DNA from: an uncultured Bacteroidales bacterium | GTDB taxonomy: Bacteria; Bacteroidota; Bacteroidia; Bacteroidales; UBA932 | Reading direction: 5' to 3' | DNA: 64,000 nucleotides | Assembly: GCA_905234475.1 (NCBI GenBank) | Contig: CAJOHX010000003.1 | Location: forward strand, 21,506-85,505 | In this document: positions 1 to 64,000 of the stretch, piece by piece | Layout of the letters: each line of letters begins with the position of its first letter | Position numbering within the stretch: position 1 is the stretch's first letter | Made by a program: the position numbers and the translations under genes | Notes under the pieces: generated by a model | Seen by the model: the letters and a program-made list of their open reading frames with translations, nothing else | Told to the model about the DNA's origin: nothing | Database searches by the model: none

Positions 1-2
1 AG

Positions 3-1463
3 CGCCCGATGTCGTATGAACTGCTTGGCGGAGAGACGCTTGCGACCTTGTTGGAGTATGCCGGCGGCTTTACGAGCGATGCCTATTCCGATGATTTCCG
101 CCTGATTCGCGAAAAGGGGCCGGAGCGTCGGATTTTCACCGTCAGGGCTTCGGAGGCCGGATTGTTCCAGATGGAGGACGGAGACTATGTGTCCGTCGGA
201 TCGAATCTGGACCGGTATTCCAACCGGGTTGAAATCCGCGGTTATGTGTTCCGTCCCGGCATGTTCGAGCTGGGGAAGGACATCGCGACGGTGCGCCAGC
301 TGATCGCCGGTGCCGGCGGTCTCAAGGAAGATGCTTTCACCGGGCGGGCCGTTGTCGTCCGGGAGAAGCCGGATCTCAGCCTGGAGACGCTTTCGTTCGA
401 CCTGGCGGCCGTCCTGGCCGGGCAGGCCGATGATATCCTGCTGCGCAAGAACGATATTGTCGTGATTTCGGGCATCTACGAGCTTCAGGACCGTGGGACG
501 CTGACCATCAACGGTCAGGTTGTCAGCCCCGGGATCTTCCCGTATTCCGACAATACGACCATTGAGGACCTGATCCTGCAGGCCGGCGGTTTGCTGGAAG
601 GGGCGTCGCTCTCCCGCGTGGATGTGGCGCGCCGCCTGATTGATCCTTACAGCAAGATGCCGTCCGACACCATTGGCCAGACTTTCTCTTTTGAGATTAA
701 GGACGGCCTGGCCGTGGGCGGTGATGATTTCATCCTGCAGCCCTACGACGTGGTGTCTGTCCGCCGCAGTCCCAGTTCCAGGACGCAGGAATTCGTAACC
801 ATCACAGGAGAAGTCGCTTTCCCGGGCGAGTATGTGCTGCTGAGTGTCGGAGAGCGTGTCTCAGAATTGGTGAAGCGCGCCGGCGGGGCGACCAACCACG
901 CTTTCCTTCATGGGGCCACGTTGACCCGCCAGATGACTGAGGAGGAACGTAGAATCCAAACGGCCAAGATGGAAATGGCGCTGGGTGGCTCCATCCGGGA
1001 TACCCTGGATGTAAGTCAGATTTATGTGGGTGATACGTATTCCGTCGGTATTGAACTGGACAAGGCCGTCGCCCGCCCGGGCTCCAATTACGACATAATC
1101 CTGCGCGCGGGTGACCGGCTCTTTGTGCCCGAAGAACTCAGCACGGTGCGCATCAGCGGCGCCGTGATGTACCCGAATACGACGATTTTCGTGCCGGGCA
1201 AGGGAATGGATTACTATATCAATGCTGCCGGCGGTTATGGCTTCCGGGCCCGTCGCAGCAAAGCATATATCGTGTACATGAATGGCCAGGTGCAACGCGC
1301 GGGCTCCACGGGCGCCAAGATTGAGCCGGGCTGCGAGATCATCGTGCCGCAGCGTCCCGAACGGAAGGGAATGTCTACAGGCGAGATCCTTGGAATCAGC
1401 TCTTCGGCGACATCGCTTGCTACCGTGATGATTACCTTGATCAACCTGTTTGCCAAAAAGTAG
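3..1463 (+). CDS. SLBB-domain polysaccharide export outer-membrane protein (5' end outside window)
   Basis: Probable Wza-type protein of the outer-membrane polysaccharide export channel. At least four SLBB-like units are visible in the part present: VEIRGYVFRPGMFEL (about residue 75), LTINGQVVSPGIFPY (165), VTITGEVAFPGEYVL (265) and VRISGAVMYPNTTIF (380), most of them followed by an AGG-type turn. The C-terminus carries a short hydrophobic stretch (ATSLATVMITLINLF). The frame stays open upstream of the first ATG at position 9, and the visible sequence starts inside an SLBB domain with no signal peptide, so the true start lies before the window. Family members in Bacteroidota are usually about 800 residues. 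A Wzz-like gene follows after 23 nt, the usual partner. Confidence 0.88.
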   Translation, partial: RPMSYELLGGETLATLLEYAGGFTSDAYSDDFRLIREKGPERRIFTVRASEAGLFQMEDGDYVSVGSNLDRYSNRVEIRGYVFRPGMFELGKDIATVRQLIAGAGGLKEDAFTGRAVVVREKPDLSLETLSFDLAAVLAGQADDILLRKNDIVVISGIYELQDRGTLTINGQVVSPGIFPYSDNTTIEDLILQAGGLLEGASLSRVDVARRLIDPYSKMPSDTIGQTFSFEIKDGLAVGGDDFILQPYDVVSVRRSPSSRTQEFVTITGEVAFPGEYVLLSVGERVSELVKRAGGATNHAFLHGATLTRQMTEEERRIQTAKMEMALGGSIRDTLDVSQIYVGDTYSVGIELDKAVARPGSNYDIILRAGDRLFVPEELSTVRISGAVMYPNTTIFVPGKGMDYYINAAGGYGFRARRSKAYIVYMNGQVQRAGSTGAKIEPGCEIIVPQRPERKGMSTGEILGISSSATSLATVMITLINLFAKK

Positions 1464-1486
1464 TTTATGGCTAAATAATTGACTGG

Positions 1487-2641
1487 ATGGAAGAGACTAA
1501 GAATACCGAACCCCAGTACAGGGAAGAAGAATACGACGAGATCGATATCATGGAGCTGCTCCGCAAGCTCTTCAAGGATTGGAAACTGATCCTGAAGTGG
1601 TGCGGCGTCGCCGCCGTGGTCGGCCTGGTGATCGCTTTCAGCATTCCGAAGGAGTATACTGTCAATTCTACCCTGGCGCCGGAAGTGGTGTCCCGTTCCG
1701 GTGGCGGCAACCTGAGCTCGCTGGCCAGCCTGGCTGGCATCAACCTCAGTTCGATGAGCACGGCGGACGCCGTCTATCCGGACCTGTATCCTGACATCAT
1801 CTCATCCACGCCTTTCGTGGTGGAGCTTTTTCCCGTACAGGTGGACTTCAAGTACAAGAAGGAGGCGATGTCCTCGGACTTGTACACCTATCTGAAAGAA
1901 TACACGCGGGGCCCCTGGTGGGGCAAGGTGATGCAGTTCCCGTTCAAGGCCCTGGGCTGGTTCATGGGGCTGTTCCGCGAGAAGGAAGAGGGGGTGGAAG
2001 GATATGCTTCCCTGAACCCTTCCGAACTGACCCAGGAGCAGGAGGATATTGCCAAGGCCATCCGCGAGAGCGTCTCGCTTGCCGTGGACAAGAAGACCTC
2101 GGTGATCTCGCTGACCGTCACGGCCCAGGATCCCAAGGTGGCTGCAAGGATTTCCGAGGAGGTCATTGCCCGCCTGCAGACCTATGTGACTAACTACCGT
2201 ACGGAGAAGTCCCGTCAGGACCTGGAGTACTACGAGAAGCTGTATGACGAGTCGCGGGAGGCATACTTCGCATCGCAGCAGCGCTATGCCAGCTATGTGG
2301 ACCGCAACCAGGGCGTTGTCCTGCAGCGTGTCCGTACCGAGCAGGAGCGCCTGCAGAACGAGATGAACCTCAACTACCAGCTCTACAACGCCTGCGCCCA
2401 GCAGCTCCAGACCGCCAAGGCCAAGGTGCAGCAGGAGACCCCGGTCTTCACGATCATCAATCCGCCGCAGGTACCGCTCAAGCGCAGCAAGCCCTCCAAG
2501 CCGACCATCCTGCTAGCCAGTATCTTCCTTGGTGCCATGATCGCCGCCGTATGGATTCTTTGGGGCCGGGATATCATTGCAGGCTTCAAGAAGAAGGACG
2601 AAGACGCCGTTGAGGCCGAGACCGCACCGGACCGGGAATAA
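1487..2641 (+). CDS. Wzz/GNVR-type polysaccharide chain-length determinant protein
   Basis: Polysaccharide co-polymerase-like inner-membrane protein that would set chain length and work with the upstream SLBB export protein. It has the expected layout: a charged cytoplasmic N-terminus with the [16 protein letters not shown] motif, a first membrane segment at about residues 34-54, a large periplasmic region with coiled-coil character (residues 215-310), and a second membrane segment at about 342-362 preceded by a proline-rich [15 protein letters not shown] stretch. There is no C-terminal tyrosine-kinase domain, so it is a stand-alone Wzz. The length (384 aa) fits the family. Its stop codon directly abuts the GTG start of uvrA. 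Confidence 0.88.
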
Positions 2642-5431
<2,790 letters not shown>

Positions 5432-5435
5432 AGAT

Positions 5436-6314
5436 ATGGACGTCGTCATTACTTTCGTGGACGGGAACGACCCGCAGTGGCGCGAAGACTTCCGGCGGGT
5501 GCTGGATGTCCCGGCGCTGGAGAAGCGCTATCGCGACTGGGGCCTGCTGCGCTTCCTGCTCCGGGGGATCGAAACCCACCTGCCTTTCGTCCGGAAGGTC
5601 TTCCTGGTCGTCGCCCGCGACAGCCAGGTGCCGGCCTGGGTGGACCGCAGGCATGTGAATGTGGTGCTGCACGAACAGATTATCCCGGTGGAGTATCTTC
5701 CCACCTTCAACAGCTGCACGATCGAGATGTTCCTGCACCGGATCCCGGACCTGGAGGAACGCTTCCTGTATTTCAACGACGACATGTTCCCGATGATGGA
5801 CTGCACCGAGGAGGACTTCTTCCCGGAGGGACATCCCGCCATCGGCTTTGCCAGCTGCCGCTGGTCCCGTTCGCTGTTCAAGCGACAGTGCCTGAATTCC
5901 GACCGGCTGGCGCGCCGGGCGGCCGGCGTTGAGGCGGGCCGCGACTTCCTCCGCCCGGAGCACATCTGCTCCCCGATGCTGAAGAGCGCCTGCGAGGCGG
6001 CCTTTGCCGCAGTGGAGCCGGAGATCCTTGCCTCCCTGTCGCCCCTTCGGGAGAAGAAAAACATCAACCAGTATTTCTTCCTGGACTATCAGCTGTTCAC
6101 CGGAATGGCCATCGACCGGCGTATCCCCAAGCGCCATTTCTCGCTGGCGGCCGCCGCCACGAACCGGATCTGCTCCTTCCTGGAGCTGCCGGACCGCCAG
6201 ATGGTGTGCATCAACGACGTGAAGATGAGCTCGGACCGTTTCCAGACCGTCCGGAAGCGGCTCCATTTCGCATTCGAGCGCCATTTCCCCCGGCGCTCCC
6301 GTTTCGAATTATAG
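5436..6314 (+). CDS. Stealth-family sugar-phosphate transferase
   Basis: Member of the Stealth family, which transfers hexose-1-phosphate units during capsule or exopolysaccharide synthesis. The N-terminus MDVVITFVDGNDPQW matches the first conserved Stealth block, and the region from RDWGLLRFLLRG through EERFLYFNDDMFP matches the second, with the characteristic NDD. About 292 aa, on the short side for the family, so the C-terminal blocks may be reduced. The ATG is 4 nt after the uvrA stop. The gene ends 4 nt before the stop codon of the convergent lipoprotein gene. Its membership in a polysaccharide locus agrees with the SLBB and Wzz genes upstream. Confidence 0.82.
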   Translation: MDVVITFVDGNDPQWREDFRRVLDVPALEKRYRDWGLLRFLLRGIETHLPFVRKVFLVVARDSQVPAWVDRRHVNVVLHEQIIPVEYLPTFNSCTIEMFLHRIPDLEERFLYFNDDMFPMMDCTEEDFFPEGHPAIGFASCRWSRSLFKRQCLNSDRLARRAAGVEAGRDFLRPEHICSPMLKSACEAAFAAVEPEILASLSPLREKKNINQYFFLDYQLFTGMAIDRRIPKRHFSLAAAATNRICSFLELPDRQMVCINDVKMSSDRFQTVRKRLHFAFERHFPRRSRFEL

Positions 6315-6318
6315 GCTT

Positions 6319-7269
6319 CTACCGTATGGTATAGGTATAACTGTCCGGTCCGTCAACGGTCAGCTCCACCTCCTTGCTGCAGCCGCGCGGCAGGGGCGGG
6401 AGCGGCACGTCGAAGGAGCAGAGCTCCCCTTCGATCCGGCACTCGAATTCGAGGGTGGGGCGGGGGACGCCGAGGATCTCCTCCGGGGTGTCGTTGGGAT
6501 AGCACCAGAGGCTGATACCCGGCTCCTGCGGGAAGAAACCGACATCGCAGGGGAGCGCGGTCCACGCTCCCGCGTCGAGCAGCTCGGCGGGCCGGAAATC
6601 CTTCTCGCGCAGGATCTCGGCATTGTCCGGCAGGTCGCGCAGGCGAACGCGGGGCTCCTCGAGCAGCTCGTACCCGTCCATGGTATTGGTGACCGACCTG
6701 AGCGTGATGCAGCACAGCAGGCCCGTCAGGTTGAGTTCTCCGGCCTGTCCGGCGGTCGTCGCGGAGGCGCCGAGGACCGGGCAGGCGGGATCGTCGTCGG
6801 CGAAAGCGAAGGTGAGTTTCTGCATGGCGTCGTAGCGGCCCAGGGCAGCAAGGTTGAAGCGGCGGGGGCTGTTGGCGATGCCCACGAGAATCTTCTCCCC
6901 GGCCGTGGTCGGGAAGGACAGGCTGTCCGGCAGCCGGTCGTAGAGCAGGTGCTTCTCCAGCGGCTGCGTCCCGCCGGTGTCATAGACAAAGAGGTCCAGC
7001 GTGTGCACTGGACAGGCGCCTGCGTACAGGCGTACGCTGGTGAGCACCGAGTCCACGGCCACCGGCGGAGGTGCAGCCTCCTCTGTAGGGGGCTGCACCT
7101 CTGCGGGCGGCTTCTGGCAGGAAACCGGGAGGGCGGCCAGCGGGATGATAAGCAAACAATAACACAATGAAAGAACTGACCCCGCACCCTGCAGAGTGAC
7201 AGGGCGCTGCGAAAGGTCGGGTGAGCGCTTGGGATGCCGCCGGCTCCCGGATTTCCATTTCTTTTCCAT
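6319..7269 (-). CDS. Putative FimB/Mfa2-like lipoprotein with unusual repeat-derived N-terminus
   Basis: Probable surface lipoprotein. The hydrophobic stretch CLLIIPLAALPVSC (about residues 39-52) looks like a lipoprotein signal ending in the lipidated cysteine. The following domain (LDLFVYD, then ILVGIANSP) resembles anchoring subunits of Bacteroidales FimB/Mfa2-type fimbriae, but I rate that as tentative. I chose the ATG at 7269 because a TACATTTG promoter box lies 5 nt upstream with a TTG box 20 nt further up. The first 35 or so residues (basic, RRHPKRSPDLSQRPVTLQ) are encoded by a hairpin-rich stretch at 7187-7228, so the original start may have been replaced by a repeat. No fimbrial shaft gene is next to it. 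Confidence 0.6.
   Translation of the reverse strand: MEKKWKSGSRRHPKRSPDLSQRPVTLQGAGSVLSLCYCLLIIPLAALPVSCQKPPAEVQPPTEEAAPPPVAVDSVLTSVRLYAGACPVHTLDLFVYDTGGTQPLEKHLLYDRLPDSLSFPTTAGEKILVGIANSPRRFNLAALGRYDAMQKLTFAFADDDPACPVLGASATTAGQAGELNLTGLLCCITLRSVTNTMDGYELLEEPRVRLRDLPDNAEILREKDFRPAELLDAGAWTALPCDVGFFPQEPGISLWCYPNDTPEEILGVPRPTLEFECRIEGELCSFDVPLPPLPRGCSKEVELTVDGPDSYTYTIR
7187..7228. repeat. Double hairpin inside the 5' coding end of the lipoprotein gene
   Basis: Two adjacent inverted repeats share a base: CCCTG/CAGGG (7187-7204) and GCGCT/AGCGC (7204-7228). They lie in the segment encoding the odd basic N-terminus of the lipoprotein and look like a small palindromic insert. I infer insertion because the residues encoded are unlike a signal peptide n-region. 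Confidence 0.5.
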
Positions 7270-7274
7270 GGGAG

Positions 7275-7305
7275 CAAATGTATGCGGCGGCCCCCAAACT
7301 TCCAA
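7275..7305 (-). promoter_or_regulatory. Bacteroidota-type promoter of the lipoprotein gene
   Basis: On the minus strand a TTG box (plus positions 7303-7305), a 20-nt spacer and TACATTTG (7275-7282) match the Bacteroidota housekeeping consensus TTG-N19-21-TAnnTTTG. The box ends only 5 nt before the chosen ATG, so the transcript should be leaderless or nearly so. Confidence 0.65.
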
Positions 7306-7364
7306 GGACCTGAAAAAAACGTAAGGGGGTAATTGTTGTTTTAATGCGTTTTACCTGAATCCAT

Positions 7365-7395
7365 AAAAATTTCGAGCTGCATTTCGCAGCTCGAA
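7365..7395 (-). terminator. Intrinsic terminator of the nqr operon
   Basis: Perfect 10-bp stem TTCGAGCTGC/GCAGCTCGAA with a 5-nt loop (7371-7395). On the minus strand it is followed by ATTTTT (plus 7365-7370). It lies about 50 nt downstream of the nqrF stop codon. Confidence 0.85.
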
Positions 7396-7397
7396 AC

Positions 7398-7424
7398 AGA
7401 TTCCGGGTCAAGCCCGGAATGACG
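7398..7424. repeat. Dispersed 27-nt palindromic repeat, copy 1
   Basis: Stem ATTCCGGG / CCCGGAAT with loop TCAAG (7400-7420), flanked by AG and GACG. The 27 nt are identical to 25613-25639 and closely match 29104-29130 and 58612-58638 in the other orientation. Confidence 0.85.
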
Positions 7425-7448
7425 AAACAACAGGCCCAAAACTCTAGA

Positions 7449-8723
7449 CTAACCTCCGAAGTTGTCGTAAAGGACGTTCTCCGGCGGGACGCCGAGCGAA
7501 TCCAGCAGGGCGTTGACGGAGGAAACCATCATCGGCGGACCGCACATGAAGTACTTGATGTCCTCGGGGGTCTCGTGGTTCTTGAGATAGGTCTCGTTCA
7601 TCACGTTGTGCACGAAGCCCGGGGTGTACTTGACACCGGCGGCGTCCGCCGCGGGGTCGGGACGGTCGAGGGCCAGGTAGAACTTGAAGTTCGGGAACTC
7701 CTTCTCAATCTGCGCGAAATCCTCCAGGTAGAAGGCTTCCACGAGGGCGCGGGCGCCATAGAAGAAGCTGACCTTGCGGGTCGTCTTCATGGTGCGGAAG
7801 AGCTCCATGATGTGGCTGCGGAGCGGGGCCATGCCGGCGCCGCCGCCCACGAAGATGTATTCCAGGTCGTCCGGATCGTCCTTCGGGAGGAGGAACTCGC
7901 CGTAGGGGCCGCTGATCATCACCTTGTCGCCCGGCTTGCGGGAGAAGACATAGGTGGAGGCGATGCCCGGCGGCACGCCCGGGACGAACTTGAAGACGCC
8001 CTTGGGCTGGGTGCGGTCGAACGGCGGGGTCGCGATGCGCACGTTGAGCTTGATGATGCCCTTCTCGCCCGGATAGGAAGCCATGGAATAGGCCCGGATT
8101 GTGGGGACGGTGTTCTTGAACTTGAGGCCGGTGATGCCGTATTTGTCCCAGTCGCCCTTGTAGATGTCGGCTACGCCCATGTCGGAGAAGTCGGCCTCGT
8201 AGGCGGGAATGTCGATCTGGATGTATTCGCCGCTCTTGAATTCGAGGTTCTCGCCCTCGGGGAGACGGACGGTGAATTCCTTGATGAAGGTCGCGACGTT
8301 GTCGTTGGAGATGACCTCGCACTCAAGTTTCTTTACGGACAGGGCGGACTCGGCCACCTGGATCTTGAGGTTGTCCTTGACCTTGACCTGGCAGCCCAGG
8401 CGCCAGCCTTCCTTGATCTGCTTGCGGTTGAAGAAGCCGGTCTCGGTGGGGAGGATCTCGCCGCCGCCCTCGAGCACCTGCACCTTGCACTGGCCGCAGT
8501 TGGCCTTGCCGCCGCAGGCGGAGGGGAGGAAGATCTTCTGGCCGGCGAGCGTGTTCATGAGCGAGTCGCCGGGGGTGACGTCGAGCGTTTTCTTGCCGCC
8601 GTTGATATCAATCTGGATCGTGCCCTTGGGCGTGATCTTGTCCTTGACAAAGAGCAGCAGGGCGACCAGGACCAGCGTCACGAGGACGATGATGGCGATG
8701 GATGCAATGATTGTCTGAGTCAT
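7449..8723 (-). CDS. nqrF: Na+-translocating NADH:quinone reductase subunit F
   Basis: Entry point for electrons from NADH into Na+-NQR. It has an N-terminal membrane anchor (residues 5-26), then a [2Fe-2S] ferredoxin domain with cysteines at 70, 76, 79 and 111, the same numbering as the Vibrio enzyme. The FAD-binding motif RAYSMAS, the NAD(P)-binding GGGAGMAP and the C-terminal CGPPMM motif follow. It is complete at 424 aa and ends YDNFGG as expected. It is the last gene of nqrABCDEF, 6 nt after nqrE, and is followed by a strong terminator. Confidence 0.97.
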   Translation of the reverse strand: MTQTIIASIAIIVLVTLVLVALLLFVKDKITPKGTIQIDINGGKKTLDVTPGDSLMNTLAGQKIFLPSACGGKANCGQCKVQVLEGGGEILPTETGFFNRKQIKEGWRLGCQVKVKDNLKIQVAESALSVKKLECEVISNDNVATFIKEFTVRLPEGENLEFKSGEYIQIDIPAYEADFSDMGVADIYKGDWDKYGITGLKFKNTVPTIRAYSMASYPGEKGIIKLNVRIATPPFDRTQPKGVFKFVPGVPPGIASTYVFSRKPGDKVMISGPYGEFLLPKDDPDDLEYIFVGGGAGMAPLRSHIMELFRTMKTTRKVSFFYGARALVEAFYLEDFAQIEKEFPNFKFYLALDRPDPAADAAGVKYTPGFVHNVMNETYLKNHETPEDIKYFMCGPPMMVSSVNALLDSLGVPPENVLYDNFGG

Positions 8724-8729
8724 GGCCGC

Positions 8730-9344
8730 TTACAGTTGAATGCCCATAAAGATCATGAACGCCATGCCCATCAGGCCCACCGTGATGAAGGTGATGCCGA
8801 TGCCCTTGAGGGGCGCGGGGACGTTGCTGTAGGAAAGCTTCTCGCGGATGGCGGCGAGGCAGACGATGGCCAGGTACCAGCCGATGCCGGAGCCGAGCGC
8901 ATAGACGACGGACTCGCCGAGGCCCGTGAAGTCACGCTGCTGCATGAACAGCGAACCGCCCAGGATGGCGCAGTTGACCGCAATCAGCGGCAGGAAGATG
9001 CCGAGCGAGGAGTACAGCGAGGGGAGATACTTCTCCACGATCATCTCGACGAGCTGCACGAAGGCGGCGATCACCGCGATGAAGATGATGAAGCTGAGGA
9101 AGCTCAGGTCCACTTCCGCGAACTTGGGGGAGAGCCACTTGAGCGCGCCCGGCTGGAGCACGTAGGTGTTCAGGGCCCAGTTGATGGGGAGCGTGAACAG
9201 GAGCACGAAGATCACCGCGAGGCCCAGGCCGTTGGCTGTCTTCACGTTCTTCGATACCGCCAGGTAGGAACACATACCCAGGAAGTATGCGAAGATCATG
9301 TTGTCAACGAAGATTGACTTGACGAATAAGCTGATGTATTCCAT
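8730..9344 (-). CDS. nqrE: Na+-translocating NADH:quinone reductase subunit E
   Basis: Small integral membrane subunit of Na+-NQR, with about six transmembrane helices. The N-terminus [20 protein letters not shown] and the central NCAILGG motif are typical. The cysteine of the FLGMC segment near residue 25 and the one in NCAILGG correspond to the iron-ligating cysteines that NqrE shares with NqrD at the dimer interface. 204 aa, normal length. It lies between nqrD (12 nt) and nqrF (6 nt). Confidence 0.96.
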
Positions 9345-9356
9345 AGGGCTTCGCGA

Positions 9357-9968
9357 TTATTTCTCCTGAAGGTCCTTGTCACATGCGCGCTGCACCCAGA
9401 TGATGCATCCGAGCAGGATCAGCGCGAACGGCGGCAGGATCACGAGGTTGTTGGGAATGTAGCCGGCGGGCAGGACCCGCAGGCCGAACAGGGTGCCGCT
9501 TCCGAGCAGTTCGCGGAAGAAGGCGACGATCAGCAGGATCATGCCGTAGCCCACGCCGTTGGCGAGGCCGTCCAGCAGCGAGGGAATGGGCTTGTTGCCG
9601 AGGGCGAACGCCTCGATGCGTCCCATCACGATGCAGTTTGTGATGATCAGGCCGATGTAAACGCTCAGCTGCTTGTCGATGGCGTAGGTGGCTTCGAAAC
9701 TCTTGAGGATCTGGTCCACCAGGATGACCATCATGGCCACGACCACCAGCTGCACGATGATGCGCACGCGGCCGGGGATGGTGTTGCGGAGCAGCGAAAG
9801 GATGAGGCTGGAGATGCCGGTGACCACAATCACGGAGAGGGCCATGACCAGCGCGCCCTTCAGGGTCACGGTGACCGCCAGCGAAGAGCAGATGCCCAGC
9901 ACCAGGACGGTGATCGGGTTCCCCTTGAAGATGGGGTTCAGGATGGTTTCTTTCAGTTTTGCGTTCAT
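9357..9968 (-). CDS. nqrD: Na+-translocating NADH:quinone reductase subunit D
   Basis: Integral membrane partner of NqrE with about six helices. The segments NPIFKGNPITVLVLGICSSLAVT near the N-terminus and TNCIVMGR in the middle are the conserved NqrD blocks. Cysteines in LGICS and TNCIV fit the membrane iron site shared with NqrE. 203 aa, normal length. It begins 3 nt after nqrC. Confidence 0.96.
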   Translation of the reverse strand: MNAKLKETILNPIFKGNPITVLVLGICSSLAVTVTLKGALVMALSVIVVTGISSLILSLLRNTIPGRVRIIVQLVVVAMMVILVDQILKSFEATYAIDKQLSVYIGLIITNCIVMGRIEAFALGNKPIPSLLDGLANGVGYGMILLIVAFFRELLGSGTLFGLRVLPAGYIPNNLVILPPFALILLGCIIWVQRACDKDLQEK

Positions 9969-9971
9969 GGC

Positions 9972-10730
9972 TTATTCCTCCGATTTGGTGAAGTATTTGG
10001 CGTAGGCGCCCAGCCAGGTGTCGATGGCGGCATCCAGGCCCTGCGAGGTCATGGTCGCGCCGGAGATGGCGTCGATCTTGTTGTCCTTCAGGGATTTGCC
10101 GTCCTCGCCCACGGGAGCGCCGCCCTTGACGATTTCAAAGACGTTCGCCGAGCTGAAGTCGGCCTGCTCGCCGATGAACTGCTGCTGGAAGGCCGGGTCG
10201 TCCTTGATCCTGGATCCCAGGCCGGCCGTCTCGCTCTCATGGTCGAAGTAGGCGCCGCTGATGGTCGCGGTGCCGGTCTCGAAGGCGAGGTAGCCCCAGA
10301 TGGGACCCCACAGGCCGGCGCCGTAGACGGGCACCACCGTGTTGCCGTTCCTGAAGATGAATACGGGCAGCTCGGCTTCGCCGGTCTGGTTGGTGCCGCC
10401 CTTGATGTTGTAGTTCTGGCGCTTGAGCTCCTTCGGGCCGTAGACCTCGATGCCTTCGAGTTCCCGGACCACGTTGCCCTGCATGTCGATGACCAGGGCC
10501 TTCTCGATCTCCTGCGCGTACTTCTCCAGCTTGGCCGTGTTGCCGAGCTTGTCCAGCTCGGCCTTGGTGCCGTACTGTGCCGCCGTGAGCATCTGGGAGA
10601 TGGTCTCCGCCTTCTCGTTGGCGTCCTGCTTGCCCTTGAGGCTCTGGGACACGAAGGCCAGGAGCGCCGCCACGACCACCACGATGACGGTGGTGTAGAT
10701 GACCGTATAAATATTGCTGTTGGTATTCAT
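9972..10730 (-). CDS. nqrC: Na+-translocating NADH:quinone reductase subunit C
   Basis: Periplasmic FMN-bearing subunit with one N-terminal membrane helix (residues 8-28) and an FMN-binding domain. The flavinylation motif SGATMTS is present near residue 223, where the second threonine-side motif carries covalent FMN in characterised enzymes. 252 aa, close to the family norm. FMN attachment would need an ApbE flavin transferase, which is not in the window. Gaps to nqrB and nqrD are 4 and 3 nt. Confidence 0.96.
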   Translation of the reverse strand: MNTNSNIYTVIYTTVIVVVVAALLAFVSQSLKGKQDANEKAETISQMLTAAQYGTKAELDKLGNTAKLEKYAQEIEKALVIDMQGNVVRELEGIEVYGPKELKRQNYNIKGGTNQTGEAELPVFIFRNGNTVVPVYGAGLWGPIWGYLAFETGTATISGAYFDHESETAGLGSRIKDDPAFQQQFIGEQADFSSANVFEIVKGGAPVGEDGKSLKDNKIDAISGATMTSQGLDAAIDTWLGAYAKYFTKSEE

Positions 10731-10734
10731 AGGG

Positions 10735-11850
10735 CTAGGCGGTTTTGAGTTTCTTTGCCTTGCGGGACAGATGCACGCTGATCACGCAGTGGTCGATCAG
10801 CGGGGCGAACATGTTGCACAGCAGGATGGCCAGCATCATGCCTTCCGCATAGCCCGGGTTGAAGAAGCGGACCAGGATGCAGAGGGCGCCGATGAGGAAG
10901 CCGTAGATCCATTTGCCGCACTCGGTCTGGGCGGAGGTCACCGGGTCGGTGGCCATGAAGACGATACCGAAGGCGAAGCCGCCGTAGAGCAGCTGCATGT
11001 AGCAGGGGACCGTGGTGATGCCCGCCAGATCGCCGATGCCGCCCACGAAGAGCACGCCCAGCACGCCGGCGGCCATGATTTTCCAGCTGGCGATGCCCGT
11101 AAACAGGAGAATGGCCGCGCCGAGCAGGATGGCGATCACGGACGTCTCGCCCACAGAGCCCGGGACCGTGCCGATGAACAGGTCCCAGAAGCCGGTCCCG
11201 TATTGCGCGGATGCGCCGTCCGGGGCGAGGGGCGTGGCGCCGGTGAAGCCGTCCACAAGCTGCTCAGTGGGCTTGTAGTGGATCCAGCAGTTGGATCCGG
11301 ACATGTAGTTCGGATAGGAGAAGAAGAGGAAGGCGCGGGCGAGGATCGCCGGGTTGAAGATGTTCATGCCCGTGCCGCCGAAGATCTCCTTGCCGAAGAT
11401 GACCGCGAACACGACGGCGAGCGCGAGCATCCACAGGGGGATGTCCACCGGGACAATCAGGGGGATGAAGAAGCCCGACACGAGGTAGCCCTCGCTCACT
11501 TCCTCGCCGCGGATCTGGCTGGAGGCGAATTCGATGCCCAGGCCCACGATGTAGGAGACGAGGTACAGGGGCAGGACACGCAGGAATCCGTACCACCAGT
11601 TGCCGAGGATGTTGAGGCGGAGGTCGCCCACCGCCAGGCCGTGCTGATAGCCGACGTTCCACATGCCGAAGAGGGCTGCGGGCGCGGCGGCGATCACCAC
11701 GATGATGAGGAGGCGCTTGAGGTCGATGGCGTCGCGCACGTGAGACCCCTTCCGGGTAACGGTCCCCGGCACGTGCAGGAATGACTCAAAAGCGTCGATC
11801 GTGGAGTGCAGCCAGTAGAATTTGCCGCCTTTTTCGAAAATCTTGTTCAT
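10735..11850 (-). CDS. nqrB: Na+-translocating NADH:quinone reductase subunit B
   Basis: Large membrane subunit and main sodium-conducting part of Na+-NQR, with about ten helices and a second covalent FMN. The attachment motif TGATPLA is visible near residue 205. N-terminal residues (WLHSTIDAFESFLHVPGTVTRKGSHVRDAIDLKR) are typical of NqrB. At 371 aa it is slightly shorter than proteobacterial homologues. It starts 4 nt after the nqrA stop. Confidence 0.96.
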   Translation of the reverse strand: MNKIFEKGGKFYWLHSTIDAFESFLHVPGTVTRKGSHVRDAIDLKRLLIIVVIAAAPAALFGMWNVGYQHGLAVGDLRLNILGNWWYGFLRVLPLYLVSYIVGLGIEFASSQIRGEEVSEGYLVSGFFIPLIVPVDIPLWMLALAVVFAVIFGKEIFGGTGMNIFNPAILARAFLFFSYPNYMSGSNCWIHYKPTEQLVDGFTGATPLAPDGASAQYGTGFWDLFIGTVPGSVGETSVIAILLGAAILLFTGIASWKIMAAGVLGVLFVGGIGDLAGITTVPCYMQLLYGGFAFGIVFMATDPVTSAQTECGKWIYGFLIGALCILVRFFNPGYAEGMMLAILLCNMFAPLIDHCVISVHLSRKAKKLKTA

Positions 11851-11854
11851 ACTT

Positions 11855-13216
11855 TTAAGCCATTTCCTTGAGCATCAGGTTGATGCCCTGTTCGATCATG
11901 TCCTGGATGTTGTTCTTGCTCGGATCCACGAACTCGCAGGTGGCGAGGTCTTCGGGGAGCACTTCGTAGATGCCGAACTTCTCCATCTTCTCGATTTCGC
12001 CCGCCAGGCAGGCCTTGGCGAGATAGACGGGATAGATGTCCATGGGTAGCACCTTGGCGTAGTAGCCGTCGTTCATCAGGAACGGGCGCGGTCCGCCGTG
12101 GAGGTTGGTGTCCATCGCGTATTTCTTCTTCGGCAGGAGCCGGGAGAAATAGCTGCGGTCGGTGCTGAACTGGTTGAAGCGGAAGGGACGGATCCACCCG
12201 AGCAGCTCCTTGTCAGTGCCTTCGCGAAGGAGGGTGATCTGGTTGTCAAAGAAGCCCAGATAGCCTCCGGTGCCTACGGTCTTGCCGCTGAGGATGTCTC
12301 CGCTGACCACGCGCAGCTCTTCGGCGGGGGTGTTGCCGATGAATCCGGCGATTTCGCTCATCGGCATGCCCGGGAGGGCGTCGACGTAGGCGGGCTCAAT
12401 GGCCATCGGGCCGGCGACGGCAACCTTGCGGCGGATGTCGTAGCGGCCGGTGGTGAAGAGCCTGCCGATGGCAATCAGCCCGGCAGGGGAGACGGTCCAG
12501 ACGGTGTCGTCCTTGCGGATCGGGGCGATGTGGCTGATCTGCACGCCGACATTGCCCGCAGGGTGCTTGCCCGCGAAGCGGTGCAGTTCCGCCCCGCGGA
12601 TCCTGGCGAACGGGGAGTCAGCGTCGTTCGCGTCCAGTGCGAGGTGGACCTTGCCGTCCGTGAGCTTGGCGAGGGCGTCCACGCCGGCCTGGGCGGCAGG
12701 CAGTTCGCTGCCGAAACAGAAACGGCTGTCCGGGGCGAGCGGCGCGGTGCTGAAGGTGGAGATGAAGATGTCGCGCGGGCGAAGGGCCGGGTCGGCGACG
12801 ATGCCGTAGGGGCGCTGGACCAGGAAGGGCCACAGGCCGCTCTGGAGCAGGGCCTCCCGGACCTGGCCGGCATCCAGTGCGGAAGCCTCCCGGACACCGA
12901 AGTCGACGCACGCCTGGCGCCCGTCCGCCTCGACGAGGACGGCGAGCAGCTTGCGCTTGTCGCCCCGGACGATCGCCTTGACCGTGCCGCTGACCGGCGA
13001 GGCCAGCAGGATGTCGGGGTTCTTCTTGTCCGCCATGACGGGAGAGCCGCAGAGTACGGAATCACCCTCCTTGACGAGCAGTCTCGGAAGGAATCCCTTG
13101 AAGTCCGTCGGCTGGACGGCCACGATGCCCGGCGCGATCGTCTTGGAGACACGGAGCTCCGCTTCACCCGAGACCGGGATGTTAAGCCCCTTTTTCAAAA
13201 CGATGGTTTTAGACAT
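11855..13216 (-). CDS. nqrA: Na+-translocating NADH:quinone reductase subunit A
   Basis: Soluble cytoplasmic subunit that docks on NqrB near the quinone site. Characteristic opening MSKTIVLKKGLNIPVSGEAE and the C-terminal region with MDTNLHGGPRPFLMNDGYYAKVLPMDIYP, ending in a conserved QGINLMLKEM block. 453 aa, normal length. It is the first gene of a six-gene operon read away from uvrD. I saw no convincing TAnnTTTG box on its side of the 74-nt divergent spacer, so its promoter is unassigned. Confidence 0.96.
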   Translation of the reverse strand: MSKTIVLKKGLNIPVSGEAELRVSKTIAPGIVAVQPTDFKGFLPRLLVKEGDSVLCGSPVMADKKNPDILLASPVSGTVKAIVRGDKRKLLAVLVEADGRQACVDFGVREASALDAGQVREALLQSGLWPFLVQRPYGIVADPALRPRDIFISTFSTAPLAPDSRFCFGSELPAAQAGVDALAKLTDGKVHLALDANDADSPFARIRGAELHRFAGKHPAGNVGVQISHIAPIRKDDTVWTVSPAGLIAIGRLFTTGRYDIRRKVAVAGPMAIEPAYVDALPGMPMSEIAGFIGNTPAEELRVVSGDILSGKTVGTGGYLGFFDNQITLLREGTDKELLGWIRPFRFNQFSTDRSYFSRLLPKKKYAMDTNLHGGPRPFLMNDGYYAKVLPMDIYPVYLAKACLAGEIEKMEKFGIYEVLPEDLATCEFVDPSKNNIQDMIEQGINLMLKEMA

Positions 13217-13275
13217 GTATAAAATGTTATATAATATTTCGGAAATTCCTTTCGCGAAGTTAGTCTTTTTTTTTG

Positions 13276-13283
13276 TATTTTCG
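13276..13283 (+). promoter_or_regulatory. Candidate -7 box of uvrD
   Basis: TATTTTCG, one mismatch from TAnnTTTG, lies 7 nt before the uvrD ATG after a T-rich run. It is one of several boxes in this window placed almost against the start codon. Confidence 0.4.
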
Positions 13284-13290
13284 CCTCGCT

Positions 13291-15750
13291 ATGGAAGAGA
13301 ATGTGAACTTGATTCTGGAGGAGTTGAACGACGAGCAGCGGCGGGCTGTGTGTTGTGTGGACGGGCCCGTGCTGATCGTTGCCGGAGCGGGATCCGGCAA
13401 GACCCGTGTTCTGACCAGCCGGGTGGCTTATATCCTTGCCTTGCAGGAAGATGCACGCGTTCTTGCCCTGACTTTTACCAAGAAGGCAGCCGGCGAGATG
13501 AAGGAGCGCATCGCCGCAATGGTGGGAGGCTACAGGCTGCGCCGGGTGGTGATGGGGACCTTCCATGCCGTGTTCGTGCGCTTCCTTCGCGAGTATGCGG
13601 GGCAGCTGGGCTATCCCGAGCATTTCACCATCTACGACACGTCCGATTCCCAGAGCGCCATCAAGGCCTGCCTCAAGGAGATGGGCCTCGACGACAAGGT
13701 CTACAAGCCGCGGGACGTGCTGGCCCGCATCTCCATGGCCAAGAACAACCTCATCACGGTCTCGGCCTACCAGGCCAGCCAGGAGCTCCAGACGCAGGAC
13801 TACCATACCAAGCGGCCGCGCCTGGGCGAGGTGTACCAGCGCTACCAGGAGAAGCTAAAGCAGAGCGGGGTGATGGACTTCGACGACATCCTGCTCAACA
13901 TGAACAAACTGCTGCACGACAGTCCGGAGGCGCTGCAGACCATCGCCGGGCGCTTCACGCACATCCTGGTGGACGAGTACCAGGACACCAACCGGGCGCA
14001 GTACCTGATCCTGAAGAAGCTTGCCCAGTATCACCGCAACCTTTGCGTGGTGGGCGACGACAGCCAGTCCATCTATGCCTTCCGCGGCGCCCGGATCGAG
14101 AACATTCTCAGCTTCAAGAAAGATTATCCGGAGTGCAAGCTCTTCCGCCTGGAGCGCAACTACCGCTCCACGCAGATGATCGTGGATGCCGCCAATTCCG
14201 TCATCGCCCACAACGAGGGGCGCATCCCCAAGGTATGCTACGCCGTGGGCGAGGCTGGGGAGCGCATCCGCATCATCAAGGCCTACACCGAGCAGGAGGA
14301 GGCGGTGATGATCGTCTCCGAGATCCAGGACCGGATGCGCCGTGCGCGGGCGCAGTATCAGGATTTCGCCATCCTGTACCGGACCAATTCGCAGTCCCGC
14401 GCGCTGGAAGAGCAGCTCCGCCGGCGCAACATCCCCTATATGATCTACTCCGGCAATTCCTTCTTCGAGCGGGCGGAGGTCAAGGACATGATGGCCTATT
14501 TCAAGCTGGTCGTCAATCCGCGCGACGACGAATCGTTCCGCCGGGTGGTCAACAAGCCTGCGCGGGGCATCGGCGACAAGGCCCTGGGGGCCGTGGAGGC
14601 CGAGGCCCGACAGCGGGGCTGCCCGCTCTTCGAGGCGGCGCAGCAGGTCCCGAAGGTGCAGGAGTTCTGCGCCATGATCGCGGACCTCGCGGCGCGGGTG
14701 CGCACCACTGACGCCTATGTGCTGGCGAAGCTGATTGCCGACCGGAGCACGCTGTACGCGTTCTATAAGCAGGATACCTCCATCGAGGGCCTGTCGCGCC
14801 TGGCGAATGTGGACGAACTCATCAACAGCGTGGAGCAGTTCGTCGAGGAGCGTACCGATGAGGCTGCCGACTATGCGGAGGAAGGGGGCGAGGTCGGGGT
14901 GTTCACCCTGGATGACTTTCTGGAGAATGTCTCCCTGCTGAGCAACGTCGACGTGGCGGAAGGGGAAGAGGACACCAACAACAAGGTCGCCCTCATGACG
15001 GCGCATTCTTCCAAGGGCCTGGAGTTCCCGTACGTGTTCGTGGCGGGGATGGAGGAGAATCTCTTCCCGAGTGTGTCCATGCTTTCCGCCAAGTCGGAGG
15101 TGGAGGAGGAGCGGCGGCTTTTCTACGTGGCCGTGACGCGCGCCAAGCGGGCGGTTGCGCTGTCGTATGCCGGGACGCGCATGCGCAACGGCAAGCACGA
15201 GTCCAACGCCCCGTCGCGTTTCCTAAAGGAGATCGATCCCCGCTTCCTGGAGAATCCGCTGGATGAGGGAGACTTTGACAATGAAGGTGTTACCCATGAA
15301 TGGGGTGGCTTCGGCAGCCGCTTCACCGGCGGCCGGCTGAATCGGTTCGGCGTTGGAAGTGGTGCTTATGGGCAGTCTTCCGGCGTGCAGCACGAACAGA
15401 AGGACGCCGGTCGGAATCGGTTTGGCCAGCAGCCCTCGAGGGGCGTAGCCACCCATGGCTTCGTAAATGGGAGGGATGAGGGGCGTAGCCCCGAACCCAT
15501 TCGAGGGCTGGCTGGCCAACCGACGACTGGCGTCCGACAAGCTTTGGCAGATGCGAACTTCGTGGGGGTGCCGATGACGGAACTGTCGGAGGGCCAGCGC
15601 ATCGAACACAACCGCTTCGGCCCCGGCACCATCCTGGAGCTCTCCGGCCGCGTCCCCGACATGAAGGCCCGCATCCGCTTCGACGCCTTCGGCGAGAAGC
15701 TCCTGCTGCTCAAATATGCGAAGATCAGGCCGCTGCCAGAGCAGAAATAA
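13291..15750 (+). CDS. uvrD: UvrD/PcrA-type DNA helicase with a palindromic insert
   Basis: Superfamily 1 3'-5' helicase for repair and replication. Motifs in order: Walker A GAGSGKT (about residue 32), VDEYQDT (about 227), GDDSQSIYAFRG (about 254), RLERNYRST, TAHSSKGLEF and VAVTRAKR. A C-terminal Tudor-like domain (EGQRIEHNRFGPGTI) ends the protein, which is typical of PcrA/UvrD. I chose the ATG at 13291 over an in-frame TTG at 13273. Residues about 704-749, in the linker before the C-terminal domain, are encoded by a 134-bp palindromic element (15402-15535). A 24-bp tandem duplication covers the stop codon. Rep or PcrA would be equally good names. Confidence 0.94.
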   Translation: MEENVNLILEELNDEQRRAVCCVDGPVLIVAGAGSGKTRVLTSRVAYILALQEDARVLALTFTKKAAGEMKERIAAMVGGYRLRRVVMGTFHAVFVRFLREYAGQLGYPEHFTIYDTSDSQSAIKACLKEMGLDDKVYKPRDVLARISMAKNNLITVSAYQASQELQTQDYHTKRPRLGEVYQRYQEKLKQSGVMDFDDILLNMNKLLHDSPEALQTIAGRFTHILVDEYQDTNRAQYLILKKLAQYHRNLCVVGDDSQSIYAFRGARIENILSFKKDYPECKLFRLERNYRSTQMIVDAANSVIAHNEGRIPKVCYAVGEAGERIRIIKAYTEQEEAVMIVSEIQDRMRRARAQYQDFAILYRTNSQSRALEEQLRRRNIPYMIYSGNSFFERAEVKDMMAYFKLVVNPRDDESFRRVVNKPARGIGDKALGAVEAEARQRGCPLFEAAQQVPKVQEFCAMIADLAARVRTTDAYVLAKLIADRSTLYAFYKQDTSIEGLSRLANVDELINSVEQFVEERTDEAADYAEEGGEVGVFTLDDFLENVSLLSNVDVAEGEEDTNNKVALMTAHSSKGLEFPYVFVAGMEENLFPSVSMLSAKSEVEEERRLFYVAVTRAKRAVALSYAGTRMRNGKHESNAPSRFLKEIDPRFLENPLDEGDFDNEGVTHEWGGFGSRFTGGRLNRFGVGSGAYGQSSGVQHEQKDAGRNRFGQQPSRGVATHGFVNGRDEGRSPEPIRGLAGQPTTGVRQALADANFVGVPMTELSEGQRIEHNRFGPGTILELSGRVPDMKARIRFDAFGEKLLLLKYAKIRPLPEQK
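15402..15535. repeat. Protein-coding palindromic element in uvrD
   Basis: Outer arms of about 36 nt (starting GGACGCC, ending GGCGTCC) pair with few mismatches, including TTGGCCAGC and AGCCCTCGA in both arms. Inside is a core hairpin, read on the minus strand: stem CCCAT/ATGGG around loop TTACGAAGCC (plus 15452-15471). The core matches those in cca and xerC. It is read through in frame by uvrD. Confidence 0.8.
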
Positions 15751-15784
15751 TTTGAAAATACAGAGCAGAAATAATTTGAAAATA
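15737..15784. repeat. 24-bp tandem duplication over the uvrD stop codon
   Basis: Two exact adjacent copies of a 24-nt unit (15737-15760 and 15761-15784). The first contains the last uvrD codons and stop. The second is the spacer before yqeY. Confidence 0.9.
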
Positions 15785-15807
15785 CATATCTGATAAACAA
15801 TTATCCT

Positions 15808-16263
15808 ATGGCACTCGAACAGCAAATCCAGCAAGACATCATGGCGGCGATGAAGGCCCACGACTATGAGCGGACCAACGCCGTGCGCGCCATCAAGTCC
15901 GCCATCCTCCTCGCCAAGACGGCGGAGGGTGGCAAGAAGGAACTTGAGGACGCCGATATCATCAAGCTCATCCAGAAGCTCATCAAGCAGCGCAAGGAAG
16001 CCGCGGAGCAGTACGTGGCCGCGGGTCGGCAGGAACTGGCCGACAACGAGCTCGCCGAGGCGAAGGTCCTCGAGGAGTACGTCCCTAAGCAGCTCACGCC
16101 CGAGGAGATTACGGAGCGCGTCCGTGCCATCATCGCGCAGGTCGGCGCCAGCTCCCCGTCCGACATGGGCAAGGTGATGGGCGTTGCCAGCAAGCAGATG
16201 GCCGGCCTTGCCGACGGCCGCACCCTTTCCACTATCGTCCGTGAACTCCTGGCCCAGGGATGA
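15808..16263 (+). CDS. GatB/YqeY domain-containing protein
   Basis: Stand-alone YqeY protein related to the tail domain of the amidotransferase subunit GatB, thought to interact with tRNA. Its exact role is not established. The family signature is clear: an N-terminal helical block (ALEQQIQQDIMAAMKAHD, then RAIKSAIL), a central EQY/EYVPKQLT segment and a C-terminal DMGKVMGVASKQMAG block. 151 aa, normal length. Its TGA stop overlaps the ATG of the Nif3-like gene (ATGA), so the two are likely coupled. Confidence 0.93.
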   Translation: MALEQQIQQDIMAAMKAHDYERTNAVRAIKSAILLAKTAEGGKKELEDADIIKLIQKLIKQRKEAAEQYVAAGRQELADNELAEAKVLEEYVPKQLTPEEITERVRAIIAQVGASSPSDMGKVMGVASKQMAGLADGRTLSTIVRELLAQG

Positions 16264-17036
16264 GGCTGCGGGAGATTATTGCCGCACTGGAGCGTCTCGC
16301 TCCGCTGCGGCTGCAGGACGAGTGGGACAACTCGGGCCTGCAGGTCGGTTTCCCGGAGTCGGAGATCTCCGGGGTCCTGGTGTGTCTTGATGTGACGGAA
16401 ATTATTGTCGCAGAGGCGATTGCTAAAGGGTGCAACCTGATTGTCTCCCATCATCCGCTGCTTTTCAAGGCGCTTCGGCAGGTGTCGGACGCGACCTACC
16501 AGCAGCGTTGCGTGGTGCAGGCGCTCTCCGCCGGAATCTCCATTTATTCCGCCCATACCAGCCTGGACAATGCCCCCGGCGGGGTCAACCACAAGATTGC
16601 CGGACTCCTGGGTCTGGAGAATCTGCGCTGGCTCGCGCCCATGGCGGGAGAGGAAGCCGGATCGGGCCTGGTCGGCGAACTGCCGGTCCCCGAAACCGAC
16701 AAGGATTTCTTCGCCCGCGTGAAGCAGCTGTTCGGCGTGGAGAGCCTGCGGCATTCCGCCCTGGACGGGCGGGAAATCCGGCGCGTGGCCCTCTGCGGCG
16801 GCGCCGGCGCATTCCTGCTGGGCGATGCCGTCCGCGCAGGAGCCGACTGTTTCCTCAGCGGCGAATTCCATTACCATGATTATTTCGAGACCGGCGGCAT
16901 GCTGCTCTGCGAGCTGGGCCACTACCAGAGCGAGCAATACACGCAGGACCTGCTGCAGGACTATCTGGCAGCGGAGTTCCCGTCCCTGCACATAGAGCGT
17001 ACCGCATTCAACACCAATCCGATCTGCTATGATTAA
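16260..17036 (+). CDS. Nif3-like dinuclear metal-centre protein
   Basis: Member of the Nif3/YbgI family, which forms a hexameric ring with a dinuclear metal site. The physiological role is uncertain, with GTP cyclohydrolase-like activity proposed for some members. Metal-binding residues visible: HHP in NLIVSHHPLLFKAL (about residue 62), the AHTSLDNAPGGVN block (about 98), and GHYQSEQY near the C-terminus. At 258 aa it is the short form, without the PII-like insertion found in many homologues of about 365 aa. It overlaps the genes on both sides (4 and 8 nt). Confidence 0.9.
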   Translation: MRLREIIAALERLAPLRLQDEWDNSGLQVGFPESEISGVLVCLDVTEIIVAEAIAKGCNLIVSHHPLLFKALRQVSDATYQQRCVVQALSAGISIYSAHTSLDNAPGGVNHKIAGLLGLENLRWLAPMAGEEAGSGLVGELPVPETDKDFFARVKQLFGVESLRHSALDGREIRRVALCGGAGAFLLGDAVRAGADCFLSGEFHYHDYFETGGMLLCELGHYQSEQYTQDLLQDYLAAEFPSLHIERTAFNTNPICYD

Positions 17037-17778
17037 GCTGGACGACAAGTTCTCCGAAGAGACCCTGGCCACCTGCTACATGGTGGACTGCCGCAAATAC
17101 CTGCGCCCGAGTGCCTTTTTGGACATGGCGCAGCACATGGCCGTGTTCGGCGCGGACCGGCTCGCCTTCGGTGACGACCAGCTCGGCCCGCATGGCTGCG
17201 CCTGGGTGGTCGCGCGGCAACATGTCCGCTTCGAGCGTCCGTTCCTCCATAAAGAGAAGGGACGTGTCGTGACCTGGCACAAGGGACTCCAGGGCCTGTT
17301 TTTCCTACGTGATTATCTGCTGCTGGGCGTCGATGGCGAGCCCGCCGTGCGCTCTACCAGTTCCTGGGTGGTGATGAACATCGCCGAGCGCCGCGTCGTG
17401 CGGCCCGATTTTCTGACGGAGTTCGTCTCCATGGAGCCGCAAAGCACGGACCACGCCATCGAGGAGCCTGCTGCCAAGGTCGTACTGCCCCGCGAGGCGG
17501 AGATGACGCAGATTGGCGCGCACCGCGTGCAGTTCTCCGACGTGGACTACAACCACCACGCAAACAATGTGAAGTATACCGCTTGGGCGATGGATGCGCT
17601 TCCTGAAGAGTTGGTTTATAATAAACTCCTTAAAGAACTGACCATCAACTTTAACCGCGAGGCGCGCCCCGGCGAGACTGTGACTCTCTGGCATGCCCTT
17701 GCGCCCGACGGCGCCCACATTATCGAGGGTCGCGTAGACGACCATCAGGTGTTCATCGAAAAGCTGCTGTTCCAGTGA
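17029..17778 (+). CDS. Acyl-ACP thioesterase
   Basis: Hydrolyses acyl-ACP to end fatty-acid synthesis. Double hot-dog fold of the plant FatA/FatB-like bacterial family. The N-terminal half carries YLRPSAFLDMAQHMA and GCAWVVARQHVRFERP. The second half has the catalytic-site region DVDYNHHANNVKYTAWAMD (about residue 168), matching the N-x-H pattern of this family. 249 aa, normal for bacteria. It starts inside the last codons of the Nif3-like gene, and its stop overlaps the GTG start of the next gene. Confidence 0.9.
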   Translation: MIKLDDKFSEETLATCYMVDCRKYLRPSAFLDMAQHMAVFGADRLAFGDDQLGPHGCAWVVARQHVRFERPFLHKEKGRVVTWHKGLQGLFFLRDYLLLGVDGEPAVRSTSSWVVMNIAERRVVRPDFLTEFVSMEPQSTDHAIEEPAAKVVLPREAEMTQIGAHRVQFSDVDYNHHANNVKYTAWAMDALPEELVYNKLLKELTINFNREARPGETVTLWHALAPDGAHIIEGRVDDHQVFIEKLLFQ

Positions 17779-18758
17779 TCGCATTGCGGAAATCCACGCT
17801 GCTCGCCTGCACGCTCCTTTTCTCGATAACCATGTCGGGCGGGCCGGCAGATTCCGATTATTCCCGTTTTGTAAGAAGGAGCCTGGACCGGACGGACTAT
17901 CGGTATTGGAGCCTCATCTCCGAACTCCCTCCTACGGAAGCTGTCTGGCCGGGAGACCGGGTTACGGTTCCCTTCAAACAGCTTGGGCAGCCGGGACACA
18001 CCCTGTACGGGGTTGAAGTCTCGGTCAATGGCCGGGAACTGACCGGAAGCCTGGACAACTGTGCATCGGATTACTGCGAGACTTCCCCGGAGATCGCTGA
18101 AGCGCTGGGTATCAGGCCGATAGGAAAGAAGATCAAGATCAACGGAAACAGACGCGCGCAATCGTATATCGGAATCGCCGATTCGCTGTCGCTGGGAGAC
18201 CTGGTCGTCAGGAATGTGCTGTTCTCCGTGTCCGATTCCTTCGTCTCGATCGGCGAGGCTCTCTCCATCGATCTGGTCATCGGAGACAACGTGTTCCGCC
18301 AGACAGGCGATCTGATTATCGACAACACAGAGGAAAGCGTCACCTTCTCGAGGTACACGCTGGATCTGTGCCCCAATGTCCTTCGGGCTTATCCGGAACA
18401 CGATTACTACGTCGAGGCATCCCAGGACGGAAAGGAGGTGATGATGCTCCTGGATTTCGGCAATACGAATACGTACATGAACGTACGCTTCGTCGAGAAA
18501 TACCCGCCAGATGAGCCTTATGCCGAATCCACGACCCGGATTACCATGCAGGACCGGACCTGGACGACGAAATCCTACCTCATGGAGAAGCCGCGCTTTG
18601 AGCTGTTTGGCACGGCATGCGAATGGGACCGGATCGATATCTGGCTGGAGGGCTATGGCGGGAGGCGGGGCCTCGGGAGTTTCGGCGCGGATATGCTCCG
18701 TCAGTACAGGCTTGTCGTCTTCAATGCCCGGCAGCAGTACCTGCAGTTGACAAGGTAG
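17775..18758 (+). CDS. Retropepsin-like protein lacking the canonical DTG motif
   Basis: Probable exported protein with an N-terminal hydrophobic segment (LLACTLLFSITMSG). Two retropepsin-like halves can be recognised: VEVSVNGRELTGSLDNCASDYC (about residues 79-100), where the DTGAS loop would be, and a second lobe VMMLLDFGNTNTYMN (about 223-237). The final LGSFGADMLRQYRLVVFNARQQYLQL block is typical of bacterial retropepsin-like proteins. Both loops lack the D-T/S-G triad (LDN and DFG instead), so an active protease is doubtful. The start is GTG overlapping the thioesterase stop. The fold assignment is my inference from the motif pattern. Confidence 0.6.
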   Translation: MIALRKSTLLACTLLFSITMSGGPADSDYSRFVRRSLDRTDYRYWSLISELPPTEAVWPGDRVTVPFKQLGQPGHTLYGVEVSVNGRELTGSLDNCASDYCETSPEIAEALGIRPIGKKIKINGNRRAQSYIGIADSLSLGDLVVRNVLFSVSDSFVSIGEALSIDLVIGDNVFRQTGDLIIDNTEESVTFSRYTLDLCPNVLRAYPEHDYYVEASQDGKEVMMLLDFGNTNTYMNVRFVEKYPPDEPYAESTTRITMQDRTWTTKSYLMEKPRFELFGTACEWDRIDIWLEGYGGRRGLGSFGADMLRQYRLVVFNARQQYLQLTR

Positions 18759-18761
18759 TTC

Positions 18762-18840
18762 ATCCAGAAAACCCCGGGTGTTTCTGGTCAATGTGGCCTA
18801 TTTGCAAGGGGTTGTCCAGGATTCCCGGGGTTTTCTGGAT
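18762..18840. terminator. Perfect 17-bp inverted repeat between convergent genes
   Basis: ATCCAGAAAACCCCGGG (18762-18778) and its exact complement (18824-18840) flank a 45-nt spacer in the gap between two convergent genes. The left arm can also fold locally with GGGTGTTTCTGG. There is no long U-tract. It may act as a bidirectional terminator, or be a small MITE-like repeat. I cannot decide from one copy. Confidence 0.5.
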
Positions 18841-18856
18841 GATAATCTTTCAGTGG

Positions 18857-21079
18857 TTATTTCATCCAACGGTCCAGCCAGTCGTAGAAGACGCGGTGCC
18901 AGTAGAGGGAGTTCTGCGGCTGGAGGATCCAGTGGTTCTCTTCGGGGAAGACCACGAGCTTGGAGGGGACACCCATCATCTGGGCGGCATTGAAAGCCGC
19001 CATGCCCTGCTCGTAGGGGATGCGGTAGTCCATCATGCCGTGGATGCAGAGGATCGGGGTGTGCCACTTCGTGACCATGCCGGAAGGGGAGTTGGCGTAG
19101 TGGCGCTGTGCCTTGGGCGTGCTGGCATAAGGCGCACCGGCCTGCTGCATGCCGCCGAAGGTGATCCCGTCACGGGCCGGGCCGATGCCCAGGGCCGGGT
19201 CGTAGGCGTACTCGGTCAGGCCGCCGTTGTCCCAGTTGGCAAACCACATCTCCTCGGTGGTGAACCAGAGCTGCTTCTCGTCGAAAATGCCGGCGTGGGC
19301 GATGAAACAGTCGTAGAGGTCGCCGTGCAGGCCCTCGAGCATGTAGGCGGAGTAGCCGCCGTAGGAGGCGCCCACGCAGGCGAGTTTATTTACGTACGGT
19401 TGGCCCTTGATGTAGCGCCCGGCGCTGAGGTAGTCCTGCATGTTGAGTCCCGGGTAGTCGCCGGAGATCTGCTCCTTCCAGGCCTGGCCGAAGGCGGTGG
19501 TGCCGCGGCGGTTCGGGAGGATGACGATATAGCCCTGCTGGGCCATCAGGCGGTAGCACCAGCGGTAGCTCCAGTCCTGCGAATTGGAGCCCTGCGGGCC
19601 TCCGAGCACGATTTCGATGGCCGGGTACTGCTTCGCCGGGTCGAACTGCGGGGGATAGAGGACCCAGCAGAGCATCTGCTGGTGGTCCACCGTCTCCACG
19701 AACACACGCTCGTCGCGCACGTCCGCAAGCTGATCGAAGATGTGCTGGTTCTCATGGGTAATCTGCTCGAAGCTGACGCCCTCCTCGGTAATCATCACGG
19801 AGACGAGCTCAGTGGGGAATTTCAGGCAATAGTAGGAGGCGAGCAGCTGCACGCCGTCCTTGCGGTCCAGTACGGCGAAGGGGGAGAAGAAGTCGAAATC
19901 CCAGTCCGGCGCGGTGATGCGCTGGGCGTCGCCGCCCAGGTCGGCGCAGTAGAGCGCCTGGATGCCCTCGCCCACGAGGGTGTTGAAGAAGAGCTCGTTG
20001 TTGTGCCACACCAGGTCGGCCACGTCGTGGTCGAAGTCCGGCAGCAGCTCGCGGATATTCTGTACGCGCAGGCCGAAGTTCTGCCCGTCCGCTTCATCTT
20101 CAAGCGATTCGACGTCAGCGACAAACAGGCGCTGGCGGTCGGCCTCGTAGCCGTCGCGCTCCATGGAGATCCAGGCGATGTGGCGGCCGTCGGGGCTCCA
20201 GACGGGGGAGGCGTCGTAGCCGCCGTCGGTCTTGACATCGAGGGTCTCGCCCGTGAGGATGTCATAGATGTAAATCCCGCAGTTGGTGCTGAAGGCGTAC
20301 TGCTTGCCCGTCTTCTTGCGGCAGGAATACACGATGTGGCGGCCGTCCGGCGCCCAGTCCAGCTGCTCTGCGCCGCCGAAAGGCTCGGTCGGGAGCTCGA
20401 ACAGGTTGTCGGTGCCGAGGATGTCCACGGAATTCTCCGGGGTGATCTGCTTCTTGCCGAGCGCTGCCACGTAGGTGCGCGGGACTTCGGTCACCCAGTG
20501 GTCCCAGTGGCGGTACATCAGGTCTTCGGTGGCGTAGGCCTGCGCCTTGTCCAGGGCGGGATCGCTGTCCGCAGGCTGCTGGAGGGCGGTGTTCTTGATG
20601 CTGCTTACGTAGAGCACCTGGGTCTGGTCCGGGGAGAGCTTGAAGTCGCTGATCCCGGCGGGGACGTCGCTGAGCTGCACCCGCTTGCCGAGTTTATTGC
20701 CCTTGAGCGGAGCCTTCCAGAGCTGTCCGCCCTGCAGGAAATAGATGCTCTTGCCGTCCAGGCTCCAGCGGGCGCCGCTGACGCTCTTGGCGTAGCGGGT
20801 GAGCTGGACCTTGTCGCTGCCGTCGGGGTTGCAGAGGAACAGGTTGCGGCAGCTGCGGTTGTCGGGGATGGAGGTATAGGAGACGCCGTACAGGATCCGG
20901 CTCCCGTCGGGGGAGAGCTGGGGATCGGACAGGCGGCCGAGGGCGAGCAGCGTCTCGGGGGTCATCACGCCGTCCTCGATCTGGATCCCGGACGGGCCGA
21001 TGTAGCCGCTGCCCTCATCTTTCTGGGTGCAACTGATAGCCATAACAAGACAGGTAATAGCGATGAATACTCGTTTCAT
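18857..21079 (-). CDS. S9-family prolyl-oligopeptidase-like lipoprotein
   Basis: Exported serine peptidase of the prolyl oligopeptidase/dipeptidyl-peptidase family. It starts with a lipoprotein signal (MKRVFIAITCLVMAISC), has an N-terminal beta-propeller with WD40-like repeats (LSPDGSRILYG, WSLDGKSIYF, WAPDGRHIVYS, WSPDGRHIAW), and ends with an alpha/beta-hydrolase domain. The nucleophile is in GASYGGYS (about residue 568), with acid and base candidates in GMMDYRIP (about 683) and ENHWIL (about 713). 740 aa from the chosen ATG at 21079; an upstream in-frame ATG would only add a poor leader. It is divergent from recG. Substrate unknown. Confidence 0.9.
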   Translation of the reverse strand: MKRVFIAITCLVMAISCTQKDEGSGYIGPSGIQIEDGVMTPETLLALGRLSDPQLSPDGSRILYGVSYTSIPDNRSCRNLFLCNPDGSDKVQLTRYAKSVSGARWSLDGKSIYFLQGGQLWKAPLKGNKLGKRVQLSDVPAGISDFKLSPDQTQVLYVSSIKNTALQQPADSDPALDKAQAYATEDLMYRHWDHWVTEVPRTYVAALGKKQITPENSVDILGTDNLFELPTEPFGGAEQLDWAPDGRHIVYSCRKKTGKQYAFSTNCGIYIYDILTGETLDVKTDGGYDASPVWSPDGRHIAWISMERDGYEADRQRLFVADVESLEDEADGQNFGLRVQNIRELLPDFDHDVADLVWHNNELFFNTLVGEGIQALYCADLGGDAQRITAPDWDFDFFSPFAVLDRKDGVQLLASYYCLKFPTELVSVMITEEGVSFEQITHENQHIFDQLADVRDERVFVETVDHQQMLCWVLYPPQFDPAKQYPAIEIVLGGPQGSNSQDWSYRWCYRLMAQQGYIVILPNRRGTTAFGQAWKEQISGDYPGLNMQDYLSAGRYIKGQPYVNKLACVGASYGGYSAYMLEGLHGDLYDCFIAHAGIFDEKQLWFTTEEMWFANWDNGGLTEYAYDPALGIGPARDGITFGGMQQAGAPYASTPKAQRHYANSPSGMVTKWHTPILCIHGMMDYRIPYEQGMAAFNAAQMMGVPSKLVVFPEENHWILQPQNSLYWHRVFYDWLDRWMK

Positions 21080-21106
21080 GATGCGGTCATTCTGGTAATA
21101 GGATTG

Positions 21107-21114
21107 CAAATGTA
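21107..21114 (-). promoter_or_regulatory. Candidate -7 box of the S9 peptidase gene
   Basis: TACATTTG on the minus strand matches TAnnTTTG and lies 27 nt upstream of the chosen ATG. No clear -33 box at the right distance. Confidence 0.45.
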
Positions 21115-21137
21115 ATAAAAATCGGCCGGATTTTTCG

Positions 21138-21145
21138 TATATTTG
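21138..21145 (+). promoter_or_regulatory. Candidate -7 box of recG
   Basis: TATATTTG, a perfect TAnnTTTG, ends 5 nt before the recG ATG. This supports the start at 21151 and implies almost no untranslated leader. Confidence 0.55.
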
Positions 21146-21150
21146 TAGGT

Positions 21151-23298
21151 ATGGCAAGGGAACTGGAGACAAGCATACAGTACCTCAGCGGGGTGGGCCC
21201 CAAGCGGGCCGCGCTGCTGCAGCGTGAGCTGGGGATCGAGACGCTCTCGGACCTGATCCACCTGTATCCCTTCCGCTACATTGACCGCAGCGGCATCACG
21301 CCCATCGCCGAGGTCGCCCCCGACCTGGCGCACGTCCAGCTGCAGGCCACGGTGGTGCGCCGCACCCTCTACGGCCCCGCCGGATCCATTGTTTCCCAGG
21401 ATACGAACCCCATCCATTTCGGCGCCTGCAAGCGCCTGTCGGTCATCGTGCAGGACGCCTCCGGCGAGATGGAGGTGGTCTTTTTCAAGGGCATCAAGTG
21501 GAACTACCAGCGGCTTGTGCCCGGCGGCACCTTCCTCTTTTTCGGCAAGCCGCAGGCCTTCGGCACGCGGCTCAACATCGTCCATCCCGAGGTGGACGCC
21601 GCGCGGGAGGGGGACGCTTCGCAGGGCACGCTCACGGGCGTGTATCCGAGCACGGAGAAGCTCAAGAACGGCGGCATCACCGGCAAGGTGATGTGCAAGC
21701 TGCAGTCCGCCGCCCTCACGCTCTGCCTCCCGGAGATCCAGGAGACGCTCCCGGAATACGTCATCCGCGATAACTCCCTGGTGTCGCTGACCTACGCGCT
21801 GCGCAACATCCATTTCCCGAAGGACAGCTATGCCCTCCAGAAGGCCACCTACCGGCTCAAGTTCGAGGAATTGTTCCTGCTGCAACTGTCGCTGCTCAAG
21901 CAGAAATACATCCGTTCGCGCGGCGAGCGCGGGCTGCCGATGCCCAAAGTGGGGGCGGACTTCCACGCCTGTTACAACGCCCTCCCGTACACGCTCACGG
22001 GCGCGCAGCAGCGCGTCATCAAGGAGATCCGCGCGGACCTGATGAGCGGCCACCAGATGAACCGGCTGCTGCAGGGCGATGTGGGGTCCGGCAAGACGAT
22101 GGTGGCGGTGCTGAGCTGCCTGATGGCCATCGGAAACGGCTTCCAGACCTGCATCATGGCGCCTACCGAGGTGCTGGCGCAGCAGCATTATGCCAATATC
22201 CAGAAGTATCTGAAGCCTACTTCTGTGCAGTGTGCGCTGCTGACCGGCAGCACGCCGCAGAAGGAGCGGCGTGCCATCCACGCCGCCCTGGAGGACGGCT
22301 CGCTCGGCATCCTCGTCGGCACACACGCCCTCCTGGAGGACAATGTCGTCTTCCGCAACCTTGGCCTTGCCGTCATTGACGAGCAGCACCGCTTTGGCGT
22401 CGATCAAAGATCCAAGCTCTGGAATAAGGGTCCCGACCGCGTGCCTCCGCATGTCCTGGTGATGACGGCGACGCCGATTCCGAGGACGCTGGCGATGACG
22501 CTGTACGGCGACCTGGACGTGTCGGTGATCGACGAGATGCCGCCGGGCCGCAAGCCCGTGCAGACGATGTGCATCGGACAGAACCGCCGGGCGGCGATGT
22601 ACAAATTCATGCGGGAGGAGATCGCCCGCGGCCGGCAGGTGTTCGTGGTCTACCCGCTGATCTTCGAGAGTGAAAAGATGGACCTGCAGAACCTGGAACA
22701 GGGCTACGAGGAGATCGTCCGCGCCTTCCCGCTGCCGGACTACAAGGTGGCCATCGTCCACGGGCAGCAGACCAATGAGGAGAAGAACTTCAACATGTCC
22801 GCGTTCGTGGCGGGCCGCGCCAACATCCTGGTCTCTACCACGGTGATCGAGGTGGGCGTGGATGTGCCGAACGCCTCCGTGATGGTCATCGAAAGCGCCC
22901 AGCGCTTCGGCCTGAGCCAGCTCCACCAGCTGCGCGGCCGCGTGGGACGTGGCGCTGAGAAGTCCTACTGCATCCTGGTCAAGGACGTCAAGACGTCCAA
23001 GGAAGCCCAGCAGCGTCTGGACCTGATGTGCGCCACGGAGGACGGCTTCGAGATCGCCGAGCAGGACATGAAGATGCGCGGTCCGGGCGACCTCGAGGGC
23101 ACGCAGCAGAGCGGCCTGCCCATCAACCTGGGGCTTGCTTCGCTCGCGAAGGACGGCCGCCTGCTTGAAGAGGCGCGCCGCTACGCTACGACGATCCTCG
23201 ACGCGGATCCCACGCTCGAGGCGCCGCAGAACGCCCCGCTGCTTCGCGAACTCCGCAAAAATAAATACGAGATAAAAGACTACAGCAAAATCTCCTAG
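21151..23298 (+). CDS. recG: ATP-dependent DNA helicase RecG
   Basis: Branched-DNA helicase that regresses stalled forks. It has an N-terminal helix-hairpin/wedge region (YLSGVGPKRAALLQ, LYPFRYIDR), then an SF2 core with GDVGSGKTM (about residue 309), DEQHRFG (about 410), MTATPIPRTLAMT and the C-terminal QLRGRVGRG motif, followed by the RecG-specific GDLEGTQQSG block. 715 aa, normal length. Its TAG stop shares the palindrome CTAG with the stop of the convergent DUF2207 gene. Confidence 0.97.
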   Translation: MARELETSIQYLSGVGPKRAALLQRELGIETLSDLIHLYPFRYIDRSGITPIAEVAPDLAHVQLQATVVRRTLYGPAGSIVSQDTNPIHFGACKRLSVIVQDASGEMEVVFFKGIKWNYQRLVPGGTFLFFGKPQAFGTRLNIVHPEVDAAREGDASQGTLTGVYPSTEKLKNGGITGKVMCKLQSAALTLCLPEIQETLPEYVIRDNSLVSLTYALRNIHFPKDSYALQKATYRLKFEELFLLQLSLLKQKYIRSRGERGLPMPKVGADFHACYNALPYTLTGAQQRVIKEIRADLMSGHQMNRLLQGDVGSGKTMVAVLSCLMAIGNGFQTCIMAPTEVLAQQHYANIQKYLKPTSVQCALLTGSTPQKERRAIHAALEDGSLGILVGTHALLEDNVVFRNLGLAVIDEQHRFGVDQRSKLWNKGPDRVPPHVLVMTATPIPRTLAMTLYGDLDVSVIDEMPPGRKPVQTMCIGQNRRAAMYKFMREEIARGRQVFVVYPLIFESEKMDLQNLEQGYEEIVRAFPLPDYKVAIVHGQQTNEEKNFNMSAFVAGRANILVSTTVIEVGVDVPNASVMVIESAQRFGLSQLHQLRGRVGRGAEKSYCILVKDVKTSKEAQQRLDLMCATEDGFEIAEQDMKMRGPGDLEGTQQSGLPINLGLASLAKDGRLLEEARRYATTILDADPTLEAPQNAPLLRELRKNKYEIKDYSKIS

Positions 23299-24980
23299 CG
23301 TCCGCCGCCGCCGTGACCGCCGCCGCTGAAGCCGCCGCCACCGCCGAAGGAGGTGTGGCCGCCGTAGCCGCCGCTGCTGCCGCCGGAGAAGGTCGAGGCG
23401 ACGTAGGAGGTCCGGGCGCTGGTGATGGCGCGCGAGAGGGTGTCCATGTTGTAGAGCACGGAGCTGAAGGTACCGTAGTCGTAGCCCACCGTCTTCTTGA
23501 AGAGGACGGGATCGATGTCCTTGAGCTGCCTGGCCACCTTGTCGGCCACGCCGAGCAGGGCGCCGAACACGAGGTACTCCTGCCACAGGTGCACCTCGAT
23601 GGTGCTGCGTTCGCCGGTGAGGGTGAAGTCTTCGAGGAACTTGCGGAAGCCCAGCAGGTTGCGGGCCTCGGCCTGGCCGGAGCTGGTATAATGCGTCCTG
23701 ACGTCCATCCAGCCCTTGTCGCGGAGCGTCCGGGAGCCCGTGGACTGGACCTTCTCCGTCCAGGAGTAGAGCCGCCGGGAGTTCCTGTTGGACCAGCTGG
23801 AGAACTCCTTGTCCTGCAGGATGCGGTCGGAGCCGGAGGCTTCGAGCATCATGCTCCAGAGCTCGCTCCCGACGGAATCGATGGGCTCCTTGCCGGTTTT
23901 GTCCTGGGCGAATGTGATCTCGACCCTGCCTTTGGCGTCCTTTTGGACGTCCAGGTAGCCCTTGTAGATCATGCGGAGGATCTCCGCGGAGGCGAGGGCG
24001 TTCTTCTTGCGGTCTTCGCCCAGGCGGGTGAGGGTGTAGTCGGAGGCGATGAGGTCGCCGCCGAAAGGCACCTCGCGGCACCAGCCGATTGAATTGGGAT
24101 CGGTGCCGAGGATCTTCTTCTTGTCGCGCTTGGAGACCTTGCCTGAGGCCTTGCGGATGGCCTTGCGGCCGAGCAGGTACATGACCAGCATGGTGAAGAA
24201 TGCGGCCATGTCGCTCACTTCGTCCTCGTCTTCTCCGCTATAGCTGTCGCCGAAATCGGCGCCCTCCATGGCGGTTGTCAATACGTCGCTGAATTCGCGG
24301 TCCTGTACGCTGGGGGAATTGAAAATGCCCTTGTTGAAACGAAGCAGCGAAATCACGGAGCTATAGTAGCTGAAAGGCCCGGAGGACTCATAGACAATGC
24401 TGCCGTCTTCCGCAAATGCGAGCGTGCCGTCGAAGCCGAAGCCCCAGGCACGGGTGTTGGTCGTGTCCAGCTTGACGCCCAGTCCTTCGGAGGGCTTGAT
24501 CGTCACGCGGACATGCTGCGGGGGAGCGGCGAGTTCGTCGGTGACGAACTGCATGTGGAGCATGTCGTAGTCGTTGAGGGTCTTGACCGTGTTGGTCATG
24601 ATGTACAAGGGCTCGAAGACATGGTCACCGTATTCGCCGATGCCCCAGCAGAGCTCCACGCCGCGCGATTTGTGCACGATGCCGAAACGGCCGGCCTTCT
24701 GCTTGCGGCTGCGGTCCACATCCCACTCGCCGTCGTCGGACAGCTCCTTGCCGTCGCTGAAGACGGTGAAATCCCGGATCTGGATGTCGCCGAGGTTCTC
24801 CCGGGGGAGGTACCACTCCGTGATCTCGTCGCCCGTATTGACGTCCCATTTCTCGTGGATGAGGGCCTCTCCGTTCTTGAAGAGGGTCACCACGATGTCC
24901 ACGTCGCGGACTTTCTGTTCACGGGCAAAGACGGCAAAGGTCGAAACCAATGCCGCCATGAGGGCAAGCCATTTTCTCAT
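23295..24980 (-). CDS. DUF2207 membrane protein with glycine-rich tail
   Basis: Predicted exported and membrane-anchored protein of the DUF2207 family, function unknown. Cleavable-looking signal (MRKWLALMAALVSTFAVFA), an N-terminal beta-rich domain (VDIVVTLFKNGEALIHEKWDV), a membrane segment near residues 248-262 (MAAFFTMLVMYLLG), a basic stretch, then a cytoplasmic domain. The last 35 residues are almost entirely Gly/Ser with a few aromatic residues (GGSSGGYGGHTSFGGGGGF), as is common in this family. 561 aa. It begins 2 nt after the LemA stop; LemA and DUF2207 often co-occur. Confidence 0.8.
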   Translation of the reverse strand: MRKWLALMAALVSTFAVFAREQKVRDVDIVVTLFKNGEALIHEKWDVNTGDEITEWYLPRENLGDIQIRDFTVFSDGKELSDDGEWDVDRSRKQKAGRFGIVHKSRGVELCWGIGEYGDHVFEPLYIMTNTVKTLNDYDMLHMQFVTDELAAPPQHVRVTIKPSEGLGVKLDTTNTRAWGFGFDGTLAFAEDGSIVYESSGPFSYYSSVISLLRFNKGIFNSPSVQDREFSDVLTTAMEGADFGDSYSGEDEDEVSDMAAFFTMLVMYLLGRKAIRKASGKVSKRDKKKILGTDPNSIGWCREVPFGGDLIASDYTLTRLGEDRKKNALASAEILRMIYKGYLDVQKDAKGRVEITFAQDKTGKEPIDSVGSELWSMMLEASGSDRILQDKEFSSWSNRNSRRLYSWTEKVQSTGSRTLRDKGWMDVRTHYTSSGQAEARNLLGFRKFLEDFTLTGERSTIEVHLWQEYLVFGALLGVADKVARQLKDIDPVLFKKTVGYDYGTFSSVLYNMDTLSRAITSARTSYVASTFSGGSSGGYGGHTSFGGGGGFSGGGHGGGGR

Positions 24981-24982
24981 TC

Positions 24983-25531
24983 CTAGATATTGAGGGAAGG
25001 CATCCCGGTCTTCTGCTCCTCGACCTTGAGGTAATCGCGGACCTTGAAGCCGAAGATGGCGGCCACGATGGAGTCGGGGATCTGACGGACGAGGTTGTTG
25101 TAGTTGGTCGCGGTGTCGTTGTACACCATCTTGCTGGTACGGACCATGTTGGTGTATTTGTCGACGGCGTCCATGGCCTTGGCGTAGTTCTCGTTGGCCT
25201 TGAGGTCGGGATACTGCTCGACGACGACGTTCAGCCGGCTCATCACCTGGCCCATGAGGTTCTCCTGGGCGTCGACCTGCTCGGCGGTGCTGTTGCCGTC
25301 GATCGGGCGGCGCTGGGCGATCGTGTCGCGGAGCGTGTTGTACTCATGCTCGTTGTAGGACTTGATCAGCTCGACCATGCCGGTGAGGGCATCCCAGCGG
25401 CTCTCTTGCTGCACGCCGATGGTGCTCATGGCATTCTTGCAAAGCTCATCCTTGTTGACGAGTTTGCGCTGGACGGAAATCACCCAAACGACGAGGAGGG
25501 CGATGATGACGATGGCAATGATAATTCCCAT
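24983..25531 (-). CDS. LemA family protein
   Basis: Small membrane-tethered helical protein of unknown cellular role. The N-terminal membrane helix MGIIIAIVIIALLVVWVISV is followed by the conserved helical bundle with NAMSTIGVQQESRWDAL, VDAQENLMGQVMSRLNVVVEQYPDLKAN and VRQIPDSIVAAIFGFK. 182 aa from the ATG at 25531; the longer frame would place extra charged residues before the helix. It is in an operon with the DUF2207 gene. Confidence 0.92.
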   Translation of the reverse strand: MGIIIAIVIIALLVVWVISVQRKLVNKDELCKNAMSTIGVQQESRWDALTGMVELIKSYNEHEYNTLRDTIAQRRPIDGNSTAEQVDAQENLMGQVMSRLNVVVEQYPDLKANENYAKAMDAVDKYTNMVRTSKMVYNDTATNYNNLVRQIPDSIVAAIFGFKVRDYLKVEEQKTGMPSLNI

Positions 25532-25580
25532 TTGTTTTGTTGGTTTAGAGTTAAAATCATGTAAATATAGGAAAAAAATA

Positions 25581-25610
25581 AAAAACCGCCCCAAATGAGG
25601 CGGTTTTTTT
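25581..25610 (-). terminator. Intrinsic terminator after pckA (also U-tailed on the plus strand)
   Basis: Stem ACCGCC/GGCGGT extended by A:T pairs, AAAAACCGCC (25581-25590) with GGCGGTTTTTTT (25599-25610), loop of 8 nt. It lies between the pckA stop and the lemA start and has A/T tracts on both sides, so it could stop transcription in either direction. Confidence 0.88.
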
Positions 25611-25612
25611 GG

Positions 25613-25639
25613 AGATTCCGGGTCAAGCCCGGAATGACG
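25613..25639. repeat. Dispersed 27-nt palindromic repeat, copy 2
   Basis: Identical over 27 nt to 7398-7424. Stem ATTCCGGG/CCCGGAAT at 25615-25635. It sits in the 3' region of pckA, immediately before its terminator. Confidence 0.85.
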
Positions 25640-25642
25640 GTA

Positions 25643-27247
25643 CTACAGCTGCGGACCGGCAGCGACGAGAGCCTTGCCGGCGGCGTTGGACTCGTACTTG
25701 GCGAAGTTCTTGATGAAGCGGCCGGCGAGGTCCTTTGCCTTGTCGTCCCAGATCTTCGGATCGGCGTAGGTGTCGCGCGGGTCGAGGATGCCGGTGTCGA
25801 CACCCTTGAGCTCGGTGGGAACCTCGAAGTTGAAGTAAGGGATCATCTTGGTCGGGGCCTTGTCGATGCTGCCGTCCAGGATGGCGTCGATGATTCCGCG
25901 CGTGTCCTTGATGGAGATGCGCTTGCCGGTGCCGTTCCATCCGGTGTTGACGAGGTAGGCCTTGGCGCCGCTCTTCTCCATGCGCTTCACCAGCTCCTCG
26001 GCGTACTTGGTCGGATGGAGCTCCAGGAAGGCCTGGCCGAAGCAGGCGGAGAAGGTCGGGGTGGGCTCGGTGATGCCGCGCTCAGTGCCGGCGAGCTTGG
26101 CGGTGAAGCCGCTCAGGAAGTAGTACTTGCACTGCTCGGGGGTCAGGATGGAGACCGGAGGCAGCACGCCGAAAGCGTCGGCGGACAGGAAGATGACCTG
26201 CTTGGCGGCGGGACCCTGGGACAGCGGGCGGACGATCTTCTCGATGTGGTAGATCGGGTAGCTGACGCGGGTGTTCTCGGTGACGCTCTTGTCGTTGAAG
26301 TCGATCTTGCCGTTGGCGTCCACGGTGACGTTCTCGAGGAGGGCGTCGCGGCGGATGGCGTTGTAGATGTCGGGCTCGGACTCCTTGTCCAGCTTGATGA
26401 CCTTGGCGTAGCAGCCGCCTTCGAAGTTGAAGACGCCTTCGTCGTCCCAGCCGTGCTCGTCGTCACCGATGAGGAGGCGCTTGGGGTCGGTGGAAAGGGT
26501 GGTCTTGCCGGTGCCGGACAGGCCGAAGAAGATGGCGGTGTTCTCGCCGTTCATGTCGGTGTTGGCGGAGCAGTGCATGGCAGCGATGCCCTTGAGCGGG
26601 AGGAAATAGTTCATCATGGAGAAGAGGCCCTTCTTCATCTCACCGCCGTACCAGGTGTTGAGGATGACCTGCTCCTTGCTGCTGACGTTGAACGCCACGC
26701 AGGTGTCGCTGCGGAGGCCGAGCTCCTTGTAGTTGTCCACCTTGGCCTTGGCGGCGCAGTAGACGAGGAAGTCAGGCTCCTGGTCGAATTCGGCCTGGTT
26801 CATCGGACGGATGAACATGTTGGTCACGAAGTGGGCCTGCCATGCCACCTCCATGATGAAGCGGATCTTCATGCGGGTGTCCTTGTGGGTGCCGCAGAAG
26901 CCGTCCACGACGAAGAGGCGCTTGCCGCTGAGCTGCTTGAGGGCCAGGCTCTTGACCTCCTTCCAGACCTTCTCGGACATCTCGTGGTTGTCGTTGGGAT
27001 ACTCCGGAGTGTTCCACCAAACGGTGTCCTTGGAGTTCTTGTCCATCACGATGTACTTGTCCTTGGGCGAGCGTCCGGTGTAGACGCCGGTCATGACGTT
27101 GATGGCGCCGAGTTCGGTCACCTGACCTTTGTCATAGCCCTCCAGACCGGGCTTGGTCTCCTCGTTGTAGAGGACTTCGTAGGTCGGATTGTAGAGGATC
27201 TCGGTCACTCCCTTGATGCCGTACTTGCTTAAATCGATCTTAGGCAT
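25643..27247 (-). CDS. pckA: Phosphoenolpyruvate carboxykinase (ATP)
   Basis: Interconverts oxaloacetate and PEP using ATP. In Bacteroidales it mainly works toward oxaloacetate for succinate formation. The kinase-1a P-loop GLSGTGKTT (about residue 240) and the following metal-binding [19 protein letters not shown] block are intact, as is the substrate-binding TGRSPKDKY near residue 57. 534 aa, normal length. It has its own promoter (TTTG-N20-TATATTTG) with a leader of about 55 nt and is followed by a strong terminator. Confidence 0.97.
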
Positions 27248-27308
27248 AACTTTTATGTTTTTAGAATTTATTTTGAATAACTAATACTTTCGTTACCAAA
27301 AAATCGTG

Positions 27309-27340
27309 CAAATATAGTGAATTCCCCGCACTTTTCCAAA
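27309..27340 (-). promoter_or_regulatory. Promoter of pckA
   Basis: Minus-strand TTTG (plus 27337-27340), 20-nt spacer, TATATTTG (27309-27316). This is one of the clearest consensus promoters in the window. Confidence 0.75.
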
Positions 27341-27374
27341 GCCCGGGCGGGGGAAGAATCCGGAGAAATTCGTT

Positions 27375-27382
27375 TAAATTTG
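27375..27382 (+). promoter_or_regulatory. Candidate -7 box of recQ
   Basis: TAAATTTG matches TAnnTTTG and ends 5 nt before the recQ ATG. Confidence 0.5.
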
Positions 27383-27387
27383 CAAGG

Positions 27388-29268
27388 ATGGAAGCACTGG
27401 AGGTACTGAAGCAGTATTGGGGCTACGAAGCCTTCCGGCCGATGCAGGAGGAGATCATTTCTGCGGCGGCCCAGGGTCGCGACGTGCTGGCCATCCTGCC
27501 CACGGGCGGGGGCAAATCGGTGTGCTTCCAGGTGCCCGCCCTGATGCAGGAAGGGCTTGCGCTCGTGGTCACGCCGCTGGTCGCCCTGATGAAAGACCAG
27601 GTGCAGAACCTCGCCGCCCGGGGCATCCGCGCCCTGTCCATCCACGCCGGCATGGACCGGCGGCAGGTGGACACTGCGCTCAACAACGCTGCCTACGGGG
27701 ATTTCAAGTTCCTGTACGTCTCGCCGGAGCGCCTGGGCACGGCGCTGTTCCAGTCCTACCTGTCCATCCTGCCCCTCAGCTATATCGTCGTGGACGAGGC
27801 GCACTGCATCTCGCAGTGGGGCTATGATTTCCGCCCGGATTATCTGGAAATCGGCGCGCTGCGCAAACTGGTGGACGTGCCGGTGATTGCCCTCACGGCC
27901 ACGGCTACGCCGCAGGTGGCGGAGGACATCATGGACAAGCTAGGCTTCCGGGAGCGCCTGCTGCTGCGGAGCGGTTTCGAGCGGCCCAACCTTTCTTATA
28001 TCGTGCGCCACTGCGAGGACAAGACGGGGCAGCTGCTGGACATCTGCCGCGGCGTCCAGGGCTCCGGCATCGTCTACATGCGGCACCGGCGCCGCTGCGA
28101 GGAGGTGGCGGCTTTCCTGAAGGAGAATGGCGTCAGTGCCTCGTCCTACCATGCCGGCCTGGGCGGGGAAGTGCGCGCGGAGCGCCAGGAAGCCTGGAAG
28201 CGGGGGAGCATCCGCGTGATGGTGTGCACCAATGCCTTTGGCATGGGCATCGACAAGCCGGACGTGCGCTTCGTAGCCCACACGGGCCTGCCGGAGAGCC
28301 CGGAATCCTATTTCCAGGAGGCGGGCCGCGCCGGACGGGACGGGGAGCGCGCCTGGGCCGTCCTCCTGTGGAACGGCACGGACGTTCGCCGGCTGAAACA
28401 GCTGCTGGACGTCTCCTTCCCCTCGCTGGAGTTTATCGCCGACATCTATCAGAAGCTCCATATTTTCTTCGAGATCCCCTACGAGGCGGGCGCCGGACGG
28501 CAGCTGAAATTCGACCTGGCGGCGTTCTCGAAGCATTTCAAGCTCCAGCCGGCGTCCGTGCACTATGCCCTGAAATACCTGGAGCGCTCGGAGCACCTGA
28601 CCTTCTCGGAGGATGTCGAGGTGGCCACGCAGGTGCGCATCATGGTGGACCGCAACGTCCTGTACGACATTGATTTGCCGGATCCGGCGATGGTGACGCT
28701 GCTGGAGGTGTTGATGCGCCGCTACCCGGGCATCTTCTCCTATCCCGTGCCGGTGCACGAGGATGCCGTGGCGGGGGCCTGCGGCCTGACGGTGCCGCAG
28801 CTGCGTCAGCTGCTCTACCGCACCTCGCTGGAGCATGTCATCAAATACATCCCCGGGGACCGCTGCGACGTCGTATTCCTGCACCACAACCGGCTGATGC
28901 CGGGCAACGTGGACCTGCAGAAGTCCAAGTATGACTTCCTGCTGGAGAACGCCCGCCGGCGCGCGGACGCCATGGTGGAATATGCCTCCGAGGCGGACCT
29001 GTGCCGTTCGCGCTGGCTGCTGCGCTATTTCGGGCAGGAAGAGTCCGCAGACTGCGGCAGCTGCGATGTCTGCCGTGCCGCGCGGGATGCCGGATCTCCA
29101 AACCGTCATTCCGGGCCAGACCCTGAATCTCAGGTCCGCGCCTGGTGGGCGGCGCACCCCGGCGCCACCCTGCAGGATTTCCGCGCCGCCTGTGCCGACC
29201 CGTCCTCCGGGATGCCGCCGGATGCGGTCGCCATTTACCGCCGGATGCTCGACGCCGGGGAGCTCTGA
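27388..29268 (+). CDS. recQ: ATP-dependent DNA helicase RecQ
   Basis: SF2 3'-5' helicase. Visible: N-terminal FRPMQEEII aromatic/Q region, Walker A TGGGKS (about residue 40), [18 protein letters not shown] (about 134), TATATPQV, and the C-terminal zinc-binding cysteines in [12 protein letters not shown]...DCGSCDVC (about 538-563). A 27-nt palindromic repeat (29104-29130) follows the zinc region in frame and encodes [10 protein letters not shown], just before a short C-terminal segment. There is no complete HRDC domain. 626 aa. Confidence 0.95.
29104..29130. repeat. Dispersed 27-nt palindromic repeat, copy 3, inside recQ
   Basis: Reverse orientation relative to copies 1 and 2, matching them at about 24 of 27 positions. 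It is translated as part of RecQ ([10 protein letters not shown]). Confidence 0.75.
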
Positions 29269-29282
29269 TCCGTCGCGCGGGG

Positions 29283-29315
29283 TCTTGGAAGATAAGCGGA
29301 AAAACCTTAAATTTG
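29283..29315 (+). promoter_or_regulatory. Promoter of the esterase-GH43 gene
   Basis: TCTTG (29283-29287), 20-nt spacer, TAAATTTG (29308-29315), ending 32 nt before the ATG at 29348. Confidence 0.7.
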
Positions 29316-29347
29316 GAATTCGATAGCATGACAAACCATATCACTAT

Positions 29348-31552
29348 ATGAAAAAGATACTGACTCTCTTTGCCATCCTGGCGGGCGCAATCGGCCTCCA
29401 GGCGCAGCCTGCCGGCGGTTTCGGCGGCTTCCAGATGCCCAAGATTGACGTACATTGCTCCGAGAAGTTCGCGGATATCGACTACGCGGGCGACGGAGAA
29501 GTTTACCATCAGCTGGATGTCTATCTGCCCCGGATGCAGAAGGCTTCCTATCCGGTCGTCGTGCACATCTACGGCAGCGCCTGGTACTCCAACAATTCCA
29601 AGGGCATGGCCGACCTGGGCACCATCGTGAACGCCCTGCTGGATGCGGGCTATGCCGTCGTGACCCCGAACCACCGCTCTTCGGCGGACGCCAAGTTCCC
29701 GGCGCAGATTCAGGACATCAAGGGTGTGATCCGCTGGGTGCGCGCGCATGCCGCGCAGTACCGTTTCGACACGTCCTTCATCGCCACTTCGGGCTTCTCT
29801 TCCGGCGGACACCTTTCTTCGCTGGCCGCGACGAGCGGCAACGTCCCCTCGCTGGAAGGCAACGTGGGCGGTAACCTCGAGTTCAGCAGCCGCGTGGATG
29901 CGGCCTGCGACTGGTCCGGCCCCGTGGACCTCAACTACATGAGCTGCGGCGCGGCGGAGGACACCTGGAATCATGCTCCCGAGGAGGCCGTGATGGGCTT
30001 CTCCTTCAAGGGCAACGAGGAGCGTTTCAAGGCGCTGAACGCCACCAACTACATCGACCCGTCCGACCCGCCGGTGGTCATCTTCCACGGCACGGCCGAC
30101 AACGTGGTGCCGCACTGCCAGGGCTCGCATTTTTATGAGCTGCTGGACCAGGCGGGCATCCGCACGGAGCTGTACCTCGTCGACGGCGGCGGCCACGGCT
30201 TCAACATGTACACGGAGTACACCCTCCGTTCGATGACCAACTTCATGGACAAGGTCCGCACGGAGAAGGGCGGCACCTTCGTGACCGGTACCAACCCGGT
30301 GATTACCAATGCGTTCTCCGCCGACCCCTCCGCCCATGTGTTCAACGGCCGGATCTACCTGTATCCTTCGCATGACATCCCCACGGTCAAGTACCAGGGC
30401 GACCAGCCGTGGTTCTGCATGTCCGACTACCATGTCTATTCTTCTGACGACCTGACGCACTGGACCGACCACGGCAACATCGTGGACCAGAAGGATGTTC
30501 CCTGGGGCAATCCCACCGCCTATTCGATGTGGGCCCCGGACTGCGTGGAGAAGGCCGGCAAGTACTATTTCTATTTCCCGAACGCGCCCGGGCGCGGGAG
30601 GGGCTTCGGTTTCGGCATCGGCGTGGCCGTCTCCGACACGCCTTACGGCCCCTTCAAGATCCATGAGAACACGGTGCAGGGCACGGGCGGCATCGACCCC
30701 TGTGTCTTCAAGGACAATGACGGCACCATCTATATCATCTGGTCCGGCATGGGCCTGCGCGGTGCCAAGCTTGCCGCCAACATGACCGAGATCGAGGGTC
30801 CGGCTGTCCGCCTGGACGAGACCTTCCCGAAGGGCCAGACAGAGGGTCCGTTCATGTTCCGCCGCGGCGACAAGTACTATCTGACCTATCCGTGGGTCCG
30901 CCTGGACGGCGGCACGGAGACGCTCTGCTATGCCATGGCGGACAGCCCGCTGGGCCCGTATGAGTTCAAGGGCGTGTTCATGGACGAGTCGCCGACCGAG
31001 TGCTGGACCAACCACCATTCTTTCGTGGAGTTCAAGGGACAGTGGTATCTCTTCTATCACCACAATGATTTCAGCCCGGATTTCGACAAGAACCGCTCCG
31101 TGCGCATCGACAAGGTGTCTTTCCGCGAGGACGGCACCATCATCCCCGTCAAGCCGACATGGCGCGGCGTGGGCTATTTCAAGGCTTCCGACGAACTGAA
31201 CATCGACCGCTACAGCGAGTGCGTGGGCGCGAAGATCGACTTCCTCGACGAGTACAACTATTTCGCGGGTTGGAAGACTCGTTTCACGCAGCCGTATGAC
31301 CGCGTGCGCTTCAACGAGGTGGACTTCGGCGCCAAGGCCCCGAAGAGCATCGTCTTCCGCACCAAGGGCAACGGCGCCGTGCTGAACGTCACCGTCGGTG
31401 CCGGCAAGCCCGTTGCCTGCAAGGTCCCGGCCAGCGCCGACTGGACCGAGGTGGTTCTCCCGGCCAAGCTGGGTAAGGCCGTCGGCATGCAGGACGTCAC
31501 CGTCGAGCTTGTCTCCGGCTCCGCCGAAGTCGACTGGATCTCCTTCAGATAG
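29348..31552 (+). CDS. Bifunctional esterase-GH43 enzyme
   Basis: Two catalytic modules on one exported polypeptide. After a signal peptide (MKKILTLFAILAGAIGLQAQ) comes an alpha/beta-hydrolase with a Ser nucleophile in GFSSGGHLSS (about residue 150), HGTADNVVPH with an acid candidate (about 247) and GGGHGFN with the base (about 282). A GH43 five-bladed propeller follows from about residue 315 (NPVITNAFSADPSAHVFNGRIYLYPSHD, MWAPDCV, IDPCVF, EGPFMF) and a CBM6-like domain from about 610 (YFAGWKTRF...VDFGAKAPKSIVFR). The likely job is acetyl or feruloyl removal plus arabinosyl or xylosyl release from arabinoxylan. Its stop is 3 nt from that of the convergent GH51 gene. Confidence 0.85.
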   Translation: MKKILTLFAILAGAIGLQAQPAGGFGGFQMPKIDVHCSEKFADIDYAGDGEVYHQLDVYLPRMQKASYPVVVHIYGSAWYSNNSKGMADLGTIVNALLDAGYAVVTPNHRSSADAKFPAQIQDIKGVIRWVRAHAAQYRFDTSFIATSGFSSGGHLSSLAATSGNVPSLEGNVGGNLEFSSRVDAACDWSGPVDLNYMSCGAAEDTWNHAPEEAVMGFSFKGNEERFKALNATNYIDPSDPPVVIFHGTADNVVPHCQGSHFYELLDQAGIRTELYLVDGGGHGFNMYTEYTLRSMTNFMDKVRTEKGGTFVTGTNPVITNAFSADPSAHVFNGRIYLYPSHDIPTVKYQGDQPWFCMSDYHVYSSDDLTHWTDHGNIVDQKDVPWGNPTAYSMWAPDCVEKAGKYYFYFPNAPGRGRGFGFGIGVAVSDTPYGPFKIHENTVQGTGGIDPCVFKDNDGTIYIIWSGMGLRGAKLAANMTEIEGPAVRLDETFPKGQTEGPFMFRRGDKYYLTYPWVRLDGGTETLCYAMADSPLGPYEFKGVFMDESPTECWTNHHSFVEFKGQWYLFYHHNDFSPDFDKNRSVRIDKVSFREDGTIIPVKPTWRGVGYFKASDELNIDRYSECVGAKIDFLDEYNYFAGWKTRFTQPYDRVRFNEVDFGAKAPKSIVFRTKGNGAVLNVTVGAGKPVACKVPASADWTEVVLPAKLGKAVGMQDVTVELVSGSAEVDWISFR

Positions 31553-31555
31553 CGG

Positions 31556-34087
31556 CTATTGCCGGTTTAGCGTCACCACGCCGGCGGAAAGGGGCTCGAG
31601 GGTGAGGGTAACGGCATCGTTTTGCGGTTGCAGCGCCGTTTTCCGGCGGGCGACCGCATTCTTTTGCGCCATGCTGTTGGCGGCGTCGAGGCTGCCGGGG
31701 GCGAAGTATTCGTATTCCGCGCCGGCGAGCGGGCCCCAGTCGCCATTCAGCGTTAGGGTATAGGGTTTGTCAGTGGGGTTGACGACCTTGACGGTGACGC
31801 AGCCGGCGTTCTCCGCCAGGGTGGCGGATACGCTCAGCTCCTTGGTATCTCCCTCAAAGGCAAGGCGGTAGGGGGAGTAGTGGTCGTACCAGAGCTCGGT
31901 GACGAGGTAGTTGGGGGCGACGAACAGGTCCTTGTAGTCGAAGTTGATGAAGGCATTGTTCCAGTCGGGGGCGTCGGTGCGGCGGATGAAGAGCGCTGCG
32001 GCGCCCATCGCCACCACGTCCAGGTTCTCGCAGACGTTCAGGAAGCCGCCGGCGAACAGGCCCGTGCGCCAGTCGGTGCTGTTGAGGTTCCATTCGGAGA
32101 TGAACAGCTTGATGTTGGGGTTCGGGCACTTCGCAATCATGTCGGCATAGCGCTGATACTGCTGCGCGAGGCGTCCGGGGCCGGTGGCATAGCCGCCCTG
32201 CTGCTCGTAGTGGTGCAGGGACAGGTAGTCGAAATAGCGGCCGGAACGGTTCAGGAATGCTTCGTCCTCCGGGAAGCCGCCGCAGGCGATGATACGGATG
32301 GTCGGATCGACGGCGCGCATGGCGGTGGAGAAGTCGCGCACGCACTTCTCGTAGCGGTCGATGCCCATCTCCCACATCTCGTTGTCGATCTCCCAGTACT
32401 TGACGTTGTAGGGCTCCGGATGGCCGTTGGCGGCACGTTTGGCGCCCCATTCGCCCGTGGCGGGCTCATTGCAGTAGCGCAGCCAGTTGACGGCGTTGTC
32501 CAGGATCTGCTGATACTCGGATTCGGGGCGCTCGAAGGCCACGCTCACCACGATGACGGGCTCGCTGTCCACCTCGCGGCAGAAGCGGATGAACTCGTCG
32601 GTGCCGAAGCAGTTCTGGTCGTAGTCCATCCACATCCAGTGGTCCCAGCGGCGGCGCGCCTCCTGCGGACCGATGCCCCATTTCCAGTCGTACTGTGCGG
32701 CATAGCCGCCACCGGGCCAGCGCAGGCAGGTCGGATGCAAATCCTTGACAGCCTGGAAGATATCGGGACGGAAGCCGCCCAGGGCCTGCCCGGTGCGGGT
32801 GCCCATCGAGGCCTGGTCAATCATCAGCGTGCCGTCTTCGGCGGCAATGGCGAAGTCGGCGTCACCCTCCCAGGCGCCTGCGTCCAGGGTGAAGGTATAT
32901 TTCTGCCAGTCCGGGGACGGGCAGCCCAGGCTCTGGCGGACAATCCATTCGCCATCCCGGCGAAGGCCGACGCTCAGGCGGGCGTTGCCGTCGCCCTTGG
33001 CGTAGACGGAGCCCACGAAGGCGTCGCCCGGCCGCACGGCCTGCGGCCCCTGCTGCAGGCCGGAAACGCCCCGGGTGCGGATCCGCTGGGCGTAGTCCAT
33101 GTTGACGGCGTCGCCCTTGACGAGCTGGAAGGTGCCGTCGCCGAAGGCAGTCCATTCCGGTGCCACGTCGGGCACCTTGACCTGTTCGGGCATGCCGGCG
33201 AACAGGACCTGTTTGCCGGAGGTGATGCGGATGTTGCGGTAGAGGGCTTCCGTGTAGTTTTCCCAAAGGGTTATGGTGTTCTGTTTGCGGCTGGTCGGAA
33301 CGGTCTTGGAAAGGATCTTCTTCCCGTCCCACCACACGCTGACGCTGCGGCCGCGGCAGCTGACCCTGACATGGTGCCAGGCGTCCTGGTCGATCTGTGC
33401 AGCCTGGGCGGCCTTCGTTGCCAACGGCTCCAGTGTCTGCACTTTACGGGTGCGGCCGCCGAAGAAGGGGACCTCCTTTTCCACCTTCGTGGCCAGGGTA
33501 AACTCGGCGCTCACAGCCTGCTTCTGGGCCGCCGCGAGGGCCTTGGCCTGGGCGTCGGCCTCGATCTGGGACTGGGTCTGCGCCAGGGCGAAACGCTGCC
33601 CTTCATAGGCAGGGTCGTAGAGCCGCAGGAAATAGGGTTCTCCGTCGGCCTGGTCTTTCACGGCAAAGCGCAGGTCCAGCAGGCCGCCGCTCCAGCGCCG
33701 GCCGGGCAGCAGGTAGGCGCGCCATTTCACGTCCATCTCGATGTCGTAGCTGTCCGTGTCCAGCTGCACCAGCTCGACGGGCTGCTCGTAGCGGGTGGGG
33801 GAATGCAGCACTTCGTCCGCGTCGGCGAACCAGCCGTCGAAATAGCCGTCGCGCGGCGGGATGCCGGGGTAGTGCTCCGGCTCGAAGGAGCGGCCGTAGA
33901 TGATCTCCTGCCAGACGCCGTTGTTGGCCGAAAAATAGATGTGCTCGAAGAGCTGGCCGTAGATGAGCGGGTCGATCTGCCCGTCGATGGCTTTCGAGTG
34001 GACGCGGAGGCTGACGCTCTCCTGCGCGGCGGCGCAAAAGCCCAGCAGGGCGGCGCACAGAAGGAGGATTCTTTTGGGTGCTGTCAT
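31556..34087 (-). CDS. GH51 alpha-L-arabinofuranosidase
   Basis: Retaining exo-enzyme that removes arabinofuranosyl residues. Signal peptide MTAPKRILLLCAALLGFCAAAQ, N-terminal GH51 hallmark DPLIYGQLFEHIYFSANNGVWQEI, a long insertion (residues about 150-370) that looks like a laminin- or CBM-type jelly-roll domain (WHHVRVSCRGRSVSVWWDGKK), then the TIM barrel with acid/base Glu in YWEIDNEMW (about 567) and nucleophile Glu in LFISEWNLNS (about 664), and a C-terminal beta domain. 843 aa from the ATG at 34087. It is divergent from the GH3 gene, with TAAATTTG on its side of the 86-nt spacer. Confidence 0.92.
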   Translation of the reverse strand: MTAPKRILLLCAALLGFCAAAQESVSLRVHSKAIDGQIDPLIYGQLFEHIYFSANNGVWQEIIYGRSFEPEHYPGIPPRDGYFDGWFADADEVLHSPTRYEQPVELVQLDTDSYDIEMDVKWRAYLLPGRRWSGGLLDLRFAVKDQADGEPYFLRLYDPAYEGQRFALAQTQSQIEADAQAKALAAAQKQAVSAEFTLATKVEKEVPFFGGRTRKVQTLEPLATKAAQAAQIDQDAWHHVRVSCRGRSVSVWWDGKKILSKTVPTSRKQNTITLWENYTEALYRNIRITSGKQVLFAGMPEQVKVPDVAPEWTAFGDGTFQLVKGDAVNMDYAQRIRTRGVSGLQQGPQAVRPGDAFVGSVYAKGDGNARLSVGLRRDGEWIVRQSLGCPSPDWQKYTFTLDAGAWEGDADFAIAAEDGTLMIDQASMGTRTGQALGGFRPDIFQAVKDLHPTCLRWPGGGYAAQYDWKWGIGPQEARRRWDHWMWMDYDQNCFGTDEFIRFCREVDSEPVIVVSVAFERPESEYQQILDNAVNWLRYCNEPATGEWGAKRAANGHPEPYNVKYWEIDNEMWEMGIDRYEKCVRDFSTAMRAVDPTIRIIACGGFPEDEAFLNRSGRYFDYLSLHHYEQQGGYATGPGRLAQQYQRYADMIAKCPNPNIKLFISEWNLNSTDWRTGLFAGGFLNVCENLDVVAMGAAALFIRRTDAPDWNNAFINFDYKDLFVAPNYLVTELWYDHYSPYRLAFEGDTKELSVSATLAENAGCVTVKVVNPTDKPYTLTLNGDWGPLAGAEYEYFAPGSLDAANSMAQKNAVARRKTALQPQNDAVTLTLEPLSAGVVTLNRQ

Positions 34088-34111
34088 GGGTGGCGAAAAA
34101 AATGTTTCCCA

Positions 34112-34119
34112 CAAATTTA
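34112..34119 (-). promoter_or_regulatory. Candidate -7 box of the GH51 gene
   Basis: TAAATTTG on the minus strand, 24 nt upstream of the GH51 ATG. It is paired with the divergent GH3 box 21 nt away, so both may be controlled together. Confidence 0.5.
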
Positions 34120-34140
34120 ATGATTATTCGCAATTCTTTG

Positions 34141-34148
34141 TATCTTTG
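34141..34148 (+). promoter_or_regulatory. Candidate -7 box of the GH3 operon
   Basis: TATCTTTG matches TAnnTTTG, 25 nt upstream of the GH3 ATG. No good -33 box seen. Confidence 0.5.
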
Positions 34149-34173
34149 ATACAGTCACTGAAACCTGACCGCG

Positions 34174-37100
34174 ATGAACCATTTACACAAGTCCTTTCTG
34201 ACCGGAGCGCTGGCGCTGTTCGCCGCCGTTTCGGCGCTGGCCCAGAATGGCCAGACCCCGATTTACCTTGACACTTCCTTCTCCTTCGAGGAGCGGGCGG
34301 CCGACCTGGTGTCGCGCCTGACGCTGGAGGAGAAGCAAAGCCTGCTGGGCAACAACATGGCTGCCATTCCGCGCCTGGGCGTCAAGAACTACAACATTTG
34401 GAGCGAAGCGCTCCACGGCGTGCTCACCGGTGCGAATCCCTCCGCCGGCCTGCTGGGGCCGACTTCCTTCCCCAACAGCGTGGCCCTCGGCTCGAGCTGG
34501 GACCCTGCGCTGACCGAGCGCATGGCCTCGGCCATCGCCGAGGAGGCGCGCGCCATCTACCAGACCGGCACGAAGGGCCTGACCTTCTGGTCGCCGGTCG
34601 TGGAGCCCGTGCGCGACCCCCGCTGGGGGCGGACGGGCGAGTCCTACGGCGAGGATCCCTTCCTGGCCGCGGAGATGGCCGCCGGCTTCGTCCGGGGCCT
34701 GATGGGCAGCGATCCCAAGTACCTGAAAGCCGTCCCGACGGCCAAGCACTACTTCGCCAATAACAGCGAATTCGACCGCCATGTCAGCAGCTCCAACATG
34801 GACAGCCGCGACATGCGCGAGTTCTACCTTTATCCTTACAAGCGCCTGATCGAGGACGAGCACCTGCCTTCCATCATGTCCTCCTACAATGCGGTCAACC
34901 ATGTCCCGACTTCCGCCAGCGCTTTCTACCTGGACACGCTGGCCCGCCGGACCTACGGCATGAAGGGTTATGTGACCGGCGACTGCGCGGCCATCGAGGA
35001 CATCTGGAACGGCCACTACTATGTAGAAACGCGCGAGCAGGCCACGGCGGCGGGCCTCAAGGCCGGCGTGGACAGCGACTGCGGCAGCATCTACCAGCGT
35101 TTCGCGATCAGCGCCTACGAGCAGGGCATCCTGTCCATGGCGGAGATCGACCGCGCCCTCATCAACATGTTCACCGTCCGGATGCGGACGGGCGAATTCG
35201 ATCCGGACCAGATGGTCCCGTACACGAAGTATGAGCCGTCCCGCGTTAGCTCCGCAGCCAACCGGGCGCTGGCGGCCGAGCTGGCCGTGCGCACCCCGGT
35301 GCTCCTGAAGAACGAGGGCGGGGCGCTGCCCCTCAACCCGAAAGCCATCCGCAGCATCGCCCTGATCGGCCCGCAGGCCGACGACGTGGAGCTCGGCCCG
35401 TATTCCGGCCGGCCGGAGCAGGACGCAATGATTTCGCCCTATGCGGGTATACGTAAGTACTTGTCGGACAGGGGATTTGATGTGGACGTGCGCCTCGCGG
35501 CGGGCGGAGACATCAAGAGCAAGAGCAACTTGCTGTACGTGGCCTGGTTCGAGATCGGCAAGACGGACGGCAGCACCACGCGCTACGACGCAACGCACTA
35601 CACCGCCTGCGCCGACGGCATCACGGTCGGCTCCGGCATGGGTGACGAGGAGCAGGTCCGTACCATTGACGACGGCTCCTGGACCGCGTATGACAACATC
35701 GATATTACCAATATAGAAGATATCACCGTCGGGCTCAACATTCCCACCGAGGGCGGCATCGTGGAGATCCGCGTGGGCGGTCCCGACGGCCAGCTGATTG
35801 GCCGCATCGAGGCCACGAAGGCCTCCGGCGCCCGTGTGGGCGGCGTCTACGGCGCCAGCATGCCGATGAAGACCTCCGCCCTGAAGCTCGGCTTCAACGG
35901 CCCGCAGACGCTCTATCTGGTCTACAAGGCCCCGCAGGACGCCCCGATTGACGAGGCGACCCTCGCCGCGGCGCGCGGCGCCGACGTGGCGGTGGTATTC
36001 GTGGGCACGGATGAGAACACGGCAACGGAAGAGGCCGACCGCCTGACGCTCCTGCTGCCCGGCAACCAGGTCGCGCTGATCCAGGCGGTGGCGGCGGTCA
36101 ACCCGCACACCATTGTGGTGATGCAGACCCTCGGCTGCGTGGAGGTGGAGGAATTCCGCCATCTGGCCGGTGTGGGCGGCATCCTCTGGACGGGCTACAA
36201 CGGACAGGCCCAGGGCGAGGCGATTCCACGCCTGCTCTTCGGCGAGGTCTCCCCGGGCGGCAAGCTCAACGCCACCTGGTTCAAGAGCGTGAAGGACCTG
36301 CCGGCCATCACGGACTACAACCTCCGCCGCAGCGCGGGGGCTGGCGGCCGCACCCTGTGGTATTTCGACCGCGAGGTTTCCTATCCCTTCGGTTACGGCC
36401 TGAGCTATACGACCTTTGAATACAGCAACTTCCGCATCAGCCGCAGCGCCATTACCCCCAACGACAAGGTCACGGTGAGCGTGGACGTGCGCAATACGGG
36501 CGGGTTCAGCGCCGACGAGGTGGTGCAGGTGTATGTCAGCACCCCTGACAGCCCGGCCTCGCTGGAGCGCCCGATCAAGCGCCTCAAGGGCTTCCGCCGG
36601 GTGACTGTCCCGCGCGGGCAGATCCGCACGGTGGATATTGAGATTGACTGCGCCGACCTCTGGTTCTGGGACATGGCGGCGGACCGGATGACCTATGACT
36701 CCGGACGCTATGTCTTCGAGATCGGATCCTCCTCGCAGGACATCCGCGGACGCGTCAGCGCCGTGATGTCCGGGCGCCTGGACCGCCGGCTGAAGACCGT
36801 CTGGGCCGCTACGGACGCCAACGTGCTGCGGATCGGGCAGACGGCGAAGGGATCCTTCTCCGCCTGCATGAACGACGACAGCTTCTATGAGGGCGCGCAG
36901 GCCGTCTGGACGAGCAACAACCCGGCGGTCGCTACCGTCTCGGCGGACGGGACCGTGCAGGCCGTATCGATGGGCGTTGCCACCGTCACCTGCACCGTCA
37001 CCATCAACGGGACCACCCGCTCCGACTCCTTTGCCGTCAAGGTGATGCCCGATTTCACCCTGTCGTCCCTGAAAGTGGGCGGCAAGAAGGTGAAGGTCGG

Positions 37101-37980
37101 CGACGCTTCGCAGTTCAGCTATCTGCTCAAGGCCGGCAAGGCCCCGCTCGTGGAGGCGGCAGCCTCCCATCCGGGGGTGCGCGTTGAGGTGAAGCAGGCC
37201 GAACGCGTGCCCGGCACCGCCGTGGTGACGCTACGCGATCCCGAGACGGGCGACAGCCGCACCTGGACGGTCAATTTCGGCACGGAGGGCAAGTCCGACA
37301 GCTTCGACATGAGCAGCATTCCCGGCAAGGCCTGGAGCTGGGTGCGGGAGGATCCCGCCGCCTGGACGCTCACCGAGGAGATCGGCTCGCTGGTGCTGAC
37401 CGCCGGGCCGGGCGACATCGCCGGCACCGGCAACAAAGCCACGAACCTGCTGCTGCAGAGCGCCAATACGGACTGGACTGCAGAGGTGAAGATGCGCTGC
37501 TTCTCCGCGCCGGCACCGCCGGCCCAGAATGCCGGCCTGGTGGCTTACGAGGGCGACGACAACTTCGTCAAATTCGTCTGCGGGGCGGCGTTCAACATGC
37601 GCCGCGCCCCGGATGCCGCCGCTTCCGGCGCAGGCCAGCTGCAGCTGGTGGTCGAGGAGAACGGCGCGCAGAAATCGCAGCTCACGCTGAGCCTCGAGGG
37701 CATTATCGGTGCGGACCAGGTGATCTGGCTGCGCCTTGTCAAGCAGGCGGACGCCTACACGGCCTGGTACTCCGTGGACGGCAAGAAATATGAGAAGGTC
37801 GGCGTCGCGAACGCCGTGCTGAAGGACATCCGCGTGGGCGTGATGGCCTGCGAGGGCGAGATGCCCGCGATGATGCGCGGCTTCGGCGGCGGTGGCCGCG
37901 GCGGCTTCCAGCTGCCCGCCGCCGCGCCGCTCAAGGTCGCCTTCGAGGGCTTCAAGATCGACAGCCGCGGCAACAAGTAG
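34174..37980 (+). CDS. GH3 glycosidase with CBM6, Big_2 and C-terminal jelly-roll domains
   Basis: Large exported GH3 enzyme, probably a beta-xylosidase or beta-glucosidase. Signal peptide MNHLHKSFLTGALALFAAVSALAQ, then the GH3 N-domain with KNYNIWSEALHGV, the AKHYFANN substrate region and nucleophile Asp in GYVTGDCAAI (about residue 270). The GH3 C-domain is interrupted by a CBM6-like module (about 445-590), resumes at VAVVFVGTDENTATEEADR, and is followed by the FnIII-like domain (YPFGYGLSYTTFEYSNF), a Big_2 Ig-like domain (about 900-955, NNPAVATVSADGTVQAVS) and a terminal concanavalin-type domain (about 1050-1265). At 1268 aa it is well above the usual 750-870. It is the first gene of a co-directional run ending near 47.7 kb. 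Confidence 0.9.
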   Translation: MNHLHKSFLTGALALFAAVSALAQNGQTPIYLDTSFSFEERAADLVSRLTLEEKQSLLGNNMAAIPRLGVKNYNIWSEALHGVLTGANPSAGLLGPTSFPNSVALGSSWDPALTERMASAIAEEARAIYQTGTKGLTFWSPVVEPVRDPRWGRTGESYGEDPFLAAEMAAGFVRGLMGSDPKYLKAVPTAKHYFANNSEFDRHVSSSNMDSRDMREFYLYPYKRLIEDEHLPSIMSSYNAVNHVPTSASAFYLDTLARRTYGMKGYVTGDCAAIEDIWNGHYYVETREQATAAGLKAGVDSDCGSIYQRFAISAYEQGILSMAEIDRALINMFTVRMRTGEFDPDQMVPYTKYEPSRVSSAANRALAAELAVRTPVLLKNEGGALPLNPKAIRSIALIGPQADDVELGPYSGRPEQDAMISPYAGIRKYLSDRGFDVDVRLAAGGDIKSKSNLLYVAWFEIGKTDGSTTRYDATHYTACADGITVGSGMGDEEQVRTIDDGSWTAYDNIDITNIEDITVGLNIPTEGGIVEIRVGGPDGQLIGRIEATKASGARVGGVYGASMPMKTSALKLGFNGPQTLYLVYKAPQDAPIDEATLAAARGADVAVVFVGTDENTATEEADRLTLLLPGNQVALIQAVAAVNPHTIVVMQTLGCVEVEEFRHLAGVGGILWTGYNGQAQGEAIPRLLFGEVSPGGKLNATWFKSVKDLPAITDYNLRRSAGAGGRTLWYFDREVSYPFGYGLSYTTFEYSNFRISRSAITPNDKVTVSVDVRNTGGFSADEVVQVYVSTPDSPASLERPIKRLKGFRRVTVPRGQIRTVDIEIDCADLWFWDMAADRMTYDSGRYVFEIGSSSQDIRGRVSAVMSGRLDRRLKTVWAATDANVLRIGQTAKGSFSACMNDDSFYEGAQAVWTSNNPAVATVSADGTVQAVSMGVATVTCTVTINGTTRSDSFAVKVMPDFTLSSLKVGGKKVKVGDASQFSYLLKAGKAPLVEAAASHPGVRVEVKQAERVPGTAVVTLRDPETGDSRTWTVNFGTEGKSDSFDMSSIPGKAWSWVREDPAAWTLTEEIGSLVLTAGPGDIAGTGNKATNLLLQSANTDWTAEVKMRCFSAPAPPAQNAGLVAYEGDDNFVKFVCGAAFNMRRAPDAAASGAGQLQLVVEENGAQKSQLTLSLEGIIGADQVIWLRLVKQADAYTAWYSVDGKKYEKVGVANAVLKDIRVGVMACEGEMPAMMRGFGGGGRGGFQLPAAAPLKVAFEGFKIDSRGNK

Positions 37981-37985
37981 TCGTT

Positions 37986-38573
37986 ATGACCGGTCGGACC
38001 CGCATCCTCATGCTTCTGTGGCTCGTGTGCTCCCTTTCGGCTGCGCACGCACAGGAGCGTGTGGCCCGGGGACATCTGCAGGCCAGTTGCGAGGATGCAC
38101 AGGGCCAGCGGTGGGCCGTCACGGACGCCGGGGAGATCCTGCGTTCGGCGGACGGCGCCGCCTGGTCCGTCCTGGATTTCAACGAAGAATATGCCGGCTA
38201 CTACCCGCGGATGGACTGGCGGGCGGTGGCGTCCGGCGGCGGTTCGGTGATGGTGGCCGGGCTGGATCCCGACGGCCACCTGGCCGTCTACACTTCCAGC
38301 CGCGGCACCGTGTGGAGCGCCCGCTCCCTGGAGTATACGGAAGCGGGGGAGCGGCACGTCCTGGACGTGACGCCCTGCTCGCTCAGCTATGATTCCCTGC
38401 GGGACAGCTTCTTCCTGTGCGGCACCCGCGGGACACTCTTCGAGATGCCGGGCTGCTCGCACTGCAACCGCCTGACGCGCTATCCGGTCGACACTTTGTA
38501 CTCCCGCACCCCGGAAGGCTTCGATGCGCTGCTGCTGGGCAGCGGCGGCTTCCGGATCGTAGAAACACTATAA
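37986..38573 (+). CDS. Small exported protein, BNR-like, unknown function
   Basis: I do not recognise a defined family. The protein has a signal peptide (MTGRTRILMLLWLVCSLSAAHAQ) and a mature part of about 170 residues with repeated beta-strand patterns such as WAVTDAGEILRSADGAAWSVLDF and LAVYTSSRGTVWSARSL, which resemble single blades of BNR/sortilin-type propellers (S/T-x-D/R-G-x-x-W). Four cysteines are present in the second half (two in CSHC). It starts 5 nt after the GH3 stop and is 16 nt before the next esterase, so it belongs to the glycan operon. A sugar-binding accessory role is only a guess. Confidence 0.6.
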   Translation: MTGRTRILMLLWLVCSLSAAHAQERVARGHLQASCEDAQGQRWAVTDAGEILRSADGAAWSVLDFNEEYAGYYPRMDWRAVASGGGSVMVAGLDPDGHLAVYTSSRGTVWSARSLEYTEAGERHVLDVTPCSLSYDSLRDSFFLCGTRGTLFEMPGCSHCNRLTRYPVDTLYSRTPEGFDALLLGSGGFRIVETL

Positions 38574-38577
38574 CTAA

Positions 38578-40856
<2,279 letters not shown>

Positions 40857-40859
40857 TCT

Positions 40860-42386
40860 ATGAAACGCTTTTTACTTTTGATGGCGGCGGCGCTAGGCCT
40901 GTGGGCTTGCGCCAGCCAGGTGCCCGGCCAGGTCAAGGTGACCGGCGGCACGATCCAGGGCGAGGTCCTGGAGGACATGACGGTGTACAAGGGCATCCCG
41001 TTCGCGGCTCCGCCCGTGGGTGAGTTGCGCTGGAAGGCGCCGCAGCCCGTGGTGGCGTGGGACGGCGTGCTGGAATGCACGAAATTCGCACCCGCCCCGA
41101 TGCAAGGCGGTGGCCAGGGATGCAGCGAGGACTGCCTCTACCTGAATGTCTGGACGCCTGCGAAGAGCCCGCGCGAGAAGCTCCCGGTGATGGTCTGGAT
41201 CTACGGCGGCGGCTTTGCCGGCGGCTCGACCGACCAGTATGACGGGGCGGCGCTGGCCCGCGAGGGCGTGATCCTGGTGAGCGTGGCGTACCGCGTGGGC
41301 AAGCTGGGCTTCCTGACCCTGCCCGCCCTGAACGCGGAGGATCCCCACGGGGTGAGCGGCAACTACGGCATCCTGGACCAGATCGCCGGTCTGCAGTGGG
41401 TGCATGACAACATCGCGAAGTTTGGCGGCGATCCCGCCAAGGTGACCATTTTCGGCGAGTCCGCCGGCGGCATCTCCGTGAGCATGCTGTGCGCTTCGCC
41501 GCTGGCCAAGGGCCTGTTCCGGGGTGCCATTTCCCAGAGTGGCGGCTCCTTCGGCCCGACGAATCCCCGGGATTTCCCGGGTGAGAACATGCTGACGCTC
41601 GCGTACGCCCAGGAGCTGAACGACGCCTGGGCCAAGGCCACGTTCGGAGAGAACTACACGCTGGAGCAGCTGCGCGCTGCGGAGCCGAGGGCCGTCATGG
41701 GCTCCTTCGGCGGCTCCGGCGGCTGGCCGGTGACGGACGGTTACGTGATCCCGGACGACCAGTACAAGATGTACGAGGCAGGGAACTACAACGACGTGGA
41801 CGTGCTGATCGGCTACAATTCCGACGAGGGCATGAGCTTCGGCTTCGCCCGCGGCAATGGCAGCCATGAGGAGTCGACCCGCGCCCGCTACGAGGACTAT
41901 GCCGACAAGCTGCTGGCGGCCTATCCGCTGGAGCCGGACGGCAAGGTGGGCAAGACCGCCCGCGACCTCACGCGCGACGCCGCCTTCGGCTGGCAGACTT
42001 GGGCCTGGGCCCGCCTGCAGGAGAAGACCGGCAAGGGCCGCGTGTGGCTGTACTATTTCGATCAGCATCCGGACTATCCGACGGACTCCCCGCGCTACGG
42101 GCAGGCCTCGCCGCACGGCCAGGATGTCGCCTACGTGTTCGGCAACCCGCAGGAGGTGCAGCCGACCGACAAGCAGCTCTCCGAGTGGATGATGGCCTAC
42201 TGGACCAATTTCGCCAAGACGGGCGACCCGAACGGCGCCGGCCTCGCAGAGTGGCCGCGCTTCCGGAACGACAATCCGCAGTCGATGCTGCTCACCGGTT
42301 CCGGCTGCCATGCCATCCCCGTCCCGTCGGAGAAGGCCATGTGGGTGCTGGACGAGTATTTCGCCTGGCGCCGCAGCATGGAATAA
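40860..42386 (+). CDS. Type B carboxylesterase (lipoprotein)
   Basis: Alpha/beta-hydrolase of the carboxylesterase type B family. Lipoprotein signal MKRFLLLMAAALGLWAC, then the family opening GTIQGEVLEDMTVYKGIPFAAPPVGELRW, the EDCLYLNVW block, the oxyanion motif GGGFAGGS and the nucleophile motif FGESAGG (about residue 200). The catalytic His is probably in QASPHGQDVAYVF (about 420). 508 aa, complete. It starts 3 nt after the CE1-like esterase. Substrate unknown; the context suggests an aromatic or acetyl ester on hemicellulose. Confidence 0.88.
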   Translation: MKRFLLLMAAALGLWACASQVPGQVKVTGGTIQGEVLEDMTVYKGIPFAAPPVGELRWKAPQPVVAWDGVLECTKFAPAPMQGGGQGCSEDCLYLNVWTPAKSPREKLPVMVWIYGGGFAGGSTDQYDGAALAREGVILVSVAYRVGKLGFLTLPALNAEDPHGVSGNYGILDQIAGLQWVHDNIAKFGGDPAKVTIFGESAGGISVSMLCASPLAKGLFRGAISQSGGSFGPTNPRDFPGENMLTLAYAQELNDAWAKATFGENYTLEQLRAAEPRAVMGSFGGSGGWPVTDGYVIPDDQYKMYEAGNYNDVDVLIGYNSDEGMSFGFARGNGSHEESTRARYEDYADKLLAAYPLEPDGKVGKTARDLTRDAAFGWQTWAWARLQEKTGKGRVWLYYFDQHPDYPTDSPRYGQASPHGQDVAYVFGNPQEVQPTDKQLSEWMMAYWTNFAKTGDPNGAGLAEWPRFRNDNPQSMLLTGSGCHAIPVPSEKAMWVLDEYFAWRRSME

Positions 42387-42401
42387 TGTAACACACAGAA
42401 T

Positions 42402-45011
42402 ATGAGAAAACTGCTTTCCGCCTGCCTGGCCATGACGGCAGGCCTTGCGCTCAGCGCGCAGAACCCGGTTATCCGCACGTCATATACCCCGGATCCGGCG
42501 CCTTATGCCCACGGGGACAAACTCTACCTGGCCGTGGACCATGACGAGGACGATGCCACCTATTTCAAGATGAAGGACTGGCAGCTGTACAGTACGGAGG
42601 ATATGGTCAACTGGACCTATCTGGGCACCCCGGTCTCGACGGCCACCTTCCCCTGGGCTTTCCAGGGGGACCGCGCCTGGGCGTCCCAGCTGGTCGAGCG
42701 GGGCGGAAAGTGGTACTGGTATGTCTGCCTGACGGAGGCGGCCACGCGCGCTGACGCGCTGGCCGTCGCCGTGGCGGACGACCCCCTGGGACCCTACCGG
42801 GACGCCATCGGCGGGCCGCTGGCCACGGGCTTTTCCTTCATCGATCCGACCGTTTTCATCGACGATGACGGCACGCCCTGGCTCTTCTGGGGCAACAAGG
42901 GCTGCTGGTACGGCCGTCTGGGGGACGACATGGTCTCCTTCCCGGACGGGTGGAAGGAAGTCCCCGGCTGGGGCGATCCGGCCTGTTTCGGGCCGGAATC
43001 CATGAAGCCGGACTGGTCGGACGGCGGCCGGCAGAAGATGATGGTCGGCTACGAGGAGGGCCCCTGGCTCTACAAGCGCGACGGTATCTACTACCTGTCC
43101 TATCCGGCGGGCGGCGTGCCCGAGCACATGGCGTATTCGACCGCGACGTCCATCCACGGGCCCTGGCAGTACCGGGGACGCATCATGGACGAGGCGGAGA
43201 ACAGCTTTACCATCCATGGCGGCAACGTCGACTTCCGCGGACACCATTACATGTTCTATCATAATGGCGCCCTGCCCAACGGCGGCGGCTTCCACCGCAG
43301 CGCCTGCGTGGAGGAATTCACCTTCGGTGCTGATATGTCCATTCCCTTCATGCCGTTCACGAAGGAGGGCGTGGAGCCCCTCCAGACGCTGAATCCCTAC
43401 GTGATGACGGAGGCGGAGACGATGGCGTCCAGCTACGGCCTGAAGACCGACCGCGAGGACGGCAGGCGCCACTGGGTGACGTCTGTCCACAACGGCGACT
43501 GGCTCTGCGTGCGCAATGTTGATTTCGGCGCGCAGCCGGCCGTGCTCGTTTCGCTGGAGATGCTTAATTTCCAGCGTCCCGGCACCGTGGATTTCTTCCT
43601 CGACGAGCTGGGCGGGCAGGCCGTCGCCTCCGTGCCGGTAAATGGGGAAAACATGCTGGTGAAGGCACCCGTGAGTGAGCGCGCCGTTGGGGTGCACGAC
43701 CTGTACCTGCTCTTCCGGGGCGGGGACGGGGAGCTGTTCGACCTGGACTGGTGGGTGTTCAACAACCACCTGAACATGCCGCTCATCCAGACCAAGTACA
43801 CGGCGGATCCGGCGCCCATGGTCTATGACGGCACGGTCTATCTGTACACCACCCACGACGAGGACGGGGCCGACGGTTTCGAGATGTTCGACTGGCTGCT
43901 CTACACCAGCACGGACATGGTCAACTGGACAGACCACGGCGCCGTGGCGTCGCTGGACGATTTCGCCTGGTACGAAGGCAAGAACGGCGCCTGGGCCGAG
44001 TGCGTGGTGGAGCGCGGCGGCAAGTTCTACATGTACTGCCCGATCCATGGCCACGGCATCGGTGTGCTGGTGGCCGATTCGCCTTTCGGGCCCTTCAAGG
44101 ACCCGCTGGGCGAGCCGCTGGTCTGGCAGAAAGAACACTGGGAAGACATTGATCCTTCGGTGTTTATCGACGACGACGGGCAGGCTTACATGTACTGGGG
44201 CAATCCGAATGTCTATTGGGTCAAGCTGAATGAGGACATGATTTCCACGTCCGGGCCCATCCACAAGCTCGATTACAAGATTGAGCACTACCAGGAAGGT
44301 CCCTGGTTCTACAAGCACGACGGGCGCTACTACCTGGCCTTCGCCTCGACCTGCTGCCCGGAGGGCATCGGCTACGCGATGGCGGACAGCCCGGAGGGAC
44401 CTTGGCGTTCCATGGGACACATCATGGACCGCACCTGGCGCACCCGGGGAAACCATCCCGGCATCATCGACTACAAGGGGCAGTCCTACATCTTCGGCCT
44501 GAACTACGACCTAATGCATCTGGAGACCTTCAAGCACCACGAGCAGCGCAGCGTGTCTGCCGCCCCGATGTACTACGAGGCGGACGGATCCATCCGCAAG
44601 GTCCCGTACTGGCTGGACAACGTGCTGGAGCAGATCGAGCCGTTCAACCCGTTCCGGCAGGTCCCTGCGGCGACGATGGCCTGGGGCTATGGCCTCAAGA
44701 CGCGTCCCGACCCGGCACAGGGCGTCGTGCTGAACAACATCGACGCAGGGGAGACCCTGCTCCTGAGGGGTGTGGACTTCGGCGCGAAAGGCGCCAAATC
44801 GCTGACGGCGAACGTACTCGCCCCCGAGGGCGGCTGCATCGAGGTGCGCCTGGACGCGCCCGACGGGCCGCTGGCTGGCACGCTCAAGCTGAAGGCCGGC
44901 AGCGGCTGGAAGCAGCAGAATTGCCGCCTGGCCGGCGCCAAGGGGGTGCACGACCTGTATTTCGTCTTCACGGAAGGCGGCTTCGAATGGTCCTGGTGGA
45001 AAATGAAATAA
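42402..45011 (+). CDS. Tandem GH43-CBM6-GH43-CBM6 enzyme
   Basis: Exported protein made of two related halves. Signal peptide MRKLLSACLAMTAGLALSAQ. Each half has a GH43 propeller starting TSYTPDPAPYAHGDKLYLAVDHDED (about residue 26) or TKYTADPAPMVYDGTVYLYTTHDED (about 464), with the FIDPTVFIDDDG/DIDPSVFIDDDG aspartate block and EGPWLY/EGPWFY glutamate block. A CBM6-like domain follows each propeller (about 330-455 and 750-869; MASSYGLKTDRE and MAWGYGLKTRPD). Probably an arabinofuranosidase/xylosidase on arabinoxylan. 869 aa. It arose by internal duplication. Confidence 0.88.
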   Translation: MRKLLSACLAMTAGLALSAQNPVIRTSYTPDPAPYAHGDKLYLAVDHDEDDATYFKMKDWQLYSTEDMVNWTYLGTPVSTATFPWAFQGDRAWASQLVERGGKWYWYVCLTEAATRADALAVAVADDPLGPYRDAIGGPLATGFSFIDPTVFIDDDGTPWLFWGNKGCWYGRLGDDMVSFPDGWKEVPGWGDPACFGPESMKPDWSDGGRQKMMVGYEEGPWLYKRDGIYYLSYPAGGVPEHMAYSTATSIHGPWQYRGRIMDEAENSFTIHGGNVDFRGHHYMFYHNGALPNGGGFHRSACVEEFTFGADMSIPFMPFTKEGVEPLQTLNPYVMTEAETMASSYGLKTDREDGRRHWVTSVHNGDWLCVRNVDFGAQPAVLVSLEMLNFQRPGTVDFFLDELGGQAVASVPVNGENMLVKAPVSERAVGVHDLYLLFRGGDGELFDLDWWVFNNHLNMPLIQTKYTADPAPMVYDGTVYLYTTHDEDGADGFEMFDWLLYTSTDMVNWTDHGAVASLDDFAWYEGKNGAWAECVVERGGKFYMYCPIHGHGIGVLVADSPFGPFKDPLGEPLVWQKEHWEDIDPSVFIDDDGQAYMYWGNPNVYWVKLNEDMISTSGPIHKLDYKIEHYQEGPWFYKHDGRYYLAFASTCCPEGIGYAMADSPEGPWRSMGHIMDRTWRTRGNHPGIIDYKGQSYIFGLNYDLMHLETFKHHEQRSVSAAPMYYEADGSIRKVPYWLDNVLEQIEPFNPFRQVPAATMAWGYGLKTRPDPAQGVVLNNIDAGETLLLRGVDFGAKGAKSLTANVLAPEGGCIEVRLDAPDGPLAGTLKLKAGSGWKQQNCRLAGAKGVHDLYFVFTEGGFEWSWWKMK

Positions 45012-45024
45012 CAAGACAAGCGAT

Positions 45025-46587
45025 ATGCGATTTATCCATGCTTTGCTGACGGCCGCTGTGGCCGCGTGCCTTGCCGCCGGCTGTGCGCGGCCCGTGACGC
45101 ACTGCGTCAATCCGCTGACTTACACCGATATCCCCGACAACGACGTGATCCGGGTGGGGGAGGACTACTACATGGTCAGCACGACGATGTATTTCTGCCC
45201 CGGGGCCCCCATCATGCAGTCCCGGGATCTCGTGCACTGGCGCATCGTGGACTATGTCTACGACTGCCTGGAGGATGACGATGTCTACAATCTGCGGAAC
45301 GGGCGCAACGCCTACGGCAAGGGCCAGTGGGCAACGTCGCTTCGCTACGAGAACGGCCGCTTCTGGGCGTTGTTCATCGCCAACGACCAGGGCAAGACCT
45401 ATGTCTATTCCACGCCGAAGATCAGCGAAAAGTGGACGCGCCAGGTCATCGACCGGCCCTTCCACGACGCATCTCTGCTCTTCGAGGACGGTCGCGTGTA
45501 CGTGGTCTGGGGCAATGGCGAAATCCATATCACGGAGCTGGAGCCGGACCTGTCCGCCGTCAAGGCGGGCGGGGTGGACCAGGTGCTGTTTACCTGTCCC
45601 AGAGAGGGTTACATGCTCCGCGCAGAGGGTGCGCACATCTATCATATCGGCGACTGGTACTATGTCCTCGTGATCGACTGGCCCTCCGGCGGCGTGCGTA
45701 CGGAGACCTGCTGGCGCAGCAGCACGCTGCTGGGCGAGTATGAGCCGAAGATCATCCTGCAGGGCAAGTTTGACGGCCGGCAGGACGGCGTGGCGCAGGG
45801 CGCCATCATCCAGACCCGGCGCGGCGACTGGTACGCCATGATGTTCCAGGACCACGGGGCCGTGGGCCGCATCCCGACCCTGCAGCCCGTGACCTGGGTG
45901 GACGGCTGGCCGATCCTTGGCGACAACGGCGTGCCTGTCAAGGAGTTCGATGTCAACCTGGCCCCGGACGGGGAGGATTACGTGTGGGCATCCGACGAAT
46001 TCAACTCGGAGAAGCTGGCCCTGGTCTGGCAGTGGAACCACAAACCGCTGGACGGCTACTGGTCGCTGTCGGCGCGCCCGGGCTGGCTGTGCCTGACCAC
46101 CGGGCAGCTCGCCACCAGCCCGGCCGATGCGCGGAATACGCTGACGCAAAGGACCTTCGGTCCGAAATGCACGAGTACGGTGCTGCTTGACGGGTCCGGT
46201 CTGAAACCCGGTGATTTCGCGGGCCTGAGCGCTTTCCAGAGCAACCGCGCGGACATCGGCCTGCGCCGTACAAGCGCAGGACTGGAGTTGTATGCCCTGC
46301 AGGAGGTGTCTGAGCGCCACGGGCGGGAGACCGTCCGCGTGCAGCGGGAGCTGCTGTGCGAGCGTGCCGAAGAGCGGCAGGTGCAGCTGCGTATCCGGTA
46401 TGATTTCGACGTGGACAAGGCTTGGCTGGCCTACAGCTGGGACGGCGAAGTCTGGACCGAGCTCGAGGAGCCGCTGCAGATGCGCTACACGCTGGATTAT
46501 TTCACCGGCTATCGCAGTGCGCTGTACTGTTACTCCACCCGCGAGACGGGCGGCCACGCCGACTTCGACTGGTTCCGGCAGGAATAA
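45025..46587 (+). CDS. GH43 family xylosidase/arabinofuranosidase (lipoprotein)
   Basis: Lipoprotein signal (MRFIHALLTAAVAACLAAGC) followed by a GH43 propeller of the subfamily with NPLTYTDIPDNDVIRVGEDYY at its start, WATSLRYENGRFW, FHDASLLFEDGRVYVVWG and AEGAHIYHIGDWYY with the catalytic Glu. A C-terminal concanavalin-like domain typical of GH43 beta-xylosidases (WQWNHKPLDGYWSLSARPGWL onward, from about residue 335) closes the protein. 520 aa. It is the last glycosidase of the co-directional run, 13 nt after the double GH43 gene. Confidence 0.9.
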   Translation: MRFIHALLTAAVAACLAAGCARPVTHCVNPLTYTDIPDNDVIRVGEDYYMVSTTMYFCPGAPIMQSRDLVHWRIVDYVYDCLEDDDVYNLRNGRNAYGKGQWATSLRYENGRFWALFIANDQGKTYVYSTPKISEKWTRQVIDRPFHDASLLFEDGRVYVVWGNGEIHITELEPDLSAVKAGGVDQVLFTCPREGYMLRAEGAHIYHIGDWYYVLVIDWPSGGVRTETCWRSSTLLGEYEPKIILQGKFDGRQDGVAQGAIIQTRRGDWYAMMFQDHGAVGRIPTLQPVTWVDGWPILGDNGVPVKEFDVNLAPDGEDYVWASDEFNSEKLALVWQWNHKPLDGYWSLSARPGWLCLTTGQLATSPADARNTLTQRTFGPKCTSTVLLDGSGLKPGDFAGLSAFQSNRADIGLRRTSAGLELYALQEVSERHGRETVRVQRELLCERAEERQVQLRIRYDFDVDKAWLAYSWDGEVWTELEEPLQMRYTLDYFTGYRSALYCYSTRETGGHADFDWFRQE

Positions 46588-46612
46588 CTTTCAAATTATT
46601 TTTATTAACTTA

Positions 46613-46633
46613 GGCGGCGTGAAACACGCCGCC
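46613..46633. terminator. Perfect hairpin overlapping the start of the NlpC/P60-like gene
   Basis: GGCGGCGTG / CACGCCGCC with loop AAA. The right side is followed by a U-rich but not pure U tract, and the minus strand has an A/T-rich tail. It may end the glycosidase operon, or mask the GTG start codon at 46619-46621, which lies in the left arm. Confidence 0.6.
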
Positions 46634-47230
46634 TTCTTATTGTTCCTGTTCATCCTGGCCGGATGCGGCCGCAGCGTGCCTGCCCGGCATTTCCCGACAG
46701 AGTCCATGCGTACGGGGGACCTTGTGTTCCGCTGCGGGCGTGGCGTGCTCAGCCGGGCGGTGGTCATGGCCGAGCAGATGGACGGGCGCTACAGCCACGT
46801 GGGCGTGCTCATCCGCGACGGGGACGGCGTGTGGAAGGTGGCCCATTCGGTGCCCGCCGAGCGGGAGTTTAGCGGCGATTTCGACCGGGTCAAATTCGAG
46901 CCGCTGGAGGCGTTCCTTTCCCCGAAAATGGCCGCGCGCGGCTGTCTGGTGCATGTCGGCTCCCTGACGGATCCGGTGCGCCTGCAGGCCCTGTGCGACG
47001 AGGCCCGGCAGGCTTTCCGCGACAGCGTCCGCTTCGACCACGACTACGACCTGGCGGACAGCTCGAAGGTCTACTGCACCGAGTTCATCTGGCTGCTGTT
47101 CAAGCACTACGGCCTGGACCTGTCGGAAGGCCGGCGGCGCTATGTCAACCTGATGAACATCCGGGGGGATATCCTGCTCCCCGAACATATCCTGCAATAC
47201 AAAGACAATACTGTTTATTATCAATTCTAA
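46619..47230 (+). CDS. YiiX/YebB-like NlpC/P60-type cysteine hydrolase (lipoprotein)
   Basis: Circularly permuted papain-fold protein of the YiiX/YebB-like group. Signal VKHAAFLLFLFILAGC with a lipidated cysteine. The core has TGDLVFRCG (about residue 31), the histidine in RYSHVGVLI and the catalytic cysteine in SKVYCTEFIWLL (about 154), followed by the C-terminal LLPEHILQYKD. 203 aa. I chose the GTG start because it gives the only complete lipoprotein signal; it lies inside a perfect hairpin. Substrate unknown, possibly peptide or lipid amide bonds in the envelope. Confidence 0.75.
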   Translation: MKHAAFLLFLFILAGCGRSVPARHFPTESMRTGDLVFRCGRGVLSRAVVMAEQMDGRYSHVGVLIRDGDGVWKVAHSVPAEREFSGDFDRVKFEPLEAFLSPKMAARGCLVHVGSLTDPVRLQALCDEARQAFRDSVRFDHDYDLADSSKVYCTEFIWLLFKHYGLDLSEGRRRYVNLMNIRGDILLPEHILQYKDNTVYYQF

Positions 47231-47242
47231 ATCCAAATTATT

Positions 47243-47638
47243 ATGAAAAGAATCCTTACTGTTCTGGCTCTCGCAGCCGCGCTCGTGTGCTTCTCCGCCT
47301 GCAAGGGCGGCAACAAGGTGACCAAGCTGTCCGGTCCCGAGGAAGTGGCCAAGGTGGCCCTTGAGGCCATGAAGAAGGGCGATGTCAAGGCGTTCGTCGA
47401 CACCTTCAACCTCTCCGACGACGACAAGGCGATGCTCACCTCCCTGATTGACGAGAAGCTCAAGGAGAAGATCGACGAGAAGGGCGGCATCAAGTCCTAC
47501 GAGATCGGAGAGAGCTCCATCGACGGCGACAGCGCCACGGTCAAGGCCAAGGTGTACTACAAGGACGGCTCCGACGAAGACGAAGACTTCCACTTCACCA
47601 AGGTCGACGGCAAGTGGCTCCAGGAGATGAGCAAATAG
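47243..47638 (+). CDS. DUF4878-type lipoprotein
   Basis: Small lipoprotein (MKRILTVLALAAALVCFSAC) with a single NTF2/lumazine-binding-like domain: GPEEVAKVALEAMKKGDVKAFVDTF, a middle KEKIDEKGGIKSYEIGE and the terminal strands ATVKAKVYYKDGS and DGKWLQEMSK. This matches the DUF4878 pattern. 131 aa. Function unknown. It starts 12 nt after the NlpC/P60-like gene and is followed by a strong terminator, so it closes the transcription unit. Confidence 0.82.
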   Translation: MKRILTVLALAAALVCFSACKGGNKVTKLSGPEEVAKVALEAMKKGDVKAFVDTFNLSDDDKAMLTSLIDEKLKEKIDEKGGIKSYEIGESSIDGDSATVKAKVYYKDGSDEDEDFHFTKVDGKWLQEMSK

Positions 47639-47663
47639 CCCATCCTGAGTTTGCTGAAGAATC

Positions 47664-47702
47664 TCCGCCATCGTCCCCAGTCCGGACGATGGCGGATTTT
47701 TT
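47664..47702 (+). terminator. Strong intrinsic terminator before the arabinose operon
   Basis: Perfect 13-bp stem TCCGCCATCGTCC / GGACGATGGCGGA (47664-47676 and 47684-47696) with a 7-nt loop and six Ts. It separates the glycosidase unit from the galM-ara unit. Confidence 0.93.
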
Positions 47703-47725
47703 AAAGGAAAAAGTGGATTTATTGC

Positions 47726-47768
47726 GTATGCGTATGCGCGAGAATGGCTATATTTGTATGCTTATGCG
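47726..47768 (+). promoter_or_regulatory. Promoter and candidate operator of the galM-ara operon
   Basis: A TATATTTG box (47749-47756) lies 36 nt before the galM ATG. Two copies of a 13-nt sequence, GTATGCGTATGCG (47726-47738) and GTATGCTTATGCG (47756-47768), are exactly 30 bp apart and bracket the box. The spacing and placement suit binding of a repressor to one face of the helix. In Bacteroides the arabinose operon is repressed by AraR; no araR gene is in this window, so the assignment is inference. A second box-like TATCTTTA ends 6 nt before the ATG. Confidence 0.5.
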
Positions 47769-47792
47769 GAAAAAAAGTTATCTTTACGCAAT

Positions 47793-48878
47793 ATGAAAAC
47801 CACACGTATTCTTCTGCTGGCGCTCTGCGCCGTTGCGGCGCTCTCCTGCGCAAAGGAGCAAGGCGACCGCTTCTACACACTAAAGAACAAATCCGGGATG
47901 GAAGTGACTATCACCAACTTCGGCGCCCGTATCGTGTCCATCGTCCTGCCGGACAAGGACGGGGTAAAGCGCGACGTGGTGCTGGGTTTCGACAAGGTCG
48001 AGGACTACTATCCCGAGAACAACCAGACCGACTTCGGCGCCTCCATCGGCCGCTATGCCAACCGCATTGCCCAGGGCAAGTTCACCCTTGACGGGGTGGA
48101 ATATGACCTGCCGAAGAACAATTTCGGGCACTGCCTGCACGGCGGACCCACCGGCTGGCAGTACAAGTCCTACAAGGTCATGGAGGCCGACGCGAAGCAT
48201 ATTCGCCTGCGCGTCGATTCCCCGGACGGGGACAACAATTTCCCGGGCGCCGTCACGGCTTTCGTGACCTACACGCTCACGGATGAGGGTGCGATTGATA
48301 TCGCCTACGAGGCCACCAGCACCGCCCCGACCATCATCAACATGACCAACCACTCCTATTTCAACCTCTCCGGCGATCCCGCGAACCACAGCATCTGCGA
48401 CGACGAGCTGTATGTCAACGCCTCTGCCTTCACCCCCGTGGACGCGACCTACATGACCACCGGCGAGATCCTGCCCGTCGCAGGGACCCCGATGGACTTC
48501 ACCACCCTCCACAAGGTGGGGGACCACATCACCGAGTTTGACTTCGAGCAGCTCAAGAACGGCAACGGCTACGACCACAACTGGGTCCTCGACACCAAGG
48601 GCGACATCGCCCAGGTGGCGGCTGAGCTGTATTGCCCGCTGACCGGCATCGACCTCAAGGTCTATACCGACGAGCCGGGCATCCAGGTTTATTCCGGCAA
48701 CTTCCTGGATGGCACCGTGACCGGCAAGGGCGGGGTGGTGTACCAGCAGCGCCGCGCAATCTGCCTGGAGACCCAGCACTATCCCGACAGCCCCAACAAG
48801 CCGCAATGGCCGTCCGTGGTGCTCCGCCCCGGCGAGACCTACCACAGCCATTGCATCTTCGCCTTCAGCGTCAAATAA
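47793..48878 (+). CDS. galM: Aldose 1-epimerase (GalM), lipoprotein
   Basis: Mutarotase that speeds up the alpha/beta interconversion of sugars released outside the cytoplasm. Lipoprotein signal MKTTRILLLALCAVAALSC. Family motifs: TNFGARIVSIVLPDKDG, FGASIGRYANRIAQGKF, HCLHGGPTGWQ, TNHSYFNLSGD (catalytic His) and the C-terminal AICLETQHYPDSPN with the catalytic Glu. 361 aa, complete. I chose the ATG at 47793 because the longer frame only adds 13 residues before a good signal. First gene of the arabinose unit. Confidence 0.95.
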   Translation: MKTTRILLLALCAVAALSCAKEQGDRFYTLKNKSGMEVTITNFGARIVSIVLPDKDGVKRDVVLGFDKVEDYYPENNQTDFGASIGRYANRIAQGKFTLDGVEYDLPKNNFGHCLHGGPTGWQYKSYKVMEADAKHIRLRVDSPDGDNNFPGAVTAFVTYTLTDEGAIDIAYEATSTAPTIINMTNHSYFNLSGDPANHSICDDELYVNASAFTPVDATYMTTGEILPVAGTPMDFTTLHKVGDHITEFDFEQLKNGNGYDHNWVLDTKGDIAQVAAELYCPLTGIDLKVYTDEPGIQVYSGNFLDGTVTGKGGVVYQQRRAICLETQHYPDSPNKPQWPSVVLRPGETYHSHCIFAFSVK

Positions 48879-48899
48879 TCAACAAAATACGTGTCAACT

Positions 48900-49571
48900 A
48901 TGCTTAAATTCCTGCCTCTTCAGGCTGCTGACCTGAACCGCATTTCCCTCGCGTCCTGGGACTGGATCGTCATTGGAATCTTCTTCCTGGCGATGGTCTG
49001 GATCTGCTGGGACGTCTCCCGCAAGAAGAAAGAGACTTCGGGAGATTACTTCCTGAGCGGCCGTACGGCCACATGGATCGCGATCGGCGCCTCCATCTTC
49101 GCCTCCAACATCGGCTCCGAGCACCTCATCGGCCTGGCCGGCACGGGTGCTTCCGCCGGCATGGCCCAGGCCCACTGGGAGATCCAGGGCTGGATGATCC
49201 TCATCCTCGGCTGGGTCTTCGTTCCGTTCTATGAGCGGAGTATGGTCTACCTACAACAAGGAGAGCCGCGGCATCCTGACCTGGCTGTCCCTCGCCAGCT
49301 ACGTCCTCACCAAGGTGTCCGTGACCGTCCTCGCCGGCGGCCTCGCCCTCAACACCCTGCTGGGCATCAACTTCTGGGTGGCTGCCCTGGCCCTCGTGAT
49401 CATCACCGCCATTTACACCGTCATCGGCGGCATGGAATCCGTGCTCAAGACCTCGGTCCTGCAGACGCCGATCCTGCTGCTCGGCTCGCTGGTCATCCTC
49501 TGGCTCGGCCTGCGCGAGCTCGGCGGCTGGAACGCCATGATGGACATTTGCAACGCCCAGCCCGTCAATGA
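48900..49571 (+). pseudogene. Sodium/solute symporter, N-terminal fragment (frameshifted)
   Basis: N-terminal part of an SSS-family transporter, probably the arabinose importer. The homologous part covers the first three or so membrane segments: WDWIVIGIFFLAMVWICWDVSRKKKETSGDYFLSGR and GASIFASNIGSEHLIGLAGTG, then WGWVFVPFYERSMVY-like sequence to about 49250. Family members continue with VYTMPEFLERRY, but here the sequence goes straight from GTCTAC to CTACAACAAG, about 26 nt short, and the frame is lost. The remaining codons to 49571 are not transporter-like. Either a true loss-of-function deletion or a sequencing/assembly error. Confidence 0.85.
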
Positions 49572-50595
49572 GTACGGCGACACGATGACCGACCTGATGC
49601 GCTCCGGTCAGGACAAGGAATTCCCGTGGTACGGCGCTCTGTTCGGATCCGCCATCATCGGCTTCTGGTACTGGTGTACCGACCAGTTCATCGTCCAGCG
49701 TGTCCTGTCCGGCAAGAACCAGAAGGAGTCCCGCCGGGGCACCATCTTCGGGGCCTACCTCAAGCTCCTCCCGGTGTTCCTGTTCCTCATCCCGGGCATG
49801 ATCGCCTTCGCGCTCACCAAGACCCCGGATTCCCAGATCGGCCAGACCCTCGCCGCCGCCCTTGGCGTGCGTCCTGACGGTACCGTCGCCAATCCGGACA
49901 TCGCCTTCCCGATGCTGGTCAACACCCTGCTGCCGGTCGGCCTCAAGGGCGTCGTGATCTGCGGTATCCTCGCAGCCCTGATGAGTTCCCTGGCTTCGCT
50001 GTACAACTCCTCCGCGATGCTGTACACGATCGATATTTACAAGCGCAAGCACCCGGAGACCGAGGAGAAGAAGCTCGTGCTCATCGGCCGTATCGCCACC
50101 GTCGTGGTGGTTGTGCTCGGCGTGCTGTGGATCTTCGTCATCCAGCGCATGGGCAAGAGCCTGTACAACTACATCCAGAGCGTCCAGAGCCTGCTCGCCC
50201 CGGCCATCGCCGCGGTGTTCCTGCTCGGTATCTGCTGGAAGAAGACCTCCCCGAAGGCCGGTATGTGGACCCTTATCGTGGGTCTGGTGCTTGGCTTCAC
50301 CCGCCTGATTACGATGATTATCAACCCGGAGGCGCACAACGTCTTCACCTTCATCTTCAACGAGCTGAACGTGTACGCCTTCTGCGTGTGGATGTTCCTC
50401 TTCTGCGTGGTTCTGGCGATCGTGGTCACGCTGCTGACCCCGAAGCCGACGGAGAAGCAGGTGGAGGGCCTGTGCTTCGGCACGGCCACGCCGGAGCAGA
50501 AAGCCGCGACCCGCGCCTCCTGGGGCAAGTGGGATATCATCCACACCTGCATCATCCTGGCCTTCACGGTCGCGTTCTACATTTACTTCTGGTAG
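49231..50595 (+). pseudogene. Sodium/solute symporter, C-terminal fragment
   Basis: Rest of the SSS transporter in the +1 frame relative to the N-terminal fragment. True homology starts at YNKESRGILTWLSLASYVLTKVSVTVLAGG (about 49252) and runs through ten or so membrane segments, including IIGFWYWCTDQFIVQRVL, LIPGMIAFAL and CGILAALMSSLASLYNSSAMLYTIDIYK, all typical of SSS sugar transporters. It could only be made alone from an internal ATG at 49231. araD starts 3 nt after its stop. A functional importer would need the two fragments rejoined. Confidence 0.88.
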
Positions 50596-50598
50596 TCT

Positions 50599-51327
50599 AT
50601 GCTTGAAGAACTGAAAGAAAAGGTGTGCCGGGCCAATCTTGATCTGGTCCGGCACGGCCTTGTCATTTTCACCTGGGGAAATGTCTCCGCCATTGACCGC
50701 GCCAGCGGCCTGGTGGTCATCAAGCCCTCCGGCGTGAGCTACGACAACATGAAGCCGTCCGACATGGTCGTGGTGGACCTGGACGGCAAGGTGGTGGAAG
50801 GGGAGTTGAACCCTTCGTCCGACACCCCGACGCACGTGGAGCTTTACAAGGCTTTTCCGAACATCGGCGGTGTGGTGCACACCCATTCGACCTTCGCCAC
50901 GGCCTGGGCGCAGGCAGGGGAGGACATTCCCCGGCTGGGCACCACCCATGCGGACTATTTCCATGACGCCATCCCCTGCACGCGCAGCATGAAGAAGTCG
51001 GAAGTCTTCGGCGAGTATGAGAAGGAGACCGGCCGCGTCATCATCGAGCGCTTCAAGGACATGAACCCGGACGACACGCCCGCCGTGCTGGTCAGAAACC
51101 ACGGCCCCTTCGCCTGGGGTACGGACGCCGACAACGCCGTCCACAACGCCGTGGTGCTGGAGGAGGTGGCCAAGATGGCCTACCTGGCCGTCGACATCCA
51201 CGTCGCCGCCCAGTTCAAAGGCATCTACCTGGCGGATTTTTCGCCCAGGATGAACAAATACCTCATCGAAAAGCACTACAGCCGCAAGCATGGCCCGGGC
51301 GCCTACTACGGCCAGAAAAAGAAATAA
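50599..51327 (+). CDS. araD: L-ribulose-5-phosphate 4-epimerase
   Basis: Class II aldolase-fold enzyme that converts L-ribulose 5-phosphate to D-xylulose 5-phosphate. Substrate phosphate-binding TWGNVSAID and [10 protein letters not shown] (about residues 25-50), zinc ligands in [10 protein letters not shown] (about 93-96) and the later NHGPFAWG (about 170) are intact. The EHYSRKHG-like C-terminus ([16 protein letters not shown]) is the family ending. 242 aa, normal length. It lies between the symporter and araA. Confidence 0.95.
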
Positions 51328-51356
51328 ACAACAACCACATTAAAACTCATAACGAA

Positions 51357-52892
51357 ATGGCATTTGAAAATTGCGAATTATGGTGGGTGACCGGTGCGCA
51401 GCTCCTCTACGGAGGTGACGCCGTCGTCGCCGTGGACGGACATTCCAAGGAGATGGTCGAGGGCCTGAACGCCTCCGGCAACATCCCCGTGAAGATTGTG
51501 TATAAAGGCACGGCCAACAGCAGCCGCGAGGTCGAGGCCGTGATGAAGGCTGCCAACAACGAGCCGAAGTGCGTGGGTGTCATCACCTGGATGCACACCT
51601 TCTCCCCGGCCAAGATGTGGATCAAGGGCCTCCAGGCCCTGGAGAAGCCGCTTCTCCACTTCCACACCCAGTACAACGCCGAGATCCCCTGGGACAAGAT
51701 CGACATGGACTTCATGAACCTCAACCAGAGCGCCCACGGCGATATCGAGTACGGTCACATCTGCACCCGCATGCGCATTCAGCGCAAGGTCGTGGTCGGC
51801 TACTGGAAGGATGAGGCCGCCCAGAAGCAGATTGCCGTGTGGGCCCGCGTGGCCGCCGGCGTGGCTGACGCCAAAAACGTCCGCTGCCTGATGTTCGGCA
51901 TGAACATGAACAACGTCGCCGTGACCGACGGCGACCGCGTGGAGTTCGAGCAGCGTCTGGGCTACCATGTGGATTACTACCCGGTTTCCTCCCTGATGGA
52001 ATACTACAAGAAGGTCACTGACGCCGAGACCGACGCCCTGGTGGAGGAGTATAAGAAGCTCTACACCGTCAAGATTGACGAGACGGGCGAGAAGGTCTAC
52101 TGGGAGAAGGTGCGCAATTCCGCGAAGGCGGAGATTGCCCTGCGCCGCGTCCTGAAGGACGAGGGTGCCACGGCCTTCACGACCAATTTCGACGACCTCG
52201 GCGACGCCGACGTCGATGCCCCGGATTTCTGCGGCTTCGACCAGATCCCGGGCCTGGCCTCGCAGCGCCTCATGGAGGAGGGTTACGGCTTCGGCGCCGA
52301 GGGCGACTGGAAGACCGCCTGCCTGTACCGCACGCTGTGGGTGATGTCCCAGGGCCTGCCGACGGGCTGCTCCTTCCTCGAGGACTACACCCTCAATTTC
52401 GCGGGAGACAAGAGCTCCTGCCTGCAGAGCCACATGCTGGAGATCTGCCCGATGATCGCGAGCGACAAGCCCAAGCTGGAGGTCCATTTCCTCGGCATCG
52501 GCATCCGCAAGCAGCCCACCGCCCGTCTGGTCTTCACCTCGAAGACCGGCCCCGGCATCAAGGCCACGGTGGTGGACCTGGGCAACCGCTTCCGCCTCAT
52601 CGCGCAGGATGTGGAGTGCATCGAGCCCAAGCCGATGCCCAAGCTCCCCGTCGCCTCCGCCCTCTGGGTCCCGCAGCCGACCTTCGAGGTGGGCGCCGGC
52701 GCCTGGATCCTGGCCGGCGGCACGCACCATTCCGCGTTCAGCTATGACATTACGGCCGACTACTGGGACGATTTCGCCGAGATGACCGGCATCGAGTTCG
52801 TCCACATCAACAAGAACACCACCATCCCCGAGTTCAAGAAGGAACTCAAGATGAACGAGGTGTATTACATGCTCAACAAGGCGCTCAAGTAA
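51357..52892 (+). CDS. araA: L-arabinose isomerase
   Basis: Mn2+-dependent isomerase from L-arabinose to L-ribulose. Opening ENCELWWVTGAQLLYGGDAV, the MHTFSPAKMWIKGLQALEKPLLHFHTQYN substrate block, ILP-type YWKDEAAQKQIAVWARVAAG, the VDAPDFCGFDQIPGLASQRLMEEGYGFGAEGDWKTA metal-site region with its glutamates, and the C-terminal ILAGGTHHSAFSYD with a metal-binding His. 511 aa, complete. It starts 29 nt after araD and is followed by araB after 3 nt. Confidence 0.97.
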   Translation: MAFENCELWWVTGAQLLYGGDAVVAVDGHSKEMVEGLNASGNIPVKIVYKGTANSSREVEAVMKAANNEPKCVGVITWMHTFSPAKMWIKGLQALEKPLLHFHTQYNAEIPWDKIDMDFMNLNQSAHGDIEYGHICTRMRIQRKVVVGYWKDEAAQKQIAVWARVAAGVADAKNVRCLMFGMNMNNVAVTDGDRVEFEQRLGYHVDYYPVSSLMEYYKKVTDAETDALVEEYKKLYTVKIDETGEKVYWEKVRNSAKAEIALRRVLKDEGATAFTTNFDDLGDADVDAPDFCGFDQIPGLASQRLMEEGYGFGAEGDWKTACLYRTLWVMSQGLPTGCSFLEDYTLNFAGDKSSCLQSHMLEICPMIASDKPKLEVHFLGIGIRKQPTARLVFTSKTGPGIKATVVDLGNRFRLIAQDVECIEPKPMPKLPVASALWVPQPTFEVGAGAWILAGGTHHSAFSYDITADYWDDFAEMTGIEFVHINKNTTIPEFKKELKMNEVYYMLNKALK

Positions 52893-52895
52893 GCC

Positions 52896-54488
52896 ATGGA
52901 CGCAAGACAAACCATCGAATCCGGCAAGGCCGTCCTCGGCATCGAGTTCGGCTCGACCCGCATCAAGGCGGTGCTGGTGGACGAAGACCACGTCCCCATC
53001 GCCCAGGGCAGCTACGAGTGGGAAAACCAGCTCGTGGACGGCCTTTGGACCTATAGCAAGGAAGTGATCTGGTTCGGCCTGCAGCAGTGCTATGCCGACC
53101 TGCGCGCCGACGTGCGCAAGCGCTACGAGGTGGAAATCGAGCACCTCGCCGCCATTGGCATCAGCGCGATGATGCACGGCTACATGCCGTTCAACAAGGA
53201 GGGACACCTGCTGGTCCCGTTCCGCACCTGGCGCAACACCAACACCGGTCCCGCCGCGGCGGAGCTCTCCAGGCTGTTCGTCTACAACATCCCGCTCCGC
53301 TGGAGCATCTCGCACCTGTACCAGGCCATCCTGAACAACGAGCCGCATGTCGAGAACATCGGCTTCCTGACCACCCTTGCCGGCTACATCCACTGGAAGC
53401 TCACCGGCGAGAAGGTGCTAGGCGTGGGCGACGCCTCCGGCATGCTGCCCGTGGACCCCGATACCGGCAACTACCGCGCGGACATGATCGAGAAATTCGA
53501 GGCCCTCGTGGCGCCGAAGCGGTTCCGCTGGAAGCTGCGCGACATCCTCCCGAAGGTCCTGAAGGCCGGCGAGCCGGCCGGCCGCCTGAGCGAAACGGGC
53601 GCCAAGCGCCTGGACGTCTCCGGCCATCTGCAGGCCGGCGTTCCGCTCTGCCCGCCGGAAGGCGACGCAGGCACCGGCATGGTGGCGACCAACGCCGTCA
53701 AGCCGCGCACGGGCAACGTCTCTGCCGGCACGTCCTCGTTCTCCATGATCGTCCTGGAGAAGGAGCTGTCCAAGCCCAACGAGATGATTGACATCGTCAC
53801 GACGCCGGACGGCAACCTCGTCGCGATGGTCCACTGCAACAACTGCACGTCGGAGCTCAACGCCTGGGTGAAGATGCTCCGCGAGTACCAGTATCTGCTG
53901 GGCCCCGTGGAGGACAAGCACGACATCTACCGCACCCTGTACACGCACGCCCTGGAGGGCGATCCCGACTGCGGCGGCCTGGTGGCGTTCAACTACATCT
54001 CCGGCGAGCCGGTCACGGGATTTGCCGAGGGACGTCCGCTGTTTGTCCGCGGAGCCAATGACAATTTCACGCTGGCGAACTTCTTCCGTGCCCAGCTGTA
54101 CGGCTCCATCGCCGTGCTGAAGATCGGCAACGATGTGCTGTTCAACGAGGAGCATGTCAAGGTGGACCGCATCACCGGCCACGGCGGCCTGTTCAAGACC
54201 CCGGTCGTGGGCCAGCGCTTCCTGGCTGCCGCCCTGAATTCGCCGATCTCCGTGATGGAGACGGCGGGCGAAGGCGGCGCCTGGGGCATCGCCCTGCTGG
54301 CTTCGTACCTGGTGAACAACGGCGGCAAGCTCAGCCTGCCCGACTTCCTGGACAAGATCGTCTTCGCCGGCAACGCCGGTTCGGAGATCGCTCCCGTCCC
54401 GGAGGACGTCGCGGGGTTTGAGGCCTACCTGGCCAACTACCAGGCGGCTTTCCCCATCGAGGAGGCCGCGGTGCGCTGCAAGAAATAG
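52896..54488 (+). CDS. araB: FGGY-family ribulokinase
   Basis: Carbohydrate kinase that would phosphorylate L-ribulose. The N-terminal ATPase motif [14 protein letters not shown] (about residues 14-27), the [15 protein letters not shown] block (about 87), [24 protein letters not shown] and the C-terminal [20 protein letters not shown] are typical of the FGGY group found in Bacteroidota arabinose operons. 530 aa. The distance from classical Escherichia AraB means a xylulokinase-like annotation is also possible; the position after araA decides for ribulokinase. Confidence 0.88.
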
Positions 54489-54494
54489 TTTGCG

Positions 54495-54896
54495 ATGGAG
54501 CAGATCTGGGACCCGCTCCGCAAAATGATGGTCACTGCCACACCCGAAGAACGGGTGCGGCAGTGGTTTATCATGCAGCTCCGCGACGCGTTCGGCGTGC
54601 CGGAGCACATGATGCGCAGCGAGGTGGGGTTCCGCTACGGGAAAAAGCCCTGGCGGGCCGATATCGTGGTGTATGACCGTGCGGGCGCCCCGCTGCTGGT
54701 CACGGAGTGCAAACGGCCCGACGTACCCCTGGACGAAAAGGTCCTCCGGCAGGCCATGCGCTACAATTCCGTGCTGTCGGTGCGGTTTCTGGTGGTGACA
54801 AACGGAAATTTGACGTATCTTTACAGGCTGGAAGGGGACGTGTTCGTCCCGTGCGACCGCATCCCCGCCTATGAAGAGATGGTATGCCAACGATAA
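54495..54896 (+). CDS. Stand-alone HSDR_N-type nuclease-fold protein
   Basis: Small protein equivalent to the N-terminal domain of type I restriction HsdR subunits. It contains a PD-(D/E)xK core: YGKKPWRADIVVYD with Asp (about residue 56) and PLLVTECKRPDV with E-x-K (about 72), then a helix with EKVLRQAMRYNSVLSVRFLVVTNG. 133 aa. Such proteins are common in Bacteroidota without a restriction system nearby, and their role is unknown. It starts 6 nt after araB, and its end overlaps the start of cca by 13 nt. Confidence 0.8.
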   Translation: MEQIWDPLRKMMVTATPEERVRQWFIMQLRDAFGVPEHMMRSEVGFRYGKKPWRADIVVYDRAGAPLLVTECKRPDVPLDEKVLRQAMRYNSVLSVRFLVVTNGNLTYLYRLEGDVFVPCDRIPAYEEMVCQR

Positions 54897-56437
54897 CCCC
54901 GCAGTTTCTGGACCGGCCGGTCTTCCGGCTGCTCTCGGAGGTGGCCGCCGAGAAGGGCGTGCGCGCCTTCGTGATCGGCGGCTTCGTGCGTGACTGTTTC
55001 CTGGGCCGCTCCTGCAACGACATTGACGTCGTGGTGGAGGGCAGCGGGATCGATTTCGCCCGGGCGGTGGGGGAGCGGACGCACCAGCATGTCTCTTATT
55101 TCAAGAATTTCGGGACGGCAATGCTGCACTACCGCGGCGACGAACTGGAGTTCGTCGGCGCGCGCAAGGAGTCCTATCGCCGCGAGTCCCGCAAGCCCAT
55201 CGTGGAGGACGGCACCCTCGAGGACGACCAGCTGCGCCGGGATTTCACCATCAACGCCATGGCCTTCTCCCTCCAGAAAGAGGATTTCGGGGCGCTGGTG
55301 GACCCGTTCGGCGGCATCCGCGACCTGGATGCCGGCATCATCCGCACGCCGCTGGATCCCGATACGACCTATTCCGACGATCCGCTGCGCATGCTTCGCG
55401 CCGTGCGCTTCGCCACGAAGCTCTCCACGCCGGAGCGCACTTTTACAATCGTCCCGGAGTCAATGGCGTCGATGCGGCGCATGGCCGACCGGCTGAAGAT
55501 CCTCTCCTGCGAGCGGATCGCCGAGGAGCTTAACAAGATGCTCCTGACGGACCGCCCCGCCATGGCGTTCCGCCTGATGGACGAAGCGGGCCTGCTGCCC
55601 TACGTCCTGCCGGAGCTCCTCGCCCTCAAGGGCGTCGAAACCGTCGACGGCAAAGGGCATAAAGATAACTTCGCACATACGCTCGCTGTCCTTGAAAACG
55701 TTGTAGCCGTGCAGAGCGAAATGTCCGGAAGTCCCTCCGGCAAAACCGTGGCCGCCCGTGGTCTCGTGAACGGGGGGGACCCGCTGCGAAGCAGTGGGGG
55801 GGCTGAGCGAAGCGAAGTTTTGCAGGAGGGAGCTTCCGGACATGAGCCATTGTGGCTTCGCTGGGCGGCGCTGCTGCACGATATCGGGAAGCCGGCGAGC
55901 AAGCGCTACGACGCGGCGCAGGGCTGGACTTTCCACGGCCACGAAGTGGTCGGCGCCCGCATGGTGCCGAAGATCTTCGACCGCCTGCGGCTGCCCCTCG
56001 ACGAGATGAAATACGTCCAGAAGCTGGTCCGGCTGCATCTGCGGCCGATCGCGCTGGTGGACGAGGAGGTCACGGATTCGGCCGTGCGCCGGCTGCTTTT
56101 CGACGCCGGCGACGACATCGACGACCTGATGACGCTGTGTAATGCCGACATCACCTCGAAGAACGAGGCGAAGGTGGCGCGGATCCGCGCCAATTTCGAG
56201 TTGGTGAAGCGCAAGCTCGTGGAGGTGGAGGAGAAGGATGCAATCCGCAATTTCAAGAATCCGATCGACGGCAATTATGTCATGAAGGTCTACGGGATTC
56301 CGCCCTGCTCGGAGATCGGGCAGCTCAAGGAGCTGGTCAAGGAGGCCATCCTGGACGGGGTGATCGGCAATAATTTCGAGGAGGCGGACGCCTTTATGCG
56401 GCAGCACGCCGCCGAGTTCGGCCTGCACGAAGTATGA
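54884..56437 (+). CDS. cca: CCA tRNA nucleotidyltransferase with HD domain and palindromic insert
   Basis: Class II nucleotidyltransferase that adds or repairs the tRNA CCA end. Visible: GGFVRDCFLGRSCNDIDVVVEG with the DxD metal pair (about residues 32-52), RRDFTINAMAF (about 119), LRAVRFATKLS, and an HD domain with LRWAALLHDIGKPA (about 326). Residues 280-320 are encoded by a 123-bp palindromic element (55721-55843) inserted codon-exactly between VVAVQSE and PLWLRWAALLHDIG, where homologues join directly. This brings the protein to 517 aa instead of about 475. It overlaps the genes on both sides. Confidence 0.93.
   Translation: MPTITPQFLDRPVFRLLSEVAAEKGVRAFVIGGFVRDCFLGRSCNDIDVVVEGSGIDFARAVGERTHQHVSYFKNFGTAMLHYRGDELEFVGARKESYRRESRKPIVEDGTLEDDQLRRDFTINAMAFSLQKEDFGALVDPFGGIRDLDAGIIRTPLDPDTTYSDDPLRMLRAVRFATKLSTPERTFTIVPESMASMRRMADRLKILSCERIAEELNKMLLTDRPAMAFRLMDEAGLLPYVLPELLALKGVETVDGKGHKDNFAHTLAVLENVVAVQSEMSGSPSGKTVAARGLVNGGDPLRSSGGAERSEVLQEGASGHEPLWLRWAALLHDIGKPASKRYDAAQGWTFHGHEVVGARMVPKIFDRLRLPLDEMKYVQKLVRLHLRPIALVDEEVTDSAVRRLLFDAGDDIDDLMTLCNADITSKNEAKVARIRANFELVKRKLVEVEEKDAIRNFKNPIDGNYVMKVYGIPPCSEIGQLKELVKEAILDGVIGNNFEEADAFMRQHAAEFGLHEV
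55721..55843. repeat. Protein-coding palindromic element in cca
   Basis: Outer arms of 26-27 nt: ATGTCCGGAAG, then CCCTCC, then GCAAAAC, repeated inverted at 55817-55843. The core hairpin, read on the minus strand, has stem CCCGT/ACGGG and loop TCACGAGACC (plus 55755-55774). It is 123 nt long, exactly 41 codons, with no stop in the cca frame. Confidence 0.85.
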
Positions 56438-57468
56438 TCGAGCGCTACCTGACATACCTCTCCTCCGTCCGCCGCTATTCTCCCCGTACCATCGAAATCT
56501 ACCGCGGTGTCCTCGAGGATTTTCTTTCGTTTACGACGCGGCACGGCGAACTGCCTCTGGAAACGTCCGGCTGCGCCGGACCCCTCCCATCTGACGATGG
56601 GCCCCTCCCTCTTACGATGCCGAGGGTGGCACGGTTTCCTGAGGCAGTTGCCGATGCCGCGTCGCTGCAAGAAATCCTCACGGTTCAAGGTGTACGTTCT
56701 TATGAGGTGTACCTGATGGATGAGAGGGGGGAGGGGGCGAGGACGGTGAGCCTGCATATGAGCGTGCTGAGCGGGTTTTGCAAGTATCTCGTGCGGCAGG
56801 GGGTGCTGGAGAGCAACCCGGTGCGGCTGGTGGCGCGGCCGAAGCAGGAGAAGCGCCTGCCGGTGTTCTACCGGGACGAGTCGATGAAGGCGTATTTCGA
56901 GCAGACCAAAGGGGTGCTCGAGTATGGGAAATATGAGGACCAGCTGCAGCGGATGATCCTGGGGGTGCTGTTCGGGACCGGGATTCGCCGGAGCGAGCTG
57001 ATTTCGCTCAACCGGAGCTCCGTGGACCTGTCGCGGCGGGTGCTGCGCGTGCGGGGCAAAGGGGATAAAATGCGGGAAATTCCCCTGCTTCCTTCGCTTT
57101 GTGAGGAAATATTGCTATATTTACGTGCAGTTGACTCTTTGAAATGCGCGGATACGACCCCGGACGCGCCGCTCCTGCAGACGCCGAGAGGCGGGCGGCT
57201 CTATCCGGTCTACGTGGACCGGGCGGTCAAGGCGGCCCTCGGACCCGTGGACGGCATCAGCGGCAGGAAGTCCCCGCACGTCCTGCGCCACACGCTGGCC
57301 ACGGAGCTGCTGGACGGGGGCGCGGACCTCAATTCCATCAAGGAATTGCTGGGCCACAGCTCCCTGGCGGCGACCCAGGTCTACACGCACAATTCCATCG
57401 AGCGGCTGCAGAGTGTATACAAATCCGCCCATCCAAGGGCAAAAAACGATGATAACCATGGAGATTAA
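56434..57468 (+). CDS. xerC: XerC/XerD-type tyrosine recombinase with palindromic insert
   Basis: Site-specific recombinase, probably for chromosome dimer resolution. N-terminal core-binding domain (YLTYLSSVRRYSPRTIEIYRGVLEDF), then the catalytic domain with Arg in FGTGIRRSELISL (about residue 185), Lys in RVRGKGDKMREIPL, H-x-x-R in HVLRHTLATELL (about 285), His in LGHSSLAATQ and the nucleophile Tyr in VYTHNS (about 323). Residues about 38-73 come from a 108-bp palindromic element (56545-56652), which explains 344 aa against the usual 295-305. It starts at ATGA overlapping the cca stop. Confidence 0.92.
   Translation: MIERYLTYLSSVRRYSPRTIEIYRGVLEDFLSFTTRHGELPLETSGCAGPLPSDDGPLPLTMPRVARFPEAVADAASLQEILTVQGVRSYEVYLMDERGEGARTVSLHMSVLSGFCKYLVRQGVLESNPVRLVARPKQEKRLPVFYRDESMKAYFEQTKGVLEYGKYEDQLQRMILGVLFGTGIRRSELISLNRSSVDLSRRVLRVRGKGDKMREIPLLPSLCEEILLYLRAVDSLKCADTTPDAPLLQTPRGGRLYPVYVDRAVKAALGPVDGISGRKSPHVLRHTLATELLDGGADLNSIKELLGHSSLAATQVYTHNSIERLQSVYKSAHPRAKNDDNHGD
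56545..56652. repeat. Protein-coding palindromic element in xerC
   Basis: Outer arms GGCGAACTGCCTCTGGAAAC and the inverted copy ending GAGGCAGTTGCC (56634-56652) pair with one mismatch and one bulge. The core hairpin has stem CCCTC/GAGGG and loop TTACGATGCC (56607-56626). A second similar hairpin, CCCAT/ATGGG (56587-56602), lies next to it. It is 108 nt long, 36 codons, without a stop in frame. Confidence 0.85.
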
Positions 57469-57751
57469 ACTCAAAGCCCTGAAGTTCGAAGCCAGCGAGC
57501 AGCTCGCTGCCTTCGTCGAGAAGAAAGTATCCCGTCTGGCCCGCTTCTGCGAAGGCCTTGCGGATGAAGTGGAGGTGGCGCTTGAAGACCATCTCAAACA
57601 AGGCAAGCAGGCCAAGATCCAGATCCACGTTCCCGGAGAGGAACTCATCATTGAGCGGGAGGCCGACACCTTCGAGAACGCCATCACGGAAGCCGTGGAC
57701 GCCATGAAGGAGAAGCTGACGCGCGTCAAGGAAAGAAAGTTCGAAAATTAA
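57458..57751 (+). CDS. hpf: Ribosome hibernation-promoting factor (HPF/YfiA family)
   Basis: Short HPF that would bind the 30S subunit and inactivate ribosomes in stationary phase. The beta-alpha-beta-beta-beta-alpha pattern can be followed: MEIKLKALKFEASEQLAAFVEKKVSRLARF, then VEVALE, KIQIHVPGEELIIEREADTFENAITEAVDAMKEKLTRVKER. 97 aa, without the long-form C-terminal domain. The ATG at 57458 gives the family start MEIK; an ATG at 57449 is also possible. It overlaps the end of xerC by 11 nt, so the two are co-transcribed. Confidence 0.88.
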   Translation: MEIKLKALKFEASEQLAAFVEKKVSRLARFCEGLADEVEVALEDHLKQGKQAKIQIHVPGEELIIEREADTFENAITEAVDAMKEKLTRVKERKFEN

Positions 57752-57775
57752 CCATAATCAATCATTTACAACACG

Positions 57776-58582
57776 ATGAAAAGATTCTTCTTAGCCAGCC
57801 TTGCCGTAGCGGCAGGACTTACTATGACAAGCTGCGACTTCCTGACGGAATGGCTGGACGCCCTTCTGGACGGAGGTGAAGACGACACCGAATACGTGGA
57901 CAAATGGGCCGGTCTGGTCAACGAGACCGCCTATGACGCTGTCGTGGAAGGCAATACCCTGAAGTACGGCAGCCATACCTACACGATCGTCGGCGAAATC
58001 GATCCCGAGACGACGGAGTACAAGACCGCCACGGCATCTGTGACCTTCTCCAACATTCCTTCCGGCCTCACCGAGTTCACGGCCGTCTATGAGAAGCTGC
58101 TGGGCAAGAGCATTGCCGGCACGGCCGCCATGATCCCGATGGCCATGGAGATCTATGCCCGCAAGCCCGAGACCGGCAGGGCCTGCTTCGACCTGCTGTG
58201 CAACAGCTCTGCGACGGTGGACGGAATCGTCCGCATCCTGAAGGACCGCTTCATCCCGACGGAGTATTCTCCGGAGGACGACCAGTACATCCAGCGTTTC
58301 ATCCCGGCTGCCTTGCTCAAGGGCGCGACCCCGGCCAACGCCTACACGCCGTCTACTCCTTACACGGTGGAGATGACCATGAGCCCCAATGGCGTTCAGG
58401 ATGCCCAGCTGACCGGCGGCACGGTGACCTACATCTATATCCTGGCGAACGGCTGGGATACCTTCCAGCGCGGCGTGGAGATCTTCCTCCCGTACAACGG
58501 CACGCAGTACAAGGTCTTCAACTGCCCGTCCTGCTACACCCAGTGCAAGCCCATCCAGGGCACCTGGGGCGGCCTGAAATAG
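57776..58582 (+). CDS. Lipoprotein of unknown function
   Basis: I do not recognise the family. Lipoprotein signal MKRFFLASLAVAAGLTMTSC, then an acidic segment (LLDGGEDDTEYVD), a beta-rich domain beginning KYGSHTYTIVGEIDPETTEYKTATASVTFSN, a helical part (EKLLGKSIAGTAAMIPMAMEIYARKPETGRACFDLLC, about residues 103-140) and a second beta-rich part with GGTVTYIYILANGWDTFQRGVEIF. The C-terminus has a CPSCYTQC cluster (about 250). 268 aa. It starts 24 nt after hpf and is followed by repeat-rich intergenic DNA. Confidence 0.7.
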   Translation: MKRFFLASLAVAAGLTMTSCDFLTEWLDALLDGGEDDTEYVDKWAGLVNETAYDAVVEGNTLKYGSHTYTIVGEIDPETTEYKTATASVTFSNIPSGLTEFTAVYEKLLGKSIAGTAAMIPMAMEIYARKPETGRACFDLLCNSSATVDGIVRILKDRFIPTEYSPEDDQYIQRFIPAALLKGATPANAYTPSTPYTVEMTMSPNGVQDAQLTGGTVTYIYILANGWDTFQRGVEIFLPYNGTQYKVFNCPSCYTQCKPIQGTWGGLK

Positions 58583-58611
58583 GAGACCTGCTTCCGCCCG
58601 GACTCCCTGCC

Positions 58612-58638
58612 CGTCATCCCGGGCATGACCCGGGATCT
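58612..58638. repeat. Dispersed 27-nt palindromic repeat, copy 4, followed by a larger palindrome
   Basis: Reverse orientation, about 24 of 27 positions matching copies 1 and 2; stem ATCCCGGG/CCCGGGAT. Next to it, AAAGCTCC (58640-58647) pairs with GGAGCTTT around an inner CCTCGAGG palindrome (to 58672). This may serve as a terminator for the lipoprotein gene, though no U-tract follows. Confidence 0.65.
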
Positions 58639-58667
58639 CAAAGCTCCTGGACCCTCGAGGTTCGGGA

Positions 58668-58740
58668 GCTTTGCCGTTAATGCCACGGGCTGCCGCCTGG
58701 CGAATCGCTTTTGATTACTGCCGAAAAAGCACTAAATTTG
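58668..58740 (+). repeat. 73-bp direct repeat, left copy, with promoter
   Basis: Identical over 73 nt to 60261-60333. Its 3' end is a consensus promoter: TTTTG (58709-58713), 19-nt spacer, TAAATTTG (58733-58740). It lies 21 nt before the AlbA_2-type gene and can drive it. Confidence 0.92.
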
Positions 58741-58761
58741 TAATAAGTAACATACTTCTTT

Positions 58762-60249
58762 ATGAAGATTCTGGGAACCAAACTCATATCCGAATGTACG
58801 GCACACGACTTCAAGGATGAATTGGAGCGCAAGAAGATCCGTCACTGGCTCAAGAGCGTCAGCGCTTTTGCCAACACGGAAGGTGGAGCATTATACTTCG
58901 GTGTGTCCAACGATGGCACTGTCACTGGTCTCAAAGACATCCAGGCAGATTCCGACTTCATAAGTGAAAAGATCAATGCCCATCTGGATCCTATTCCTGA
59001 TTGGACACTCACGCCTGCAGAAGATGAGGAAGGCCACAAGGTGCTGGAACTTCTGGTAAAGCCCGGGCAGTTCACGCCTTATTACATCTTTCTGGATGGT
59101 TCCCGCCAGGCCTATGTCCGCTCCTGCAACGAAAGTAAGCAGGCCACGTCACGCCAGCTTCTGAACCTGGTGCTCAAAGGAACGAACCGCAGCTGGGACG
59201 CCCTTCCTTCCCAAGAGAAGATATCCAAGCATAGCTTCAAGATGCTTGCGAACGAATACCACGAGAGAACCCGCTTTCAATGGGACGATAAGTACCCTGA
59301 GTCCTGGGGCCTCGTCATGGAAGATGGCACCCTCACTAACGGAGGCCTGCTCTTCTCGGACAATTGCAATGTCTATCAGTCGCGAGTTTTCTGCACCCGT
59401 TGGGATGGACTCACGAAGACGGACGCCATCAACGACGCCGAGTTTAGCGGCAACCTGTTGTACCTGCTCAAGATGATGACCGGCTTCATCAAGTCCAGCA
59501 CGGCGAAACGCTGGTTCAAGCTTCCGGACTATCGCCTGAACTTCCCGGAGTACGCTGACCGCGCCATCCAGGAATGCTGTGTGAACCACCTCATCCATCG
59601 GGATATGACCGAGGTCGGCAGTGAAGTTCACGTGGACATCTACGACAACCGCATCGAGTTTTACTCTCCCGGTGGCATGTTCGACGGTACCAGGATCCAG
59701 GACCGTGATATCCTTAAGGTCCCGTCCAAGCGGCGCAACCCCATCATTGCCGATGTCTTCACCCAGCTGGACCTGATGGAGAAACGTGGCTCCGGCTTCC
59801 AGAAGATCACCGCGCACACCTCTGAGCTGCGTCTCTACAGCAAAGACCTCGCGCCAACCTTCGAGTCAGACGCATCTTCCTTCTTCACCACGGTGTACAG
59901 CGTTCTATATGGCAAGACGGATGCGGATTTCCAGCGCATCATTGACGAAGAATCCACACCAAAGACAGAAAACACTACCCAAAAGACTACCCCTAAGGAC
60001 GAAAACTCCACACCAAAGACCAACCTAAAGGAGGAAAAGTCCACACCAAAGAAACTGGGTGCTACAGCACAATCGATACTTGACATCCTTTCAGAGGATC
60101 CATACCTGAAACGAGAAGAGATTGCGGCTCGTGCAGGCTTAAAGCTGGAAGGCCTCAAGTACCAGCTTGCTCAGCTCCAGAAGAAAGGGTACCTTCTCCG
60201 TATCGAAGGGCGTAAGACTGGCTGCTGGAAAGTCCTGATCAAGAAATAG
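58762..60249 (+). CDS. AlbA_2/Schlafen-like domain regulator with winged helix
   Basis: Putative ATP-binding transcriptional regulator. The N-terminal AlbA_2 (Schlafen-like) domain carries SAFANTEGGALYFGVSNDGTVTGL (about residues 31-55). The middle domain of this family has QECCVNHLIHRDMTEVGSEVHVDIYDNRIEFYSPGG (about 268-303), and RNPIIADVFTQLDLMEKRGSGFQKI is a GHKL-like block. A charged linker with three STPK repeats (about 397-430) leads to a winged-helix domain (LSEDPYLKREEIAARAGLKLEGLKYQL). 495 aa. It lies between exact 73-bp direct repeats, so it is probably an inserted gene. Common in mobile islands; role unknown. Confidence 0.85.
   Translation: MKILGTKLISECTAHDFKDELERKKIRHWLKSVSAFANTEGGALYFGVSNDGTVTGLKDIQADSDFISEKINAHLDPIPDWTLTPAEDEEGHKVLELLVKPGQFTPYYIFLDGSRQAYVRSCNESKQATSRQLLNLVLKGTNRSWDALPSQEKISKHSFKMLANEYHERTRFQWDDKYPESWGLVMEDGTLTNGGLLFSDNCNVYQSRVFCTRWDGLTKTDAINDAEFSGNLLYLLKMMTGFIKSSTAKRWFKLPDYRLNFPEYADRAIQECCVNHLIHRDMTEVGSEVHVDIYDNRIEFYSPGGMFDGTRIQDRDILKVPSKRRNPIIADVFTQLDLMEKRGSGFQKITAHTSELRLYSKDLAPTFESDASSFFTTVYSVLYGKTDADFQRIIDEESTPKTENTTQKTTPKDENSTPKTNLKEEKSTPKKLGATAQSILDILSEDPYLKREEIAARAGLKLEGLKYQLAQLQKKGYLLRIEGRKTGCWKVLIKK
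59953..60052 (+). repeat. Three 13-nt repeats encoding an STPK linker
   Basis: TCCACACCAAAGA occurs at 59953-59965, 60007-60019 and 60040-60052, all in the same reading frame and each encoding STPK. They form the hydrophilic linker before the winged-helix domain, and slippage could change its length. Confidence 0.75.
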
Positions 60250-60260
60250 AAGTGACCCGG

Positions 60261-60333
60261 GCTTTGCCGTTAATGCCACGGGCTGCCGCCTGGCGAATCG
60301 CTTTTGATTACTGCCGAAAAAGCACTAAATTTG
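60261..60333 (+). repeat. 73-bp direct repeat, right copy, with promoter
   Basis: Exact copy of 58668-58740. TTTTG (60302-60306), 19-nt spacer, TAAATTTG (60326-60333), ending only 4 nt before the ATG of the TPR/HTH gene. A short TGACCCGGG upstream (60253-60261) also matches DNA before the left copy, with the intervening palindrome missing. Confidence 0.92.
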
Positions 60334-60337
60334 AATT

Positions 60338-62023
60338 ATGAACCTGTCTGTCCGGAAATTAGCTCTTCTTTTGGGGCCTGCCGCCGCGCTGTTGCTGGCG
60401 GCCTGCGGCCCTTCGCCGCGAAGCCGCGCGTCGGCGACGCTGGATGACGTCGAGTCCTATATCAATGTCCGCCCTGACAGCGCCCTTGCGGTGCTGCAGA
60501 AGATTGATACTACGATGCTTCATTCATCTCGTCTTAGGGCTCATTATTATCTATTGAGATGCATCGCGCTTGACAAAACTTATGTTGATGACGGTTCTTT
60601 TCGAAAAGAAATGGAATGGGCGGCAGATTGGTTTTCAACTCACGGTCGGCCTGATTCGCGCACAAAAGCATATTTCTATCTGGCCGATCAACAGAAAGAT
60701 GCGGGAGAATATGCAGAAGCATCCGTTAATTTTACTCGTGCACAGGAGATGGCAGAAGCACAGGAGAATTGGTTTTTGTCGGGAATGGCCTCGCGGAATC
60801 TGTCGGATATCTATTTTCACGGGTATGATTTCTCACAATCTCTGGAATACGCCCGGAAATCGGTCACTGCTTTCAAAAAAAACGGGAGTAATGCACATGT
60901 CCTATATGCCAGGATGCAGCTAGCCACGGCGTATTTTAATAATTCCCTTTTGAAGGAATGTATTGATCTGTGCGACAGTTTAAGAGCAGAAGCCACCGAG
61001 GCTAATAATCCCGGAGTCTTGGCTGATGTTTTATCTACTATGGCGACAGCCTTTATCGAACGGACTCCGCCACAATATGACAGTACACTCTGCCTATTAG
61101 ACAGATTCTCAGTTCTTTTCCCCCTGACAGCTCAAAAACATGCCATATATGCGTGGGCGCTCTGTTTGAAGGGTGATTATGAGAGTGCAATACAAGAGAT
61201 TCATGTCGCATATGGAGCGGCAAATAATATAGAAGACAGTTTGCGCGTACATATACAGGCAGCCAGAATCGCCGAGAAGATTGGCGATATTGAACAGTAT
61301 GCCATTTTGCAACGAGAGATAGTGACAGCATCGAACGCCCTGGTGCGGAATTCAATTCTCCACTCGGTAGATCGATTACAAGTGCATTACCTTTGGGAAC
61401 AGGAATACAAGTTGAAACAGATAATGCAGCATAATCAGTTCGTGGTTGCAGTTATTATCTTGATCGTGTGTCTGTTGCTGGGCTTCCTGCTTGTGCTTGC
61501 ACGAATGCGAAAAACCAGATTGAAAGAGAAAATCCGCGCCAACGAGGAGTTGTCCTCAAAACTCTCTCTGTATGGGACTACAGTTGAAGAGACGCTCGAT
61601 TTTGGCTTTGACGTTCTGAATAAGCTATCAGATGCCTATTATCATCCGAATACTGCCCGTGAAGATGTCTTTCGGAGAATTATGAAGGACTATATATCGG
61701 AAGTTGCTGCCCGCGAGCGGTTGGGAGATGCGATTGAGCAAAATATCAATATTATTCATGACGATGTTATTACGAAACTCCGCAAGGAGATCCCCTCGCT
61801 GAAAGAGAAGGATATTAAATTGTTCTCTCTCTATCTGTTTGGGTTCTCTTATAAGGCTATCTCCGAATTTTTCCCAGAGTTCTCGTCTGTCAACTCAACT
61901 TATAGCCGAATGTCTCGTCTTCGGAAAGCGATTGCCGAGAGCAAGTCAGACCATGCGGGATTCTTCTTGTCATTCTTTGATAATCGTCCGACATATAGCG
62001 GCACCAACGTCCAGAAAAACTGA
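60338..62023 (+). CDS. TPR membrane regulator with C-terminal HTH, AT-rich
   Basis: Bacteroidales-type regulator with an N-terminal lipoprotein-like signal (LALLLGPAAALLLAAC), tetratricopeptide-like helical repeats (about residues 70-345), a membrane helix (VVAVIILIVCLLLGFLLVLA, about 369-388), a coiled coil and a C-terminal helix-turn-helix (LKEKDIKLFSLYLFGFSYKAISEFF, about 486-520). It would sense something in the periplasm and act on DNA in the cytoplasm. From about 60525 to the end the base composition is clearly AT-rich compared with its first 190 nt and with its neighbours, a sign of mosaic origin. 561 aa. The promoter box is 4 nt upstream. Confidence 0.75.
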   Translation: MNLSVRKLALLLGPAAALLLAACGPSPRSRASATLDDVESYINVRPDSALAVLQKIDTTMLHSSRLRAHYYLLRCIALDKTYVDDGSFRKEMEWAADWFSTHGRPDSRTKAYFYLADQQKDAGEYAEASVNFTRAQEMAEAQENWFLSGMASRNLSDIYFHGYDFSQSLEYARKSVTAFKKNGSNAHVLYARMQLATAYFNNSLLKECIDLCDSLRAEATEANNPGVLADVLSTMATAFIERTPPQYDSTLCLLDRFSVLFPLTAQKHAIYAWALCLKGDYESAIQEIHVAYGAANNIEDSLRVHIQAARIAEKIGDIEQYAILQREIVTASNALVRNSILHSVDRLQVHYLWEQEYKLKQIMQHNQFVVAVIILIVCLLLGFLLVLARMRKTRLKEKIRANEELSSKLSLYGTTVEETLDFGFDVLNKLSDAYYHPNTAREDVFRRIMKDYISEVAARERLGDAIEQNINIIHDDVITKLRKEIPSLKEKDIKLFSLYLFGFSYKAISEFFPEFSSVNSTYSRMSRLRKAIAESKSDHAGFFLSFFDNRPTYSGTNVQKN

Positions 62024-62080
62024 ACAAAAAGTTCCTGCAAGGGTGGCTGTTTTGTAACGCGCTGAAATATAGTTGATTGT

Positions 62081-62107
62081 ATAGTTCCTTGCATGGAACT
62101 ATTTTTT
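62081..62107 (+). terminator. Intrinsic terminator after the TPR/HTH gene
   Basis: ATAGTTCC (62081-62088), 6-nt loop, GGAACTAT (62095-62102), then a run of six Ts. It separates the TPR/HTH gene from the RHS-type gene. Confidence 0.88.
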
Positions 62108-62160
62108 GTGTGATTCCTAGAAAGAGCCGAAATTTGTGAAAAACAAAAACCCATACAACC

Positions 62161-64000
62161 ATGCAGAATATCCTCGTCAACGGCGCGGCATCCGGTTGGG
62201 ATCTCATCACGTACCAGGACTATGACGTATGCGGCCGGGATTACCGGAAGTGGCTTCCTGCTCCGATACAAGTGGGCAGCGGACACACGGCCGGGGCGTA
62301 TGCCACCCTCTCTCAGATCCAGACCGGCGGGAATCAGGTGTATCCGTCTACGGACAGTTATCGGTACGAACAGCCCGTCTATGAGGCATCGCCCCGTGAC
62401 CGTGTCCTGGAGTATTATGGACCAGGTTCAGCCTGGCGAAGCGGTAGCGGGCACAAGGTCAAGACGCTGCTGAAGTCTAATACTGCCCTTATTGATACTC
62501 CGGAGTTCTTCCGAGGTTTTACTGTCTCCTGGACTGGGAGCACGGCGCTGACAATCACCCGTTTAGCTTCATCAGCAGCATCCGGTACAATGCTGATAAC
62601 GCAAACTGAAGACGAAGACGGACAGAAGACCCTGGAATTCAAGAACTCCTTCGGCGAGACTGTCCTCATTCGGAAGGTCATGACCTCGTCAACATTCCTG
62701 GATACTTACTATGTCTATGACGATTTTGGACAGCTTGCTGCAGTCTTGCCCCCGCTGTTCGTCGCCCAGATGGGGAGCACGACATCCTGGAACTACAGTG
62801 GCCTTGCAGATTACGCCTATCTCTATCGCTACGACTCCCGTGGCAACTGCATCGCCCGTTCCATCCCCGGCGCAGGATGGATCTATACCGTGTACGACAA
62901 GGGGAACCGTCCCATTTTGACACAAGACGCCGCCCAGCGTGCGCAGAACACGAACTACTGGACCTTTGCCCTGTCCGACCATCTGGGCAGGGACGCCCTG
63001 CGGGGCACTACGACGATGTCCGTCAGCGCCTTCTCTGATCCGTACAAGACCACCGTTGTCAAGGCGTCCCTGCCCAAGACTCCGACCTACTCGGGCTCCT
63101 ACAAGGGCTATACCTTGACCGGCATCACCCTGTCTTCCCCTGTCCTTTTGGAGGTGGACTACTATGACAACTACTCGTTTGCCGGTACCAGCCCATTCCC
63201 GGCGGCGAACAATGCGGATTTCGCCTATGACAGCAGCATAGGGACCACTTTCTCGGCATACTATTCTCCTAGCGCCCAGGGGCTTCAGACAGGATCCCTG
63301 CTGAAAGTGCTTGACAATTCCACTGGAAATCAGTACCTTTGGTCTGTGAGCTATTATGACTACATGGCCCGGGTGGTGCAGCACCGTTCGTCCACTCACA
63401 TCGGCGGGGTCGAGAAGGATTGGTTCCTATATGACTTCGTCGGGAACGCCACGAAGCATAAAACTGAACACAAACCCGGTTCCGGGACTTCGCTCATCGA
63501 GACCACCACGCAGAGCTACGACACCTGGGACCGTCCGCTGGTCACCACGCATTTGATCGGCACCTCTGGCACGGCCACAACCGTCTCCGACAAGGCATAT
63601 GACAAGGCTGGGCGTCTCTACACCGAATCCCGCAGCGGCAACACCTCGCTGAAGTCCACCTATGCCTACAACATCCGCTCCTGGCTGACGGGAATCACCG
63701 GGACGCTCTTCACGGAGACCCTCAAGTACCAGGACGGCACGACGGCCCGTTGGGGTGGAGACGTCAGCCAGTTGTCGTGGAAGGACAACCGGTCTTCGAA
63801 CCTGAAGACTTACAACCTGGCGTACGACACCGTCGGAAGGCTGACGACGGCATCCTTCAGCGATGCGGGCAACACATCGGTCAACTACGCGGAGAAGGTC
63901 ACGCAGTACGACGACAACGGCAATATCAAGAAGCTGGAGCGCTACGGCCGGACGGGCGCCTCGACATATGGCAAGATCGATGACCTGGTCTATACCTACA
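62161..64000 (+). CDS. RHS-repeat (DUF6443-like) protein, no signal peptide, 3' end outside window
   Basis: The frame is open from the ATG at 62161 to the window edge (613 codons); a TGA at 62137 bounds the start. RHS-type YD repeats are frequent in the second half: YDYMARVVQHR, YDTWDRPLVTTH, YDKAGRLYTESRSG, YDTVGRLTTASF and YDDNGNIKKLERYG. The N-terminus (GWDLITYQDYDVCGRDYRKWLPAPI) corresponds to the inside of the DUF6443 region, which in complete Bacteroidota proteins is preceded by a signal peptide and about 100 more residues. So the 5' part is missing, and the product could be cytoplasmic or an unexpressed cassette. A polymorphic-toxin-like C-terminus would lie beyond the window. Confidence 0.8.
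   Translation, partial: MQNILVNGAASGWDLITYQDYDVCGRDYRKWLPAPIQVGSGHTAGAYATLSQIQTGGNQVYPSTDSYRYEQPVYEASPRDRVLEYYGPGSAWRSGSGHKVKTLLKSNTALIDTPEFFRGFTVSWTGSTALTITRLASSAASGTMLITQTEDEDGQKTLEFKNSFGETVLIRKVMTSSTFLDTYYVYDDFGQLAAVLPPLFVAQMGSTTSWNYSGLADYAYLYRYDSRGNCIARSIPGAGWIYTVYDKGNRPILTQDAAQRAQNTNYWTFALSDHLGRDALRGTTTMSVSAFSDPYKTTVVKASLPKTPTYSGSYKGYTLTGITLSSPVLLEVDYYDNYSFAGTSPFPAANNADFAYDSSIGTTFSAYYSPSAQGLQTGSLLKVLDNSTGNQYLWSVSYYDYMARVVQHRSSTHIGGVEKDWFLYDFVGNATKHKTEHKPGSGTSLIETTTQSYDTWDRPLVTTHLIGTSGTATTVSDKAYDKAGRLYTESRSGNTSLKSTYAYNIRSWLTGITGTLFTETLKYQDGTTARWGGDVSQLSWKDNRSSNLKTYNLAYDTVGRLTTASFSDAGNTSVNYAEKVTQYDDNGNIKKLERYGRTGASTYGKIDDLVYTY

What the first reader, a model, noticed from the sequence alone, without database searches (positions are those of the whole stretch)
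15402..56652. Family of in-frame, protein-coding palindromic elements with a covarying core hairpin
Three elements of 134, 123 and 108 bp lie inside uvrD, cca and xerC. Each is one large inverted repeat with a common inner hairpin. Read in one orientation the cores are CCCTC-TTACGATGCC-GAGGG (xerC), CCCAT-TTACGAAGCC-ATGGG (uvrD, minus strand) and CCCGT-TCACGAGACC-ACGGG (cca, minus strand), each followed by YGGC. The two variable stem bases change together on both sides (TC/GA, AT/AT, GT/AC), which is compensatory change and argues for a selected structure. The loop keeps TYACGANRCC. The outer arms are unrelated between copies. All three are read through without a stop and enlarge the host protein. 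This resembles Rickettsia palindromic elements in behaviour, but the sequence looks distinct and the host is a Bacteroidales-type genome. I know of no described counterpart.
Basis: partly seen in the sequence, partly recalled or inferred. Interest (0 to 1): 0.93.

Follow-up and report, generated by a model that had tools for sequence, protein, structure and literature searches.

The report
Flipping mobile palindromes inside bacterial genes
In uncultured gut bacteria of the Bacteroidales, a repeated family of roughly 100-base palindromic DNA elements sits inside ordinary genes without closing their reading frames, is predicted to add about 35 to 45 amino acids to each protein, lies turned around in place in one gene between related species, and likely spreads as a folded single strand of DNA.

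Summary
The three window elements belong to a family with 18 model hits in this genome and hits in 34 of 37 genomes of the genus (this one included), but in only 3 of 149 genomes sampled across the order at a stricter cut-off. The core is a conserved structure: 23 of 30 pairs show compensatory change in 103 sequences, including a second helix that crosses the first. Homologues without the insert exist, and near-identical cores sit at unrelated sites, so the elements have inserted repeatedly.

Three things go beyond the finding. (1) Wobble pairs and GNA/GNNA loops point to the opposite strand and to very stable DNA hairpins. (2) The arms, and at one site the flanking host codons, stay complementary while their sequence changes. 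(3) In a FAD-protein gene the whole element lies inverted in place between species, frame open both ways; xerC shows a similar but less decisive case.

Best explanation: a Rickettsia-palindrome-like mobile element that likely moves as folded single-stranded DNA, with arms rewritten and cores flipped by hairpin-templated copying. The mobilising enzyme is unknown.

The parts
15417..15523 (-). Element 1 in uvrD: palindrome of arms plus core; lacks hairpin B
   Evidence: inverted repeat I6; CM hit 15428-15512, 46.8 bits; sequence
15448..15471 (-). Conserved core hairpin C of element 1 (CCCATTTACGAAGCCATGGGTGGC)
   Evidence: exact core match G000:C3:36953-36976, shifted by 21505
55721..55843 (-). 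Element 2 in cca: 123-nt palindrome, absent from cca of G008 and G015
   Evidence: CM hit 55731-55832, 88.6 bits; sequence; empty homologues L201/L202
55751..55774 (-). Conserved core hairpin C of element 2 (CCCGTTCACGAGACCACGGGCGGC)
   Evidence: exact core match
56534..56664 (+). Element 3 in xerC: arms of 31 nt, hairpins A, B, C; predicted to encode a low-confidence coil at about residues 38-73
   Evidence: inverted repeat I1; CM hit 56549-56649, 83.9 bits; AlphaFold2 pLDDT about 30 there, whole model weak
56607..56630 (+). Conserved core hairpin C of element 3 (CCCTCTTACGATGCCGAGGGTGGC)
   Evidence: exact core match
13273..15750 (+). Host gene uvrD (825 codons, frame open through element 1)
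   Evidence: PF00580, PF13361
54884..56437 (+). Host gene cca (517 codons, frame open through element 2)
   Evidence: PF01743, PF12627, PF01966
56434..57468 (+). Host gene xerC (344 codons, frame open through element 3)
   Evidence: PF00589, PF02899

Best explanation
These are copies of a small, apparently non-autonomous mobile palindrome, found mainly in one Bacteroidales genus, that has inserted into genes and intergenic DNA and likely moves as a folded single strand of DNA. Anatomy (shown): two complementary arms of about 20 nt enclose optional hairpin A, optional hairpin B and a conserved hairpin C whose loop also pairs with the bases just after it. Insertion (shown by empty homologous sites and near-identical cores at unrelated places): copies add about 35 to 45 codons and leave the frame open in either orientation. 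Strand (inferred from wobble pairs and loops): the active fold is on the strand complementary to CCCNNTYACGANRCC. Arms (shown: complementary but variable; inferred: cause): the strand folds back during replication and the polymerase copies one arm from the other, which keeps the palindrome perfect, carries it outward into host codons, and sometimes switches strands so that the interior is turned around. In-place inversion between species is shown for one gene; that template switching causes it is inferred. The enzyme that makes new copies is unknown.
For: Copies: 18 in this genome at E<=0.01; 34 of 37 genomes of the genus, 0 of 24 from other families in that sample. Structure: 91.0% of 3023 cells paired against 69.2% shuffled and 38-46% with slid partners; 12 of 12 arm pairs, 5 of 6 hairpin-B pairs, 2 of 5 hairpin-C pairs and 4 of 7 pairs of the crossing helix have changes on both sides (the alignment was fitted to the model for all but the crossing helix). 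Mobility: cca insert absent in G008 and G015; the FAD-protein insert lies between residues that are neighbours in P0126/P0135/P0139; 47 pairs of near-identical cores at different sites, flank similarity near background beyond about 30 nt. GNA/GNNA mini-hairpins are described as very stable in DNA (PMC4686876, passages). Concerted arms: complementarity 30-55 nt outside the core exceeds the 95th percentile of mismatched pairs in 14 of 38 high-GC and 6 of 41 low-GC elements; at the FAD site the outer palindrome in host codons is species-specific, 0 of 20000 permutations. Inversion at the FAD site: L332 against L327 aligns 132/166 inverted, 114/185 as is, with both 150-nt flanks as is at 122/154 and 118/154 (the other three pairs agree). 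Supporting case in xerC: L223 against L159, 150 nt at 90% inverted inside a linker whose two flanks match as is at 87% and 86%.
Against: GNA triloops also occur in RNA (recalled), so loops do not exclude an RNA fold. No transposase was identified. Outer complementarity is missing in more than half of the elements and weaker in xerC (4 of 10 above the cross-species 95th percentile) and rnr (1 of 4); even at the FAD site only 3 of 12 single loci pass that cut-off, though the mean is high. Inversion rests on one gene: in xerC the rest of the linker is not recognisably inverted (130 of 1000 shuffles do as well), so two separate insertions of close copies remain possible there, and the other opposite-orientation pairs of the 68 compared show no clear inversion. 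At the GltD-like site none of the 4 relatives recovered carries an element. Insertions are shown by diverged homologues, not by isogenic strains; target-site duplication is unsettled. Short native inverted repeats at two targets (FAD, xerC) could mean that the element prefers palindromic targets. The two crossing helices are hard to fit in one classical pseudoknot because one linking loop is a single base; they may be alternatives.
Confidence: 0.57

Rival explanations
1. A structured RNA element (regulatory or ribozyme-like) that acts in the transcript and was spread by duplication.
For: Strong covariation with a crossing helix, as in structured RNAs; many copies outside genes in low-GC species, 42 of 51.
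Against: Intragenic copies lie in both orientations to the host ORF (22 same, 17 opposite), so no one RNA strand is always made; no Rfam family reached its gathering score in the window; loops are mostly GNA triloops and non-GNRA tetraloops; in-place inversion at one gene.
Confidence: 0.12
2. A REP/MITE-like repeat mobilised in trans by a RAYT (Y1 HUH) transposase.
For: Y1_Tnp matches in 46 of 61 genomes, 2 weak ones in G000, one a 303-aa ORF; REPs inside genes such as uvr genes and DNA polymerase I are in print (PMC3733652, passages); a HUH enzyme would act on a folded single strand.
Against: 8 of the 34 congeners with copies have no Y1 match at E<=0.001, among them G013 (96% complete, 13 copies), G014 (70%, 15) and G001 (74%, 11) (counted by hand; incompleteness weakens this); no element at E<=1 within about 1.5 kb of 6 Y1 loci, one of them cut at 0.5 kb by its contig end; no common GTAG or CGTC end tag.
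Confidence: 0.2
3. Intragenic invertible segments (invertons) switched by a dedicated site-specific recombinase acting on the arms.
For: In-place inversion at the FAD gene and a similar case in xerC; at five host genes of G000, 13 of 24 recovered gene-genome pairs in five relatives are occupied, 5 in the same and 8 in the opposite orientation (counted by hand).
Against: The arms differ between loci while the interior is conserved, the reverse of what a recombinase reading the arms would need; many copies are intergenic.
Confidence: 0.13
4. Arms stay complementary through selection on the fold alone, without templated copying.
For: The arms take part in the conserved fold: 12 of 12 pairs compensatory.
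Against: Complementarity continues into unique flanks 30-55 nt out in part of the copies, and in orthologous copies several adjacent bases differ together on both sides (rnr L270 and L276; FAD L332 and L328).
Confidence: 0.25

Closest known systems
Rickettsia palindromic elements (RPE)
   Same: 105-146 bp palindromes inserted in frame into many unrelated genes, one host protein shown to be made and active; also intergenic (PMC2229807, passages)
   Different: Other phylum; composite core with up to three hairpins and a crossing helix; locus-specific arms that change in concert; in-place inversion; strand signature for DNA hairpins. Sequence was not compared directly with RPEs.
GTAG/CGTC REP repeats and RAYTs
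   Same: Palindromic, dispersed, sometimes inside repair and replication genes (PMC3733652, passages); possible single-strand chemistry
   Different: REPs are 20-40 bp with a fixed end tag; these are about 100-130 bp with no common tag and no element beside the 6 Y1 loci looked at
Bacterial MITEs (Correia/NEMIS, ERIC, RUP)
   Same: Small, apparently non-autonomous, can be read as protein (PMC2229807, passages)
   Different: Terminal inverted repeats only weakly shared between copies; no clear target-site duplication
Intragenic invertons (recalled; only a search listing was seen)
   Same: Inversion of a segment inside an open frame between inverted repeats
   Different: Here the segment is a dispersed repeat and its repeats differ between loci; switching within one population was not shown

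Membership tests
Rickettsia palindromic elements | Palindrome of about 105-146 bp | tested here: met
   107, 123 and 131 nt in the window
Rickettsia palindromic elements | In-frame insertion into unrelated protein genes, also intergenic copies | tested here: met
   12 of 15 G000 copies have an open frame of more than 300 codons through the element (two of these ORFs have no Pfam match); 39 of 96 classified copies intragenic
Rickettsia palindromic elements | Sequence homology to RPE families | not tested
   No RPE sequence was fetched
Rickettsia palindromic elements | Host protein with the insert is made and active | not testable with these tools
   Only that the frame stays open and XerC residues R185, H282, R285, H308 and Y317 are invariant in the 35 aligned sequences
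GTAG/CGTC REP | 20-40 bp hairpin with GTAG or CGTC at one end | tested here: not met
   Core ends vary (TTCG, GTCC, TACG, TAAA); elements are about 100-130 nt
GTAG/CGTC REP | RAYT gene flanked by the repeats | tested here: not met
   0 CM hits at E<=1 around 6 Y1 loci of four genomes
MITE | Terminal inverted repeats shared by copies | tested here: not met
   Arms share about 20 nt weakly among near-identical copies and little otherwise
MITE | Target-site duplication | tested here: inconclusive
   A possible 3-nt repeat in xerC but not in the FAD gene
Intragenic inverton | Inversion in place with the frame open both ways | tested here: met
   Between species at the FAD site; xerC case not decisive
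Intragenic inverton | Both orientations within one population, switched by a recombinase | not testable with these tools
   No reads were available

The most novel reading that the evidence does not exclude
A self-templating, invertible single-stranded-DNA transposon that lives inside proteins: it inserts as a folded single strand, is copied arm-on-arm at replication forks so that it rewrites the neighbouring host codons into its own palindrome, and flips in place often enough to give each host protein two alternative loops.
Probability: 0.27. Interest if true: 0.92.

Novelty: new variant of a known kind. Interest (0 to 1): 0.75.

Why it matters
It shows that protein-coding palindromes, best known from Rickettsia, arose as a large family in an abundant group of gut and rumen bacteria. 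It gives many natural copies with empty, filled, decayed and inverted alleles, in which the old question of how such palindromes move and stay palindromic can be tested. If the templated-copying reading is right, a short palindrome can rewrite the host codons beside it and switch a protein loop without a recombinase.

Tried and rejected
Rfam: no family at gathering score in the window. Phage carriage: 1 stretch in the viral collection, not read, so phages are not the main carrier. Autonomous copy: for 15 elements with weak or missing 5' arms I looked for the 5' arm further upstream; only chance-level 8-10 nt matches, and six of the 15 have under 130 bases upstream, so they test little. Y1 transposase as mobiliser: no clear association. 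Precise target rule: not settled. G-quadruplex idea (four invariant or nearly invariant CCC tracts): noted, not tested; two sequences break two tracts. AlphaFold2 model of XerC: pTM 0.39, used only to say that the insert is low-confidence coil. xerC as a second proof of inversion: first taken as decisive, then lowered; for that reason the odds of the best explanation, the inverton rival and the novel case were lowered by 2-3 points each. Literature: 8 searches; none of the listings names this family, which is a statement about those searches only.

Rows dropped: 13 of 137 pattern instances lacked the following ACG and were set aside; several are unrelated organisms (Hymenobacter, Planctomycetota, Aureimonas and others) and a few look like real variants. 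One search classified 96 of the 124 kept (score under 20, contig-edge and duplicate copies left out). One search used 79. A1 holds 42 of the 84 candidate stretches, chosen by me; A3 holds the 104 CM matches in 100 loci chosen by me. In one search my pattern read the loop in 59 of 120 FAD homologues (recounted). Of the six host genes joined, polA matched but its loci were not among those fetched and was not analysed.
Full report
What was checked. The window lies in a 2.31-Mb, 53-contig genome (86% complete) of a Bacteroidales genus with more than 400 held genomes. The three elements are real and lie in uvrD, cca and xerC.

Copy number. The core pattern has 13 exact and 2 one-mismatch copies in this genome; a further 16 hits have three mismatches, and the reversed control pattern gives 10 hits at up to three mismatches and none exact. 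The covariance model finds 18 hits here at E<=0.01, and hits in 34 of 37 genomes of the genus, this one included (1 to 46 each; at most 64 candidates per genome were scored, so high counts are lower bounds and a single weak hit may be chance), and none in 24 genomes of other families. In a sample of the order at the stricter E<=1e-8, 3 of 149 genomes have hits: this one, another genus of the family, and one genome of another family; one further congener in that sample has none. One stretch was found among viral contigs.

Anatomy. On 103 sequences 91.0% of cells pair, shuffled 69.2%; all 12 arm pairs change on both sides; hairpin C is 99.8% paired with two freely compensating pairs; and the loop CGANRCC pairs with the downstream GGCNACG in a helix that crosses hairpin C, with compensatory changes in 4 of 7 pairs and an A.A mismatch at one. 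The alignment was fitted to a model that contains the arms and hairpins B and C but not the crossing helix, so the counts for the former lean towards them. The base Y of the loop and the Y after GGG are the same base in 99 of 103 sequences (C-C 60, T-T 39). I cannot say whether the two helices form together or alternate.

Which strand. If the fold acts on one strand, wobble pairs should be G.T on that strand. The loops agree: on the minus strand 49 of 75 distinct triloops are GNA and 12 of 22 tetraloops GNNA, on the plus strand 4 and 0, while hairpins in flanking DNA are symmetric; 90 of 97 are closed by C-G. PMC4686876 (passages read) describes mini-hairpin DNAs with a GNA or GNNA loop and at least two G-C pairs as extraordinarily stable. 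This is why I favour folded DNA over RNA, together with the lack of a fixed orientation to transcription.

Where they sit. Of 96 classified copies, 39 are intragenic by a simple ORF call. In high-GC loci (57.5% GC or more, such as this genome) it is 30 of 45 (67%), near the 78% of random positions; in low-GC loci 9 of 51, against 74%. Intragenic copies face with the host ORF in 22 and against it in 17. Host genes in this genome by Pfam: UvrD, CCA enzyme, XerC, DNA polymerase I, RNase R, RsmF-type and SpoU-type methyltransferases, DsbD, a GltD-like oxidoreductase and a FAD-dependent protein; two further long ORFs had no Pfam match. In all, 12 of 15 copies here lie in an open frame of more than 300 codons.

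Empty and filled sites. cca of G008 and G015 lacks the insert. The FAD-protein insert lies between residues that are adjacent in three listed homologues...APAD|RPAL... (the loop was read in 59 of 120 listed). XerC shows empty, filled and decayed linkers among 120 listed homologues of 8000 scored. For five host genes of this genome whose sites were recovered in up to five relatives, 13 of 24 gene-genome pairs are occupied, 5 in the same and 8 in the opposite orientation; the GltD-like site holds no element in all 4 recovered (counted by hand). Such sharing is not expected of random insertion and means recurrent insertion into permissive loops, inversion in place, or both.

Arms. Near-identical cores at different sites share arms weakly for about 20 nt on each side and are near background beyond about 30 nt (47 pairs). 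Yet the element's own two flanks remain complementary further out: 30-55 nt from the core in 14 of 38 high-GC and 6 of 41 low-GC elements, where 5% is expected. At the FAD site the outermost complementary stretch lies in host codons, differs between species and is matched within each, for instance TGCCATTTCCTCAGCTTC in L328 and CCGCCGCTTC with its flanks in L332 (own mean 20.7 against 13.5 across species; 0 of 20000 permutations reach it; single loci above the cross-species 95th percentile: 3 of 12). In xerC (4 of 10) and rnr (1 of 4) the effect is weaker. In rnr the copies L270 and L276 differ by a block of adjacent bases on both sides at once (read by eye).

Inversion in place. At the FAD site L332 and L326 carry the element in one orientation, L327 and L328 in the other, with the frame open through it in each. 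The 161-164-nt segment aligns 132/166 when inverted and 114/185 as is (L332 against L327; the other three pairs agree), while the 150-nt flanks align as is at 76-82%, the same identity as the inverted segment; asymmetric arm features move with the segment. In xerC, L223 and L159 share a 150-nt block at 90% in inverted orientation, inside linkers of 218 and 215 nt whose flanks match as is at 87% and 86%. There the rest of the linker is not recognisably inverted (130 of 1000 shuffles score as well), so separate insertions of close copies are possible. The remaining opposite-orientation pairs among the 68 compared give no clear inversion signal.

Mechanism. The reading that needs fewest parts is: a new copy inserts as a folded single strand (inferred; enzyme unknown); afterwards, whenever the palindrome folds at a replication fork, the polymerase can copy one arm from the other, which repairs and extends the palindrome, or switch strands, which inverts the interior (inferred; quasipalindrome template switching is known in E. 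coli, recalled). Rivals are scored separately. The Y1/RAYT candidate is not excluded: 8 of 34 congeners with copies lack a match, but most of these genomes are incomplete, and the 6 Y1 loci examined have no element nearby.

Known or new. In-frame palindromes are known from Rickettsia and, as REPs, from other phyla (PMC2229807 and PMC3733652, passages read). None of 8 literature searches listed this family. I therefore call it a new variant of a known kind: the family, its crossing-helix core, its DNA-hairpin strand signature, its concerted arms and its in-place inversion are what is new.

Noticed in passing
L320:1509-2420 (G000:C31): A RAYT-like 303-aa ORF with an NHVHF motif; the nearby ORF at L320:24-923 contains the peptide CHSERSEES, which I recall as the product of another coding repeat.
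   Followed up: partly
G013:C2:64, 369 and 675: Three core copies spaced about 305 bases apart, as if the element sits in a tandem repeat.
   Followed up: no
L088, L115: Elements whose hairpin-B region is replaced by a different module of about 60 nt with its own hairpin, before the core.
   Followed up: no
L052, L126, L154: Flanks share an AT-rich outer sequence like GATTATCCGCAAAATTACC, perhaps a second repeat around the element.
   Followed up: no
L255/L264 (GltD-like gene of G229): A GC-rich insertion at the same loop that does not look like this element.
   Followed up: no
A3 columns 137 and 153: The loop pyrimidine and the pyrimidine after GGG are the same base in 99 of 103 sequences, a covariation that is not Watson-Crick.
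   Followed up: partly
window 47650-47710: A 27-nt inverted repeat with 7-nt spacer at the edge of an ORF; could be a terminator.
   Followed up: no
window 7058-7111: A 25-nt inverted repeat with 4-nt spacer that is not a member of this family by the covariance model.
   Followed up: no
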